A stretch of DNA of 64,000 nt from Zygaena filipendulae (lineage: Eukaryota > Arthropoda > Insecta > Lepidoptera > Zygaenidae), in assembly GCA_907165275.2 (NCBI GenBank), contig OU015660.1:196001-260000 (forward strand), given 5' to 3'. The position numbers were made by a program, and so were the translations under genes. The notes under the pieces were generated by a model. The model was not told the DNA's origin. It saw nothing but the letters and a program-made list of their open reading frames with translations, and ran no database searches. Within the stretch, counting starts at the first letter, position 1. The number at the start of each line of letters is the position of its first letter. Shown piece by piece: positions 1 to 64,000 of the stretch.

Positions 1-474
1 ATAAATAAATACTTATATAATCCCAAAATAATGACTTTTGAAAACGGTGTTGGTGGTGAAAATGTTAAAGAGTCTTCAACTGATTCGTACTGCTATATTG
101 AGTGACGACTTTGTTAATGTTTTAGATCTTAAATATTCTTATGTGAGCGATTTTTAATCTATGTTTGCGATGATTCGCAGTAAAATCTCTTTGAACATTT
201 TGTTCCGTTTTTTTTTTTTAAGTAAATATCATTCATAAATTGATCTTCTTTTATTAAGCTTTCAATATTGTACGTTTCAAAACATATTTTTCTATTAAAT
301 TCATAAATCCTCTAAATAAGTGGTTTTCCTCAAGGCCATAAACCCAACAATCTACTTATTTTGAGATATTTTTTTCTTTTTTAAACCATACCAATGAATG
401 TTTTGTGTACGGTGTTCATTCATTTGCACACTAAACTGAGTGGATTTCCTTTCTAGTGTTCTGTTGGGCGGTAC
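1..474. other. SPARC intron, partial
   Basis: AT-rich sequence left of the last visible SPARC exon, whose GTACCG donor reads leftwards from 474. I see no further exon or recognisable element. Confidence 0.6.
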
Positions 475-2206
475 CTTGCGCCTGGAGTCCGTCTCGTAGG
501 GGCACTCCTTGATGCAGCTGCAGCCCGCCTCGCCGTGCTCGTCGATCTCGCACACGCGGCCCGCGCTGCAGTGCACCGACAGGCACGGGTCCTCTGCACA
601 ACACGCCACAACACGCCGCGCCACCGTCACAACACAACACGCACCACGCAATGCACTCACCCGAGGGTAAATGGAAGGAATAGAGATGTTGACAACTTTT
701 GAAAATCAAAATTCTAATTAGTCCGTCATTTAGAAAATTAAAAATCATTAGACACCTATTTTTTTATTTTTCAAATAAATGAAAATACACAGAGATATAG
801 CGCATTAAAGTTTAGGGTGGGGGCTCGTGACGTCACTAACCGCTACAAGCCGCCATACAAACTGCACTAGTTAGTGACGTCACGCTTTCAACTCAATGTA
901 TCGCCGTTATTTTTTGATTACGTAAAAAAAGAAAAAATACGTGTCCAATATTTCTTATTAATCTACAAGACGGACTAAAAAAAAGTTTGCTTCAAGCTTT
1001 TTGTCATCAAAATACTACGAAAAATGTTGTAATGAGCATTTTTATATAGTTTTTATACAAGCTTATAGCTTACCGTTGTTGAGAACTTCGTTGCCGTCGG
1101 CGTCTTTCTCGCTGAGGGCGTGCGCGCGCTCCCGCATCGCCTCCTGCGAGACGCGACGTGCCACAGTATAGATAGATACGGTATGTGCGGACAAATTACT
1201 TTTAAACAGCGCTTGGAATTTAATGGCGAATTAGGTAATGGAAATATCATAAATTCAGTCGAGTTTTTAAACGAGCTTTTAATGAAGACGACCGACCACA
1301 CAGTTTCAGTGTGCGTGCTGAGGACATTCAAATATGTTGATGATGACTATCTAAAATAATAATTCGATTGTGATCAAAGTAGAATCGGTAAATGAAAGAT
1401 AAATCAGTCCAACTGTATGTCTGTACACGCATAAGCCACCCTACAACCACTGATCGGCGTTGAAAGAGTTTTTGCAGCTGCTTACCGTAGAGGCTAACTT
1501 GAAAATAGACTGTCCACGGAAAGATTTACCTATGTACATAATAATATAGTGGCTATGGCCGTGACGCCATCGCCATCGCATTTACAACTACAGTACAGTA
1601 CTAAAGTTTATTGGGACTAGAGGGTAATTTTTGTAACTACCTAAGGCCGGGCGCGGACATGGCACGGGCGGCTTTCTACTCCATTCAAATTTCATGTAAA
1701 ATGCATGGAAATAAAGCACAATTTAGGACACACGGTATGTCTTTGTTCGAAAGTGGTTATTACGCGCCATTTCCGAGCAACGTTATACCTACCTGTATCC
1801 TAAATTGTGCTTTATTTCCATGCATTTTGTATGAAAATTTTATGGAATAGGAAGCCGCCCGTGCCATGTCTGCCCCCGACGCCATTTGTATGTGGCCTGC
1901 GCCTTAGGTTTATCAATCTTTGACTGATGGGAAGTTACAGTATCGTTAAATAATATTTTCATCTCAATACGAAGAGCGAGGTGGGCGTTACCAGTTAGTA
2001 TATAGCAGCGAGAGTGGGATATGTGCGGTGTGGTGTGGGAGTGTTCAAGTATTACGTAACGCAATTTTTGGAGATTTTGTTCTTGTAACGCACCGTAATG
2101 TTTTTCTGTACCCCCCCCCCCCTCCCGCCCCTGTAACGCATCGTAACTTTTTACAAGACCCCTCCCCCTTCCGAATTCGTCGCGTAATACTTAAACGCTC
2201 CCTGCG

Positions 2207-2237
<31 letters not shown>

Positions 2238-3661
2238 TGCCTGCTGGCGGCGCTCGTCGAGGCGCTCGTCCATGCCGCGCTCCAGGTGCTCCGCCTCGCT
2301 GTCCCCGGGCTCGGGCGGCGGCGCGGGCGCGTCCGCGCGCGGCGCCAGCGTCGTCGTGCGCAGGCGCCGGTGGCGGCGGCGGTGGCCCTGCAGCGATACG
2401 AGCACCAGTTATTATAATGCAAATGCGAGCTATTTACATCCCCCTCTTGTCGAACAAGGGCACGATCCAACTCGCCAGTATGTCGCACCTTGACCGTACT
2501 AAATGCTCTCCTGAGGGCCCACCCTGGGTCTGATTTGTTTGCCGATGAGTGGATGGAACTCTTGTCTGTGTGTCTGAAGATGTGCGAGGAGTTGTATGCA
2601 AGGCCTACTAGTATTTGTTAACCATTGTAATTGGTCCTGTATCGTATGTGTTAACAATAAATAAATAAATAAATAATTAATAACAACTAGCTGTGCCCCG
2701 CAGTGTCACTCGCGTGAGACGCTTTTATTATTTTACCTGTATGATGTTCCAAGCTAATCTTAATCTACCTGTGAAAACCGCATGATAATCCGTTCAGTAG
2801 TTCCGGAGATACGCTTGAATAGATAAACAGACAGAAACAATTTAAATACAATTTTTTGTGTTTGGTTATACTCTTCTTTTATTGGGATAGTTCTCAATTT
2901 ATGGTAAAAATATTTGATGTACAGAAACGCGAACTATAGATATATGTATTTTTTACCTTATAGATAGACAAGAAGTTACCAAATGAAGTGCCAGTGGATC
3001 CCGCAATATAGGATATAGGTTCTGGAATGATTGCTGATTCAATATACAATGAATACATAGGTAACCACATAAAGATGACACTTGACACTCTTTGCATGGA
3101 ATTTGAACATTTCTTAGAATATACATGTAACCTACGACGCTACCCGGCTACCGTGACCTAATTAAAGTAATAATGTTATAACTAAATATTAGGTACGCGT
3201 GTTACATCCGATGCTGTTGATGTGGCGATATACATATAGGTAAATAAATAAAATAAAGAGTCGGTGTTGAGAGCATTGAACTTTTGGAATTGAAAAGAAT
3301 CGTTGTTCGGCGTGTTGTAAGTTAGAATGATATGCAGTGGATTGTAATTTGTATAACATAATATAACCTATGACAAAATCACACATATTATAGGTTAGTA
3401 CATAATTAACTACCTACATTATAACTCAGTCTAATAAGTGGTGCGTATGAGAGGAAAGTTGTGAGTAGGTATTGTTTATTTGTAGTGGTTTCCGCAGCGA
3501 CTACTATAACACCGGTATAGGAGCAGTGACCACTATAGCACCGCTCCAGGAGCAGGGCGCCACGTGACGGCGCGACTCACCACAGCGTCCGCGGCGCACA
3601 CCACCGCCACCAGCACCGCTACCAACATCCAACCACTCTTCATTTCAGCTGTTGTTTACTT
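475..3661 (-). CDS. SPARC: SPARC (secreted protein acidic and rich in cysteine), 5' part
   Basis: Secreted collagen- and calcium-binding matricellular protein of basement membranes. Exons on the minus strand: 3643-3581 (start codon at 3643-3641), 2387-2241, 1143-1074 and 593-475, together 133 codons, all joining in frame. Exon 1 encodes a signal peptide beginning MKSGWMLVAVLVAVV. Exon 2 encodes a region going from basic to acidic (GDSEAEHLERGMDERLDE). Exon 3 encodes EAMRERAHALSEKDADGNEV. Exon 4 encodes the start of the follistatin-like domain, EDPCLSVHCSAGRVCEIDEH then CSCIKECPYETDSRRK, very close to insect SPARC as I recall it. The rest of the follistatin domain and the EF-hand extracellular calcium-binding domain lie left of position 1. 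The exon holding the ATG probably begins at 3661 after TTGCAG, so a separate 5' UTR exon is expected upstream. The exon 2 donor is GC, not GT. The sequence left of 475 is intron. Confidence 0.93.
1641..1907. mobile_element. Foldback MITE in SPARC intron
   Basis: Long inverted repeat. The left arm (CTAAGGCCGGGCGCGGACAT, then GCACGGGCGGC) is mirrored by the right arm ending GCCTTAG. Arms are about 90 bp with a central spacer around 1730-1795. It has no coding capacity, as expected for a non-autonomous DNA transposon. I could not fix the target duplication. Confidence 0.75.
2047..2192. mobile_element. Short TIR element with C-rich core
   Basis: Opens with AAGTATTACGTAACGC and closes with the near reverse complement CGTCGCGTAATACTT. 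The interior has two C-rich runs and repeated GTAACGCA(C/T)CGTAA. It is a non-coding MITE in SPARC intron 2, ending about 50 bp from exon 2. Confidence 0.55.
2206..2240. repeat. GT/GTGC microsatellite
   Basis: A GTGT run followed by GTGC units, directly abutting the 3' boundary of SPARC exon 2. On the minus strand this is the start of the intron, so the 5' splice site sits inside the microsatellite. Confidence 0.85.
2520..2677 (+). mobile_element. Retrotransposon 3' tail
   Basis: Low-complexity end (AATAAATAAATAAATAATTAA) preceded by about 120 bp of gene-like non-coding sequence, the usual look of a 5'-truncated non-LTR element or SINE. The left boundary is uncertain. Confidence 0.4.
2688..2842 (-). 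mobile_element. Helitron-like (Lep1-type) copy, degraded
   Basis: Begins CTAGCTGTGCCCCGCAG, the reverse complement of the typical ...GGGCACAGCTAG end, and contains the core CCGTTCAGTAGTTCCGGAG. A diverged member of the main dispersed family of this window, in SPARC intron 1. Confidence 0.65.
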
Positions 3662-4056
3662 CTGCAATTTAATAATTACAATCAAGTCACGTTGTTTTAG
3701 AACTCTGTTAAAAATACTACGGTATATTAAATTTTGGAAATTTTTACGCTTCAATAGTTCCTAGGAGCCTAGTTCGATTACTTACGGCAGATCCAGGGCC
3801 CTAACAAGTAACACTATCTCATTAACCCTGTTATTTTAATCTCACTTCAATTTTTTCCGTTACTACTATCTTACACAATGAATGTTATCTAAATGAAATA
3901 AATTATGCTGAGTTTTTATTAAAAATAATGTATTAATTATAATTAACGTTACAGGATATTATACTTAGGTATAATTTTCAAAAATCTTCATATAGGCATT
4001 TTTGCTATAAATTATTATGCTTTGAAATATTCAAAACCAGTTGCAACATGTTAAAT

Positions 4057-4293
4057 GGACATAGATAAGCAATAGTGTGTTAACCCACACTGGAGAAATT
4101 TTGAGTAAATCGTGTTTTAAAAGTAGGAACGCCATTTTGTATCAACATTTTTTATGTTCAATATTTAGTTAAATATTTAAGCAATGTAATAAGGTAAACA
4201 CATAATTAAAAAAACGTTCCCTAACTCTCAATGAATCGTTCTGAAACAATAACTTAATTTTGTGGGTTAACATGTTATTGCTTATCTGCGTCC
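4057..4293. mobile_element. TIR MITE with 4-bp target duplication, copy 1
   Basis: Begins GGACATAGATAAGCAATA and ends TATTGCTTATCTGCGTCC. The inverted similarity continues inwards through the motif GTTAACCCACA, for arms of about 35 bp. Flanked by AAAT on both sides. The 237-bp body is AT-rich and non-coding. Related copies are at 44038-44250 and 54245-54595. Confidence 0.85.
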
Positions 4294-4587
4294 AAATATG
4301 TAATTAATTGAAATTACGCAGACAATATAATAATGTGCATACGGCAGGAAATAATCGCGAAATATAGTGGTGTGTCGTTGGATGTTTTAGAAATTTGATA
4401 CTCGATGTGAACTGCTAGTTCAGTGTGAACCCGAATCGGTGGAACTCGATTACTCAGCTGTCTTTGTGTAGTTTATAGCTATATCTTTGTTTGTTTGCTG
4501 GAACTGCTAGTCCTTAACTCCTTATATCATTGTATTATAATAATAATCCACTTCACAACACACAGATCTACTTGATCTAACACTAAG

Positions 4588-4774
4588 CTAAATTATAAAT
4601 GCGAGTAAGTTTGTTTGTTTGTTACGCTTTCACGCCCCAACCGATCAGCATGAAATTTTGCATACACACGTTGTCAGGGGTACAAAGACAAAGAAGGGCA
4701 TAGGACTCTTTTATCCCGGAATTCCCGCGGTAACTCCGAAATTAGGCGGGTGAAACCGCAGGGAACCGCTAGTA
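4588..4774 (+). mobile_element. Helitron-like (Lep1-type) copy
   Basis: Reads AAATTATAAATGCGAGTAAG at the 5' side, then TTACGCTTTCACGCC, GTTGTCAGGGGTAC and CCCGGAATTCCCGCGG, and ends GAACCGCTAGT. This is the full order of blocks of the family. Confidence 0.75.
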
Positions 4775-5212
4775 AAAATATAAGATCAAAACTCATCTCA
4801 GGCAGTCCGGCCGCGTACGAATCTAACATCAAGTTAGTCGTAACTACTAACTAGTAGTAAGTATAGGTAGGTATAGGGTAGGTGTAGCTGTAGGCGATGA
4901 CTTCACGTCCCATGATCCCATCCGCGTCTGCTGAACTCATCGTGTTTTTGTGCACTGAGTACATAGACACTAGCACTGAAGTAGCGATCAATTAGTCACG
5001 CCTCATATAAAATATCATGTGTTTGTAGTTATTTATTTAAATAAGTAGATAGGTACATATTATTTTGAAGTATATGCTCATGGTTCGCAGATGGAATCAC
5101 TCATGGATGGCTTATATACCTACCTACATAAATAAGTATCTTGTCGCATTTCCCGAACTAGCATAAAACCGTTCGAGCTTTCGAGAGATCGACTGTTTTA
5201 AATGTTCAAAGC

Positions 5213-5515
5213 ATGGACCGAATCAACGCCCCTGTGGTTCAAACACAAGCGATACGCGGACCTTGTCCGGCTGCTGATTGTCACCAATATATTGACTCGA
5301 TGGAATCAATGGACGTCCACTTGAATCCCGTCAGTCCACCGTCCACCGTACACCGGCGTGCCCTCGACCCACTCCCTGCCGGCCCCGGCAGCGCGTGGTC
5401 GCAATTAGTCGCCCGACGCCTTCGCCCATTCGTTTCTATTGACCCATATTATATTAAACAGATGCTCGATATGGAGTTTGCATCGAATCAATTTAGCGAG
5501 ATTGATTTAAATTGA
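5213..5515 (+). CDS. Hypothetical small protein, 100 aa
   Basis: An ATG-initiated ORF (MDRINAPVVQTQAIRG..., ending FASNQFSEIDLN) of ordinary amino acid composition in DNA with no obvious repeat. Upstream at 5162-5169 is a possible TATA-like ATAAAACC. I do not recognise the sequence, and it has no signal peptide, membrane segment or known motif. It could be a single-exon lineage-specific gene or a chance ORF: I see no clear polyadenylation signal close behind it. Confidence 0.3.
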   Translation: MDRINAPVVQTQAIRGPCPAADCHQYIDSMESMDVHLNPVSPPSTVHRRALDPLPAGPGSAWSQLVARRLRPFVSIDPYYIKQMLDMEFASNQFSEIDLN

Positions 5516-8500
5516 ATTTTCGTAGAACGGCCGCGGCCGTAACGTTCATGTTTTTAGGTTACTTTTGTGACGCTATATAATATCTATCTCTCATAACTAT
5601 GTAGTCACCTCAGTCATAACGATACGACAACCAAATGTTTAATTACTGTGTACTTTTAGCTAAGTAAACCGTTACAGCAGCGAGGGTCACCAATATTCGG
5701 GTGAACCCGCGGTATCAGCGACGCCGACGGCGCGCCGATAACCCTGCTAACACTTGCACTAAGTTAGGCACTTATTTTTAATATGCCCAATTATACATAT
5801 TACCTATTGTATAATCGATGGTGCATCTATGAGTGATCGATGATAGGTCTGACGATGATATTATGTACCTAATACGTGTCTTGCTGTTACGTGCCTATAC
5901 CTATAGGAGTTCTCGAGTGAACTCGAAATTCAAGTGAGTAAAAACGTAGGGAGTAGTTAGTTATACATACACACCAACAATATAGGTAGTTTAATTACAA
6001 TTTTTAATGGCATATCACAATACATCAAAAGAATTAATTTCAATTAAACCAGATAAACAATAAAAAGCCCAATTCCAATATAGGTTTGATGCAAACTTGG
6101 CAGTTGCCCGATTCCCTATCGAAATTACAGGTGAGACAATAGGAGTTTTCACTATAATAAAATTATACAGTTCTCTCAGCTATCGGTTTCGACGCAGAAA
6201 AAGTTTATATTCTTTGGTTTAGTCAACGGCGATGGCGCCGCGTGTAGCCCCGCCCTAACAACTTCGGTTCAGTCGCTAGTCGGTGGCAACGCGCGGCAGC
6301 TTTACGAGTCCGAGGCCCGAGCTCGTAAACTTAGTTTCGAGGAAACTAGTCCAGCGGACGCAGTTAGGATGTATATATTTGGAACCGTAACTCGTAAACT
6401 GTGGCGCAGGCGGCGGCGGCGCACACGCAACTTGTTCGCACTGCATTTTACTAAAAACCACGTTATTACGAGCGATTTCTATTTATGTTTCAGTCGGTTC
6501 GCTTGATTCAGCGCGCTGTATGCAAAAATTACTGAATGATCCAGCTTATGTTCTATGTCAGCATACTGTACATTCCGGATTTTGTGCGAAGAAACCTTAA
6601 GCGAATGCAAATTTAAAAAAAAAAAAACTACTTTCAGGTTAAATAAAACAGTGGTTGCATTGTTAATTCATACAAGAACATAAAATTATTATAATTATTA
6701 TTTTCCGTTCCTCTTTGGTTCCACCAAAGGTTGTCTTTATTTATGGACAATAAAAAAAATAAAATATAAGTTATAATTTATAAAACATTATCCCATAATT
6801 TAAATTAAGCACAAGCCAGCGTCGGGGCCGATTCGCGACGCGAACGGAAGCCCGGCTATCGCGGCGATAGCGCGTGACCCGGGCCCGGGCCCGGGCGCCG
6901 CGCGGGTCCCGCCGCCCGCGGACTGATAGATAAACAGTATTTACAGATACTTTTTGTTACGACAGCATCATTCTTTGTGATATTTTACTTTAATTATATA
7001 GGTCGATGGAACGAATCCCGCGCGGCAACGAGTTAGACAATTTGTGTCAATCGAGTGCAGATAACGAGCCGCTCTATATATTTTATTGAGTATCTTAAAA
7101 ACTAGCGGTTATCCGCGGTTTTACTCGCGTGTGATTGTTAAGTATATATTACAATGCGTCGACTAGTTTTTGCGTGATGCGTTTTCAGACAAATAAATCG
7201 ACAAAGCCCCGTCGTTCTGCTTACCTACTGTTGAAAAAAAAAAATCAAGTAATTATTTCGGCAACCTTTTAATACTTTAATATAATATCTTATAATGTAA
7301 AATTTGTTGGCAAACCTAAATAAATACGTAGTTGATATGACGTCAAAATCGGTCGGAATTGTGCAAATCAGTTGCTCGTGATGAAGCACCTCAATGTAAG
7401 AGTAGTAGGTACCTATAGTGACTCGGATATCTGTATAGATACTGCGAGGGTGCACAACTGCACACTGCACAGTGCACATGCACGTTGTGCTAGTGTGTCA
7501 TAAAAATACATGCATGGTGTAGGTTTGCAACGTAGGTACCTATTCGCCTAATATGAACGAATTGTTTAGCAAACGTCATAGTATTTCAAGTAGCTACGTT
7601 TTTCACAGAAGCGGGACTCAATTAAAATGGTTCTCGAAGCGGTTTGCGGCGAGTGAGCCGTGACTCGTGAGCGTTATGAAAGAGTACTTACAACTTAGGT
7701 ATGAGATCGACATCGATCGGCCTTATTAATAAACCAGCCATTTATTTAAATTAAGTATTTCAAAATCACAAATTGACTACAAACATAACTACTAGGAAGA
7801 CAATTTGCAAGGCGATCATTTTTTTCCAAAGTTTTAGCTAAGTAGGTACCTACCTACCGCATTTGATAATCATATAGGAACACATAGACATACATAATAA
7901 CTAAGCAATATATTTTATTGACATCATTTGGCTGGTTGAGATGTGGTATAATATGCATGGACTAGTCTAGGCATCCATTTGCAATAAACTCTATGCAACG
8001 ACGTAGCTGCGCAGGCGGCACCGGCGGCGCACCGCGCGGGCTCCGGTTGCATTGGATGGTCAACAAATAGGTGACTACTTGGCTACCAAAAGGAACAGAG
8101 CTCAAAACAACGTTCAATTTTCGTATTTAATAACATACCTACCTATCGCCAAGTCTCGATTTTACAGATATACCTACCTAATAATATGGTACAATGGATT
8201 TTATGTCTGAATTAATAATACCGGTTACCATCTGGCCCAGTTGGCGAATCGGCGGGAAGATGTATAACATCGACCAATGTATAACCTGTTTGTAGAGTAC
8301 GAAAAACACCCTTACAATGATCCCGACGATGCTCGGCTTTAATATCAATCTTCAAATGCAAAAACTATCTATTCATTTGATGTTTTCGGAAATGTTTATA
8401 AGTAGGTGAGGCTATTAGTAGCCAGAGAGCAGATTTACAAAACAAGAAAAACTACTTGATTATTATAGAGATTTTCACACAGATAAGTAATAGATAGGAT

Positions 8501-8900
8501 AGACCTATGAATTGTTCGGCAGGGCCCTGATTCACTGTGGTCTGTGGACCAACTCACCGCGTTACAATAATACCCAGGTCACAAATTTGTTTACCATTAC
8601 CGCACGTATTCATTTTCACTTAATAGAAGAAAAAAAAAAACATTCGAATTGAGAACCTCCTCCTTTTTGGGAAGTCGGTTGAGAAAGAAATTAAGCGTTA
8701 GTGGTTGGTGGTAACAGATTCACCAGCAAAAGTTTTACCGGCCAAGTGGTTTTGACACGGGGGTTGGCACACCATGTTACAAATGCATACAAAAAATAAT
8801 AGGGGGTGAATGAAATGAAATTCGATACAAATCGGAGGTTACTCTGATCGTACTTGTTAATGAAATTAAAGTCGCTTTATAGTGTTTTCCCTATAGTTAC
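5516..8900. other. Gene-free spacer
   Basis: AT-rich DNA with no convincing coding exon. A short GC-rich patch at 6815-6925 contains the palindromic run CCCGGGCCCGGGCCCGGG. A second patch at 6230-6330 includes an initiator-like TTCAGT. I see nothing I can name. Confidence 0.5.
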
Positions 8901-8907
8901 CTACACC

Positions 8908-9076
8908 CGCGTTAATTTTCGAGTTCCCGCGATAATTCCGAGATAAAAGTAACTTATGTAAATTTTTGCACCCCTGACAACGAGTATGCCAAAATTCATG
9001 ATAATCGGTTGAGTAGTTAAGGCGTGAAAGCGTAACAAACAAACTCACATTCGCATTTATAATATAAAAAGGATAA
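8908..9076 (-). mobile_element. Helitron-like (Lep1-type) copy, truncated
   Basis: Blocks GTTCCCGCGATAATTCCG, CACCCCTGACAACGAGTATG, AAAGCGTAACAAACAAACTC and CGCATTTATAATAT follow in the order of the reversed family. The CTAGCTGTGCC end is missing. A GT microsatellite follows at 9085-9106. Confidence 0.65.
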
Positions 9077-9138
9077 GTATGTATGTAGTGTGTGTGTGTG
9101 TGTGTGCTGAAATTAATGTATTTTCTTTCTTTCTTTCT

Positions 9139-9300
9139 AGTGCGAGGACAATGCAGCGTACTCACCGCGTCGTGTCCGCTGGCAGTCCCCGTGCTGTGCT
9201 CGGCCGGCGGCGCGCGACACACTGCCGCGGCCGGCCGCGCCCGCGCCGCGCCCCGGCCCGGCCGCCGACCGCCGACCGCCTGCAGCTTCGACACTTATCA
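9139..9300. other. GC-rich island with splice signals on both strands
   Basis: About 150 bp of GC-rich sequence in AT-rich DNA. Plus strand: a pyrimidine tract ending TTTCTAG at 9140, then an open frame starting CEDNAAYSPRRVRW. Minus strand: an excellent donor GTGAGT at 9165-9160 closes a possible exon of about 9166-9300. The minus reading would suit an upstream untranslated exon of SPARC, but I cannot prove either. Confidence 0.25.
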
Positions 9301-9630
9301 TTGAAAGTCAATAACAAATACTACATGCAAGTTCTAGCCTCCCTGAAGCCTGAAAGTAAGTATCTTACAATTTGGGAGACTTTTAGAACTAAGTTCTTTA
9401 ACGCACGGTACGGATGGGAGTAAAAATTCATTTTTCGTCACGTCATATACGGCTGCTCTACGGAAAAACAAAGCAACTGTAATTTTTTTTCGAAATGAGT
9501 TTTGTACTTTTGCTCTTTTTCACGCACAACTTCCTTGCGCATAAATGACTGAACGGACTCAATTTAATATGGAAAAAACTTCGTTCTACCAAGTGTTCCA
9601 CTGCGCTCGCGCATTTTATTATGGTTTAGC

Positions 9631-9653
9631 CTCAGACGAAAATTTCGTCTGAG
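9631..9653. mobile_element. Micro-palindrome insertion a (8-bp TSD)
   Basis: A 23-bp palindrome, CTCAGACGAAA then A then its reverse complement. Flanked on both sides by GGTTTAGC (9623-9630 and 9654-9661). It has no room for anything but two terminal inverted repeats. Confidence 0.85.
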
Positions 9654-10153
9654 GGTTTAGCTTACCGTGCATTATTTATTCATTGAATTATAAAGTTGTT
9701 TCACTCCAAGCGCCTTCTGTTGTTGGAATTCAATAAAGTGCGACACAGTATCCCTTACTGGAAATCTTGCCATAAGCAAAATTATCGTTTTAACAATTTT
9801 TTTATTTAACTGATTTTTTAAACGTTCAAACTCTTAACTCTACTATAATTTTAATTTTTATATTTATTGGTTTTTACCTTTTAACCTATCTTGATAATGA
9901 TGATTTGCAAGAATAGAACACATTCCTACCTATATATTCCATATTTTGTGGAGCCATACGGCACACCTATAAGCAGGCATATACTTATACTTATAACAAC
10001 TGCTATTTAATTCATATTAATATATTCTCATACGGGTATAGTATGTTGTAGGCTGGCGTCATCCTCCCGGCCGGTGGCGTGATCTCATCGACCTATACAG
10101 GGTGCCAACCATGCCAACTTACGAGGCTGTTACTTTTTTTTTGTCAGGGTGCG

Positions 10154-10187
10154 AAAATATCCGATATATCAAAATATCGGATATTTT
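10154..10187. repeat. Perfect AT-rich hairpin
   Basis: AAAATATCCGATAT, a 6-nt loop, then its exact reverse complement: a 14-bp stem. No target duplication is visible. Confidence 0.7.
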
Positions 10188-10295
10188 TGTTATATATCCA
10201 TTTTGTATGACATAAATTTTATTATTTTATAGTATTTTGATTATACTGTTTGCAGTGTTTGCATATTATGTATTTCATAAACATAAAAAATTAGG

Positions 10296-10390
10296 GAGCG
10301 TCCATTAATCACGTGAGGCTCGAAAGAGGGGGCAGGGGTTCGGAAAAATCACGAATTATTACAAGTAGGGGAGGGGGGGGATATGATTTA
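10296..10390. mobile_element. Possible one-ended TIR element fragment
   Basis: AGGGAGCGTCCATTAATCACGTGA followed by a G-rich run recalls the end of the element at 49956-50494 (GGGGTCATCCATAAAGTACG with a C/G-rich interior). No matching second end was found. Confidence 0.35.
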
Positions 10391-13331
10391 TTCATTAATT
10401 TTTCGCTTATCCTCATTCCAAGGACAATGTCCTTTACATATATTCATGTAAAAATGTGTTTTTTTTACATCTTCCTTTATTATTTTTTATGCCAGTCAAA
10501 AACTACCACCTTGCCTATCTAATGTCTATCTGGACATTTTTTATTTCATCGCACCCTGTTTTTTGTATAGAAATACTCTTTATAAGCTACAATAATTGTA
10601 GGAGAGCGATTTTTCGATACTGGGCATATAATTTAAATAAATAAATTAAAACCACGACATGATTACGATAAATTTTCTCGATAGGAAATAAGATAAAGTG
10701 TATAACCTCCGACCTCCTCTACGACAAGTATCTTTTATAAAAAAAATCAAAATTTAATTTCATAAAGCGGGATCGATATTCAGTAAATATTGGCAAAGAG
10801 CTAGAATGTACACGTTCCCTTGCTATCGCCGTTTGTTCTCCATTGAACTATTTTTCTACATAGCTCTAATCTCTTATCTACTTTGGAGCTAAGTTTGAAG
10901 ATGTTGGGGTGGAGAAATGAAACGCGCAGTGTGTTACAAAAAGTACAACTCTATTACAGAGGGCGGTCTCCGCGCGCCGCCGCCCGCCCCCCGCGCCGCC
11001 CCGCCCCGTCCGCGCGCCGGGGGCGGGGGCGGGCCAGGGCGGGGCGCCGCGGGGGCGGGGGGCGGCGCGCCCTGAGAATTTACAAAAAAGAAAAACACCG
11101 TCCGGCACAAACTTAAGACCCCGTTCGCGAAACGCGTCACGATTGATTTATATAATTGAAAATATATTTCTCAAATACGATGTCAATATAGGTAATTTAT
11201 TAATTCTAATTCACAACATGAATACTATTTAAATATTTACTTATTTATCAATGCAAAAATGTAACAGGGGTCTGAAATTTGTTAACAATTCGACGTACAA
11301 TTTCGGTTCGGAGCGGGCTCGCCGCTCCCGGAGCGGCTATATTAGGTATATCAAGTATACATAATGTAGTACATGGATGTTATAATAATATGTGGTGGGA
11401 GTACTGTACAGTCAGCAAGAGAAATATGTAACCACTTTTGACAGTTGTTCCGTCTTACTGCAATAGTAATAAAGTTCAACGGGTGACAACAGTGTTAACA
11501 TATTTTTGCCGGCGACTGTACAGTATGGCGGTCGCGCTCGCGCCTGTAGGGTGTGGGGCCCGATCGTGCGTACAATTAATGTATAAAATTGGTCGCCTAA
11601 ATATTTCGCTAAAACAATAAATAATAATAAATTGGAGGGCTGCGGATAACGAGTCCGAGCCCTGCAAGCGGCGCGCGACCGCCGCCGGGGCGCGGGCGGC
11701 GCGGGCGGCGCGGGCGGTGCGGGCTCGAGTGCTGGGGCGACGCTCCGCCCCTCGCTCGGCGGGACGCGGCCGCGCTGATCGACAACCAGGTAATACCTAC
11801 CCCGGCAGAGATAGTCGCTGCGGGACACACGAACACGAATGTCGAGCATATACATAGCTCAACAATCCCGCAAATTTTGGCTAATTATTACATGTTATTC
11901 GAGCTCTCGATAGCTCAATTTTAAAGTGATTTTACATTTAACTAATAATAAAAAAATATAAAAAAAAACACAATCACAAAGAAAAATCTTTAAATCAAAC
12001 ATGGGTTTACGCGGGTGAATAACCTTCTCATTTGATATTATGTCGGTGCGTCAGCGGTCAGCGGCAATAGGTGCAAAGGAAAGGGGCATTGAGTGACCCC
12101 CGGTGCATGGATCCGTCAGTGTCGGCAAATTGTGCGTTCAATTTTCATGACAATTTTTTTTAATTAAGTCAAAATTTGTGTTGTTTTTTTAGACATTTCA
12201 GACGAGAATCGAACACTGAATACCCTTATTCAATAAGTCTCTTGTTTAACCGTACACTGTATATTAATAGGACATAAAACACGATTTTGACGAGAAAATT
12301 ATGTATAATTTTTGAAAAATACCAAAGTAAAAAACAATAGGTATAAGTACATCTATTTCATTGAATAGTGGTGATTAAAAACTCTGAATGGAACAATACA
12401 TATTGTATTATTAACAGAATGACACCCATTAGCTCAGCCGTGTCCCCCCGAGGGAGTGCAGCAATATAAAACGCAGGTCCATCGTCTGCGTCGGGCCTAC
12501 AGCTGAGAACCCGTTCCCGGCACAGCCTTCGCTGCTCTCGTGTAAGGTTAGCCAAGTTTATAATGTCCATGAAACGCCACGTCACTTACATTAGCTAAGT
12601 ACATAATCACATAACATGTCCACTGATAATTTAATTCCCCACAGACGATTCCTGAAGTCACGTGACGTCACACCCTCACACCCCCGCACCCCCCCGCGGC
12701 GCGTCCCGGCGGGTCCACTTAAAAACATAGCATACATTTTCTTTTTAACATAATCGTCATAAAAAAAATATAGTATAACGTCGATAAATAATGTAAAAAT
12801 ATCCAATAATGTTCACAAATATAATATAGACGACCGTATGTTCGTCTGTTCTGCACAGAAAACATACGAAATGTGAATTTTGAAAGTGATTCCGTCCAAC
12901 ACAACAACATGGTTGTAGGCGATGACATCTCAATACGATAGGGTACCGCTGTCGGTACAGCCGCGACAGAAACACTACCTACTTCACAAACTGAATACAA
13001 AACAAGTTGGTATTGCATAATAATTATAACAGTCGTTAATTATGAAGAAATACAGTAATACGCTATGAATCGACAGATAATAACACAGTGTCCGAACATA
13101 AACCACCCTACTACATTATTCAGCGAACGTTTCCATTGAACAAGGTTCGAGTCCAGCAGGGGGCAGGGGGCTGGGGGCAGGGGGAGGGACGCTCGACACC
13201 GATACAGACGCCAGGTACCTACTGATAGTCACTAGATACATCGGAAAAGAACCACACACTATTATGATTCATTCACTATATTTTACGCATATAGCAAGCT
13301 GGTGTCGAAAGTAATCCGAATGCTGATTGTA

Positions 13332-13564
13332 CAGTGGGCCACATAGACAAGTAGATAAGTATAGGTACCACCTTTTAAAATTTATAATATTTGTAAAACG
13401 TCTGTATGAAAGTTGCCGTTTTTGCAGCTCCAATATTTGTTTTTCGCTTGTATGCGAAAAAGACAACTTATAACTGCAAAAACAGCAACTTATAACTTCA
13501 TACAGACGTTTTAACAAAATATTATAAATTTTAAAAGGTGGTATACTTGTCATGTAGCCCACTG
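13332..13564. mobile_element. Foldback MITE starting CAGTGGGC
   Basis: The left end CAGTGGGCCACATAGACAAG and the right end CTTGTCATGTAGCCCACTG are inverted copies. The arms continue through CACCTTTTAAAATTTATAAT and AAAACGTCTGTATGAA, giving about 85 bp per arm. TA precedes the left end and CA follows the right, so an eroded TA duplication (Tc1/mariner-like) is possible. Confidence 0.75.
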
Positions 13565-14430
13565 CACATTGTAGTGTGCCCTCCCTCCCCCCTGCCGCAA
13601 CATCTCCCCCTTCTGCTGTTAGCAAAATGTTACCACAACTATTGCTTTATTAAATACCATTAACAGTCTCATAAGACTATACACTCTTTACTATACTGTT
13701 ATAAAGCTTTAAGTTTTATAAACTGTTTGTAGAGCAGCCAATTTGCTAGTCGGGCCGAGATATTATAAACAGAGCTACATTTAAATGCACCGGTTTCGAG
13801 CCGTCACGCGTCACACTGCGAACAGACACATTCACCTACACTCGTTTTTTTATCAATTCATAATTGGTACAATGTACTAAATATACGTTATTTATATCGT
13901 GAATATAACTTGTAGCTATGTCTATGAAGAATAAACATATTATTTCCTCGAAAGTAAAATCCGTCCGCGATTCTCTATTACCTATTTACATTAATATTAA
14001 TTGCTTTTTTAATATTCCATTATTACTATTTTACATATTGTTATACAACGTGGAATCGAGGTGAAATAATGAAAGTATCGAATGTGTACAATGAAAGCAT
14101 TTATCTCATAAAACGATTATATCATGAATGAAAGATCAGACTTACAAAAAAATAATTAAGTCGCAATATTACGTAAATTTAATGCTATCGATCATTATAT
14201 TTATACAGGAATAGCTATGGTTTGGTAATTAAGCCAAATATTTTGCCAAATTTGCACCGGAATTTCAGTTATGAAAATTTAAAATTTTCACGTAACGCCT
14301 GAATTGCGTTTTATACATCTCGGTGAGCACACAAATTGTCACATAATATTTCGTTTCCACCTTGTATAATGAATATAAAGCGCAGCGCCTGCGCGCCGCT
14401 GGTCGGTGTTAGTGGGCGCCTGCGCCGTGC

Positions 14431-14480
14431 GGCGGGGGCGGGGGCGGGGGCGGGGGCGCGGGCGCGGGCGGGGGCCGCAT
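14431..14480 (+). repeat. G-run tract (potential G-quadruplex)
   Basis: Repeated GGGGGC and GCGGGC units with at least six runs of three or more G on the plus strand. It would be C-rich in a minus-strand transcript. Confidence 0.7.
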
Positions 14481-14725
14481 CGCATCAGCCCTCCCCTCCC
14501 CTCCCCCCCGCCCCCGCCGCACACACCCAACACGCGCGGGGCGGGGGGTGCACGCCTCTGTACATTAGTAATCAACATTCAGTTAGGTGTACAATGTTAG
14601 TGTTTAAAATATAAGACAAACAAATTCAGGTTGAAGAAAAACATGTTGAATGTAAAATTTGGACGAGTCCACAATAGATTTATATAGACTAACGCCTACG
14701 CCTACAGAGGGCGCGGCGGCGAGGC

Positions 14726-14760
14726 GCGCGGGGCGGGGCGGGGCGGGGCGGGGCGGGGCG
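14726..14760 (+). repeat. GGGGC tandem repeat
   Basis: Six or more consecutive GGGGC units, a strong G-quadruplex motif on the plus strand. Confidence 0.8.
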
Positions 14761-15837
14761 AGTGTAGGCGCGTCACGGGCGAGTCGCTCCATCGGACCCC
14801 AAGGGGAGCGTGGAGCTGGCCCTGCAACCACATCGCGGATGCTCGGCCGACAACGCGCAGCCCGGCCACTACTCAGGAGTATTCGGCCGACCACATCCAG
14901 CATCCCCCACCCCACCCCCACCCCCGACCCGCGCAACCCCGCGACCGCGCCACAACTAGCCGATACTACGCTAATTAATTTTCACATGTAAAAAAAGATT
15001 AATAATGTCTAAAACATAAATTAAATAATCACAATCGATTCTTACTCAGAAAGAGAAAACGTATATGTACCGTACTAAACGGTAAACGCTGATAAGAAAC
15101 ATCAACAGGTCGGCGCCAGCGCGGGCCGGCGCCGGCGTACGATATACTTGACACTCGTACTGTACTTGCGGAGGCCGCGAGCCGTGTATTGCGTCTCATC
15201 ACGTTACTAGATATTTTCCAGATTTAAAGTCTTCAAAGGAGGTCACATCGGAACAACTTATAATCTATACAAAGTCAAATTCGGGAGGGGCCGCCCCTCA
15301 GGCGACCTCGGCCGTAGACGGTGGCGCAGCGGCGCGGCGCGGCGGGCTGACTAGAGGCGCGCTGGGGCGGGGCGGCGCCTCGGGCGCGGGGGCGGCGCCG
15401 GCGCCGGCGCGGGCGGGCCCGGGCGGCCCGGCGGATACGTTAATAAAGAAAAGCAATACTGTACAAAATGACGATTATTTATAAGGAGTGAACGATCAGA
15501 CGGCGGGGCGGGGCGGGGCGGAGCGGCGCGCCCGGCGACGCTCATTCACTATCTAACTACTTAAATTAAACGAGAGAAGCGATATCGAAGCTCTTATGAA
15601 CGTTACAAACGGCGTCGACGCCGGGGGCGCGCGCCGGCGGGCGGGCGGCGCCGTGCTGCGGGCGAGCTGCGTCGAGCTGCGGGCGGACGGCGCCGGGCTG
15701 CGTGGCGGCCGCGCGCCCGCGCCTCCTCACCTGCACCTGGCGAGCAGAACGCGCGAACGGTGCCAGTTAGGCTGCGTTCTGAAACTACACACTTCGTGCG
15801 ATCTCGTGGTTGGGTGGGAAAAAAGTACTGTAGGTAC

Positions 15838-15870
15838 AGGGCAGTGGGCAGTGGGCAGTGGGCAGTGGGC
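15838..15870. repeat. GGGCAGT tandem repeat
   Basis: Four to five head-to-tail copies of the 7-mer GGGCAGT just downstream of the rin stop codon, probably in its 3' UTR or a 3' UTR intron. Confidence 0.8.
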
Positions 15871-15887
15871 ACCGGACTCACGTGCGG

Positions 15888-16034
15888 CTAGCGGCGGAAG
15901 GCGGCGCGCGGCTGGAAGGCGGCGCGGTGCGAGGAGAGCGGGCGGCGGCGCGGGGGCTCGCGGCCGCGCGTCTTCTTCTCCTCCACGTTCAGCTTGACGC
16001 CGTCCGCCGCGTCCGCCGGGAAGTACAGCGGCTG

Positions 16035-16066
<32 letters not shown>

Positions 16067-19000
16067 TTATTCGATACATTTATTTAGTGCCTCATAAATA
16101 TAAGGTGCGGACGAATTAACTGCAAATATTAACAAGCTTCAAAGTATACATACATATATACATGTTCATAAAATAAAAAGAAAAAATAAATAAATCAAAT
16201 AGAAAGCAACCTGTGAAGGCGTTAGGCTCTCGCCGCTCGATCGCTTTAAACACACATCGCCGCGCGCCTGTATCTTAAGGTCGATGACCTCGATCGTCGG
16301 TCGATCGAGATGACCAGCTGATGCATCGCTCGCGGCGTGTACCTTGTATACGTATTACTGAGCTACGTGTATTGTGAATGTTGTCGTAATGTTTTTTCAA
16401 TTAATTTCTTTTCCTCATAATTTGAAAAACGACTAAACGTTTTTTTTTTTTCGCTTATCCTGTTTGTTATAACTTATACTTTCAGCCCTTTAAATATTTG
16501 GAGCTAATTGTGCCACATCTCATATAGCCCACCGCGGCGTTGAGGCAGTCGTGCGCGGCCTGCGCGCTCTCGTAGGTGATGAACCCGTAGTTGGGGTGTC
16601 GCGGCGCGCCGGGCGCGGCCGGCTTGCTGTGCACGCGCAGCTCCGCCACGGGCCCGAAGCGCGCGAACAGCGCGCGCAGCTCCTCCTCGGTGGCCGAGTG
16701 CGGCAGGTTGCCCAGGAACAGCTGCTGCGAGTCCGGGTAGCGGCCGCCGCCGCCGCCGCCGCCCGCGCCGCGACCCTCTGCGGCGACAACGGCTCGTTGA
16801 AGACAGCGCGACACATCAACATCCATCAACATCATAATATTTGGGGTATGTTCCGTTATTACGTATAGCACTGCAGGCCCAGTGGCTCGCAGCGACGAGA
16901 AATTCGTTCCGTTATAACTTTCAGTATGCTGCCGCAATATCCGCAGTAGGCAGTATGACGCCAAATCATCGCCATTCGGTGAGCACTGGCATTTTCTAGG
17001 TAACCAGGTGTTCCGTGACCACCCTCGGAACAATAATCGGTCAATGAGTGGTCGAAAGCGTAACATGACAATGACATGGACGAAAGTATACTGGCCTGCG
17101 TCTGTTTTCAGTAATCAGTACAGTGAACTATATAGACATCACAGTGTACTCAATTGACGTCATACCTTACAGTGCTATCAGTAATACCGGAACATACCAG
17201 TATATTCTACATGTGTCAACCATTCCTCGGAATTTACCAAGTAACTTTGGCGGGGTCTGAAGGATTATGAAATCGGTTGGAGAGTGTCGTGTACCACCGG
17301 GCGGGTGCGGGTGCGGCCGGCGTCACGTGCGCCGGGCGTGATGTCCTGTACCTGTCTGCGGCTGCGCGTCGCGCGGCGGGCGCTGCGGGCGCGCGCGCGG
17401 CTCGAGCGGCGGCGCGGCGGGCGCGGGGGGCGGCGCGGGCGCGGCGGGCGCGGGCGCGGGCGCGGGCGGCGAGGGGCGCGGGGCGGGGCCGCTGGCGCCG
17501 CCCGACTTCAGCAGGTTGGCGTACGTCTTGGGCTCGTTGCTCGGCGCCGGCGGGCTCGGGGTCGACGTCGCCATCGCCGCGCCTGCACCTGTCACACGCC
17601 ACGCATTTTATTTTATTTTACTTTATTTAGAAAATCAACTGCTACAAAAATATAATAGACGAGTCGATCACAAATTTTTATACATAGGTAGTGGAATTAC
17701 AACAAAATCCATTGCCCAATAGGCAGCGAGAGCCTCTTACACAATGGAAATACAGTGAATATCTGGATACCCTCGAAAAATGTGTATTGTGATAAAAACT
17801 ATCCTATATAATGTATAGCTAGATTTTTGAGGACACCACTTTCTTCTATCTCTCCATTCATGTTTACGTATAACTAACAACGGTCTCGAGCCTCATTACC
17901 AGCTCACGTGTGAATAATCCTAGTTAGCGCAGGCATCTCACCTGGCTGCGGCTGCGCGGGCGGCGTGGGCTCGCGCTCGCTCTCAGGCTCGGGCTCCGGC
18001 TCGGGGGCGGGCGCGGGGTGCGCGGGCTCGGCGGCGAGGGCGGGGGCGGCAGCGGGCGAGGACACGCCCCCCTCGAGCGGCGCGGCGGGGGCCGGGGCGG
18101 GGGCGGCGGCGGCGGGGGCGGGCGCGGGGGGCGCCAGCGCCGGCTCCGGCTCCAGCTCGCGCTCGACTGCGGGGAACACTATTACAATCAATTACAACAT
18201 CTGCCTTTTCCTATTCAAAATGTATAAATCGCTCAACATTACGCACTATGTGTATAGGACATAGGTACCTATTTGTAATTTTATTTCTTAATCTCGTCGT
18301 TGTCATAGTAAACTGCTTAACATCCTATTAAAACTGAAATTTAAGGCCGAGTAAAATCACTCCATAAATCTTTAGATCGTTGAGTAATTTAAGGGAAGTG
18401 CTTTATCAAAACACATGCAAGTTAGTTGGAAAAGCGGAAAGGCGAAAGGGTTCTGAGTTATAGGTCCGTATTCCAAAAGGTTACTCAAGTCATGAATCTA
18501 GTTTTAAAACTAATTTCCAGTAAAGCTTTAATTTTAGAACTTTACTTGAAACGAGATTCATCAATCAACAATCAGCTGAGTTATTTCCTTATTCTAAAAC
18601 GACGCTTGAGTACTAATCTATACTCAAGCAAAGATTTGATCTTTGTTTACGTCTGTCATGTCAAGACCACTCAACCAATCAGAGCTCAAAATCTCTACTC
18701 AAGACTAGTTTCAACTGATTAGAACCAATCAGAGTTCAGAATCCCTACTCAAGACTCGTTTCAAGTGATTATAACTTAAAACGCATTCTATAATATGATG
18801 TACGCTCGAGTTATGATCTGAGCTTAAAACTAATCTCAAGTAAAACGTGATCTGAGTCACCTTCTGGAATACGGGCCATAGAGTGTCGAACACACTCACC
18901 TTGCAGGGCGGCCACCAGGTGGCGCGTGGCGTCCTCGTGGTGCGCGGCGGGCGGGTGGCCGTTCAGGTGCGGCAGGGGCGCGGGCGCGGGCGTGTGCGCG

Positions 19001-22000
19001 GGCGCGGGCGGGGGCGCGGGCAGCGCGGGGCCGGCGGCGGGCGGCGCGGCGCCGGCGGGGGGCGCGGCGGGCGGCGGGGAGCCGAGCGCGGCGTGCGGCG
19101 GCGCGGGGAACGGGCCCGGGGGGAACGCGCCCGGCGGCGGGGGGAAGTAGCCGCCCGCGCCGCCCGCGCCGCACGCCTCCTCCTCGTCCACCTCCGAGCG
19201 GCCCGAGCCGGAGCCCTCCTCGTCCGAGAACACTATGTCCTGCTCGCCGGGAATACACACGTTAATACATTACATTTAAACAATACCGATCGACATACAT
19301 ATCTGAAGGGGACTTGTGGCGGCATTTGAGCAAAATATCCATTAGTGATGAACAGTGAAATAAGATGAAATGAGATGTTCGTTCGATAACTTCCGACAGA
19401 GCATTCCATTAACATCCAATTGTTGCTTCTAATTTGAGTCTAAATGTGAATACCTATAAATAATTAGCCATTTGTTTGTATAGAATCTATACATAGAAAT
19501 TTAAGTGTGCTGCTGGTCTTCCTAGTAAATAAATAAATATAAGTCCCGGTAAAGCAATCGAAATGCATCTCAATGATGAATTTCAATGTAAATAACTTCT
19601 CAAAAGAAAAACATATGAACTGGCTGTATGGACTTAGATTCCTTTGGCCATGGGATAACATGTTTCTCCTCTATGCGTTCGTAAGCCATTTGTTTGCCCG
19701 TCTATAGGTGTGCACAGTGGCACTCGCCTGGTAGCGGAAGATGTCGTTGTGCACGTAGTACTTCTTGGGCGACTGCGCGGCCAGCACGAAGGTCTGCGTG
19801 AAGCGGCGCATGGGCGCGCCGCCGTTGCTCAGCTCGCCCGTCACCTGCACCACCACGCCGTTGCCGAGCGTCGCCTGCGCGTCCACCTGCCAGCCGCCCG
19901 CCGCCCGCCCCGCGCCGCCACAACATACAACACAACGCACGTCATAATATGAAAGCAGAAACTGGCTGACTGATCGATCAACACACAACTGAAACCGCTG
20001 GGTCTAGAACTATAAAATTTTGCACAAATATTCTTTAAGTAACGTAGGTGTGCACTAAGAAGCGATTTTTTTAAATTGAACCCCTAATGGGGTGAAAAGG
20101 GGTTTAAAAGTTTGTATGGAACAACGTGTTTTCTTGGAAGAAATTTCAGGTCAAGAAAATTTCTAGACCCAACCATTTCATTTTAACCTCTTCGATGTCT
20201 GCTTTCAACCACCACGCGGACGAAGTCGCTGAAAAGAGCTAATTACGTACAAAATTGTGGTAATGGGCTATTTGGCAAAATTATAGTTTTTGGTCCATCA
20301 TGGGTCTTCAAACTTTTAAGCCTAAGGGCCAGACTGACTTATCTTACGAAGTTCCAAGGGCTAGGACCTAGCTAGTTGCTCGTACCAACAAGTTATAATT
20401 TTAAATTACACGTTGCCACACGTATTTTTTCTTTTTTTAGCTGAAATAATATAATGCGGAAATAATAAGCTTTTAACCACGAATATAGAGGATTATAGTG
20501 TGATCAGTAGGTCACCTGGCTGATCTTGGCATGGCAATCGCAGAAGTTGAGCTGCTGGATGCGGTTGTGTATCTGCTTCTGGCCGACCACCGGCAGCGTC
20601 TCGCGGTTGGGCGCGTCCAGCCCGCCGTGCACGAACGACGAGTGGTTGTTGTAGAACCTGACACACACATGCGTACACACATTAGCATAATCAACCTACA
20701 CAATATTATTATCATGGTTACAGTACATGTACTGTGCCCGGTTGCAACTGCAACTGGCGAGGCGTACCCACCCGGTGTGATATTTTTGTTTGTCACAGAA
20801 TTCTATTCACTGTAGTTACCTAATATCCTTGCCTACTATTGTGGGGTGCGCCCGAGTGTTGCTTACGTATGTAAATAAATAAGTAAGCTACCTTGTCTAG
20901 TTACTAAGTGGTGTTGATGACGAATGGCGGTGTTTGGGTAAACCTGTGAAGTAACACCTTTAAAAAATCTTGAATGGAAAAAAAAAATGTATATTTACTT
21001 TAAATAAATAAAATAATAACCATTGCTATGATGTCCCCAATGCTGCGGCATTACCCCTGGTCACCTCTTCGACCCTTGCGCAGATGATGCCATGACTTAA
21101 TGATAATAAAGCATGAATAAAATAAAAAAAATATGTAATCTTTGAAGTTTCTAGTCTACACAATATTTTTTTTCAAAGTTAAGTGGTTCTCATCGATATT
21201 GCGATCATCCCGGTGGGGTCGCGTTGCCGACGCACCGATAGTACACACTGAACAATGATATTAAAAGGTATTACTTAAATATCATTGATAATAAATATAT
21301 CTTTAGCGAATTGAGAGACTGAAAAATATTTTAGCAGTTTTTATCAAAACTTTTATGAATAAGTTAGGAAGAAGTAGATATATTTCAGTTGATAAATATA
21401 CATTGTTCTTGGAAAATTGTGCCAGCAAAGGGCTCGGCCCGGGGCCGGGGCCGTTGCACGACGAGTAAGGCCTTTTTGTAAACAAGCCCTCATTTAAATA
21501 GTACAATTAGAAACAACTGTGTTATAAAAACCCGACATCATGTGGCCGATACATCAAAAATGTTTAACGGAATAGACGTTGCAAGAAGAAAGTTTGCGAT
21601 GGTCGGTACGTACAATTGATTAGCGATACAAACAACAACGAATTTAACAAATATAATAACTTTGTGTGAAAACAAACTGATAAAATGCTTCAAACTCCTG
21701 ATAACGCATACCAAAACGGCTTCGTTCTTATTTATTTGGGTTCCGTTAAATAAAATTAAAACGGAAGATCCTTCCGTGACTGTCCGTTGGTTTTTCATAC
21801 AGGTTTTCCTCTAAAGCTAACTAGCAAAGATAACTTGAAATTCGACTTAATGATAATCTTGTTGACGGGCAGATAATGCTCATCAATAACTGGATAAAAC
21901 CTTCATGAATTCGTTCGTCATGATTTCTCTTAGTTTTGAGAATGCCTGAAATCGATCACTAAATCTAATAAATATAAAACTACAAAGACTTTGTGTGTTT

Positions 22001-23295
22001 GTACTATAAGTAGGTACACTTAATGTGTATACTTTGTGTGTGTACAAAAGTTGTGTACCTACTTTGATAAAATATAAATAAAGTGCAGTGGTTTGTTGGT
22101 AACGGAATTGTTCATTAGTGAGGGTTGAAGTAAAAAAAAGGCTTAATTATTTTATTAATATTGGTTTTTAAACACAGAGGCGTCTCTAGCCCATGTAGCG
22201 CCCGTGTGCAAACATTACCCTAGCGCCCCCCAGTAAGCGCGCGGTCAAAATGGAATAGGTACAAAATACAAGTATGTAACACATCAAGTTACCACAAACT
22301 GACAAACCATAGTGGATAATAAACTCTATTGTTTGGAGATTTTTAAAGAAGAAATTTCCACTGAGTTTCCGTAGCGAGCGGCGCTCGGCGCCCGCCCTCT
22401 AGGACTGCTGCGCCCGTGTGCAACGCACACCCTACACTATAGGTAGAGACACTTCTATCTGTCTGTACAAATGCAGGTATAGGTACTTTAATATCGGACA
22501 GAAATACTAATGTTGTGGCTACTTTTTCAGTTTTCATGGAAGGATTAAAATCACGGAAAAAAACCCCAGTGCCTCTTTTATTCAAAGACATGAAGAAATA
22601 AAATATATGACTGTTACCTCTGGAAAAACTAAAACTGATTGACACATTTTGACCAATAATAATAATAATAAACCATTTATTTCCAATCAGTGACTTATAC
22701 ACTACAGCAATAACTAGATTTGAGGACACAATCAATATGAAACATGTAGCTAAGCCAAAGTGAGAGATCGGAATCCGTACTATACGTAATATTCTATCTA
22801 TATGTCATCATAAGAGTTTTATAATATTGTTTTTGTCTCATGATCTGCACATCACTGAGGAAATAAATATAACAATATAATATTCTGACAGTGTATAATT
22901 ATCTCTTGATCTTTGGCAGTATCGAAGATAAATCGCACATAATATCGCTTTCTTTTCAGTAGCACACCACGGCAAAATATCCTATTTCTTAGTATACTTT
23001 TTAATAGAATTTATGACCTGTTGGTGATTTTATGTGCTGTTATTCCTGAATTAATTTTGTCTATCTCTAAGCTAATGACGCACCTCTGAACACAACGCGA
23101 TCGTAACCGCGGGCGACTGCTAATTAGTTATTAAATAGGCGAATATTTACCGGTGCAAGTGTGACGGGGCCTTGTTCAACAGCGTGTAGTACTGGCGGAC
23201 AAACTCGCGGCCAACACTTTGCGGCGACGGGGACGCCTCCATTACCATTGCTCTTGAAAACTTGATGGTAATATGTCCCTCTACAACGCACTATC
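15888..23295 (-). CDS. rin: Rasputin / G3BP homologue (NTF2-like and RRM protein)
   Basis: Cytoplasmic RNA-binding scaffold of stress granules. Coding exons: 23248-23151, 20657-20516, 19886-19728, 19239-18900, 18166-17942, 17588-17352, 16777-16533, 16031-15888 (stop 15890-15888), 1590 nt, 529 aa. The NTF2-like dimer domain fills exons 1-3 ([59 protein letters not shown]). An acidic [11 protein letters not shown] stretch and a very Pro/Ala-rich linker follow, then the conserved [13 protein letters not shown] motif. The RRM in exon 7 has RNP2 LFLGNL and RNP1-like NYGFITY, completed by [10 protein letters not shown] in exon 8. The C-terminus is a short Arg-rich tail, not a long RGG domain. Start chosen by similarity to insect Rin. 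The ATG exon probably starts at 23295 after TTTACCAG, so a 5' UTR exon lies upstream. The exon 3 donor is GC; exon 6 has tandem acceptors. Confidence 0.95.
16038..16066. repeat. CA microsatellite at rin last acceptor
   Basis: A CA run that on the minus strand reads as GT repeats ending in GTGCAG, the acceptor of the last rin exon. Confidence 0.85.
16271..16500. repeat. Dispersed repeat, partner of 41780-42030
   Basis: Shares GATGACCTCGATCG, AGCTGATGCATCGCTCGC, GAGCTACGTGTATTGTG and CGCTTATCCTGTTTGTTATA, in the same order and orientation, with 41780-42030. An unnamed interspersed element, here in the last rin intron. Confidence 0.75.
18461..18880. mobile_element. TIR MITE in rin intron
   Basis: The left end GGTCCGTATTCCAAAAGG and the right end CCTTCTGGAATACGGGCC are inverted copies, with ATA outside both ends. 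Inside is an imperfect direct duplication of about 50 bp (CCAATCAGAG..., at 18675 and 18724). It ends about a dozen bases from the donor of rin exon 4. Confidence 0.8.
19340..19670. repeat. Dispersed repeat family, copy 1
   Basis: Shares CCATTAGTGATGAACAGTG, GAAATGCATCT, TTTCAATGTAAATAACTTC and TGGCTGTATGGACTTAG with 43150-43445 and in part with 32960-33075. Unnamed; in rin intron 3. Confidence 0.7.
19975..20235 (+). mobile_element. Helitron-like relative, degraded
   Basis: Contains the lepidopteran-repeat blocks AACCCCTAATGGGGTGAAAA, TTTGTATGGA and CCACGCGGACGAAGTCGC. The terminal CAGCTAG is lost. A relative is at 23400-23595. Confidence 0.5.
21010..21140 (+). mobile_element. Retrotransposon tail
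   Basis: Gene-like stretch ending TAATAAAGCATGAATAAAATAAA, in the 2.5-kb first coding intron of rin. Probable SINE or 5'-truncated LINE end. Confidence 0.35.
22178..22458. mobile_element. Possible TIR element
   Basis: Starts AGGCGTCTCTAGCCC and ends CTATAGGTAGAGACACTTC, imperfect inverted copies. Also contains GCGCCCGTGTGCAA twice as a direct repeat near both ends. In rin intron 1. Confidence 0.45.
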
Positions 23296-23399
23296 CTGGT
23301 AAAATACATTGCAAAAAATATATTTAAAGGCACACCAAACTATCATAGCATACAAAATGTTGCTAATTTCCCCAAACTTTTCCTTAACATCTATCTATG

Positions 23400-23595
23400 C
23401 AAATAAACTGCTTTGTCCTGAATGACTGACTGATGGATCAACGGACAGCCTAAACCGCTGATTGTTGACTGTAGAGACCTGAATCTTGGAGGGTGTGTTC
23501 TTTGTATGAAGTAGACATCCGATAAGACAAGAGTTTTGAAAATTCAACCCCTCAGGGGGTGAAAAGGTGGGTGAAACCGCACGGGACAGCTAGTA
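23400..23595 (+). mobile_element. Helitron-like relative
   Basis: AACCCCTCAGGGGGTGAAAA followed by GGGTGAAACCGCACGGGACA and GCTAGT at the right end, the terminal signature of the family. It lies just upstream of the first rin coding exon. Confidence 0.6.
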
Positions 23596-23639
23596 TACAA
23601 TATGATGATTAATTACATATAAACAATCAACTGTTTTAT

Positions 23640-25900
23640 TTAATTTAAGGAAGTACCCAATAGGTTTAGATTCTCTTCAAATGCAGCATAAATAAATCCT
23701 GAACGACATCTTGCATAGGGCCCTAATATCCACCCATGTTCCATGCTCGCTGGAGCCGGCAGGGTTATACCGCAATGATGGCAAGAGACCGGATGGAGGG
23801 ACATCGATCCCTTGGCAGAGGGGAAGGTGTTTGCTGTAGGATGCAATGTGCATGAGCACCTTCGCTGCATCCCTCCTCCCGCAAACAACCAGATCAGCAG
23901 GACCGGCCGCTGAGTGAACCACTTGCCAAAAGTGTGCTGAGCTTGAGAGGATGCATATACTTTTATTCCTTTTACACAAAACAGTTTGTGGTCATTACAA
24001 TTTTTACTTAAGTTATAGTATATTATTATATTATGTTCAGACCACAAGATCACAGGAATGCAGCGAGCATCATACACTCTTTTGCACCGGGCGCCTGGAG
24101 GGTCAGGGTGCGGACTATTTGATTAAGGTGATGTGTTCAGTTACAGTTATTGGATAAAAGTAATTTGTTTATCTAAGTAACTAGGATAAGTTAAGCATTA
24201 ATGCAGCTGTATCTGAGTATTTTAATTTTAATTTCAACTTGATACCTCCATGTGTTTCTGAGAGAACGAGCCTTTACAGACAGAGAGACAGACCAACAGT
24301 GTAGAACACCGAAATTATAGAGTAAAAATAATAAAATAAAACGAAAACTTACTATTTTTTAAAGTTGGTTAAAATGAAATGAATTAAGATAACTATAAGA
24401 TGAGTAAATAATACTGAATCAAATTTTCATGTAGTTTTCACTAATAGATAGAGTGATTCAACAGGAAGGTTTATAATTTATATGCATAGTTTATCCTGAA
24501 ATTTCCCTGGAAACTCTGAAATTTATGCATGTGAAACCACAGGGGGCAGTCAGTATATTAACAAATAAAACCAAATGAAGTAACTATCAAAATTAATAGT
24601 TAAAGGCAGCCTCAACTTTGTACTATCTAGATATAATGAAGTAACAAATAAATATTTATTATTGTTATTTAATGGTAATTTGATGTTACTTAATTACTGT
24701 CTTTTAATTACACAATAATGGCAGCACAAAATAGTGAAGAATATGATCAGTCACTTATAACATAAACACATTATTAGCACAGAACATAGTAATCTGTGAT
24801 CATTGTACATAAAATATATAGATGGCAATCAGTGCTTGGGTTTAAACCTGATAAAAGCCAGCCTTTTAAGTTGTTTTAAAAACAGCAGGCTTTTATCAGG
24901 TTTAATACTGGGTTGGTTGTCCATCTATATAAATGATCTTCAATTAGAGGACTTTAGTTGACAACAGCATCCAAAAAAGGCACTGATAACCACAAAAGTA
25001 GATGAAGTCCCATGTGTGAGCCGATACAACCACATTTTTTGTATGGGTCATTCACTCAGCCTCACAACACAAAGTTTCAGAACACTCAGGAAGTTTATGT
25101 GCAGATTAGTATCCAATTTTCAATCATACATACAACTAAGTTACACTAGTACTGTAGTGTGCCAAGTTTATGAGACCTCTACGACCATACAGCAATACAG
25201 TGAACCTCAAGTATTCAGAACGTCAAGAGGATTGCATACAAAACACTACAAACATATTAATTCAGTACCTAGCAACATAGGCGCCATAGAGCATAATATG
25301 CATAGGTATAGGGTGTTAAAGAACTTTAGCAGAAGAAAGAGAGGAAGGGCTACGACATCTGACGGACTCGGGACTCCCACCGTTACGCGGCTAGCAGCTA
25401 CAGAGACATCGCTTGTTATTATCTATTGTCATGTAACGCATGGCAAGCCCTACGATGACCATGACTAATCTAGCGCTGTTTAATTTTGCACCCTTGGATT
25501 TTAACACTACTTATGTTTGAAATAAGCTTCCTATACCATATTTGTAAAGATACAGCAAAGAAGTGAGCAGAAAAATACAACGATGGATTAAATATGAGTA
25601 ACCTTTAAAATATCGTTACGTGCGGCGAAGTCCCCAAAGTTTATGTAATAAAACGAGTTATACGATTATTAACTTACCTCAGAAATGTATAGACATGAAA
25701 GTGACCCAATATTCGCGAATATCACGTAATTTTTACTATAAATATCAACTGCAAACAGAATAAAGCCTACCTCACCGCTACGTTCTTCGGGTATCGGTCA
25801 CAGATAACTATAAATATAAAGTACAAAACCGTATCGGTCGGTAGGTCCACCACAGATCACTAAACTAATTCGAATAAAAAAAATATTTTTGTGTTGCACA
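23640..25900. other. Upstream region of rin, no gene called
   Basis: Probable promoter and 5' UTR territory of rin, which I cannot resolve. Open frames at 23640-24077 (minus) and 25016-25468 (plus) have no recognisable motif. Confidence 0.3.
24841..24906. repeat. Short pre-miRNA-sized hairpin
   Basis: TTTAAACCTGATAAAAGCC pairs with GGCTTTTATCAGGTTTAA across a loop of about 25 nt. The stem is 17-18 bp and nearly perfect. Confidence 0.6.
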
Positions 25901-25924
25901 GTCCATTTATCGAGGAAAGCTAGC

Positions 25925-26025
25925 TATTTATTTTATTTATTTATTGTTTTGTTGTCAGGCTACATGGGCCCATAGATAAATACCTTACAAACTAACATAC
26001 ATTACAAATATAAAAAAAACATTCC
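25925..26025 (-). mobile_element. Retrotransposon 3' end
   Basis: Reverse of the block GTATTTATCTATGGGCCCAT followed by a TAAATAAATA tail. The same block occurs on the plus strand at 32440-32512. Confidence 0.6.
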
Positions 26026-26340
26026 CTTGCCTATTTAAGCTATAAACGCTGCGGCCAGTAGGAGCGGAGCAGCAATGAAAAATATAGCAAAACGGGAAAA
26101 TTATTACTTTTGAGAGCTTCTGTTGCGTAAATGGTTAGCTGTGGAATATATTTTAGCAGGTTGTTTACTCAAATTAACGCGGGTGAAACCACGGGCACAG
26201 CTGGTGAAAATATAAAAAAGCATAAAATCCTTATAGCCTTTCACCCGTCGAAATTGTTACTTCCTACTATCTTCGGCAAAAAAAATGTTTCACGCACGAT
26301 CCCTATTATTTATAATCTGCGGCAAAACTTCACGTAGCCC

Positions 26341-26485
26341 TTAAGGCCGCTCCACAATCGCGCGCGAACCGCGCGCGTACCCGCGAAACAGCCGCGAACC
26401 ACCCGCGAACCATGATACCACACTTGTAGTTCGCGGGTGTTTCGCGGCTTCGCGCGCGAACCACGCGTGAATGTGCAGAGCGCTT
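26341..26485. mobile_element. CGCGAA-rich TIR MITE, copy 1
   Basis: Begins CCGCTCCACAATCGCG and ends CGTGAATGTGCAGAGCGC, with repeated CCGCGAACCACCCGCGAA inside. TTAA lies at or next to both ends. A better preserved relative is at 43470-43604. Confidence 0.7.
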
Positions 26486-26511
26486 TAAAACATCATTGTC
26501 ATAGCCGTAGA

Positions 26512-26566
26512 CACGTAGTGATTACCTTCTCCTCAGAAGAATTATTCTTCTGAGACCTTCTCTCTG
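26512..26566. mobile_element. Core-type micro-insertion A, carrying a nested micro-palindrome
   Basis: CACGTAGTGATTACCTTCTC...TCTG, 24 bp once the nested insertion is removed. Flanked by the 8-bp repeat GCCGTAGA (26504-26511 and 26567-26574). Confidence 0.8.
26532..26554. mobile_element. Micro-palindrome insertion d (8-bp TSD), nested
   Basis: CTCAGAAGAAT, one central base, then the reverse complement. Flanked by ACCTTCTC (26524-26531 and 26555-26562). The related copies at 28769 and 43645 show the site without the palindrome and with a single ACCTT(C/T)TC. Confidence 0.88.
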
Positions 26567-27607
26567 GCCGTAGATTTCTATTAAACTTACTAAGCATCTC
26601 TGTACACCATACACGGAGAAGTACATATTATATTGGGATTTGTGGACCAGATTTGAAGAGGATAATATACTTGGCACTAACTTAACTGATAAATAATTAA
26701 ACTACAAGAAGTTGTAGGGAAAGTGTGACTACGTGGACTCGCCTCCTTCGAAAAATTTCGAACTCGAGTTTGCTGTTCGATCTCTTTATCGATTGTCGAC
26801 CACAAAATCTCAGTATCTTCGAGTTTATAGTGTACAATGTTGCCAGTAAAAGCTTATTCGAAAGCCGTATCCATTCCATTCTACCCGATTCATCTAGAGC
26901 TAAAACGGCAGCAGCTTTTCATAATTTTTAAATGGTGTCCATCATTTTATATCAAGAACTAACATATTTTATAATATGTATATTTGTACCAAAAAGAAGA
27001 AAAGTTCTTACTTTTATCACTTTTACATCATCACTTTAATTTTGTTTAAATTAGTGGGCGTAGTATGGATCGTGAAGCATAATATTTGTTTTTGTTTTTA
27101 CCCTTTTTGGGAAGTTTCAGCATTTCGATGCATAACCGGAACTTTTAACGATAAAGTTGCAGTTAATTACAACTATAGCATTTAACACAGAGTATATTTA
27201 CTAATGCATAATAAAGTTCTGAAACTGTAACATATGACTTGACTGTATGGCTCAACAGCCCTTGCCTATCCCAGAAGGGGCGAAGATAAAAAACAACAAC
27301 GACTTCTAAAACTGTCACGCACAACTGAGCGCACAACACCGCTATTCGTAGACGTACGATTTGTGGACGTACGCCGCTATAGGGAACGTGCACAACGACG
27401 GTGCTGCCAACTGGCGTTGCCAATCCGAATCTATTGATAGTTGCCATTGACATTTATTACAAGTAAACAGGATTAATTTTACTAGTGAAAATTATTATTC
27501 TAGCTAATCACAATTCATTGTTGTATTTCTGGATGTATCAACTATCAATACATCGACAAAAAATTACAAAAATAAATAAATTTAAAAGAAAAGGGAATTC
27601 AGAAAAT

Positions 27608-27678
27608 TATTTACCACTAGCTGTTCGGAGTTCCGGACAGTCCGGAGTTCAGGAATTCCGAACAGCTAGTAGTAAATA
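27608..27678. repeat. Palindrome made of two Helitron-like ends
   Basis: TTATTTACCACTAGCTGTTC is mirrored by GAACAGCTAGTAGTAAATAA, with one mismatch in a stem of about 23 bp around a GTTCCGGAC-rich centre. It joins directly to the Helitron-like copy on its right. Confidence 0.65.
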
Positions 27679-27805
27679 AACCCCCTGAAAACTTGTATGC
27701 AAAATTTCACGATGATCGGTTGTGCCGTTAAGGCGTAAAAGCGTAACAAATAAACAAGTAAACAAACAAAAACTCACTTTCGCATTTATAATATTAGTAA
27801 GGATT
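27656..27805 (-). mobile_element. Helitron-like (Lep1-type) copy, partial
   Basis: GAACAGCTAG, then AAAACTTGTATGCAAAATTT, AAGGCGTAAAAGCGTAACAA and CGCATTTATAATATTAGTAA: the reversed family order with the GGTTTCACC part missing. Confidence 0.65.
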
Positions 27806-27987
27806 ATTTTCTTATCGTAAACATTGGATATTTTAGTTTGTGTGACAATTTTACCAGTTTTCACAGCCTCATGTTCTTCATTAGATCATCCTCCTCATCC
27901 TCATCTCTTCAACCTCCAATACATGGCCGGCCTCGAAAGCTTTTAACCTTTTGACATATTTTGACCACTGACGATCATTAGTGATGA

Positions 27988-28515
27988 TAACTAGCTATGC
28001 CTCGCGGTTTCACCCGCGATAATTTCGGAGTTCCCGCATGAATCCCGGGATAAAAAGTACCCTATGTGCTTCTCTGTACCCCTGACAACGTGCACGTCAA
28101 ATTTCATTCAAATCCGTTCAGCCGTTTTTGCGTAATTGAGTAAACGTATGTGAGGATAAGAGCTCGAAAGCGTATTTTCATCCGACTTGCTTCAAATTTA
28201 TCGCCACTGTTCAGCTCCTATGTGTCTTAGCGTTATGTTATATATTTATTATTATAAATGATATTATAATTATTATATAGCCTATAACCTACCCAGGAGT
28301 ATGGACTACAATCGTACCAAGTTTGGTTAAAATCCCTTCACTAGTTTTTGACCCATGCGTTCACATACAGACAGACAGACAGATAGACAGACAAAAAATT
28401 TACTGATTGCTTTTTTGGCATCAGTATCGATCACCATTCATCCTCCAATATTAATTTTGAATATATTATATTCAATGCACAGAATTGACCTCTCTACAGT
28501 TTTATTAGAAGTATA
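27988..28515 (-). mobile_element. Composite Helitron-like element, copy 1
   Basis: Starts CTAGCTATGCCTCGCGG and runs through the standard core to GCGTAATTGAGTAAACG, then continues with about 300 bp not found in the other copies (AGGATAAGAGCTCGAAAGCG to AATTGACCTCTCTACA). The whole arrangement recurs at 33392-33862. Confidence 0.75.
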
Positions 28516-28768
28516 TACCTAGATATAGATAGACCGGAACCCATATTTTATAACTTTTATCATACCTATTCAAAAATGTAATATACCTAATTGAGGAGTT
28601 AGTTTGGTTTACATAATTATGAAAACAAAACTATCTCTTCAATTATTATCTTCCGTCCGAAAGCACGATGACAGGTCTAATAAGTTTCCTCTACTGTCCG
28701 CATAGTGTCTCTTTTGTCGATTTAGTGCTGCCACCTATAGTTCGTGCACGTTCCCTATTGGACACGAG

Positions 28769-28798
28769 CAGTAAAACGTAGTGATTACCTTCTCTCTG
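28769..28798. mobile_element. Core-type micro-insertion B (8-bp TSD)
   Basis: A 30-bp segment beginning CAGTAAAACGTAGTGATTAC and ending CTCTCTG. Flanked by GACACGAG (28761-28768 and 28799-28806). The CAG...CTG ends and 8-bp duplication resemble hAT insertions. Confidence 0.82.
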
Positions 28799-28869
28799 GA
28801 CACGAGTGAAAGCCGTACCGAAAACACGTGTGTCACGTTTTGTCTTCGTTATTTCAGTCACTTTTCAGC

Positions 28870-29020
28870 ATCTTTTTTGAACCGTGAGCAGGAAACTGAC
28901 TTTCAAGAGAGCCATGTTTTAACTTGGGGAACAATCTAACATTGTCATTGGCGAGATTTTTATTATTAAGAAACATTGTCATTGGAAAATTATAATTATA
29001 GATGCCATTATTAAAGAAGA
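28870..29020. repeat. Dispersed repeat, partner of 44520-44660
   Basis: Shares TGTTTTAACTTGG(G/C)GAACAATCTAA and CATTGTCATTGG-type blocks with 44520-44660. Unnamed. Confidence 0.6.
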
Positions 29021-30370
29021 AGAAGACTTTAGTTTTATCAACTTTAACTTTTCCAAATAAACGATGTAAAACAATTACGTCCACTTCTGCTTACGTTCCC
29101 GCCAAAAGTCCCCTACAGAGACGTGGTACCACCACAGATAAAGTAGTGATAAAAAACGTACAATAACGTCACTTCGGTAAAAAAAATAATTGCATAAGTA
29201 ATAATATTGCCAGTTACGGGTCTACCCGCCATTTTAGTGAAAAATAAACCTTTACCAGTTAATAGCGCTTAGTCCCTATTTTCCAATTACAGGAATAAAG
29301 CGCATTATGCAGCATAATGCTCAACGAAGAATATGAAAGTATGTAAGCATTAACACAATTCGGCATTGTGCACCACTGAGTCGCATTAATAAACTTATTT
29401 TTATGTTAAGGGTTTATTATTACAAGCAAATTGGACACCTTTATGAAGGAGACTTTTGGCCGAAAGGTGTGGTCTATAGGCGATTCCGGGGCAGGATACC
29501 GACAGCCACCACCAAAGCGACACAGTGTCAAAAATAGCTACTCTGACGTGTTAACCGAAACGTCATAATCTGTCAAGTGCGTGTGGCGCCATTTTGTGAA
29601 ATCACTACCTACGTACCTTGCTGCATATAATCTAAGATTTATTTGTATTTTTCTATGAAACCTTTATTAAATGGTTACTGTTTTGAAATTTAGAAAATAT
29701 TTCCTAACTGGCAATGTATTTTTATCCAATTTGAATAAAAATTAAACCAACAAATTGTAGAAGACAAAAAAGTTGTTATTTTTTAAGTACTTTTTAATTC
29801 AAAAGTCGTTAGGATTCAAATAAAATAGAAGATATATTATATTACAAATTCATTTATTTACCATTTACAATTGTTAATTTACACGATCCAATATAATTTA
29901 ATATATTTTATCTTGTACGAACGTGTTGTAATGACGACCAAACTTTTCACGTTTCAAGCTCGCTGAACAAAAATCTGTCACAATTTCAATCTCATCGACC
30001 ATTCTGTAATAGCTATTTATTCATCGCAACTGGTTAAACTAAGGTATTTTCATTAATTTAAGGAGTCATAATAATCAGTAAAAGTCAATTTAAGTCTATG
30101 AAATGAATAGTTTTAAAGTAATAGACATAACAAAAAAACCCTCTAATTTCAACAAAAAAGGTAGTGTTCCACAGAAATAGTCATAAGTTTAAAACTAGTC
30201 TACAGATTTAAAATGCAAATGCCACAATAGAAACTACAATAAATTACCTTTTAATTATAATCAAGACCATTGGTTTATGTTTTTATTAATAAAATATCAC
30301 GACATGAATATCTTTACATTTTCCATCAAATTTTCCCAAATTTTCCATACAAAATTGAAACAGTGTTAGC
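29021..30370. other. AT-rich spacer
   Basis: No exon, repeat or hairpin that I can support. Confidence 0.5.
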
Positions 30371-30371
30371 C

Positions 30372-31700
30372 AAGTATGGATGCGGCATTTGGCTATTTCA
30401 TAGTAATACATTTTAGAACACAAATTTGTAATACAAAATTTACATACTTTATTCAGTTTTTTGGTTTCAATTTGGGAATTTATATCCTGTTTTTTTTTAC
30501 ATTTTCAAAGAAAAAAATAATTTTATTGATGTTTATTACTTGGTTTAATTAACTGAGTCACAATGAATTGCATCACCGAAAATAAAAAAAAAGTTTATTT
30601 GCATGTGTTTATTTACATTATTCCCTCTATGAATTTATTTAACATTTTTAAAGGTTTAAATTGATTACAGAAAACCAAAATGTTTTTTCTGTATGAATAA
30701 AATTCCATTCTCAACACAAAGTGTAAAAAAGGCAGCCTCTAGCTCCGGTAACGAGGGTGACAACTTCCTTTTTTTGTGTCGAAGAACATTCTGTCCACCC
30801 TCGGTATAAACGCCGGGAAGATGTTTTCCTCCTCGTCACCCGCCTTTTCGTCCTCCTCGTCACTGTCATATTCGCTCCCTATAACAAAGTGAAATATATG
30901 AGAAAAAAAGCGTCGTGGTTTGATCTAAATAAAATTTCCCAGCATAGAATTAAATATCTACCGTAGTTAAGAGCCGTTTCCTACAAAATGTTTTTCTAAA
31001 ATAAAAGTATTTACTCCTCATAACATCAGCTATATGCCATTGAAAGTTCCATCAAAATCGGTTCAGCCGTTTCAGAGATTAGCCGGGACAACCACAGACA
31101 GACAGAGAAATTTAAAAAAATGGATTTTATGTATATACTTTCATAATATGCATTTAATGAAAAGCTGTTACTTTGGAATTACAAACATAAACTTCGATTT
31201 TATCTATAAGTGCATGTGTATAGATATATAGATTAATATACATACACTGTTGAAACTTCTGGCTACTCTTCGTCGAGTCCCCGGATCCGGCCACCACCAC
31301 GGGAAAGCACTCCCCGTGCCCTGCGCGACCCACCTCTATTTTTTTTCTCTTCGCTTCTCTTCTTCACTTTTCGGGTAGTAAGCAAATCCAAAAACCAAAC
31401 ATGCATTAACAAAAACAGGAGAAGGTTAGATAAAATATTGAAAAAAAAAACCAACAAAACGAAATAAAAAATCAAAATTAGGCAAAGGTTAGGTACCTAG
31501 GGGATCACGAGAACATTTATCATTAAAGGTTATCATTAAAAAATTTATAAAATTTAGAACAAAAAAAAAATTAAATTAGTATTTCCATAATCATTAAAAT
31601 TTCTTTCAATTAACTTACAATTCAAAATATTTAAATATTTGAACCAAAATATTTTTGATAAAGCGATTCTGTAAAATAGTCCGATGCCGCATCCATACTT
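30372..31700. repeat. Inverted repeat pair enclosing a gene fragment
   Basis: AAGTATGGATGCGGCAT at 30372-30388 and its exact reverse complement at 31684-31700. Weaker inverted similarity extends to about 40 bp on each side. The interval contains the acidic minus-strand fragment. Confidence 0.55.
30729..30882 (-). pseudogene. Barentsz/CASC3-like exon fragment
   Basis: On the minus strand an acceptor-like CACTTTGTTATAG is followed by an open frame SEYDSDEEDEKAGDEEEN, then PAFIPRVDRMFF, ending CHPRYRS and a stop. An acidic run followed by PA(F/Y)IPR...FF recalls the start of the SELOR region of Barentsz/CASC3, an exon junction complex protein, as I remember it. The conserved residues after FF are not maintained, and no continuation exon was found to the left. 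A basic/Gly-Arg frame at 31263-31330 (GGSRRARGVLSRGGGRIRG) on the same strand could be a second fragment. I read it as a decayed or captured piece. A real divergent gene is possible: a good donor GTAAGT for an untranslated exon lies at 32047-32042. Confidence 0.3.
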
Positions 31701-32439
31701 GTCTTACCGCGTCCTAAAACTACTGCTTACGTCATGCTAATGACATCTATCAGCGGCAAAATCGGGCATGATTTGATATAAATTACAAAATTTACTTTTT
31801 GGTTAAATTTACACACATAAACCAGATTAAAAACGATAGTTTATGATATTGTCCACACAATTTGATGTTAATTCAACAATGCATTATGAAAAAATCACAA
31901 GAATTAATTACAACAAAGCTACGATACAGACATGATATTGTCACCATTTAGATACTTCGACAAATTCAACGTAAATTAAATCACAAATTAAACGTAAATA
32001 CACCCAAAAACTTTATAAAAATAGGAAGATAATATATTTAACTTACGTTTTCACGTCATTATTATCACTATACAGTGGTATTTTAGTTTTTTTCACACAA
32101 TACTTTGGCGCGCTCCGCAGGTACCAACCAAAATGGTGGCCATAAACTCAAACAAATTGCTGTACTATTTGTAAGGCGGGAATACTTTAAAATTTCGTAT
32201 AAAAGTTGTCAACTTGAATTTCCTCTAATTGTAGATGTGTTCACGAACAATGTTTTTAATAAGTTGGAAGAATGAAAGAGCTACCATTATTTCACTTCAG
32301 GCAAAAATAAACAAATGGTATTTTTTGGCCAGATCTGGCCACCACACGCCCTGAGGGTGTTTGTCAAATGGCCAGACCTGGCCACGACACGCCTCAGGGG
32401 TTAGAATGTTTTTTATATTTGTTATATGTATGTCAGTTT

Positions 32440-32512
32440 TGTAAGGTATTTATCTATGGGCCCATGTTGCCTGATAACAAAACAATAAATAAATAAATAA
32501 ATGAATAAATAA
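32440..32512 (+). mobile_element. Retrotransposon 3' end
   Basis: GTATTTATCTATGGGCCCAT, CTGATAACAAAACAATAAAT and an AAATAAATAAAT tail. Inverted partner at 25925-26025. Confidence 0.6.
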
Positions 32513-32959
32513 AATTAAGATTGAAGGCAGATTGTAGGTCATATTTCTAGCATAATTTTATTTTTTTAACCTATAAAAAAAATTAAAATCAAAACCTAAT
32601 AACACGCCGGTACTTTAACACTAAAGAAATAAACTATCACCCCTCAAACGAATAGGGTACTTGCATGATTTTTTTTCCAGTCTATTGTAAAGATACATAG
32701 CCTACTTAAACAAAGCAAGAAAAAAAAATGCATAAATTAATTAAATAGAGCTTTTCAACGTTTCTACTTTTGGCTTTACCGCCGAAATGTGGAATGACGT
32801 CGCTAGTTAAAAAGTACGCCTTATTATCTGAGATAGAGATGTCACTGTCGTATTGACAGGGTCATGTGACACTGACAGAGAGATAACTTCAATATCCAAG
32901 AGCGAAATTAAGGATGAACTGTGTCAAGTTACTTTTAAAACTTCCAGTAAATAATCAAA

Positions 32960-33075
32960 ATTCGAAATGCATCTTACCGATGCATTAGTAAAAACTTCAA
33001 GCAAAGGAAAATATGTGTTGGCTGTATGCACCTATCCTCTTTTGCCTTCCCTGAAAAAGGTAAATGCTTTCTTCA
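32960..33075. repeat. Dispersed repeat family, copy 2 (partial)
   Basis: CGAAATGCATCTTACCGATG and TTGGCTGTATG...TTTGCCTTCCC match the family of 19340-19670 and 43150-43445. Confidence 0.55.
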
Positions 33076-33391
33076 AAAAAATAAAAGTGACGTAATATGT
33101 TAAGCGTGGCTGTGATTGGTGTTTCGTTACAACGTTCCGTTTCATAAAATTAAAAGTTGAATATTTTGGAAACTATTGATAATTTTTTAGTAAAACTTTC
33201 ACGATAATGCTTTTCTAAGGTTCTATTTTTGAAATATTGACACAATTTCCTGTAACAAAATTTCATTCAAGTACCCTATTAGAATTGACTATAATGTTGC
33301 ACAGATTTTGCTTAAAGATTTTTGTGGGCATAACAAAAATAATTTAAAAACAGATGGAGTAGACAACACTAATGCATTTTTTTATTTCAGA

Positions 33392-33862
33392 ACTAGCTGT
33401 GCCCCGCGGTTTCACTCGCGGTAATTTTGGAGTTCCCGCCGGAATTCTGGGATAAAAAGTACCCTATGTCCTTCTCTGTACCCTGACAACGTGCATGCCA
33501 AATTTCATCCAAATCCGTTCAGCCGTTTTTGCGTGATTGCGTGCGTGCGTGCGTGCGAGGATAAGAGCTCGAAAGCGCACTTTCATCCAACTTGCTTCAA
33601 ATTTATCGTCACTGCTCAGCTCCCATGTGTCTTAGCGTTATGTTGCATAGCCTGCCCAGGAGTATGGACTACAATCGTACCAAGTTTGGTTAAAATCCCT
33701 TCAGTAGTTTTTGACCCATGCGTGCTCATACAAACAGACAAAAAATTTACTGATTGCATTTTTGGCATCAGTATCGATCACCATTCATCTCCCAATATTA
33801 ATTTTGAATATATATTCAATGTACAGAATTGACCTCTCTACAATTTTATTATATTATGTATA
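33392..33862 (-). mobile_element. Composite Helitron-like element, copy 2
   Basis: CTAGCTGTGCCCCGCGGTTT at the left, the standard core, a GCGTGCGTGC run, and then the same 300-bp extension as 27988-28515. It ends about 100 bp before the squid 5' UTR. Confidence 0.8.
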
Positions 33863-33959
33863 GAAGATATAAATATAGCTGATATTTTAATTTTTAATGA
33901 TAGTTTGATTTTTGGGTAAAGTTAAATCAGAACTGGCAAACCTGATCTGTCATTAAAAA

Positions 33960-34098
33960 AAATTCGCGCCGACTCATCGTAGCGCATTCGGCTTCGTGAC
34001 GCGTTCTTCTGAATTTGGCATTCAGCGGTGAAGGTCGTGTCCAGTGCAAGAACAGTTGAAACAGTAATCGATTAGTTATTTTAATTTAGAACTAAGTC
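33960..34098 (+). promoter_or_regulatory. squid promoter and 5' UTR region
   Basis: GC-richer segment just ahead of the squid ATG, starting around TTCGCGCCGACTC, without a TATA box. The exact start site is not visible. Confidence 0.4.
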
Positions 34099-36812
34099 AT
34101 GGCTAATAACGATAATTTTGCACAAGACGTTACGGATAATCAACTTAACGGAAATGGAGAAAACGGTGGTGGCGATGGACAGCAAGACAGCATGAACGAA
34201 TCTTCAGGACGCGATGACGACAGGTATGTAAGCTTCTCTTTGTTAGGCATCTGTTCAAGGTATTTTTTTTATCTCGAATGATGTTAAGTTTAAATAATCT
34301 TTTGTTTAATTTCCGTGGTACCTATGCAAGTTAATTCCTTTCAGTTAGGCAGTTGTCGTTCGCTGCAATGGCGGCTATCCGGCATTACCGTTATCATACA
34401 TCGATAATTATCTGCGTGATCCTCTCTAAATTTAGTCTTCTAGCTTCTAGAATATGTTCTCCGCGTGGTTAATTTAGATTTCGATGTATTAGTTTCTAAA
34501 AATTTCAGGTAATTCACTGTTTAAATTTATAGATTATCGGCCGACAATTCTTGGGGCGCGTGAAGTAAATAAAATGGCGTCTAACCGCGCGTCACTTGCG
34601 CCCGGCACTGTTGTCCCGTTATTGATTTTTTGTGTTTTTCTTTTACAATCCATTCGGTCGGAATGTTACGTGTTTGAACCCTGATCAGTCAATTGAGGAA
34701 ATAAGTACTGATGTTAGGTATACTAAGCAAGATTTTAAATCGGTGATAGCGTGTAATGTCGCCGGCGTCAGCGGCGGAGTAGGCATAGGGTCGGGGTCAG
34801 GGCGGCGCCACTCAGCAGACGCGCCGCGTGCGCGGGGCGCGGGGCGGGGAGGGCGCGGGGCCGCCGCTGGCTACCGGCGCGGTGCGGGCGTCAGTTTGGG
34901 GCGAGACTAACGCTCTGTCTCTCTGCAGGTGTGAGCCTGCGCCGCCGCCGCAGCAGCCGCCGGAGGACCTCATGGTATATATCTGCTGGGCTCACACTAA
35001 ACTAAACTTCGACCAAACTGACAAAGTTTTGGCCACTTAATTTTGGGCCTCGTTTACACTTGCCAATTTCAAATCTTGCGATGATCACTGTAACATTCTT
35101 GTTTCATTTTCGTTGTCATTGGATAATGTAAAAATTTTTGCAGATTACCTTTAACTTACAGGTCTCAATTTGTTTTGCCGCAGTGCTTGGAGTTTGTTTT
35201 GAACAAAAATGTAGCTGTAAAGTACTGTAAACAAGTACTGCATAGTGTTAATGTTAAATAGTAATTTTTAAGTCAGTTTCAAAACCGACACACGTTTGAT
35301 TTGTTATACAAGTTTTTAATGTAAAAATGTTATAATGTTCACAGGAAACTTTTTGTTGGCGGCCTGAGTTGGGAGACCACTGAGAGTAAGTAACTGTTTT
35401 CTCCCTATTTACTGTTGATATTATTGCAATCATATTAGTTTACTACTACTACTGTAGTTGTTGTTTCACGCCCATATATTTGCGATTTCCTAAGAACTGA
35501 AATAACTATTTTATACACTTCCTATGCACAAATGTTGTTTATGTTTAGTACTAGCCGTGCCTGCAGTTTCACCCGCATGAGTTTCGGAATTTCTCAAGTT
35601 TTAGCAAGCTAAAAACATTTTTCTAAATGATGACATAACAGTTCTGCTTCTGAATGTTAATTGAAGAAAACTATACCCACATAACTGACAATCCTACTGA
35701 ATAGTTATTAAGTTTAAGTTGTCAGAACTCTATATTAACATTTTGAATAAAACAATTTCACAGAGGAATTACGTGATCACTTTGGAGCATTTGGTGAAAT
35801 TGAAAGTATCAATGTGAAGACTGACCCTAACACTGGCAGATCACGAGGGTTTGCTTTCATCGTGTTCAAGGCATCAGATTCTATCGACAAAGTGATGAGC
35901 GCTGGAGACCACACAATTAACAACAAGAAGGTTGACCCAAAGAAAGCTAAAGCTAGAAACGGAAAGATCTTTGTCGGTGGGCTCACAAGTGAAATCTCAG
36001 ATGATGAAATCAAGAACTACTTCAGCAGTTTTGGAACTGTAAGCTTAACTCTTATACACTTATATTATTTTAATGTTAGGTATTGTGTATTCAACTATTT
36101 AATACTCATAAGACAACAAATCAAGTTTATTTTTTGTGATGACAAATCCGGTTTTGGTGAGATAATTATACTCTTGACAATATCTGAAGAGGAATCCGGG
36201 CCACTGATAATAACCCCTGTAATATTTTAATAGACCTGCCCAGCTTTGATTTAGAAGTAAGTACTTATTATTCTTTCTACAGATCCTAGATGTCGAGATG
36301 CCTTTTGACAAGACCAAGAATCAAAGGAAAGGCTTCTGCTTTATCACCTTTGAATCAGAACAGGTCGTCAATGACTTGCTAAAGTCGCCCAAACAAACCA
36401 TCGCGGGCAAAGAGGTCAGTAGCTTGTATATAATGATAACCGTTTTAAAGATGTACCACTGATTGATCGATGGAAGGTTTGTGTTTGTGGCGTAGTGTCG
36501 CTAAAGTGTTGCGGTACGTTGCAGGTGGACGTGAAGCGCGCGACCCCGAAGCCGGACGGCCCCGGGGGCATGACGGGGCGCGGCGGGCGCGGGGGGCGCG
36601 GCGCGCGCGGCGGGCGGGGGGGCCGCGGCGGCTACGGCGGCCAGGGCCCGTGGGGCAACCAGGGCTACGGCGGCTACGGCTACGGCCAGGGCTACGGCGG
36701 TGGGTACGACGGCTACGGCTACGGCGGCTACGGATACGATGGCTACGGGGGCTATGGCGGTTACGATTACTCCGGATACCCGAATTACGGTAAACGCGGC
36801 AAGCAGTATTAG
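34099..36812 (+). CDS. sqd: Squid (hnRNP A/B family), short isoform
   Basis: Nuclear RNA-binding protein that, in Drosophila, acts in mRNA localisation, export and alternative splicing. Exons: 34099-34223, 35345-35385, 35764-36038, 36283-36414, 36525-36812, 861 nt, 286 aa. The N-terminus is acidic and Gly/Asn-rich (MANNDNFAQDVTDNQLNGNG). RRM1 has RNP2 KLFVGGL and RNP1 RGFAFIVF. RRM2 has KIFVGGL and KGFCFITF, with VDPKKAKARNGK as linker. After VDVKRATPKP comes an RGG-rich block, then a Gly/Tyr prion-like tail ending YGKRGKQY. All junctions are GT-AG and in frame. A polyadenylation signal AATAAA at 37571 suits this isoform, which reads through the donor at 36790. RNP motifs and linker match insect Squid very closely. 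The GC and codon bias is strong only in the last exon. Confidence 0.96.
34929..34974 (+). other. Candidate cassette (poison) exon in squid intron 1
   Basis: A strong pyrimidine tract and acceptor CTCTGTCTCTCTGCAG, then 46 nt (CEPAPPPQQPPEDLM in the exon 1 frame), then a donor GTATAT. Its length is not a multiple of three. Inclusion shifts RRM1 into a frame that stops within about a dozen codons of exon 2. Confidence 0.4.
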
Positions 36813-39800
36813 ATGTTTAACGTCCCACCGCTAGCCCGCTCATGGACACATTACCTCGACTGATGTTACCTGACCCTAGGCTAGATAGAGTAGCGGCGGC
36901 GCGCGCGAGGCGGGCCGCGCGCGCCGCCGGGTAGTGCACGAGGGGCGCCCTCCGTCCTTGAGATGCCTATTTTACCTTTAAGTTATGTATAATTATCGTA
37001 CATATTTAAGCGATAAGAGATGACATCACGTAAAGCTTAGGTATACAACTTAGCTGTAGAAAATATTTATTTTTCTATTATAACTATTTACATTGATATT
37101 CTATCGAGATAATGTGTAGTGAATGTTGTCGAGGCGACATTATATTATAAATATGACCATGGGTTGGTTTTAACTTAAGAATTAATCATTTCATATAACT
37201 TTTTCGTAAAAAATCATTTTAGTTTGTGCATAATTTGTTTATTCCAATCATCCACCCGATGGAGCGGGCGGCCCGGGGCCCCGGGGCCGGCGACCGCCGC
37301 GACGTAACGTAATATCTATAGATATGTAGGGCAGCCGCCCGTGGTTCGCGTCCACTATGTTCTGTACATATTATGTTATATAGCTAACTGTCTTATGTTT
37401 TATAAGTGTTTGTAATACCACTTTTGACATATGTAGCAATGTCGCCCGAGTCGATTTTTATTTGGTACTTCTATTTACCTATCGAAACTCTCGCCAGTTG
37501 CTACATCTGGGAAATGGGGTAATATATGGAGAGACATTGTGAAAGTGATAAAGACATGATGAAGCTTTTGAATAAAGCACTGTTACAAAAATTCTCAATG
37601 TGTTTCCATATAACCCCTGCTCCCCTCCCCCACCCCACCCCACCCCACCTCCCCGCTCCCGCCGCAGCCGCACGCGCTCGCGGCGAGCTGCGGGCGCTAT
37701 GCGACTTGCCTAACTGCATGACGTCGCCGGTGGTAGGTATCGCGCTGTGCGGCACGGTGCGGCACGGTGCCACACGGTGCCACACGGTGCCACAGCCGGC
37801 CATACTCATCGCGGCGACGCGAACTTTATGCGATATACGATGGGGCGATGGGTTTGGCCGAAGCATAACGCTGCAGCTCTGCGATCCTGCTAGAGTTACT
37901 TAGTAGCATATAGATTTTCAGTCGTATCACAACTAACATAACAATACAGTTCTACCGAAAACAGTAATTTTAGTAGCGCGGAAAGCTGCGATCCGGCGAT
38001 CTGTGGACCGCTCGATCTAGCGCCATCTCGTATGAAGTGCATACCAAACTATATTCTCAAATGGGAGTTCAATTTTGAGTTAATAACAAAATAGATAGTG
38101 CATTTACAATCTTCAATCCCGGTTGTCTTGAACTTAGGTAGAACTGTATCCCATAAAAATGACGTTATCTCAATATCATCAGTTTTTGAAAAGTCTTTGC
38201 TTTTATGGGCTATCTCAAGGAAGGTCTGTCTTAACCAAATCCTATATCTATACTATAATAAAAGAGTAGAATCCGCGATTCTGTGAATATTTTAACCTAA
38301 AATTGAGGGGTGACAAAAGAAGAGTAACCAGGCCCAAAAAAAAGTTTTTGATATTCTTTTGTCTGTCTGTTCGCGATAATCTCCGCATCTACTGAACCGA
38401 TTGTCATGCGGTTTTCACAGGTAGATTAAGCTTGGCCGGGAGCTACGTATAGGCTTTGTTTCATTGAAATCGGATGTCGGAAAAAAAAGTTGTATAAAAA
38501 CCTTTCATGCGGGTGAAACCGCAGGGCACAGCTAGTATATAATAAGAGATAAAACTACATATTATTATTTGCATTCCCGAGACTTGAAGTAGTTACATAA
38601 CCAAATGATATTTTTTGCTATGAGAGCTATAGAGATTACTCTTGTGAGGATTATACCTTTTTTAGGAGTAGTTTTAATGACTTCGGTAACTCAAATAAAC
38701 TCATGGCAATCTTTCGGAATGGCGTAGGTAGCACTCACCTGACTGCAACTTGGTAAATGTTTCATTGTACGGGGAAATAATTGTTTGCCACACAAAGCAT
38801 AGATTGATGATACACGTCTCTCAGAATTGGATAGTTTGGTTGTTACACCTTAGGAGACCTCGAAGCTACGATTGTTATAATTATATGTTTATAATAGCTT
38901 TGGTTTCCGATTTTTCTCGCGGTATATATTAAAAAAAAATTTAATGACAAAATTTGCATAGACTTCAATCAATTTTTTTACTCTTGGGAACAGTACTTTT
39001 TGGATAAAAGTTTTATATCTCCTATTCTGTACCCCTGACAATGTGTATGCGAAATTTCATGATCGGTTACGGTGCGAAAGCGTTGAAAAACTCACATTAA
39101 ATTATTTTATATTAGGTGCCTGCCTGCCTGCCTTTAAGGCTGGTTCTGTTTTTTTGTGTAAGTTACCTTTTACGAAGAATAGGCACGATATTGTAGAGTG
39201 ACAGATGTGTAGGGTGACCACTGACCAGTGTGTGGGGGTGGGTGGGTGGCGAGTAGCGGTAGGGGGTGGGTACTGATGGTGGAGTCTAATGTGGTTGTGT
39301 TGCGGCCAGACTACGGCGGTTACGGAGGGTACGAGGGCGGCTACGGCGCGCGCTCGGCTCCCCGCGGAAAAGGTACGGCCGTCCTCAGCCCTAGCCTGTG
39401 CGATGTACCTTTGACTATTTGACGATAACCCTAACAATAGTTGGCAGAAGTTAATGTGTTTTATGTGCCTTGTCTGTCGCGCTTGCGTAGTGGCTTGCTG
39501 TGTGACTAACTCCTAACGATCACGTCGCATCGTCATGCTTAGTGTCCTTTTGTAATGAGATAGTTAATTAAATGTATGACTGAGTTCCTGTAGAACTAAC
39601 TGTTCTCTCGGTAGAATTAGTTTATCAATTTAATTAAATAAAATATAGTTATATTACGCCTAGCCTCACATCATACACTTAAATAAATGAAAACAGACAT
39701 TTGAGTAATTTAAAATATGGTTGAGAGTTGTTTGCCAATGCTCATTCACTAGTTCCATAGAGAAGAGAAAGAGATCTATCAGTGCTTATTTTCTTAGTTC

Positions 39801-40672
39801 ACTGCTTAACACATTTCAGTTTCGTATTATGCATGAAGTAACCGACTTCACTTTGCAGTTTATTTATTTATGCACCTGTTTTAATGTCATCGTTTCTCAC
39901 CCGACACTAACGACCTCTACTTATGTGATGCAATTGGGAAGTTTCTATTTGTGATCCTAAATATTTTTTTTTTCTTTCTATTCGGTAAAGGCGGCAGACA
40001 GGCAGAGGGTTCATCCGATGGTAAGTGTCAACCTAAAGGCCTGGCCGAACACACGGCGCGACCGAGGGCGTGCCGCGGGCTGCCCGCTGAATGTCGTAGA
40101 ATGTCGAATTCGTCGTGGCACGAGCGTTGCTTTCGCGAACTGTGAATTTAATACACGCTTCGCTCGGGCGCCTCGCGCGTGCTCGCGTGCTCGACACGCC
40201 CTCGACCGGCCGCGTGCCCCGCCGGGCCTCGCGCTGCGCTCACGAGACACGAATGCTCCCCCGGCCCTCCCCGCGCCCCCGACCCGCGTCGGCCGGCGAC
40301 TCGCACGCACTCAACACGCGCGGCACTCTCGCCGAAGACATTCCGAGTCGCGCGACGCTTATCCGCTGTCGAGGGAAACTTCCCAATTGTTCACTCGCTT
40401 TACTCTCGCAATAATGGTGCTATGTATTCTGAGTATTTTTATCACCGTTGAATGAAATTAGTGTTCGAATCAGTAATCTCTTTTTGTGAATTTGACCGCC
40501 GTCCTTCGTCCGAGTTCGAGTCAGTGAGAGCGAGACGTATGTGGTGCACGCGACCCAGCGATGTGCGTACTAATGTGCGTGGTGTGGTGTGGGTGTTGCA
40601 GCGGGCTACCAGGGCGGCAAGCAGCGCGGCGGCGGCGGCGGCCGGGCCAACCAGAGGCACCAGCCCTACTAA
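36525..40672 (+). CDS. sqd: Squid alternative C-terminus (long isoforms)
   Basis: A donor inside the last short-isoform exon (TACG then GTAAAC at 36790) gives exon 36525-36789. This joins in frame to 39310-39372 (DYGGYGGYEGGYGARSAPRG) and then to 40602-40672 (GYQGGKQRG...RANQRHQPY, stop 40670-40672). With the shared exons the protein is 323 aa. The ending KQRGGGG...QRHQPY matches the C-terminus of Drosophila Squid as I recall it, so these exons are real. Including the 30-nt cassette 39991-40020 gives 333 aa. The tail stays Gly/Tyr- and Arg/Gly-rich, so the choice changes a low-complexity region and not the RNA-binding domains. Confidence 0.9.
37571..37576 (+). terminator. Poly(A) signal of short squid isoform
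   Basis: AATAAA about 760 nt after the stop codon at 36812, followed by an AT-rich stretch. Confidence 0.6.
37740..37795. repeat. CACGGTGC short tandem repeat
   Basis: Five variant copies of (G/C)CACGGTGC in the squid alternative intron. Confidence 0.75.
38245..38540 (+). mobile_element. Helitron-like element, second subfamily
   Basis: Begins TCTATACTATAATAAAAGAG and ends GAAACCGCAGGGCACAGCTAG followed by TATA: 5' TC and 3' CTAG, as expected for Helitrons, with a body different from the main family (GGTTTTCACAGGTAGATTAAG). In a squid intron. Confidence 0.7.
39010..39110 (-). mobile_element. Helitron-like fragment
   Basis: TGTACCCCTGACAATGTGTA, GTGCGAAAGCGTTG and AACTCACATTAAATTATTTT: a shrunken copy of the reversed family. 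Confidence 0.5.
39991..40020 (+). CDS. sqd: Squid 30-nt cassette microexon
   Basis: After TTTCTTTCTATTCGGTAAAG come 30 nt and a consensus donor GTAAGT. In the phase left by 39310-39372 it encodes GGRQAEGSSD and leaves the phase needed by 40602, so it can be skipped or included without frameshift. Confidence 0.7.
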
Positions 40673-40721
40673 ACCCAGCGTCTCGCGTACCTGTCGATAG
40701 TCATTTCAGTCCAATATTAAG

Positions 40722-41026
40722 GTGAGACTAATAAATCTTGTTTTACGTTGTTACAAACTTTACTATTCCACTCCCATATGTATTGTTAAAGTTACATCAG
40801 CTGTTTTCGCCCTACGTTTTTCCGATGATTTGCACGGTGGTAACCGAATGTCGCGCATTTATAATATACGATACGTTTCTTGCACCTCTATTCCGAAATT
40901 CTCAAAAAAATACTCATTTTACAGACACTGCTTTGATAACTTGTTGTTAGCTATGAATGTCTCCATACGTGGCTGCGTGGGAGTGCGTGCGTCAGCTAGT
41001 AGTGACCGTGACGTGTTTGGTTGCAG
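40722..41026 (+). other. Intron in the squid long-isoform 3' UTR
   Basis: Donor ATTAAG then GTGAGA, and acceptor TTTGGTTGCAG then ATTAAG. The donor lies 49 nt after the stop codon. Final poly(A) signals AATAAA at 41681 and 41693. Confidence 0.6.
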
Positions 41027-41779
41027 ATTAAGTCACCGGTCATGAGTGCCTCCCGCGCCTCTCGTCTCACCGCGCCGGGGGCACGTCATTCCATTCCACA
41101 TGTTAATAATATAAGAAAATAATTAAGATTCTTAAGGATAAAGGAAAATTGTCAAATGCAGCGACCGCACCGGGCGGCCGTCGCATCTTTTATTATACCG
41201 AATGGATTATATTAGATACCTTGAGTATTATTGCTGATTATAGATACAATTTTAGAGGCGTCATGTCAGTCGTACCCTTGTCTTTTGAACTGAAATATAT
41301 AGAGTAATGATAATTATATACAGAGTTAAAATTTCATTGATACAGCGCGCGTCCTGGCGGGCCCTTGCGTCCGGGAGTATACATAATATACGTATATGTA
41401 CCTAGTGTGCGTGCGTCTGTGCGTGCGAGCGTGATGCGTGCGTGGGAGCGAGCGAGCGAGCGAGTGACTGCGCCTCCCCTCTGCAGTGGATCGTTTGGAT
41501 CTCAATACTGAAATGTTGTACTTTTGTATGTTTAATTTGATATAAAACAATCTTAAATCATGTTTTTTATAAAAACTTTCATGGATGTGAATTTCCATTC
41601 AATAGGGTTAAAATAAATTTTTAGACTAAGTTATCTTGACATGAACAAACTGCTGAAGATATACAAAGTTGTATGTCCGCAATAAAAATGTAAATAAAAT
41701 ATTGACTTTTTGTGTGTGTTTACTGTGGGTACGAAATATAAGGTGTCCTTCCTGCTTGAAGTCGACCAGTATCATAGCA

Positions 41780-42030
41780 ATATTAAGGGCAATGACCTCG
41801 ATCGAGCAGCTGATCCATCGCTCGCTGTGTGCGTAGCGCGTGCCTTGTACTCATATACATAATATAATTGAGCTACGTGTATTGTGTACCTTGTGAATGT
41901 AATTGTAATGATTTTTCAAATTAATTTGTTTTCCTCATATTCTGAAAAACTACCGAACTTATAATATTATTTTTTCGCTTATCCTGTTTGTTATAACGTA
42001 TACTTTCAGCCCTGTAAATTTTTGCATTTA
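41780..42030. repeat. Dispersed repeat, partner of 16271-16500
   Basis: See the partner entry. Here it lies between squid and the chitin-binding gene. Confidence 0.75.
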
Positions 42031-42250
42031 TTTAACCACGTGTTATACATATTGGCTTAGACTCCTCCAAGAGTAAATCGAGACGCTTAAACAAGAACTT
42101 TGTTCCATAAAAACTTTGTTAGTAAAGCAATAGTAAATCTTGAAAACCTATGTACCTACTTGACATAAGGACGTCCTAATCAAGGTTTTATATCAATAAG
42201 TACTTCGTACTTGAGAGATAAGCACACTTTAAATGTACATATAAGGGTAT

Positions 42251-42260
42251 TTATATAAAT
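42251..42260 (+). promoter_or_regulatory. TATA box of the chitin-binding gene
   Basis: TTATATAAATAA about 30 bp before the likely start site and 75 bp before the ATG at 42334. Confidence 0.65.
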
Positions 42261-42333
42261 AAGTGGGACTAGGTACCGAATGCTTCATAAGCACAATAAA
42301 TTGTACCAACCGCAAACGATTCCTAAACTAGTG

Positions 42334-45104
42334 ATGGCCGCCTTTAATTTTGTTTTTGTGTTACTGCTGGGTCTATGCGTTGTCGAGGGCCGAGTGTTCC
42401 AGGGGAGGTGAGTAGTGAATTTTTTCAATAGATGGGTATTTATCTATTGTGTGTGTAGTATTGTGGGTAAAATTTCACCTTGCCCTCATCCGTACCGTGC
42501 GATAAAAAAGGTACTTCGTTCTAATAGTATTATATATATTATCTGTGGTTCTAATAATATAGTAGTTATTACTTAGGTAGGTACTCAGAAGAATAACTAA
42601 GCTATTCTTCTGAGGGTAGGTAGTTATTTGTTGAACAAGAGAGCTAAGTTAGGTATTTCTTGCGTGTGCTTAGAACCCCGAGCGTAGTGAGAGTTCATAA
42701 CACTGTTCGCGTATAACACCAAATTTTTCACTTGACAGGAGAAAATGCAAGATTTTCTGTCTGTTAAAACCTCAGAAGAAATGAAGAAATCAGTCAGCTC
42801 GAAAAGTCATATCTTCTTGAGCACATAAAAAACCGTCACTGAAAATTATTGTCCAATACAGCACCTTTTAACACAACAAAATCCATTTTAAACCATTTTT
42901 CATCGACATGAAAATAAATGACCGAACCGCCATCTTTGATTCCCGCCAAAAAACTCAAATGCAAGATTTACTAGAAAGTAGAAACGTTTGTATCTACTGG
43001 CAGCATACAATGTAGGTTCATAATACTTGAAGAAGTTTTATACTTTTGAGTTTTGGCGCGATTTTAAGCAGAAAAGACGTCAGTTTTATTTCTTTGTTTT
43101 GCGAATTAGTTTATCGTGATTAATATTGTGTGAATATGGTGAATTTTGCATAATAGTGATCCATTAGTGATGAACAGTGGGCGGAAACAGTGAAATAAGA
43201 TGAAATGGGGCGTTCATTGGGAGGTTTTCGTTTTACGGTCCATGGTTTTACTATACAACTTCCCACAGAGCGTCCTATTAAAGTTCAACTGTGAACTGTG
43301 AAGATTTGCTGCCAAAAGTTCCGCCAAAGCATCGAAATGCATCTTACCAATGCATTTCAATGTAAATAACTTCAGAAGAAGAAAAATACTACTGACTTGG
43401 CTGTATGGACTTAGTTCCTTTGCCTTCCCCATTGGGGTAAAATTAACAAAAAAAAATGAAGAAGTTTTATGCGCGCTCCACATTCGCGTTCGCGCGCGAA
43501 GCTTGCGCGAAGCCGCGAAACAGCCGCGAACCACCCGCGAAGCCGCGAAACACCCGCGAACCATGTGTTTGTGTGTGTGAATCTCGCGCGAATGTGGAGC
43601 GCGCTTTATAGTTTTAAGTCCACGGTTGAGCAATCTGCAATAGGCACGTAGTGATTACCTTTTCTCTGGCAATAGGTATTTCTCTCAGAAGATGCTTTAG
43701 TTATTCTTCTGAGGTATTTCTTTTATCCATTGACACAATACCGATGCTTTACAATGATTAACTGATATAAAAATATATTATTACTAGCTGTCCCCCGCGA
43801 TTTCTACCGCGGTAATTTCGGAGTTGCCGCGGTAATTCCGGGAAAAAAGTGCTGTAGTTTACGGTGATAAGCAGTTCCCCGCATTAAATTCCGCAGTTCC
43901 CGCGGGAATTCCGGGATAAAAACTATCCTATCTTTTAAGTTGGACCATGTTATAAATGGTTACAAAATTTTATCAAAATCCGTTCAGTAGTTTCGGAGTC
44001 CATCGCGGACAAACAACGTGACACGTGATTTATATATGGACATAGATAAGCAATAGTGTGTTAACCCACACTGGAGAAATTTTGATTAAAGTTTTAAAAT
44101 TATAGCGCCATTTTGTGTCAAATTTTTTATGTTCAATATTTAGTTACATATTTAAACACATAATTAAAAAACGTTCTCTAACTCTCAATAAAATGTTCTG
44201 AATCAATAACTTCATTTTGTGGTTTAACATGTTATTGCTTATCTGCGTCCATATTATATTAGAAGATAAGATATGATGAAGTTGTTGCAGAGATTTTTTT
44301 CCCCGTTTATTTAACCTTTATAGGAAAGGCTTACAGTACCTACATGACCCATACTGCCATTGCAATGAGAATATAACCACTGCGTGCTGCGTATTGTTGA
44401 CCGGTTAAGGTCAAAGAGAATAATTATTATTAGTGAAGGTCGTAACAAATGCACGCCCGTCGCGATTCAATTCGATATTTCCATCACCGTTCAGCAGCCA
44501 TTTTGTTTACCAAGATATAGTTTTCGAGAGAACCGTGTTTTAACTTGGCGAACAATCTAAAGTCATTGGCATTTTGCCATAATTATAGAAGTAAAAGAAT
44601 GAGTTATTATAATATGTAATTACTAAAACATTGTTATTGGCATAATTAAATGCGTTAAATCATGACAGTTGCCATAAATTAAGGAGGAAGAACAATTTAT
44701 ATCCTCAGACGAAATAACTTTTTATTTCGTCTGAGTTTATATCATCACAATCGTATCGTTGCCTCGCCACCAGATTACCAAATCAATATGGTTGCCCTTG
44801 TATGAGCTGCCATTTACGCATCATGTTTTCTCCTAGAGTGCTGAACGGTACAGGCAACGAGATCCCGCAGCTGTGCGTGGCCCAGCCGGTGACGGCGGTG
44901 TCGTGCGCCGACGCGCCCTCCGGCGAGGACGCGGACGGCCTGCTGCCGCACCCGGACGACTGCCGGCTCTTCTACTACTGCTTATCGCCGGAGCTGCCGC
45001 CCGTGTGCCGCCAGTGTCCCGCCGACCTCTACTTTAACCCAGAGAAGCGGGTGTGCGACAACCCTAAGGACTCGGGATGCTTGCAGCCTTCTCTATTCGT
45101 CTAA
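42334..45104 (+). CDS. Secreted protein with one chitin-binding type-2 (peritrophin-A) domain
   Basis: Two exons, 42334-42407 and 44837-45104, join in frame (342 nt, 113 aa). Residues 1-19 are a clear signal peptide (MAAFNFVFVLLLGLCVVEG). The mature part holds a CBM14/ChtBD2 pattern: C-x18-C-x5-C-x11-C-x12-C-x7-C, from SCADAPSG through DDCRLFYYC, RQCPADLYFNPEKRVC and DSGC, with the usual aromatic residues around the third cysteine and the F/YFNP motif. One extra cysteine lies between the third and fourth (PVC), and another comes before the domain (QLC), so they may pair. The protein probably binds chitin in peritrophic matrix or cuticle, but with a single domain it could be a small regulator or signal. 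Poly(A) signal AATAAA at 45286. The intron is packed with repeats. Confidence 0.88.
42584..42614. mobile_element. Micro-palindrome insertion e (8-bp TSD)
   Basis: CTCAGAAGAATA, a 7-nt spacer, then TATTCTTCTGAG. Flanked by GGTAGGTA (42576-42583 and 42615-42622). Confidence 0.85.
43150..43445. repeat. Dispersed repeat family, copy 3
   Basis: The longest copy of the family of 19340-19670: CCATTAGTGATGAACAGTGG through TTGGCTGTATGGACTTAGTT to CTTCCCCATTGGGG. Confidence 0.7.
43470..43604. mobile_element. CGCGAA-rich TIR MITE, copy 2
   Basis: GCGCGCTCCACATTCGCG and CGCGAATGTGGAGCGCGC are exact inverted ends. TTTAT flanks both sides. The body is CCGCGAAACA(C/G)CCGCGAA repeats. Confidence 0.8.
43645..43668. 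mobile_element. Core-type micro-insertion C (8-bp TSD)
   Basis: 24 bp, CACGTAGTGATTACC...CTCTG. Flanked by GCAATAGG (43637-43644 and 43669-43676). Confidence 0.85.
43684..43713. mobile_element. Micro-palindrome insertion f (8-bp TSD)
   Basis: CTCAGAAGATG at the left and TTATTCTTCTGAG at the right. Flanked by GTATTTCT (43676-43683 and 43714-43721). Its left duplication shares one base with the right duplication of insertion C. Confidence 0.85.
43782..44037 (-). mobile_element. Helitron-like (Lep1-type) copy with internal duplication
   Basis: Starts ACTAGCTGTCCCCCGCGATT. The GTTCCCGCGG...ATTCCGGGA block occurs twice, then ATCCGTTCAGTAGTTTCGGAG. The right end is cut by the MITE at 44038. Confidence 0.65.
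44038..44250. mobile_element. TIR MITE with 4-bp target duplication, copy 2
   Basis: Same ends as 4057-4293, 213 bp, flanked by ATAT on both sides. Confidence 0.85.
44520..44660. repeat. Dispersed repeat, partner of 28870-29020
   Basis: CGTGTTTTAACTTGGCGAAC and AAAACATTGTTATTGGCATAA match the partner block. Confidence 0.6.
44704..44735. mobile_element. Micro-palindrome insertion b (8-bp TSD)
   Basis: CTCAGACGAAATAA...TTATTTCGTCTGAG, 32 bp. Flanked by TTTATATC (44696-44703 and 44736-44743). Confidence 0.88.
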
Positions 45105-45285
45105 TTTATCTTACCACCTACAAAACCTGACTTACCCGCACGTTAATATGATTTCATCAATCAATTTCTAATTTTTTTTTTAATTAGATCCCTAAATTCC
45201 CAATTGGCTGGGGAGTCAAAGATTATTATTATTTATCTATCCATGTTAATTTCTCTAAATTTCAAAATGACTGATTATATTGTAA

Positions 45286-45291
45286 AATAAA
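45286..45291 (+). terminator. Poly(A) signal of the chitin-binding gene
   Basis: AATAAA 182 nt after the stop codon. Confidence 0.65.
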
Positions 45292-45590
45292 GGCTGAGTT
45301 TTATTTATTAGGTCGTCCCTCCGTTTTAAAGGTATTAAGCCGTATAAATAAAACGAGCATACAGCGATTGCCTACCGTACCTACATTAAATTTTGATATC
45401 AGATCCTTTAGACCATTCAACTAATAATGTCTTTGGATTAATTCAGTAGGTAGGTATTTAGCTATTTAAATAGATACCGAGTGTCGAAGGTGTCGAATTC
45501 CAATCATAAAATCAAAAAGAAAACGTCAATGTCATCAGATAAAACTTTATAGACCATAGACAACACAGGGCTGGCGCGTGGCGTGGCGCG

Positions 45591-48500
45591 TCAACAGGGG
45601 GCGCCGCTGGACGACGCGTACAGAAGGTCCAGGGCGTTGACCAGCGCGCGGTAGTTGACCTGGAGGGGTCATATTATGGATAGTTGATACCTACTCAGTA
45701 CTCACAACCAGCACTATCGGAGACAATAATGCTCCATAGTCCGTAGTCACAAAGTTATCACTCAAAATAAAAAAAAAACAAAATCAATCTTTATAATTAT
45801 GTATCATTCTTATTTAAAAATGGATTGCTGTTCGTTCGTCTCGCTAAAACTCGAGAATAGATGCACCGATTTGGATAATAAAAAAAAATTGAAATTTGAA
45901 ATATGTATTTGTGGAAGCTCAGGGAAGGACCAAGAAGTAAATTAGGCTACTCTGAAGTTCCTGCGAGAATTCCGAAACTCACGCGGGTGAAACCGCGGGG
46001 CACAGCTAGTCCTACTTAATATTATAAACGCGAAAGTTTGTAAGAATGTATGTATGGATGGATGGATGTTTGTTACTCTTTCATGCAAAAACTACTGGGT
46101 GGATTTTAAATAAAACTTTACAATAATATAGCTTATACTTCAGATTAACACATAGGGTACTTTTTATCCCGGAATTCCCGCGGGAACTCTGAAATTAACG
46201 CGGATGAAACCGCGAAGCACAACTAGCAATATATAAAAGAAACTAGTGCCACCCGCTTTAAAAAAACACAAATTATGTATCTTCTAAGATATTTCAGTAT
46301 AATAAATACTTATGAAAGAAATTATTAGATGTGTGAAGTGCATTGTGGCGATCCTTGCGGAGACCAACCTATATCTAGCGATGGATGTCTTTATTAGGTA
46401 CTAGTATCTAGCGATGGATGTCTTTATTAGATACTAGCTGCACCCCACGGTTTTACCCGCGGTAATTTCGGAGTTCCCGCGGGAATTCCGGGATAAAAAG
46501 TATCCTATGTCTTTCTCTGTACCCCTGACAACGTGCATGCCAAATTTCATCCAAATCCGTTCAGCTGTTTTTGCGTGATTGAGTAACAAACATCCAAACA
46601 CCCACACTTTCACATTTATAATATTAGTAGGATAATGATCATAAAAAAGATTAGGTAAACAAAAAGTACCGGAAACGGCCGTTTTGCCCTAACGTGCCCT
46701 GGGGCTAAGATGCGCAACGCGATAAAATTTTATCGAGCCATTTTATCGATGCTCGTCGACAAAGCCAAACAATATGTCGACGAGAATCGATAAAATGGCT
46801 CGATAAAATTTTATCGTGTTGCGCATCTTAGCCCGGCTAAGCACTTAATACAAATTTTCTACCAGGTGAGTTTCTTAAATAAAATATCTAGCTACGATTT
46901 CTTACGGGTGGCCTCAGACGAAATTTCGTCTGAGCGGGTGGCGTCTACTGTGTCTACTGTGTCGCTGTGCGTGCGCGAGTGTGTGAGCGCGTGTGTGTAT
47001 GTTCACGTGCGTGTGAGTGCGTGTGCGTGCGCGCGCGTGCGTCACCTCGTCCCCGCAGCCGCGCCGGTAGCCGAAGCACTTGTAGACGAGGTCCCGCTCG
47101 CGCGCCGACACCAGGTGCAGCAGGTTCCGCTGGCACAGCGCGCGCTCCACCGACACGCGCGGCAGAGTGCCGCACCGCTCCTTGTCTATGTCCTGCCGCC
47201 ACACGCACCGACCATAGATATAATTTAAAAAGCCAACTAACTACTTAACTAGCCACCGGTACTGTGAACGTGCCATATTATAGTCAAGGTGGTTAGGGAC
47301 GATTAAGGAAGGTGTTCGGTACTCGATTTTCGTCTCAATTTTATAAAAAAAATATTAACTGGATTTTTCACGTAAAGACAAATTAATCACGAAAATTTAG
47401 TGGGCAAGTAGCTGGCGCGCTGCAAATCAAATGTAGGACCTATGTAAAGGTCATTCACCGGCGTAAAATCAAGTTTTTGAATACGTTTTTCTCTGTTACT
47501 GCTATTTATTACTGATTTTATTATTGTTTTTATTGGTTATTACGTAAGCATAAATCATCAAGGGTTTCAATGCGTCTCTCATATTGTTCATAGTTTGTTC
47601 CGTCTCCAGACAACCATAACGTTAAATAATTAACAAGAATATAACGATTTGTTAACATGTACCTACATGTAAGTGATAAGAGTGAATTGAGGAAGCGCAG
47701 ATAAAATGGAGTAGGTACCTACCTTATCAAACTCGGTTTGTTATCATAATATTGTGATTCTAGGTAAACACTAATAGTCAAATGAATCGACAGGTGCTCG
47801 AGCAAACATAACGCTAGAGGACATTGTTAAACAGCGTCATCATATTATATTTACCTTTTTTTGTAGGTACGTACTTAAGATACATATAGGTATTAGGCAC
47901 AATGTCTCGCGTATTGAAGCCAAGAAAACCAGAGCCCTCAGCTCTTCTCGCGTCAGGGCGCGGCCGGCGCTAACCTTGAACACCTCGAGTATGTTGGACA
48001 GCTGGTCGGGGAACTTGGCGAGCTTGCGCAGCGCCGCCGAGACGACGCTCCTCTCCTCGAAGTTGAGGAAGTTGAGCGGCGAGTCGAGCGTGGGCACGTG
48101 CGGCACCGGCGCCAGCAGCGGCGCGCGCTCCAGCCCCGCCTGCGCCTGCGCCTCGCCCACCGTCGCGCAGAAGCGCTCGTACTCCACCAGGCGCCGCCGC
48201 CCCGGGCACGCGAACCTGCGCCCACGCGACGCGCAGCAGCGCTCGAGCACACGGCAGGCGTACGCCGCGCGCCGTACACAGGCTTGTGCCTTATACAGTT
48301 GTAGAATAGAATAGAATACTCCTTTTTGTACTACAGTGTACACCAAACGTTACAGTAAGTAGGTGTGTTCACATTAGATCGTATAATTTGAATAAGTCAT
48401 TCGAAAGGTGGTCTTAGCGCTTTACTAGCGATCGTTTCCAGACAACCTATACCCACAGTGCTATATACTAATTACAGGAAAAAGTCAAGTGCAGCTACTA

Positions 48501-51500
48501 TACCTATATTAGTATAGAAATATATTTGTCATCAATGCCAGCCGCGTTTTCTTTTATACTTATATTTTACTGTGATTAGAACGCACCCGCAAACGCAGCA
48601 CGGAGGAATTTCAGAACACGGAAAAATAAATTTTGTTTGAAAATAAATCAGGAAATTTTACATTCACGTGGTATATCGACAGAAAAGGACATACTCCATA
48701 GGATACTTTTATCCGAGAATTCCTAAATTAATGCGAGTGAAACCGCGGAGCACAGCTAGCATAATAAAAATAAATATAAAACCACTAGCTTTTCATGAAT
48801 GATAATTATGCGGTCAACGTATGTAAAACAGGCAGACACTTTGCTAATGATCTACATAGTTCTCTTTAGTGGGGTGACGTGAGCTACACGGATGGGGGGT
48901 GCCGGGTGGATGTGATCGCCTTCACTGACACTTCCATGAGCGTGTCCATCTCGGTGGGCGTGAGCGCGAGGCCGGCGGCGGCGAGGCCGCGGTAGAAGTC
49001 CGCGCGCGGCACCGCCAGCTCGTTGTGCGCGTCGAACTGGCGCAGGAAGTCGCGCGGGCGGACCCCCTCGCGGACCATCTGGCACACACGCGCACACACA
49101 TACACGCACTGGCTACACAATCTATCTAGCTATGTACCTGTTTAGGATTTAAGGCAATTGGTGGCAAGAAAATGGCCAGATCGAGGCATACAAAAAAGAG
49201 TTTATTTTACAGTAGGTACAAGTGATTAGTTACGAGTTCTTGAACATTCTATCCCGTAGATTACAGATTGACATTAGTTTTTTGTGACAGCCCGCTGACG
49301 TACCTGAGTTGCCGCTACTCTGTGAAGTGTAGCGAACAGTACGTATGCTAACATTATATATGTGAAGCTTGAATGGATGGATGGGTGGATGTTTGTTACT
49401 CAATCACGCCAGAACTGGATGGAATTTGGCACAGTGTAGATTATAGTCGTGATTGGGACATAAGGAACATTCTGGAACTCCGAAATTAATGCGGTCGAAA
49501 CCGCGGGGGAAGCTTGGAACAAATAAATTATTATCTCGAATCACACCGCAGATACCACTAACACTAGTAGGTTTATCTAGTTTTTCTCATTTTAAGTGAT
49601 CGATTCATAGGTATGCCTCCATACATACCACACGCATACAAATTTTGACGAGAGCCCAGTCCCCTTAATCAACAAGTTGCCTTAGTTGACACTCTATAAT
49701 TGTCAACGCTAGAACCCTATAAACTAAAAAAACGACAAGTTCCAAGGGGGTTGGGACGGACCCTACAGCGTGGCCTCTGGAGGCGACGCCTCAGGCAGGT
49801 ACCTTGCCCTTGATCTTGGCCAGGATCTGCACGATGTCCGACTCGCGCGGGTCGGCGCGGGCGGCGCGCGGCGCGCGGGGCGGCGGCGCGGCGCCCGCGA
49901 TGGTCGCGCTCTCCGGCTCGCGCTCCTCCAGCTGCGCGGGGGGACCTCTTGATTAGGGGTCATCCATAAAGTACGTCACACTCATTTCGTGATTTTTCGA
50001 CCCCTTCCCCCCCTTTGTCACAGTTGGTCATATTTGTGAAACCCCCTCCTCCCTAGTGTGACGTCACACATTTTGTAATTTTTACATTTATAAATTAGTA
50101 GCTGTGCCCCGCAGTAATTTCGGAGTTACCGCGGGAATTCCGGGATAAAAATTACCCTATGTCCTTTTCTGTACCTCTGACAACTTGTATGCCAAATTTC
50201 ATCCAAATCCTTTCAGCCGCTTTTGCGTGATTGAGTAACAAACATCCAAACATCCACACTTTCACATTTATAATATTAGTAGGATTAAATTAAAACAGCA
50301 GTTCCGACGAAACAATTATAAAACTTTAGTTCGCAAACAATAACAGATAAAATTTTAGCACTTAGATGTAAAAAAGATTTTAAAATGTGACGTCACGAAA
50401 CTCAGGACCCCTCCCACCCCCTGTCACACAATGTCCCATTTCGTCCACCCCCTCCCTCCCCGTTAACGTGTGAAGTACTTTGTGGATGGTCCCTTGGGAG
50501 ATAGGCGTGGTGACCTACTTGCGCCGAACCGGTCGCAGGTACAGGTGTGGACTGTGGTATACTCGTATAGTGACCTCGTCCAGGAGCCGCACGTAGCTGA
50601 AGCCGCAGTCGTCGAGGTAGCGCGCCTCGAGCGCCCGCACCTGCGCCGCGGCGGGCAGCACGCCCAGCCGCGCCAGCACGCGCCGCACCTGCGCGCGCGA
50701 CACGTGCCCGTTGTTGTGGCTGACGCAGCGACACGCACGCGCACACACAAACACAATTTTTTGAATGCATTACAGTTTATATTATGACATTTGCATTCAA
50801 TGGAAATATAGGTAATAATATAAGCAGATTTCCCAAGAGAAGAGACGAGCGAGAAACTCTTGGGTTGCTCGTTTTAAAATTACAAGTCTGTCCATCCGTC
50901 CGTCCGTCTGTGTGTATGCTCACACTCACATGTCGTGCTCGCAGAAGGCGGGGCGCAGGTCGATGGCGCGCTCTTTGCAGGCGGCCCGCACGCGCAGCAG
51001 CGCGGCCTGCGCCTCGTCCAGCAGGTGCGCGGGCGCGCCGCCGCGCTCGTCTGCCGAGCCGGGCGCTGGCAGCGTTGCCACAGCCTCCGCCGCAGCGCCT
51101 GGCACCACCTCCGGGTGCTTCTCCAGCTCCTTCACTGTGAACACTGCGTTCCCCCGCGGGGTGCCGACACCTTCACACGACCGGTCACGACGATGTCGCG
51201 TCCGTTACCCCGATATGTTTAGCAGATCGAAGCACTCGAAAGCTATGCTATTGTATGGAATCAATCCAGATTTGCTGACCTTATCCGGGAAACGGGCGTG
51301 AAATCAAAATTAGAACTATAGTTTCCCGAGTCAATCTATCTGATCCTTTTCTTGGAAAAAAATGAAAAAGTCTCACGATCTTTTACCGCTTCCGATGTTG
51401 TCACCCTGGAGATTAAAGAAGGAGAAACCTGTGTCAACGCAATGCAAGTGCCCCACCCTGATCACAGTCGTCCTCGAAGGTGCGCCAGCAGACGCGCTGC

Positions 51501-54500
51501 GCGTCGTTGGGGTCGAGGTAGTGGCGCATGATGCAGAACACCTCCGGCTCGCTGAGCACTGCGCCCAGCCCCAGCGCGTCCAGCGCGCGCCGGAACTGCT
51601 CCGGGGCGATGCGGCCGCTGTTCAGCGGGTCGTAGTCCTGCGCACCGCGACGTCACGCGACGCACCGAAAGGAACATACAATACACATTTATTTATTTAT
51701 TTATTCATTTATTCAGCCAACAGAAATACACCAGCTTACAAATTACAACGGACAAATCTATGGAAAGCATTGTTAGGGTATTTCCTATAATAGGCTAAAA
51801 CAACATGCAAAAGGTGGTGTGCACATGGTGATGGGGTCACGAAAATCTAAATTCTATTCAATCCTTACAACTTTGAGTTTATTCGTTTGTTTATTACGCT
51901 ACTACAGAATCAGCCAGCATGAAATTGCGTACACGTTATCAGGGATATAGTGTAAAGAACATATACTCTTTATTCCAGAATTCCCACGGGATCTCCGAAA
52001 TTAGCGCGAGTGAAACCACGGGGAACAGCTAGTGCGAATGTGAGCTTATTTGTTAGACGCCTCTCTTTGAGTCCTTTATGTCTTTTGAGTCCTTTCTATC
52101 TATCTATCTATAGCAATCACAACTCACTCGGAAAAACTCGGCCACCCTGACGCGCCGCTGCAGCACGAACTCCTGCACGCGCAGCATCAGCTCGAGCAGC
52201 TGCCGCGAGGGCCGCGGTGACGTCAGCGCCGGGTGGAACACGTCGGCAGCGCCCAGCGGCGCGGTCGACAGCCCTGCTTCGATCTCTGGCCTCGACAACT
52301 TAGGCAAGCTCGTATCGATCACCGCTTTCGGGTTCAGGTACTCCTGGTGTTATAAAAAAAAAGTAGAAAAAAAAAAACATAAAAAACATAAAATTAGTTC
52401 TAGTTTCTATTTACAGCTCTCTATCACCTTAAGGTTGCCTTGAAAAGATTGCCTCTAGCAATAACGCCGCCTTTTGCTCTGTATTACTTTTTATCTGTCT
52501 TAGTTTTTATTTTCTCTTCTGGGGCAATAAAGCATATTTGATTTGATTGATTGATTGAAAATTAAAAAACAACGCATTTTTTTTAGAAGATATTGGAGCT
52601 TTGACCTCAGTGATATTCTTTTACATAGATTTTAATTTTTCAGCAAACATTAAACTATAGGCAATGTAGAGTAGAATGTTGTTTATTTCTATACCTAAGG
52701 TTATAAGAGCTGCAGATAGAAAATATTCCCTCTCGCAATAAGGCCGCCTTTGCTCTGTGCTTTCTTCTTGTTTGTGTAATAAAGTTCCTTACGGGGACAA
52801 TTATAAAGTTATATTTGAATTCGAATTGAGTGAGCCACCAACCGCTCCGAGTCCTTGTATGCCTTCTTTCTTGACAGCCTCGACGGCTTTGAGAAACTGC
52901 ACGTAGTCGAGCGTGTACGAGTCCTTGATGAACTTGCGCACGAGCAAGTTGAAGTCCTCGGGCGAAACGATCACGCCGATGAAGTCCAAGATGCGAGCGA
53001 AGTGAGCGAACGTGATGCGCCCATCGTTCTTGGCCACCTGCGTACAACACGGGTGTGGGCGATTGAATACGATAAGCGAAAATATCACGTGATGATGGTA
53101 ATATCAGAATACTAGTATTACTTAAGTACTACTATAAGTTTCAAGATCTGACAGTAAAATTTCCTCCAATAAGCTGAGCTGTTCCAGCGTCATCAGTAGT
53201 TTTCTTTGGCTGCTTAGACGTATTTATGTTTGTTCCTGACCAGCTCGTAGTCTTGGAAGTAGGGCTTGAGCGGTATCTCCCTGGCGGCGATGGTGGCGAG
53301 CAGGCAGCATAGCCGGCGCAGCTGCCACTGGTCCAGCTGGTGGCAGGCCGGCTCGGGCGGCGGCGGGCATGCCTCCAGCAGGCAGTCAGCTGAAGTCTTG
53401 TCGCGCCCACCCGCATCTATCCAGTCGGAGAGGATCAACTTACATGGTGCATACCACCCAGCTCACTTCGGCTAAGTCCACACTACAAAGAGCTTCGTTT
53501 ATTGCTAAGAAACTAGCTGAGTCACTGACTGAATCCTAGTGAACATACATATTGCATATACTATAGCAGCTTGGCTACACTAGTTAGTATCTAGTTTGAA
53601 TATGTTCAGAATCCAGTGGGTTGCCTTTACAGCCCTTCCTCCCGTTTCATACGGAAAATAAGATACCTAAAGATTGCCTCCATAGATCAATCGTAGATTG
53701 TCATGTAGGTACATGCCTTTCAGATTAAATTAAACTCAAAGATCAAAGTACTGTTTTAATTATATTACTTAAAATATTACAAAAAGTTTTATTTAGGTAG
53801 GTGATGGATTCAATCTACACCATCGTGGAGAATCCTGAAGAGTAAAAAATAAAATAGTATAGGTACTTAGATAAAACGAACAAATGCTGTCATATAAGAA
53901 CTGTAAAAGATATCCAAGCAATTGAATAAAAATGATATTATATTTTATCGCGATACGAATAGCCTTCAATTTACGACGTTACGTGCCCGAGTGTCAGGGA
54001 TGAGCTGTGACAGCTGTCAGTTTGCACGCCCAATTCAATAAACTCAACTGACAGGCCAAATAGCGCTTGCAGCCAGCGAGCGCGGAAAGATACGTGGGTC
54101 GAGTTGAGTAGTAGAGGGGGAGGAGGTTGCCTTAATGTTACGCAGGTACTAACGCTACGTAGGTACAGTCGCTAAAACAAGTTAGTTCAGAATACATTCC
54201 TCATTCTGGAATGTATTCTGAACTCGAAGGTGGTAGCTATAGTTGGACATAGATAAGCAATAGTGTGTCTATTTATTTATTTAGGACCATCAACAGGTTA
54301 CTGAAAGATTCATCAGTACGTTGGTGTCAAATCAAATTATGTAACCGGATAATAGATGGCCACAGCATGCGCATCTACTGTGTTAACCCAGACTGGATAA
54401 ATTTTGAGTAAATCGTGTTTTAAAAGTAGGACCGCCATTTTGTATCAACATTTTTTATATTCAATATTTAGTTACATATTTAAGCAATGTAATAAGGTAA

Positions 54501-56061
54501 ACACATAATTAAAGAACGTTCCCTAACTCTCAATAAATCGTTCTGAATAAATAACTTAATTTTGTGGGTTAACATGTTATTGCTTATCTGCATCCAGTTA
54601 GCCGTTAGCCGTTAGCCGGGTAGGTATTAGAAAGTTCTACTACCATGGTATGGTTTCCTAACGATGCAGGGAATATGATACGTAAGTATACCTATACTAA
54701 GATACAAATAGTCGAATGAGGTCTGAGCCTTTAATAGGAAAAATACAACCTCCGTTAATGTCATCTAGTTGTATGTAGTCAGCAGTCAGCGCTCACCCTC
54801 GCCGTGTATGATCTGGCACAGCTGGTGGTAGAGCACGCGGCCATCTTGTGCGCGGAAGTAGTCGGCCAGCTGCGCGATCTCGGCGTCCGACAGCCCCACC
54901 ACGGAGCGCAGCGGGCCCGCCAGCACCGACACGAACTTGGACTCTGCGCACACGCACACCACGCTGCGTCATCAGCGGCAAATCATTATCATCATCATCT
55001 CTATAAAATGAGAATGTTGGCGACAAGAGTCCGTTCTACAGGCTTTATTGACAACGAGTGGCGTTACCTATCGAAAAAATTGATTTATTTTATACGACAA
55101 TTAAATGAAATTCAAAAATTCAAAATTCAAAAGCTATTTATTACTTAGGATTGGTTACAATCACTTGTAATCGTCAGCAGGTTCTTAGAACTATAAATTA
55201 CCGTCAGTTCGGAATACTTTCTCTGCTGAGAAGAACTGACAAGAAACTCAGCAGCGCTGTCTTTTAATTATCATACTTATAAACTAGGAGAACAAAAAAT
55301 AGTAATTGGATAGAATTCATTCCCAAGAATTCATTTCCAAACGTCTGTATCATTTAAATAGTCTACTACACTATAATATGCTTTATCGCATAATCTGTGT
55401 TTAATAAGTGAATTAATGTCAAGAAAAGTTTAACTTATTCAAATTAAATGACATGGATTTACCGGCAATCTTGATTATTACGAATATGTGCCTAAGGGCG
55501 GCGCCACAGTCTTTCCGGCGGCGGTGGCGGCGGCGGCGGCGGCAGCAGCAAAAACAAATGGTAGACAACATAAGAAGTTGGCCACAGCTCGCGCCGCTGA
55601 TAGCTGTGGCCAACTTCTTATGTTGTCTACCCTTTGTTTTTGCCGGCGCCGCCGCCACCGCCACCGCCGCCGCAGAGACTGTGGCCAAGGGGTAACACTA
55701 TACGTATTGCAGGGGTTTTGAAACTGAAATTTAAAGGATGGCATGCGGATTGAACCATGCGTGTACCTACATAGTGAAATAATATTATTATTTACTTCGT
55801 AAATTTGTATTATTAACTTCACAGTGCCTTAGTTTTACTGTAATGCTGTGAACTTTTTTGTGTTATAAATAAATATAAATAAATAGTTTTGTTCTGAATA
55901 AAAAACAAAAACGCATAAAATAAATCAAGCGGCGTACCGGATATAAGGGAGTTGCCCTCAGGATCGAGCGGCCGGTAGAAGTCCCACAGGTTGAGGCCCA
56001 CGCGGAAGGCGGCCGCGCGGATCTTGTTGCATGTCTTCCAGACATCAGCCAGTCGAACTAT
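45591..56061 (-). CDS. Multi-EF-hand-pair protein, uncharacterised (N-terminus missing)
   Basis: Thirteen exons, all joining in frame: 56061-55938, 54943-54797, 53416-53241, 53037-52843, 52343-52128, 51637-51457, 51143-50930, 50719-50575, 49931-49803, 49078-48930, 48215-47975, 47192-47046, 45659-45591 (stop 45593-45591); 710 aa. The protein repeats a helix-loop-helix pair about six times: LWDFYRPLDPEGNSLIS, GRITFAHFARILDFIGV, FFRDYDPLNSGRIAPEQFRR, HDIHNNGHVSRAQVRRVL, FLRQFDAHNELAVPRADFY, DIDKERCGTLPRVSVERAL; each is followed by a second half such as LDYVQFLKAVEA or VNYRALVNALDLL. The loops lack several acidic ligands, so most probably do not bind calcium. No membrane segment or enzyme domain is seen. 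The layout resembles EFCAB6-like or axonemal EF-hand proteins, but I cannot name an orthologue. No ATG precedes the first exon in frame, so at least one upstream exon is missing. The donor of the fourth exon (GTTGGT) is weak. Confidence 0.82.
45830..46008 (+). mobile_element. Helitron-like copy, tandem 1
   Basis: Ends CACGCGGGTGAAACCGCGGGG then CACAGCTAG, directly followed by the next copy. The body is partly unlike the main family. Confidence 0.6.
46010..46230 (+). mobile_element. Helitron-like (Lep1-type) copy, tandem 2
   Basis: TCCTACTTAATATTATAAAC at the 5' end, CCCGGAATTCCCGCGG, and AAACCGCGAAGCACAACTAG at the 3' end: the TC...CTAG layout of Helitrons. Confidence 0.75.
46371..46436. repeat. 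33-bp direct duplication
   Basis: TATCTAGCGATGGATGTCTT and the following TATTAG(G/A)TACTAG occur twice in tandem, immediately left of the next Helitron-like copy. Confidence 0.8.
46433..46632 (-). mobile_element. Helitron-like (Lep1-type) copy, well preserved
   Basis: CTAGCTGCACCCCACGGTTT to TTATAATATTAGTAGGA. Nearly identical over its length to 50099-50285, so both are fairly recent. Confidence 0.8.
46702..46834. mobile_element. Foldback element with near-perfect arms
   Basis: GGGCTAAGATGCGCAACGCG ... with the arm continuing GATAAAATTTTATCGAGCCA and TTTTATCGA, mirrored almost perfectly on the right (CGATAAAATGG...GCGCATCTTAGCCC). Arms are about 57 bp with a loop of about 20 nt. Confidence 0.85.
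46913..46934. mobile_element. Micro-palindrome insertion c (8-bp TSD)
   Basis: The shortest copy: CTCAGACGAAA directly followed by its reverse complement, 22 bp with no spacer. Flanked by CGGGTGGC (46905-46912 and 46935-46942). Confidence 0.88.
48680..48762 (+). mobile_element. Helitron-like 3' end fragment
   Basis: ATACTTTTATCCGAGAATTC and GTGAAACCGCGGAGCACAGC then TAG, in the EF-hand gene. Confidence 0.6.
49350..49515 (+). mobile_element. Helitron-like copy, degraded
   Basis: GGATGTTTGTTACTCAATCAC, CTCCGAAATTAATGCGGTCG and AAACCGCGGGGGAAGCTTGG retain the block order. The CAGCTAG end has changed. Confidence 0.55.
49956..50494. mobile_element. TIR element GGGGTCATCCAT, interrupted by a Helitron-like copy
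   Basis: GGGGTCATCCATAAAGTACG at the left is mirrored by TGAAGTACTTTGTGGATGGTCCC at the right. Subterminal C-rich tracts and GTGACGTCAC motifs are also mirrored. The middle carries an inserted Helitron-like copy. It lies between two exons of the EF-hand gene. Confidence 0.75.
50099..50285 (-). mobile_element. Helitron-like (Lep1-type) copy, nested
   Basis: TAGCTGTGCCCCGCAG to TTATAATATTAGTAGGATT, inside the TIR element. Very similar to 46433-46632. Confidence 0.8.
51690..51790 (-). mobile_element. Retrotransposon 3' end
   Basis: TATTTATTTATTTATTCATTT at the left followed by gene-like sequence, i.e. a minus-strand element with an AAATAAATA tail. Confidence 0.5.
51885..52033 (+). mobile_element. 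Helitron-like (Lep1-type) copy, truncated
   Basis: TTTGTTTATTACGCTACTAC, ATTCCAGAATTCCCACGGG and GAAACCACGGGGAACAGC then TAGT. Confidence 0.65.
52425..52560 (+). mobile_element. SINE/LINE tail, copy 1
   Basis: AAGGTTGCCTTGAAAAGATT, AATAACGCCGCCTTTTGCTC and GGGGCAATAAAGCATATTTG ending in GATT repeats, a common lepidopteran retroelement end. A second copy is at 52695-52815. Confidence 0.6.
52695..52815 (+). mobile_element. SINE/LINE tail, copy 2
   Basis: AAGGTTATAAGAGCTGCAGA, CAATAAGGCCGCCTTTGCTC and GTGTAATAAAGTTCCTTACGG. It ends about 30 bp from the fourth EF-hand exon of the window. Confidence 0.55.
53860..54183. other. Intron spacer
   Basis: Part of the EF-hand gene intron between 53417 and 54796. 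Nothing recognisable in this stretch. Confidence 0.5.
54184..54224. repeat. Perfect 17-bp hairpin
   Basis: AGTTCAGAATACATTCC, a 7-nt loop, and the exact reverse complement. Its TTCAGAA ends resemble the micro-palindromes, but no flanking duplication is present. Confidence 0.75.
54245..54595. mobile_element. TIR MITE with 4-bp target duplication, copy 3, interrupted
   Basis: Same ends as 4057-4293, flanked by AGTT on both sides. A 111-bp insertion at 54269-54379, starting CTATTTATTTATTTAGG and flanked by GTGT, splits the left arm. Confidence 0.85.
55095..55420 (-). mobile_element. Non-LTR retrotransposon 3' fragment, copy 1
   Basis: Over 300 bp very similar to 60045-60345 (CAAAAGCTATTTATTACTTAGG and following). 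Here it is 5'-truncated within the last codons of the reverse transcriptase ORF, with GAATTTT-type repeats as the 3' tail. Confidence 0.75.
55497..55690. repeat. Long hairpin in an EF-hand gene intron
   Basis: The left arm (GCCACAGTCTTTCCGGCGGCGG..., GTAGACAACATAAGAAGTTGG then CCACAGCT) is mirrored by the right arm (AGCTGTGGCCAACTTCTTATG then TTGTCTACC ... GACTGTGGCC). Arms are about 88 bp; the inner 35 bp pair perfectly, around a 12-nt loop. AAGGG lies outside both ends. Confidence 0.85.
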
Positions 56062-57700
56062 CTGCGCATACGTACCGGGCGATATTGGCAACACTATATG
56101 CAACTAAAGCCACAGCTGTTTCATTAGTTGCTCAGCTCTTTAGCTGCTTTAGTAACCCAATAATATCGTATGACGTAATTCTAATAACTACTTCATCAAT
56201 AATTAAATAGTAAGGAATAAGTTTTGTAGGGCGATAAATTATTTTTACGTATGTGTATGGAAATGATTACGTAGTTGTGTGGAAAATTGTAAAATTGCTA
56301 GAATTTGCAGAAATCACTTTGTCCATCTGAATGCTTTTAGCACTTTGGTGTTCATCAAACACCTTAAGCTCAAGATATAACAATCCACATAACCACAAAT
56401 TGGGTTTTTAAAACAACGTATAGATAAGTCTATTCAGACAATCAAATGGTTAAATGAATTTATTTGAGCGATAGTTTGAGCTACTGACCAATAAGCTCTA
56501 CCTACTACTTACTGCTTATTTATTTTTTATTTCATAAAATCGTTTAAGATTTCTATAAAAGTTTTACGTTCTAAGCTCGTTTGATTAGCTTGAGAGCTTA
56601 CACCTAAAGGTAGTTAGGGTTCCCTTTACCTCCAACCAGCGGAATCATTGAAGAGGCCGCAGACGTATAATATTACAGAAATAGCAGAGACTTAGCAAAT
56701 TCTCAAATTCTTAAACTCAGTAATTTTAACTGCGCAGATACGTTAAGCTTCAAAAGTTGTTCGCTTTAAAATTAGTTGTTGTATTTAAATTTTAACGAAG
56801 CGAATCGTAGTTAAAAACAGAAAATTCACATAATTAGCTGTACCTAATATAAGAATTTAGCTGAGTGAATACGTCTACGGTAATCTGGGGACACTGCCGT
56901 GCCCCCGGGCCCCTCCAAGGCGAGCCAAGCGAAGCGCAAGGGACCTACCTCTTCTCGAAGCGCTTCGTCGTTTTTTGAACCCTTATAACTTGGGTTTGGA
57001 TTTTATCATATAAAATTTTAAAACTTTGCCTTGCTTACTCTAATCTTACGCAATGTCTGCTCAAGATTTCTTATTTTCCTAAAGAATTAAAAGTAGGTAC
57101 CTACATAGGTTTAGGAACAATCAATAATTCGTCTTACCGTGTCGTGCATCTTGACAGTTTAGTTTTAAATTTAATTTCTGTATTGCAATTTTCTGAGGAA
57201 TAATATAATATGAAATTGTGAATTGCTTTTCCAAAATAAATTTGTTGTATTTATTTACGTGTTAAATTTAGAGGTTGTATCAAATGGGCAAAACAATACG
57301 AACTTTATATGTGACACTCGCCTGTCACTTCTCACTTGTCACGTCGCTGTCAAAAGAGACTAATAAAATTTTTCTTGATTTTGAATTTCGAATTAGAAAT
57401 TATACACAGAGCGCATTTTTATTTTTATGCAAGCTCTAAGATGGAAATATCTTATTTAATTTTTTTAACAGAAATGAGATAAGTGCGTCAATTATTCAAT
57501 CATTGATTAATAAGTAATTGTTCATGCATAAGCCTCACTTCGTCAACAGACGCATTTGTCCGTAAGTTTAGGAGCAAAACTTTACTTAGGTATTACCATG
57601 GTATAACACTCATCAATCAATTTGTCAATGAGAAGGTGAGCCGTTACAATTTGCGATCAACTCTTAAAGGTCGCAGAATTTCTTCCCTGTTTTCCCTTAA
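56062..57700. other. Spacer upstream of the EF-hand gene exons
   Basis: AT-rich. The missing 5' exon of the EF-hand gene may be here or in the GC-rich block to the right. I found no candidate with a proper ATG, frame and donor. Confidence 0.4.
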
Positions 57701-57819
57701 ACATCCGGTTCAAGGCTCGTTGAAGCGACAGCTTTTTTAATAGAATATAGGACAGCGAGCGATGGATAGTGATCAAGTGGATGTCGTCCAATGTTGGTTA
57801 TGCATTGGTAGACAGGGGA

Positions 57820-58150
57820 GGAGGTGCGGCGCATGCGCGCTGGGCGGCAAGAGCGGCCAATGACGTCAGAGCATCGATCGCCTCACCTCGCGGGCTGAGC
57901 GCTCCGCCCGGACACCGTCTCCCGTCCCACGTGAGCCTACGTCCACGGCACACTATGTGGACGTAACGAGTCAACCGGGCGAGGCAGGACACCCAGTGTT
58001 GATGTCTCTGGTGCAGGGTACGCGCGCTCATGTGCGGGCTAAGCTTTAGGACTAGGAATAGCCCTTCACAGAAAACGTCCCTCCGATGGGGAGACAGCTG
58101 CTCGCTGGTCGGGCCTGATATCTAGCCAGGCTCCCGACGCCGCGCGCCCG
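57820..58150. promoter_or_regulatory. GC-rich regulatory block upstream of ChT
   Basis: Contains a perfect NRF-1/Ewg-type site GCGCATGCGC (57829-57838), a full CRE TGACGTCA (57861-57868) and an E-box CACGTG (57928-57933). It lies between the diverging EF-hand gene and ChT. Confidence 0.5.
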
Positions 58151-58273
58151 GCCCCGACGCGTGTTGCTCGCACAGACTGGCAGGCGTTGACAGTGCACCA
58201 GCGCCGATAGTGATAAGTTTAGATGGTATACTAGTGTTTTAACTATCGATATGACTATTGCACCAACGGAAGA

Positions 58274-58349
58274 TATAAACCTCGAGTGTATTTAAGAGAG
58301 TGAGCTTGACAACACTACAGATCGCAACGGGAGCTATACTTCAATAACC
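58274..58349 (+). promoter_or_regulatory. ChT TATA box and 5' UTR exon
   Basis: TATAAAC at 58274-58280 with a likely start near 58304. The exon closes at 58349 before the consensus donor GTAAGT. Confidence 0.55.
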
Positions 58350-58649
58350 GTAAGTTACACCTGACGCTGGTTATGCTTTTATAGCTGCTGTACACTTTTG
58401 ATTACAAAAGAAGATGATGCGATGGAACACATTACATTGATCACTGAGATAAATAGCTGTTGTGTGTCTTCGGCCTCCATCGAAATCGCCATCGGTTTTC
58501 GTAACAAGTTTCGAAGGCGTAATTTTAATACGTACCCAACTGTACGAAACTTGTTTCGATAGAAGAATATATTAGGTATATTAATTGTTTTCGTAACTCA
58601 CTAACGAGTGGCAGTGCCCAGTTACGATGAAGACTTATTTTTATATGCA

Positions 58650-58790
58650 AGTAGCTGTGCTCCACGTTTCACCCGAGTTAATATGGTGCTACGCTCCTAT
58701 TGCTCGTAGCGGGATGTTATATAGCCTTCAGTTCCTGAGATTAGCGCGTTCAACAAAACAAATAAACTCTTCAGTTTTATATATTAAGAC
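58650..58790 (-). mobile_element. Helitron-like relative
   Basis: GTAGCTGTGCTCCACGTTTCACCCGAGTTAATATGG-like start (first 20 nt: GTAGCTGTGCTCCACGTTTC) with GGGATGTTATATAGCCTTCAG, a different interior from the main family. Confidence 0.5.
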
Positions 58791-58950
58791 TAGCTGTTCC
58801 CCGCGGTTTCACCCGCGATAAGTTTGGAGATCCCGCGGGATTCCCTGTACCCCTGACAACGTGTGTGCAAAATTTCATGATGAGAGGTTGAGCCGTTAAG
58901 GCCTGAAAGCGTAACAAACAATCAAAGTCACTTTCGCATTTATAATATTA
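58791..58950 (-). mobile_element. Helitron-like (Lep1-type) copy, tandem 1
   Basis: CTAGCTGTTCCCCGCGGTTT to CGCATTTATAATATTA, in ChT intron 1, directly followed by another copy in the same orientation. Confidence 0.75.
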
Positions 58951-59275
58951 ACTAGCTGTGCCCCGCGGTTTCACCCGCATTAGTTTCGGAGATCCCGGGG
59001 ATATTCCAAGATAGAAGTACTTACTACCTAATATTTTTTTCTGTACCTACCCTTGACAACGTGTAGGTAGTATGCAAAATTTAATGTAGTGTTTTTCCGC
59101 GTTAATTTCGAAATTCCCGTGGGACTTCCGGGATAAAAAGTAGCCAGTGTCCTTCTCTGTACTCCTGAAAACGTGTATGCAAAATTTCGTAGTGATCGGT
59201 TGAGCTGTTTAGCCGTGAAAGCGTAACAAGCAAACAAACAAACTCACTTCCACATTTAAAATATTAGTAGGATGA
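58951..59275 (-). mobile_element. Helitron-like (Lep1-type) copy, tandem 2, with internal duplication
   Basis: ACTAGCTGTGCCCCGCGGTT at the left and AAAATATTAGTAGGATGAAG at the right. The central TTGACAACGTGTAG...ATGCAAAATTT block occurs twice, so it is probably two fused copies. It ends 100 bp before the first ChT coding exon. Confidence 0.75.
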
Positions 59276-59378
59276 AGTAAGGATTAGTGAAGATTAGAAT
59301 TCTAAAGAGACTTTTCTACAGCAGCTGAGAAGCAAAGAGTTCGAAGGGTCAATTTAGACAGTCTCTCTTGGTCCCCAG

Positions 59379-59567
59379 GTGCGCCGATCAAACCCGTCAA
59401 GATGATCAACATAGCGGGCGTGGTCTCCATCATCCTGTTCTACGTGCTCATCCTGGGCGTGGGCATCTGGGCGGCGCGCAAGAAGCCTGCTGGCAATGAC
59501 TCCGAGGAGGAGGTCATGCTGGCTGGCCGCTCTATCGGACTCTTTGTCGGCATTTTTACGATGACAG
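59379..59567 (+). CDS. ChT: High-affinity choline transporter, first coding exon (partial gene)
   Basis: Sodium- and chloride-dependent choline uptake carrier of cholinergic terminals (SLC5A7 family), which supplies choline for acetylcholine synthesis. The exon opens at 59379 after TTGGTCCCCAG. The start codon is 59402-59404, and 55 codons plus one base follow up to a GTGAAT donor at 59568. It encodes [20 protein letters not shown] then GIWAARKK, giving the first transmembrane helix, and [20 protein letters not shown], leading into the second. This is almost identical to insect ChT as I remember it. The next exon (expected to begin with the TWVGGGYINGTAE region) is not in the window, so the following intron exceeds 4.4 kb. 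Confidence 0.92.
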
Positions 59568-59749
59568 GTGAATATACATCTACTCCTACTACGATTTAAG
59601 GGGAGAAAGAAAGAAACACAAAGATTTTAAAAACTCCATTACCCACATAATTATGTCTGCTCAGCGGGACATAATGAAACGGTGATCTTCCAACAGGGCC
59701 GCAATGCTACATAAATCTACGTACATATTACATACATTTCGACGACCAG

Positions 59750-59870
59750 ATTGGGGCAGTAGGTCAGGCAGTAGTCTAACCGTTTATCAAGAGGTTCCGG
59801 ATTCGATCCCCGGTAGGGGCGGACTTTGTGTGATGAACATAGGGTTCAACTTTCCAGTCTGGGCGTTTTT
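59750..59870 (+). mobile_element. tRNA-derived SINE fragment
   Basis: GGTTCCGGATTCGATCCCCGG is an RNA polymerase III B-box in a tRNA-like arm. An A-box-like GTAGGTCAGGCAGTAG lies about 40 bp upstream. No intact tRNA can be folded. Confidence 0.5.
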
Positions 59871-60044
59871 ACGATCTGTAGTATAATATACATTTATGTA
59901 ATAACTAATAATATATAACTACCACGTTTGCTACTTTTCCAAGGAACAAGCTTTATAGCTTATGGGATCAATTAGATCTATGTGATATGAAGTTAACACT
60001 TATTATATTGTTTATGCAAGAGTTTTCATTTTCACCAATCACAT

Positions 60045-60500
60045 AATTTTATAAAATTCAAAAAATTCAAAATTCAAAAGCTATTTATTACTTAGGATTG
60101 GTTACAATCACTTGTAATCGTCAGCAGGTTCTTAGAACTATAAATTACCGTCAGTTCGGAATACGTCCTCTGCTGAGAAGAACTGACAAGAAACTCAGCA
60201 GCACTGTCTTTTAATGATCATACTTATAAACTAGGAGAACAAAAAATAGTAATTGGATAGAGCAATTCATTCCCAAACGTCTGTATCATTTAAATAGTCT
60301 ACTACACTATAATATGCTTTATCGCATAATCTGTGTTTAATAAGTATCTTGAATTTATTAATTGACAAATTAATTACATCGTTTGGGAGTTTGTTGTAAA
60401 AGTGTATACGTTGTCCTTTAAATCGACTCTGAGTGCGGCGGTTAGAAATTTTATGGAGCCTAGTCTTAGGCACAGCGAGTTTATACAAACCCAAAAACTA
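60045..60500 (-). mobile_element. Non-LTR retrotransposon 3' fragment, copy 2
   Basis: The minus-strand frame 60494-60267 reads RTQSRFKGQRIHFYNKLPND ... HRLCDKAYYSVVDYLNDTD, the characteristic C-terminal tail of reverse transcriptases of lepidopteran non-LTR elements (CR1/Jockey-like). The 3' UTR and a GAATTTT-repeat tail follow to 60045. Confidence 0.85.
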
Positions 60501-61235
60501 CCTCTTGTACAAACTCCGTACTATCATAGCTTTTCTAGTCAGAGTAAACTTAGTTATGTTTGTATCATATAATTAGGTCCTCTTTATATGCATCAGCATT
60601 GTACTCAGAGAGTAGGAACGACCCTTGAACTGACCTCAAGGATAAACTTTCTACAATAACGAGTAAGTGATCATATATAGCCTCATTCCAAGCTACTGTG
60701 CGGGATTCTTGACATGAATGAATTCAATCTGAGGAATGTCGCCGTGATGATTTTATATCTCTGTCCATTGTCCAGCTATTGGAGATTAAAAATTAATTAG
60801 CATACAAAATTCAGTGTATTCACCTTATAAACATTATGAGAATGCGACCCAATCAGCCTACAGCGATGGGTGAATAGAATCCAGTAGGTACATGGGCGGG
60901 CGGCTCGGGCGGGCGCGGACGGGCCGCTGCAGGTTAATAGGTGAGTTGGCAGTGTGACTTGAGCTCGCACTTTAAGGGCGACATTAGAAATTAAAATTAA
61001 CAAGATTGTTGTTGTTGTTGTTGTGATAAATAAATAAATAAAGATTAGCTTATCGTAAGTAAAAAGTAAATAAACCAAATGAAATCTATGACTGACCCCT
61101 TTTGCAAACTACGTACGCCGACGATAGCGGCGCGTTTCGTCATCGAACCAAAACTCTAATATTAGAGTCTAATATGTTGTGAGAGGATCTTTGATCTACC
61201 ATCTCTTCGACGTTTTGTTACTTTGATTATTATAC

Positions 61236-61410
61236 TACCTGTCCCCCGCGGTTTTACCCTCGATAATATCGTACATCCCGCGGGAATTCCGGAATAAAGT
61301 ACCCTATGTCCTATTCTAGACTATAATCTATTTCTGTGCCGAATTTTATCAATTTCCGTTCAATCGTTCGCGAGATTGAATAACAAACATCTATGCATCT
61401 GAACTTTCAT
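61236..61410 (-). mobile_element. Helitron-like (Lep1-type) copy
   Basis: CTACCTGTCCCCCGCGGTTT, CATCCCGCGGGAATTCCGGA and ATTGAATAACAAACATC, truncated at the right. Confidence 0.65.
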
Positions 61411-61934
61411 AGACTTTCTCACTCACATTGAAGTCTGGTGTTTGGTGGAAGTTTGGTGATTATTTTTTGATATGATCTTAGCTTACCATAGTTAAACTGT
61501 AATTTTTGTGTAAATAACATATTTTATTGATTTTGAAAAAGTGAATAGGGAGGTTATTTTTTGTTTTTATAGCTATTAGAGAATTAAAGATAAACGTTAT
61601 ACAATTTTATTAGAAATAAGTATATAGGTATCATTATAGTCTTTAATCTTTTAGTATTAACTGATGATGTACCTACTCCTCACATTTCCACTAATAAATA
61701 ATGAGATAATTATGAAATCATGACTATTGTGGCTAATGCTCTATGTACATGTCATGGTCCTGGTTAGCAATCAATCACCACGAAATGCCACAGAGCGCGG
61801 CGCGGCGGCGCGGTGTCAGTACTCAACTAAGTACCTACCTACTCAAAGATATACAATCCGTGTTATTTCACTATAGGTTCAAAGACTTAAAATAAGTGTA
61901 CAAAGTTTTACATGATATGATATATGATGATAAA

Positions 61935-62185
61935 TGATCCGCGTGAGTTTCAGAATTCCTGCGGGAACTCCAAAGTAGCCGAATTTACTTCTTATATAAC
62001 ATTAGTTATTACCAGTGAAAGTTCCGTCAAAATTAGTCCAACCCTTTCGAGATTCACCCTGCACCCACGTGAGTTTCGGAACTTCCGCAGCAACTCTATA
62101 TCAGGAGCCTTTGCGGACGCAGGCAGAACAACCCGCCAAAGTTTCATCAAAACCGGATCAATGCATAGAAGACTAACATAAAAAC
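61935..62185 (-). mobile_element. Two degraded Helitron-like relatives in tandem
   Basis: GCGTGAGTTTCAGAATTCCTGCGGG and CACGTGAGTTTCGGAACTTC (first 20 nt given for each where longer) head two similar blocks with AAAGTTCCGTCAAAAT and AAAGTTTCATCAAAAC. Confidence 0.5.
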
Positions 62186-62189
62186 ATTT

Positions 62190-64000
62190 TTTTTTATACT
62201 TAAAGAAAAAATGAGCAGATAACACTTTTACAAAGTCTCTGCGATGCTAAAATATTACTAAATTTATAAATCATGCTTCCGTATGCTTAGACCTAAATGT
62301 ATTTATACTGGTAGGCGCAAGTTTTTATTTTCAGGGTAACTTACTATAAAGCTGTGCTCCTACAAACAATACCGTCCTCCTTCCGTATTTATCATTTCTT
62401 AAATTATACGAGTTTATTTTTATGATATATCGAACGAAATTTGTGATTATATTTCTGACTAGGATTTAAATTCAGTTACCTATTACTTGTTACACTTTTA
62501 TTCCAACAGTTCACGAAAGCTTGAAACCTTTGATCCAAAGCGCATGTACAAAATTAAAGATCAAATATTGTACATTCGTGGCTCCACCCGTAGGTACCTA
62601 TAGAGCAGCAAGCACAGTATGGACCGGCAAATGCAATAGGTATAATGTTGTCATGTAAATAAAACTGATAACATCTAGTTGATCTGTGCGAATATTTCGC
62701 AGCCTTTTACGTGATTTGATTCTGTTTATTAGATGTAATTTCTCATAAAAAGCGCTATAATTTCTCAATTTTATCAACAAAGATATTCAATTTAAATTGA
62801 TTTGTCTACTTTTTGTCAACAGCGAAGCACATGCGCCTTATAATGATGTTGGGTTGGAATCATTATTTTAATATCGAATTAAGAGAGATGGTGTCGCCAC
62901 AGGAAAAATAGTACCATTTATTACGATAATAGAAGAACTCTACCTTAATTTTCTGGTATAATCAAATATTAATGTCATATTGATTCATAGGCATTACGTT
63001 GGCCTCTCGTAGAGGTGTAGCTGAAATTAAATATAGGGAGGAATGTAATCCCACCAAACATGGCTGCCTTACTATAAATATTATTCAATACTTACTTTAC
63101 CTTCTGATTATAATAATCCGAGATTGATATTAGTGTTCAATTAAGATGGCTTCCATTTTTGACATTACATATTTCAGGATATTTAAGAACCTTGATAAAT
63201 TTGAACATTGAACTGCAGGTGAAATGTTGGCCATGAAGAAGATAAACACTTCAAAGTATCGCATTAAGTATGTAAAAAAGTAATGTCACAGCTTAAAAAA
63301 ACATAATTGCGAAGATATAATTCTCATTATTTTGGTCGTGGAATTGATCGCTAAACGCACTCAATAGCCTAAACAAAAGCTTCTATAATGCAGCATCAGG
63401 TTCAAATAGTACATTGTTATCCTAGGGGTGAAAGTAGTCCCTCGACCTATTGGCCAAACCCCGTCTCGGGACTAAATAAGTCTTTCTCCCGAGGATAACA
63501 CTGTGCTTTTCATTACGAATGCAAGGAAAGTCAAAATAAAAATAGGAATTAGCTAAAGAAAAAAATGAGTGAATTTTATTTTACATAAATCAATCAATCA
63601 TGTGCTACTGGCCAGTAAGTATGCCCCCTATGACATAAAAAAAAACTTGTTTCTGCAGTATCCAGCTGTCAGTTGAAAGTGATTCTCCCTAGGGCTGAAA
63701 AGTGTTACTTTCAACCCGCTTCTCAGGCAACTTCAGACCTACTTTCCGAGTATGAGTAATGAAAAACGTATTTTTTAAACTTGGAAGAGGGTTGTCGAAA
63801 ACTTGTTCACTTTTGTGGGAAAGATTTATTCAGAATCATTCGTCATTCCCACTTGCGCGAATAATGGTATATTTTGTAAGCAATTCCATTAAACCACCTC
63901 TCTAAAATGCGGGTCACCTCGCCGTCTGCGTCGTGTCCGTGCAATGTAGCGTAACAAATGAGTGTTCATCACCGCGCACCAACGCGCCCTGCGTAGGGGC
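62190..64000 (+). other. ChT intron 1, right part
   Basis: AT-rich. A mirrored pair GTTATCCTAGG (63417) and CGAGGATAACA (63492) encloses about 65 bp. I see no exon or named element. Confidence 0.5.

What the first reader, a model, noticed from the sequence alone, without database searches (positions are those of the whole stretch)
9623..46942. Six 22-32 bp palindromes, each with a perfect 8-bp target duplication
At 9631, 26532, 42584, 43684, 44704 and 46913 there is a tiny palindrome with constant ends, CTCAGACGAAA or CTCAGAAGAA(T). Each is flanked by a different perfect 8-bp direct repeat (GGTTTAGC, ACCTTCTC, GGTAGGTA, GTATTTCT, TTTATATC, CGGGTGGC). Constant ends with variable duplicated flanks mean insertion, not local slippage. 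The smallest is 22 bp, just two inverted repeats back to back. The 8-bp duplication points to hAT-type or similar transposition. Classical excision footprints would carry palindromes derived from the flank, not a fixed sequence. These may be the smallest mobile units still moved in trans, or the residue of a very precise internal-deletion process.
Basis: seen in the sequence. Interest (0 to 1): 0.88.

Follow-up and report, generated by a model that had tools for sequence, protein, structure and literature searches.

The report
Scars of departed P-type transposons
Six tiny hairpin sequences in a moth or butterfly genome are best read not as miniature jumping genes but as repair scars left where a transposon resembling the fruit fly P element jumped out.

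Summary
Six palindromes of 22-32 bp with ends CTCAGA(C/A)GA are each flanked by a different, perfect 8-bp direct repeat. 100 shuffles give none, and 0 of 52 similar hairpins from prokaryotic and viral contigs carry the repeat. One of the six sites has two uninterrupted paralogous copies in the window.

The interpretation changes. These are most likely excision footprints. Drosophila P transposase leaves 17-nt terminal-repeat tails beside the 8-bp duplication; end joining then yields duplication, part of one end, part of the other, duplication (papers). All six fit: end pieces of 9-17 nt joined blunt, through 1-2 nt of microhomology, or with 1-4 nt of filler; total under 34 bp. All six junctions differ, which suggests separate repair events rather than copies of one tiny element. 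One of the two end types resembles the P terminus; the other does not.

No parent element or transposase was seen, and eleven requests to search the whole genome did not complete, so the family assignment is inferred and the density outside this window is unknown. Host: Lepidoptera.

The parts
9623..9661 (.). Footprint 1, end type A: 8-bp repeat GGTTTAGC at 9623-9630 and 9654-9661; 23-bp interior 9631-9653; retained ends 11 + 12 nt, blunt join
26524..26562 (.). Footprint 2, end type B: repeat ACCTTCTC; 23-bp interior 26532-26554; retained ends 11 + 13 nt sharing 1 nt (T)
28767..28799 (+). Uninterrupted paralogous copy of the 26532 target (ACGTAGTGATTACCTTCTCTCTGG): an empty site
42576..42622 (.). 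Footprint 3, end type B: repeat GGTAGGTA; 31-bp interior 42584-42614; retained ends 17 + 12 nt with 2-nt filler GC
43641..43683 (+). Second paralogous copy of the 26532 target, uninterrupted at the equivalent position (ACCTTTTC, one substitution); its last 8 bases are the left duplication of footprint 4
43676..43721 (.). Footprint 4, end type B: repeat GTATTTCT; 30-bp interior 43684-43713; retained ends 9 + 17 nt with 4-nt filler TGCT
44696..44743 (.). Footprint 5, end type A: repeat TTTATATC; 32-bp interior 44704-44735; retained ends 17 + 14 nt with 1-nt filler T (or 18 + 14 blunt)
46905..46942 (.). Footprint 6, end type A: repeat CGGGTGGC; 22-bp interior 46913-46934; retained ends 12 + 12 nt sharing 2 nt (AT)

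Best explanation
Each palindrome is the repaired donor site of a cut-and-paste DNA transposon of the P-element type. Step 1 (shown by the duplications, and by empty paralogs at one site): an element with ends CTCAGANGAA... inserted and duplicated 8 bp of target. Step 2 (inferred): its transposase cut the element out with a stagger of about 17 nt inside each end, leaving 3' single-stranded tails made of the terminal inverted repeat next to each 8-bp duplication. Step 3 (inferred from the junctions): the two tails were trimmed and joined by polymerase-theta-type or other end joining, with 0-2 nt of microhomology or 1-4 nt of filler, leaving a 22-32 bp near-palindrome that probably cannot itself move. 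At least two related families or subfamilies were active: end A CTCAGACGAAATAACTT and end B CTCAGAAGAATAACTAA.
For: (1) All six interiors are 22-32 bp, within the 34 bp that two 17-nt tails allow, and none of 240 same-ended pairs spanning 33-8000 bp has the 8-bp repeat. (2) All six decompose into a prefix of the end (9-17 nt), a junction, and a suffix (12-17 nt): one blunt; 1-nt microhomology T; 2-nt microhomology AT; fillers of 1, 2 and 4 nt. (3) The two long type-B footprints agree for exactly 17 nt and then diverge; this comparison is not capped by my choice of a 17-nt end. (4) All six junctions differ. (5) Published repair products of Drosophila P excision have the same anatomy: 8-bp duplications kept, up to 17 nt of each end, AT the commonest short microhomology, small insertions (PMC2895639 Table 1 and PMC5466332 Table 1). 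Of the 66 isolates in Table 1 of PMC2895639 (Rad51-deficient flies), I counted the 44 that keep both duplications with part of the ends: interiors 7-44 bp, median 30, 24 of 44 within 22-34 bp. (6) End A aligns with the D. melanogaster P end CATGATGAAATAACATA (shared GAAATAAC; 0.56% of 5000 shuffles score as high). (7) P superfamily duplications are 7-8 bp (PMC5199201, passage). P elements are annotated in the lepidopteran Helicoverpa armigera (PMC7764229, passages), and the P superfamily is listed as present in all arthropods surveyed there (PMC6327564, one passage).
Against: No parent element, transposase or full-length terminal repeat was seen, so the ends are defined from the footprints themselves. 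This is partly circular: nt 15-17 of end A rest on one site, and a retained length above 17 could not be reported because both ends were set to 17 nt (site 44704 could be 18). End B does not resemble the P end beyond chance (18.6% of shuffles score as high). The P target-site motif, its letters recalled, is not enriched (P = 0.23). Both long type-B footprints have GC soon after nt 17 (GC; AGCA), so the tail could be 19-20 nt. Six footprints and no same-ended element in 64 kb is surprising for P elements, whose excision gaps are often repaired by copying (PMC2895639 passage). In that paper 20 of 66 isolates used long microhomology and lost most of the ends, and some carried inserts of 5-15 nt; neither kind is seen here, and my scans would miss the first kind. 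The published junctions come from repair-deficient flies. The whole genome could not be searched.
Confidence: 0.8

Rival explanations
1. Ultra-short non-autonomous elements: two inverted repeats back to back, still inserted in trans by a transposase that needs only about 11 bp per end.
For: Each has a perfect 8-bp duplication and intact outer ends; one of six sites has empty paralogs.
Against: Six of six interiors differ, with no repeated master copy; sizes stop below 34 bp with no same-ended pair up to 8 kb carrying the repeat. From general knowledge (recalled), known transposases need more than 11 bp per end, and P transposase binds internal sites.
Confidence: 0.08
2. Excision footprints of another superfamily with 8-bp duplications (hAT, Merlin, Sola1, MULE) whose transposase also leaves element ends behind.
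For: Duplication length alone does not decide the superfamily, and end B is not clearly P-like. Muta1, a mosquito MULE, makes 8-9 bp duplications (PMC5225508, passages).
Against: hAT forms hairpins on the flanking DNA and leaves random footprints at NTNNNNAN targets (PMC3878927, passages); 0 of 6 duplications fit that motif. Muta1 excision is mostly precise when the duplication is present and otherwise gives small deletions, which suggested cuts outside the TIR. No passage I saw describes another superfamily leaving about 17 nt of each end; Merlin and Sola1 excision was not looked up.
Confidence: 0.1
3. Internal-deletion derivatives formed by interrupted gap repair inside the element, frozen in place and never excised.
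For: Such deletions are common for P elements (recalled) and also keep the ends and the duplication.
Against: Gap-repair deletions should leave a broad range of sizes, mostly hundreds of bp (recalled); here 6 of 6 are at most 32 bp and 0 of 240 same-ended pairs spanning 33-8000 bp carry the repeat.
Confidence: 0.05
4. Chance hairpins or hairpin-forming regulatory sequences.
For: Similar hairpins occur in bacterial and viral contigs.
Against: 0 of 52 of those carry an 8-bp repeat against 6 of 6 here; 0 in 100 shuffles.
Confidence: 0.005

Closest known systems
Drosophila melanogaster P-element excision footprints (17-nt 3' tails repaired by end joining; PMC2895639, PMC5466332)
   Same: 8-bp duplication kept on both sides in most listed products; up to 17 nt of each terminal repeat; short AT microhomology, blunt or small-insertion joins; median interior 30 bp among the 44 isolates counted
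   Different: Different end sequence (CTCAGA... instead of CATGATGA...); lepidopteran host; found in a genome assembly at six sites in 64 kb rather than recovered in a repair-mutant assay; no parent element seen
Galileo, P superfamily (PMC4168063, abstract and passages)
   Same: Superfamily proposed here; duplications of 7, sometimes 8 bp
   Different: Galileo duplications in D. willistoni are mostly 7 bp with consensus GTATTAC, and its terminal repeats are long; the duplications here are 8 bp with no such shared consensus
hAT elements and their footprints (PMC3878927, passages)
   Same: 8-bp duplications
   Different: hAT footprints come from flank hairpins, not fixed element ends; 0 of 6 duplications fit NTNNNNAN
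MITEs (PMC5199201, passages)
   Same: Inverted repeats plus target duplication, no coding capacity
   Different: The averages quoted there for six insect MITE superfamilies are about 370-480 bp; these are 22-32 bp with six different interiors

Membership tests
P-type excision footprint | Intact 8-bp target duplication on both sides | tested here: met
   6 of 6 perfect
P-type excision footprint | Interior made only of the two element ends, at most 17 nt each, plus 0 to a few nt | tested here: met
   6 of 6 decompose so; ends 9-17 nt; but the ends are inferred from the footprints and were capped at 17 nt in the script
P-type excision footprint | Tail length of 17 nt | tested here: inconclusive
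   Two type-B footprints share exactly 17 nt and then diverge, but GC near the junction in both allows 19-20, and 44704 allows 18
P-type excision footprint | Independent junctions with microhomology or small insertions | tested here: met
   Six different junctions
P superfamily transposon | THAP-type P transposase encoded by a full-length element with the same ends | not testable with these tools
   No same-ended element in the window; window ORFs were not scanned as a whole for transposase (10 ORFs only); eleven identical whole-genome requests did not complete
P superfamily transposon | Terminal repeat related to known P ends | tested here: inconclusive
   End A similar (0.56% of shuffles as high); end B not (18.6%)
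P superfamily transposon | 14-bp palindromic target-site motif centred on the duplication | tested here: inconclusive
   Not enriched at six sites, P = 0.23; existence of the motif in PMC4168063, its letters recalled from memory
hAT transposon | Duplication of the type NTNNNNAN | tested here: not met
   0 of 6; motif as printed in PMC3878927
MITE (mobile) | Multiple copies sharing an interior | tested here: not met
   Six of six interiors differ; only 64 kb examined

The most novel reading that the evidence does not exclude
A lepidopteran genome in which P-type excision scars far outnumber the elements that made them: a dense, letter-perfect record of recent, repeated excision repaired by end joining instead of copying from a template. 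Scars could then be used to count past transpositions, to infer the ends and cut offset of an unseen transposase, and to read natural end-joining outcomes genome-wide.
Probability: 0.45. Interest if true: 0.7.

Novelty: new member of a known kind. Interest (0 to 1): 0.55.

Why it matters
If the density here is typical, which is untested, excision footprints are a recognisable class of genomic sequence that repeat annotation will tend to miss because they are so short. They reveal transposon families no longer present at a locus, show the terminal repeat and probable cut offset of an unseen transposase, and give a natural sample of end-joining outcomes in a non-model insect. They also warn against reading such palindromes as the smallest mobile elements.

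Tried and rejected
Searched for longer elements with the same ends in the window: none. One search tested spans from 38 bp up and one search repeated it from 33 bp. Searched papers for the end sequences as strings: 11 papers held one of them, and by title and abstract none is about a eukaryotic transposon (listing only). Searched IMG/VR for the 17-nt ends: 2 and 5 contigs; in the stretches held, each had a single unpaired match with up to 3 mismatches allowed, so no element. Searched IMG/VR and GTDB for the palindrome pattern: used as a control only. Tested P target-site preference: not enriched. All six duplications begin with G or end with C; no significance test was made. Empty-site search: one of six sites had paralogs spanning the junction; the other five had none in the window. 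Considered hAT, MULE, a mobile micro-element and gap-repair deletions; reasons are under rivals. Looked for papers on natural P-type footprints or tiny palindromic elements: 0 papers; 4; 6; 20 of 27 listed; 0; by title and abstract none describes them, but two papers in the listing (PMC4423477, PMC5023962) survey DNA-transposon excision and its repair genome-wide in rice, so natural excision scars as such are not new. These are listings in an open-licence PMC library. Papers opened: PMC2895639, PMC5225508, PMC4168063, PMC6562904, PMC3878927, PMC5466332, PMC7764229, PMC5199201, PMC6327564 (passages only; for PMC2895639 also abstract and outline) and PMC8230255 (no passage found).

Rows dropped: of the 66 isolates in Table 1 of PMC2895639 I left out 22 before the length count: 20 long-microhomology, 1 with one shortened duplication, 1 with a lost duplication. 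Tables 2 and 3 of that paper and the tables of PMC5466332 were seen but not counted. In some searches no palindrome was dropped for lack of flanks (52 of 52 used).

Full report
OBSERVATION. The six palindromes and their flanks are as described. Each interior (23, 23, 31, 30, 32, 22 bp) sits between two identical 8-bp words that differ from site to site. The repeat is exactly 8 bp at five sites and coincidentally extendable by 2 bp at 43684. A relaxed pattern finds these six sites and no others, against 0 in 100 dinucleotide-preserving shuffles. A scan that knows nothing of the end sequence returns the same six plus one unrelated foldback; a looser one returns the six plus one at 828 with 5-bp ends. 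As an outside control I scanned IMG/VR and GTDB contigs for the same palindrome pattern: 52 matches, 51 distinct with their flanks, 0 with a perfect 8-bp repeat, the best having 6 of 8 matching positions. Several of the 52 come from the same genome records, so they are not all independent.

HOST. The window is lepidopteran. An ORF with an RRM domain at 16482-17114 (minus) matches a Papilio xuthus ras GTPase-activating protein-binding protein at 91% identity over 38% of the query; Spodoptera exigua (88%) and Manduca sexta (78%) follow among the named hits, ahead of named beetle hits (60% and lower). Pfam also finds RRM stretches in the ORF at 35751-36230, which reads like squid (name recalled), and a chitin-binding domain at 44718-45104; 10 ORFs were scanned.

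INSERTION IS REAL. With the interior and one duplication removed, the 26532 target matches two other copies of the same repeat in the window: 28767-28799 is uninterrupted through ACGTAGTGATTACCTTCTCTCTGG, and 43641-43683 is uninterrupted at the same point with one substitution in the 8-mer. So something inserted there and duplicated ACCTTCTC. The last 8 bases of that second copy are the left duplication of footprint 4. The other five sites have no paralog spanning the junction in the window.

WHAT THE INTERIORS ARE. Two end types explain all twelve termini: A, CTCAGACGAAATAACTT, and B, CTCAGAAGAATAACTAA. Decomposition: 9631 = 11 + 12 blunt; 26532 = 11 + 13 sharing T; 42584 = 17 + GC + 12; 43684 = 9 + TGCT + 17; 44704 = 17 + T + 14; 46913 = 12 + 12 sharing AT. 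The script caps retained length at 17 because the ends were set to 17 nt; independently of that cap, the two long B footprints share exactly 17 nt and then diverge. No interior occurs twice. None of 240 CTCAG...CTGAG pairs spanning 33-8000 bp carries an 8-bp repeat with up to 2 mismatches. A mobile micro-element should show repeated interiors; an internal-deletion series should show larger sizes. Neither is seen. Only 64 kb was available, so both statements are limited to the window.

MECHANISM. In Drosophila, P transposase leaves 17-nt non-complementary 3' tails of the terminal repeat at the donor site, next to the 8-bp duplication (PMC2895639 and PMC5466332, passages and tables seen). Most repair products listed there have the form duplication, part of one end, short microhomology or insert, part of the other end, duplication. 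Of the 66 isolates in Table 1 of PMC2895639 (Rad51-deficient flies), 44 keep both duplications with some end sequence; their interiors run from 7 to 44 bp, median 30, with 24 of 44 in the 22-34 range. Of the other 22, 20 used long microhomology and lost most of the ends; my scans would not recognise that kind. The commonest short join is an AT microhomology, the kind seen at 46913.

FAMILY. In favour of the P superfamily: 8-bp duplications (P is 7-8 bp, PMC5199201, passage); end fragments of up to about 17 nt; similarity of end A to the P terminus (0.56% of 5000 shuffles score as high). Not helping: end B is not significantly similar (18.6%), and the P target motif, letters recalled, is not enriched (P = 0.23). 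P elements are annotated in Helicoverpa armigera (PMC7764229, passages), and the P superfamily is listed among those present in all arthropods studied (PMC6327564, one passage). No transposase was seen. I therefore hold 'works like a P-element footprint' firmly and 'the parent is a P superfamily member' as likely but unproven.

CAVEATS. The ends are reconstructed from the scars. Both long B junctions contain GC after nt 17 (GC; AGCA), so a 19-20 nt tail with no filler is possible. The absence of any same-ended element in the window is unexplained. Six perfect duplications (48 of 48 positions identical) suggest that the events are recent. Density in one window that drew attention because of these sites should not be extrapolated. 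Genome-wide surveys of natural transposon excision exist for rice (PMC4423477, PMC5023962; listing only), so the general idea is not new.

Noticed in passing
46702-46834: A 133-bp near-perfect foldback (two 60-nt arms, 97% complementary, 13-nt loop) ending about 70 bp before the left duplication of footprint 6; whether it has a target duplication was not tested.
   Followed up: partly
27989-28081, 33391-33483, 43782-43874, 46432-46524, 50084-50176, 58788-58880, 58950-59042, 59072-59164, 61233-61325: Dispersed repeat family containing CCCCGCGGTTTCACCCGCG-like and AATTCCGGGATAAAAAGT-like stretches, 61-89% alike to the reference copy, with inverted copies too; type not identified.
   Followed up: no
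55114-55409 and 60061-60345: Two nearly identical (98-99%) copies of a roughly 300-bp sequence about 4.9 kb apart: a recent mobile element or duplication.
   Followed up: no
[not shown]
   Followed up: no
8136-8178: Weak candidate for a scar of another family: 8-bp repeat TACCTACC around a 27-bp interior with only 4-bp matching ends; could well be chance.
   Followed up: no
42576-46942: Four of the six footprints lie within 4.4 kb, possibly local hopping or a favoured target region; not tested.
   Followed up: no
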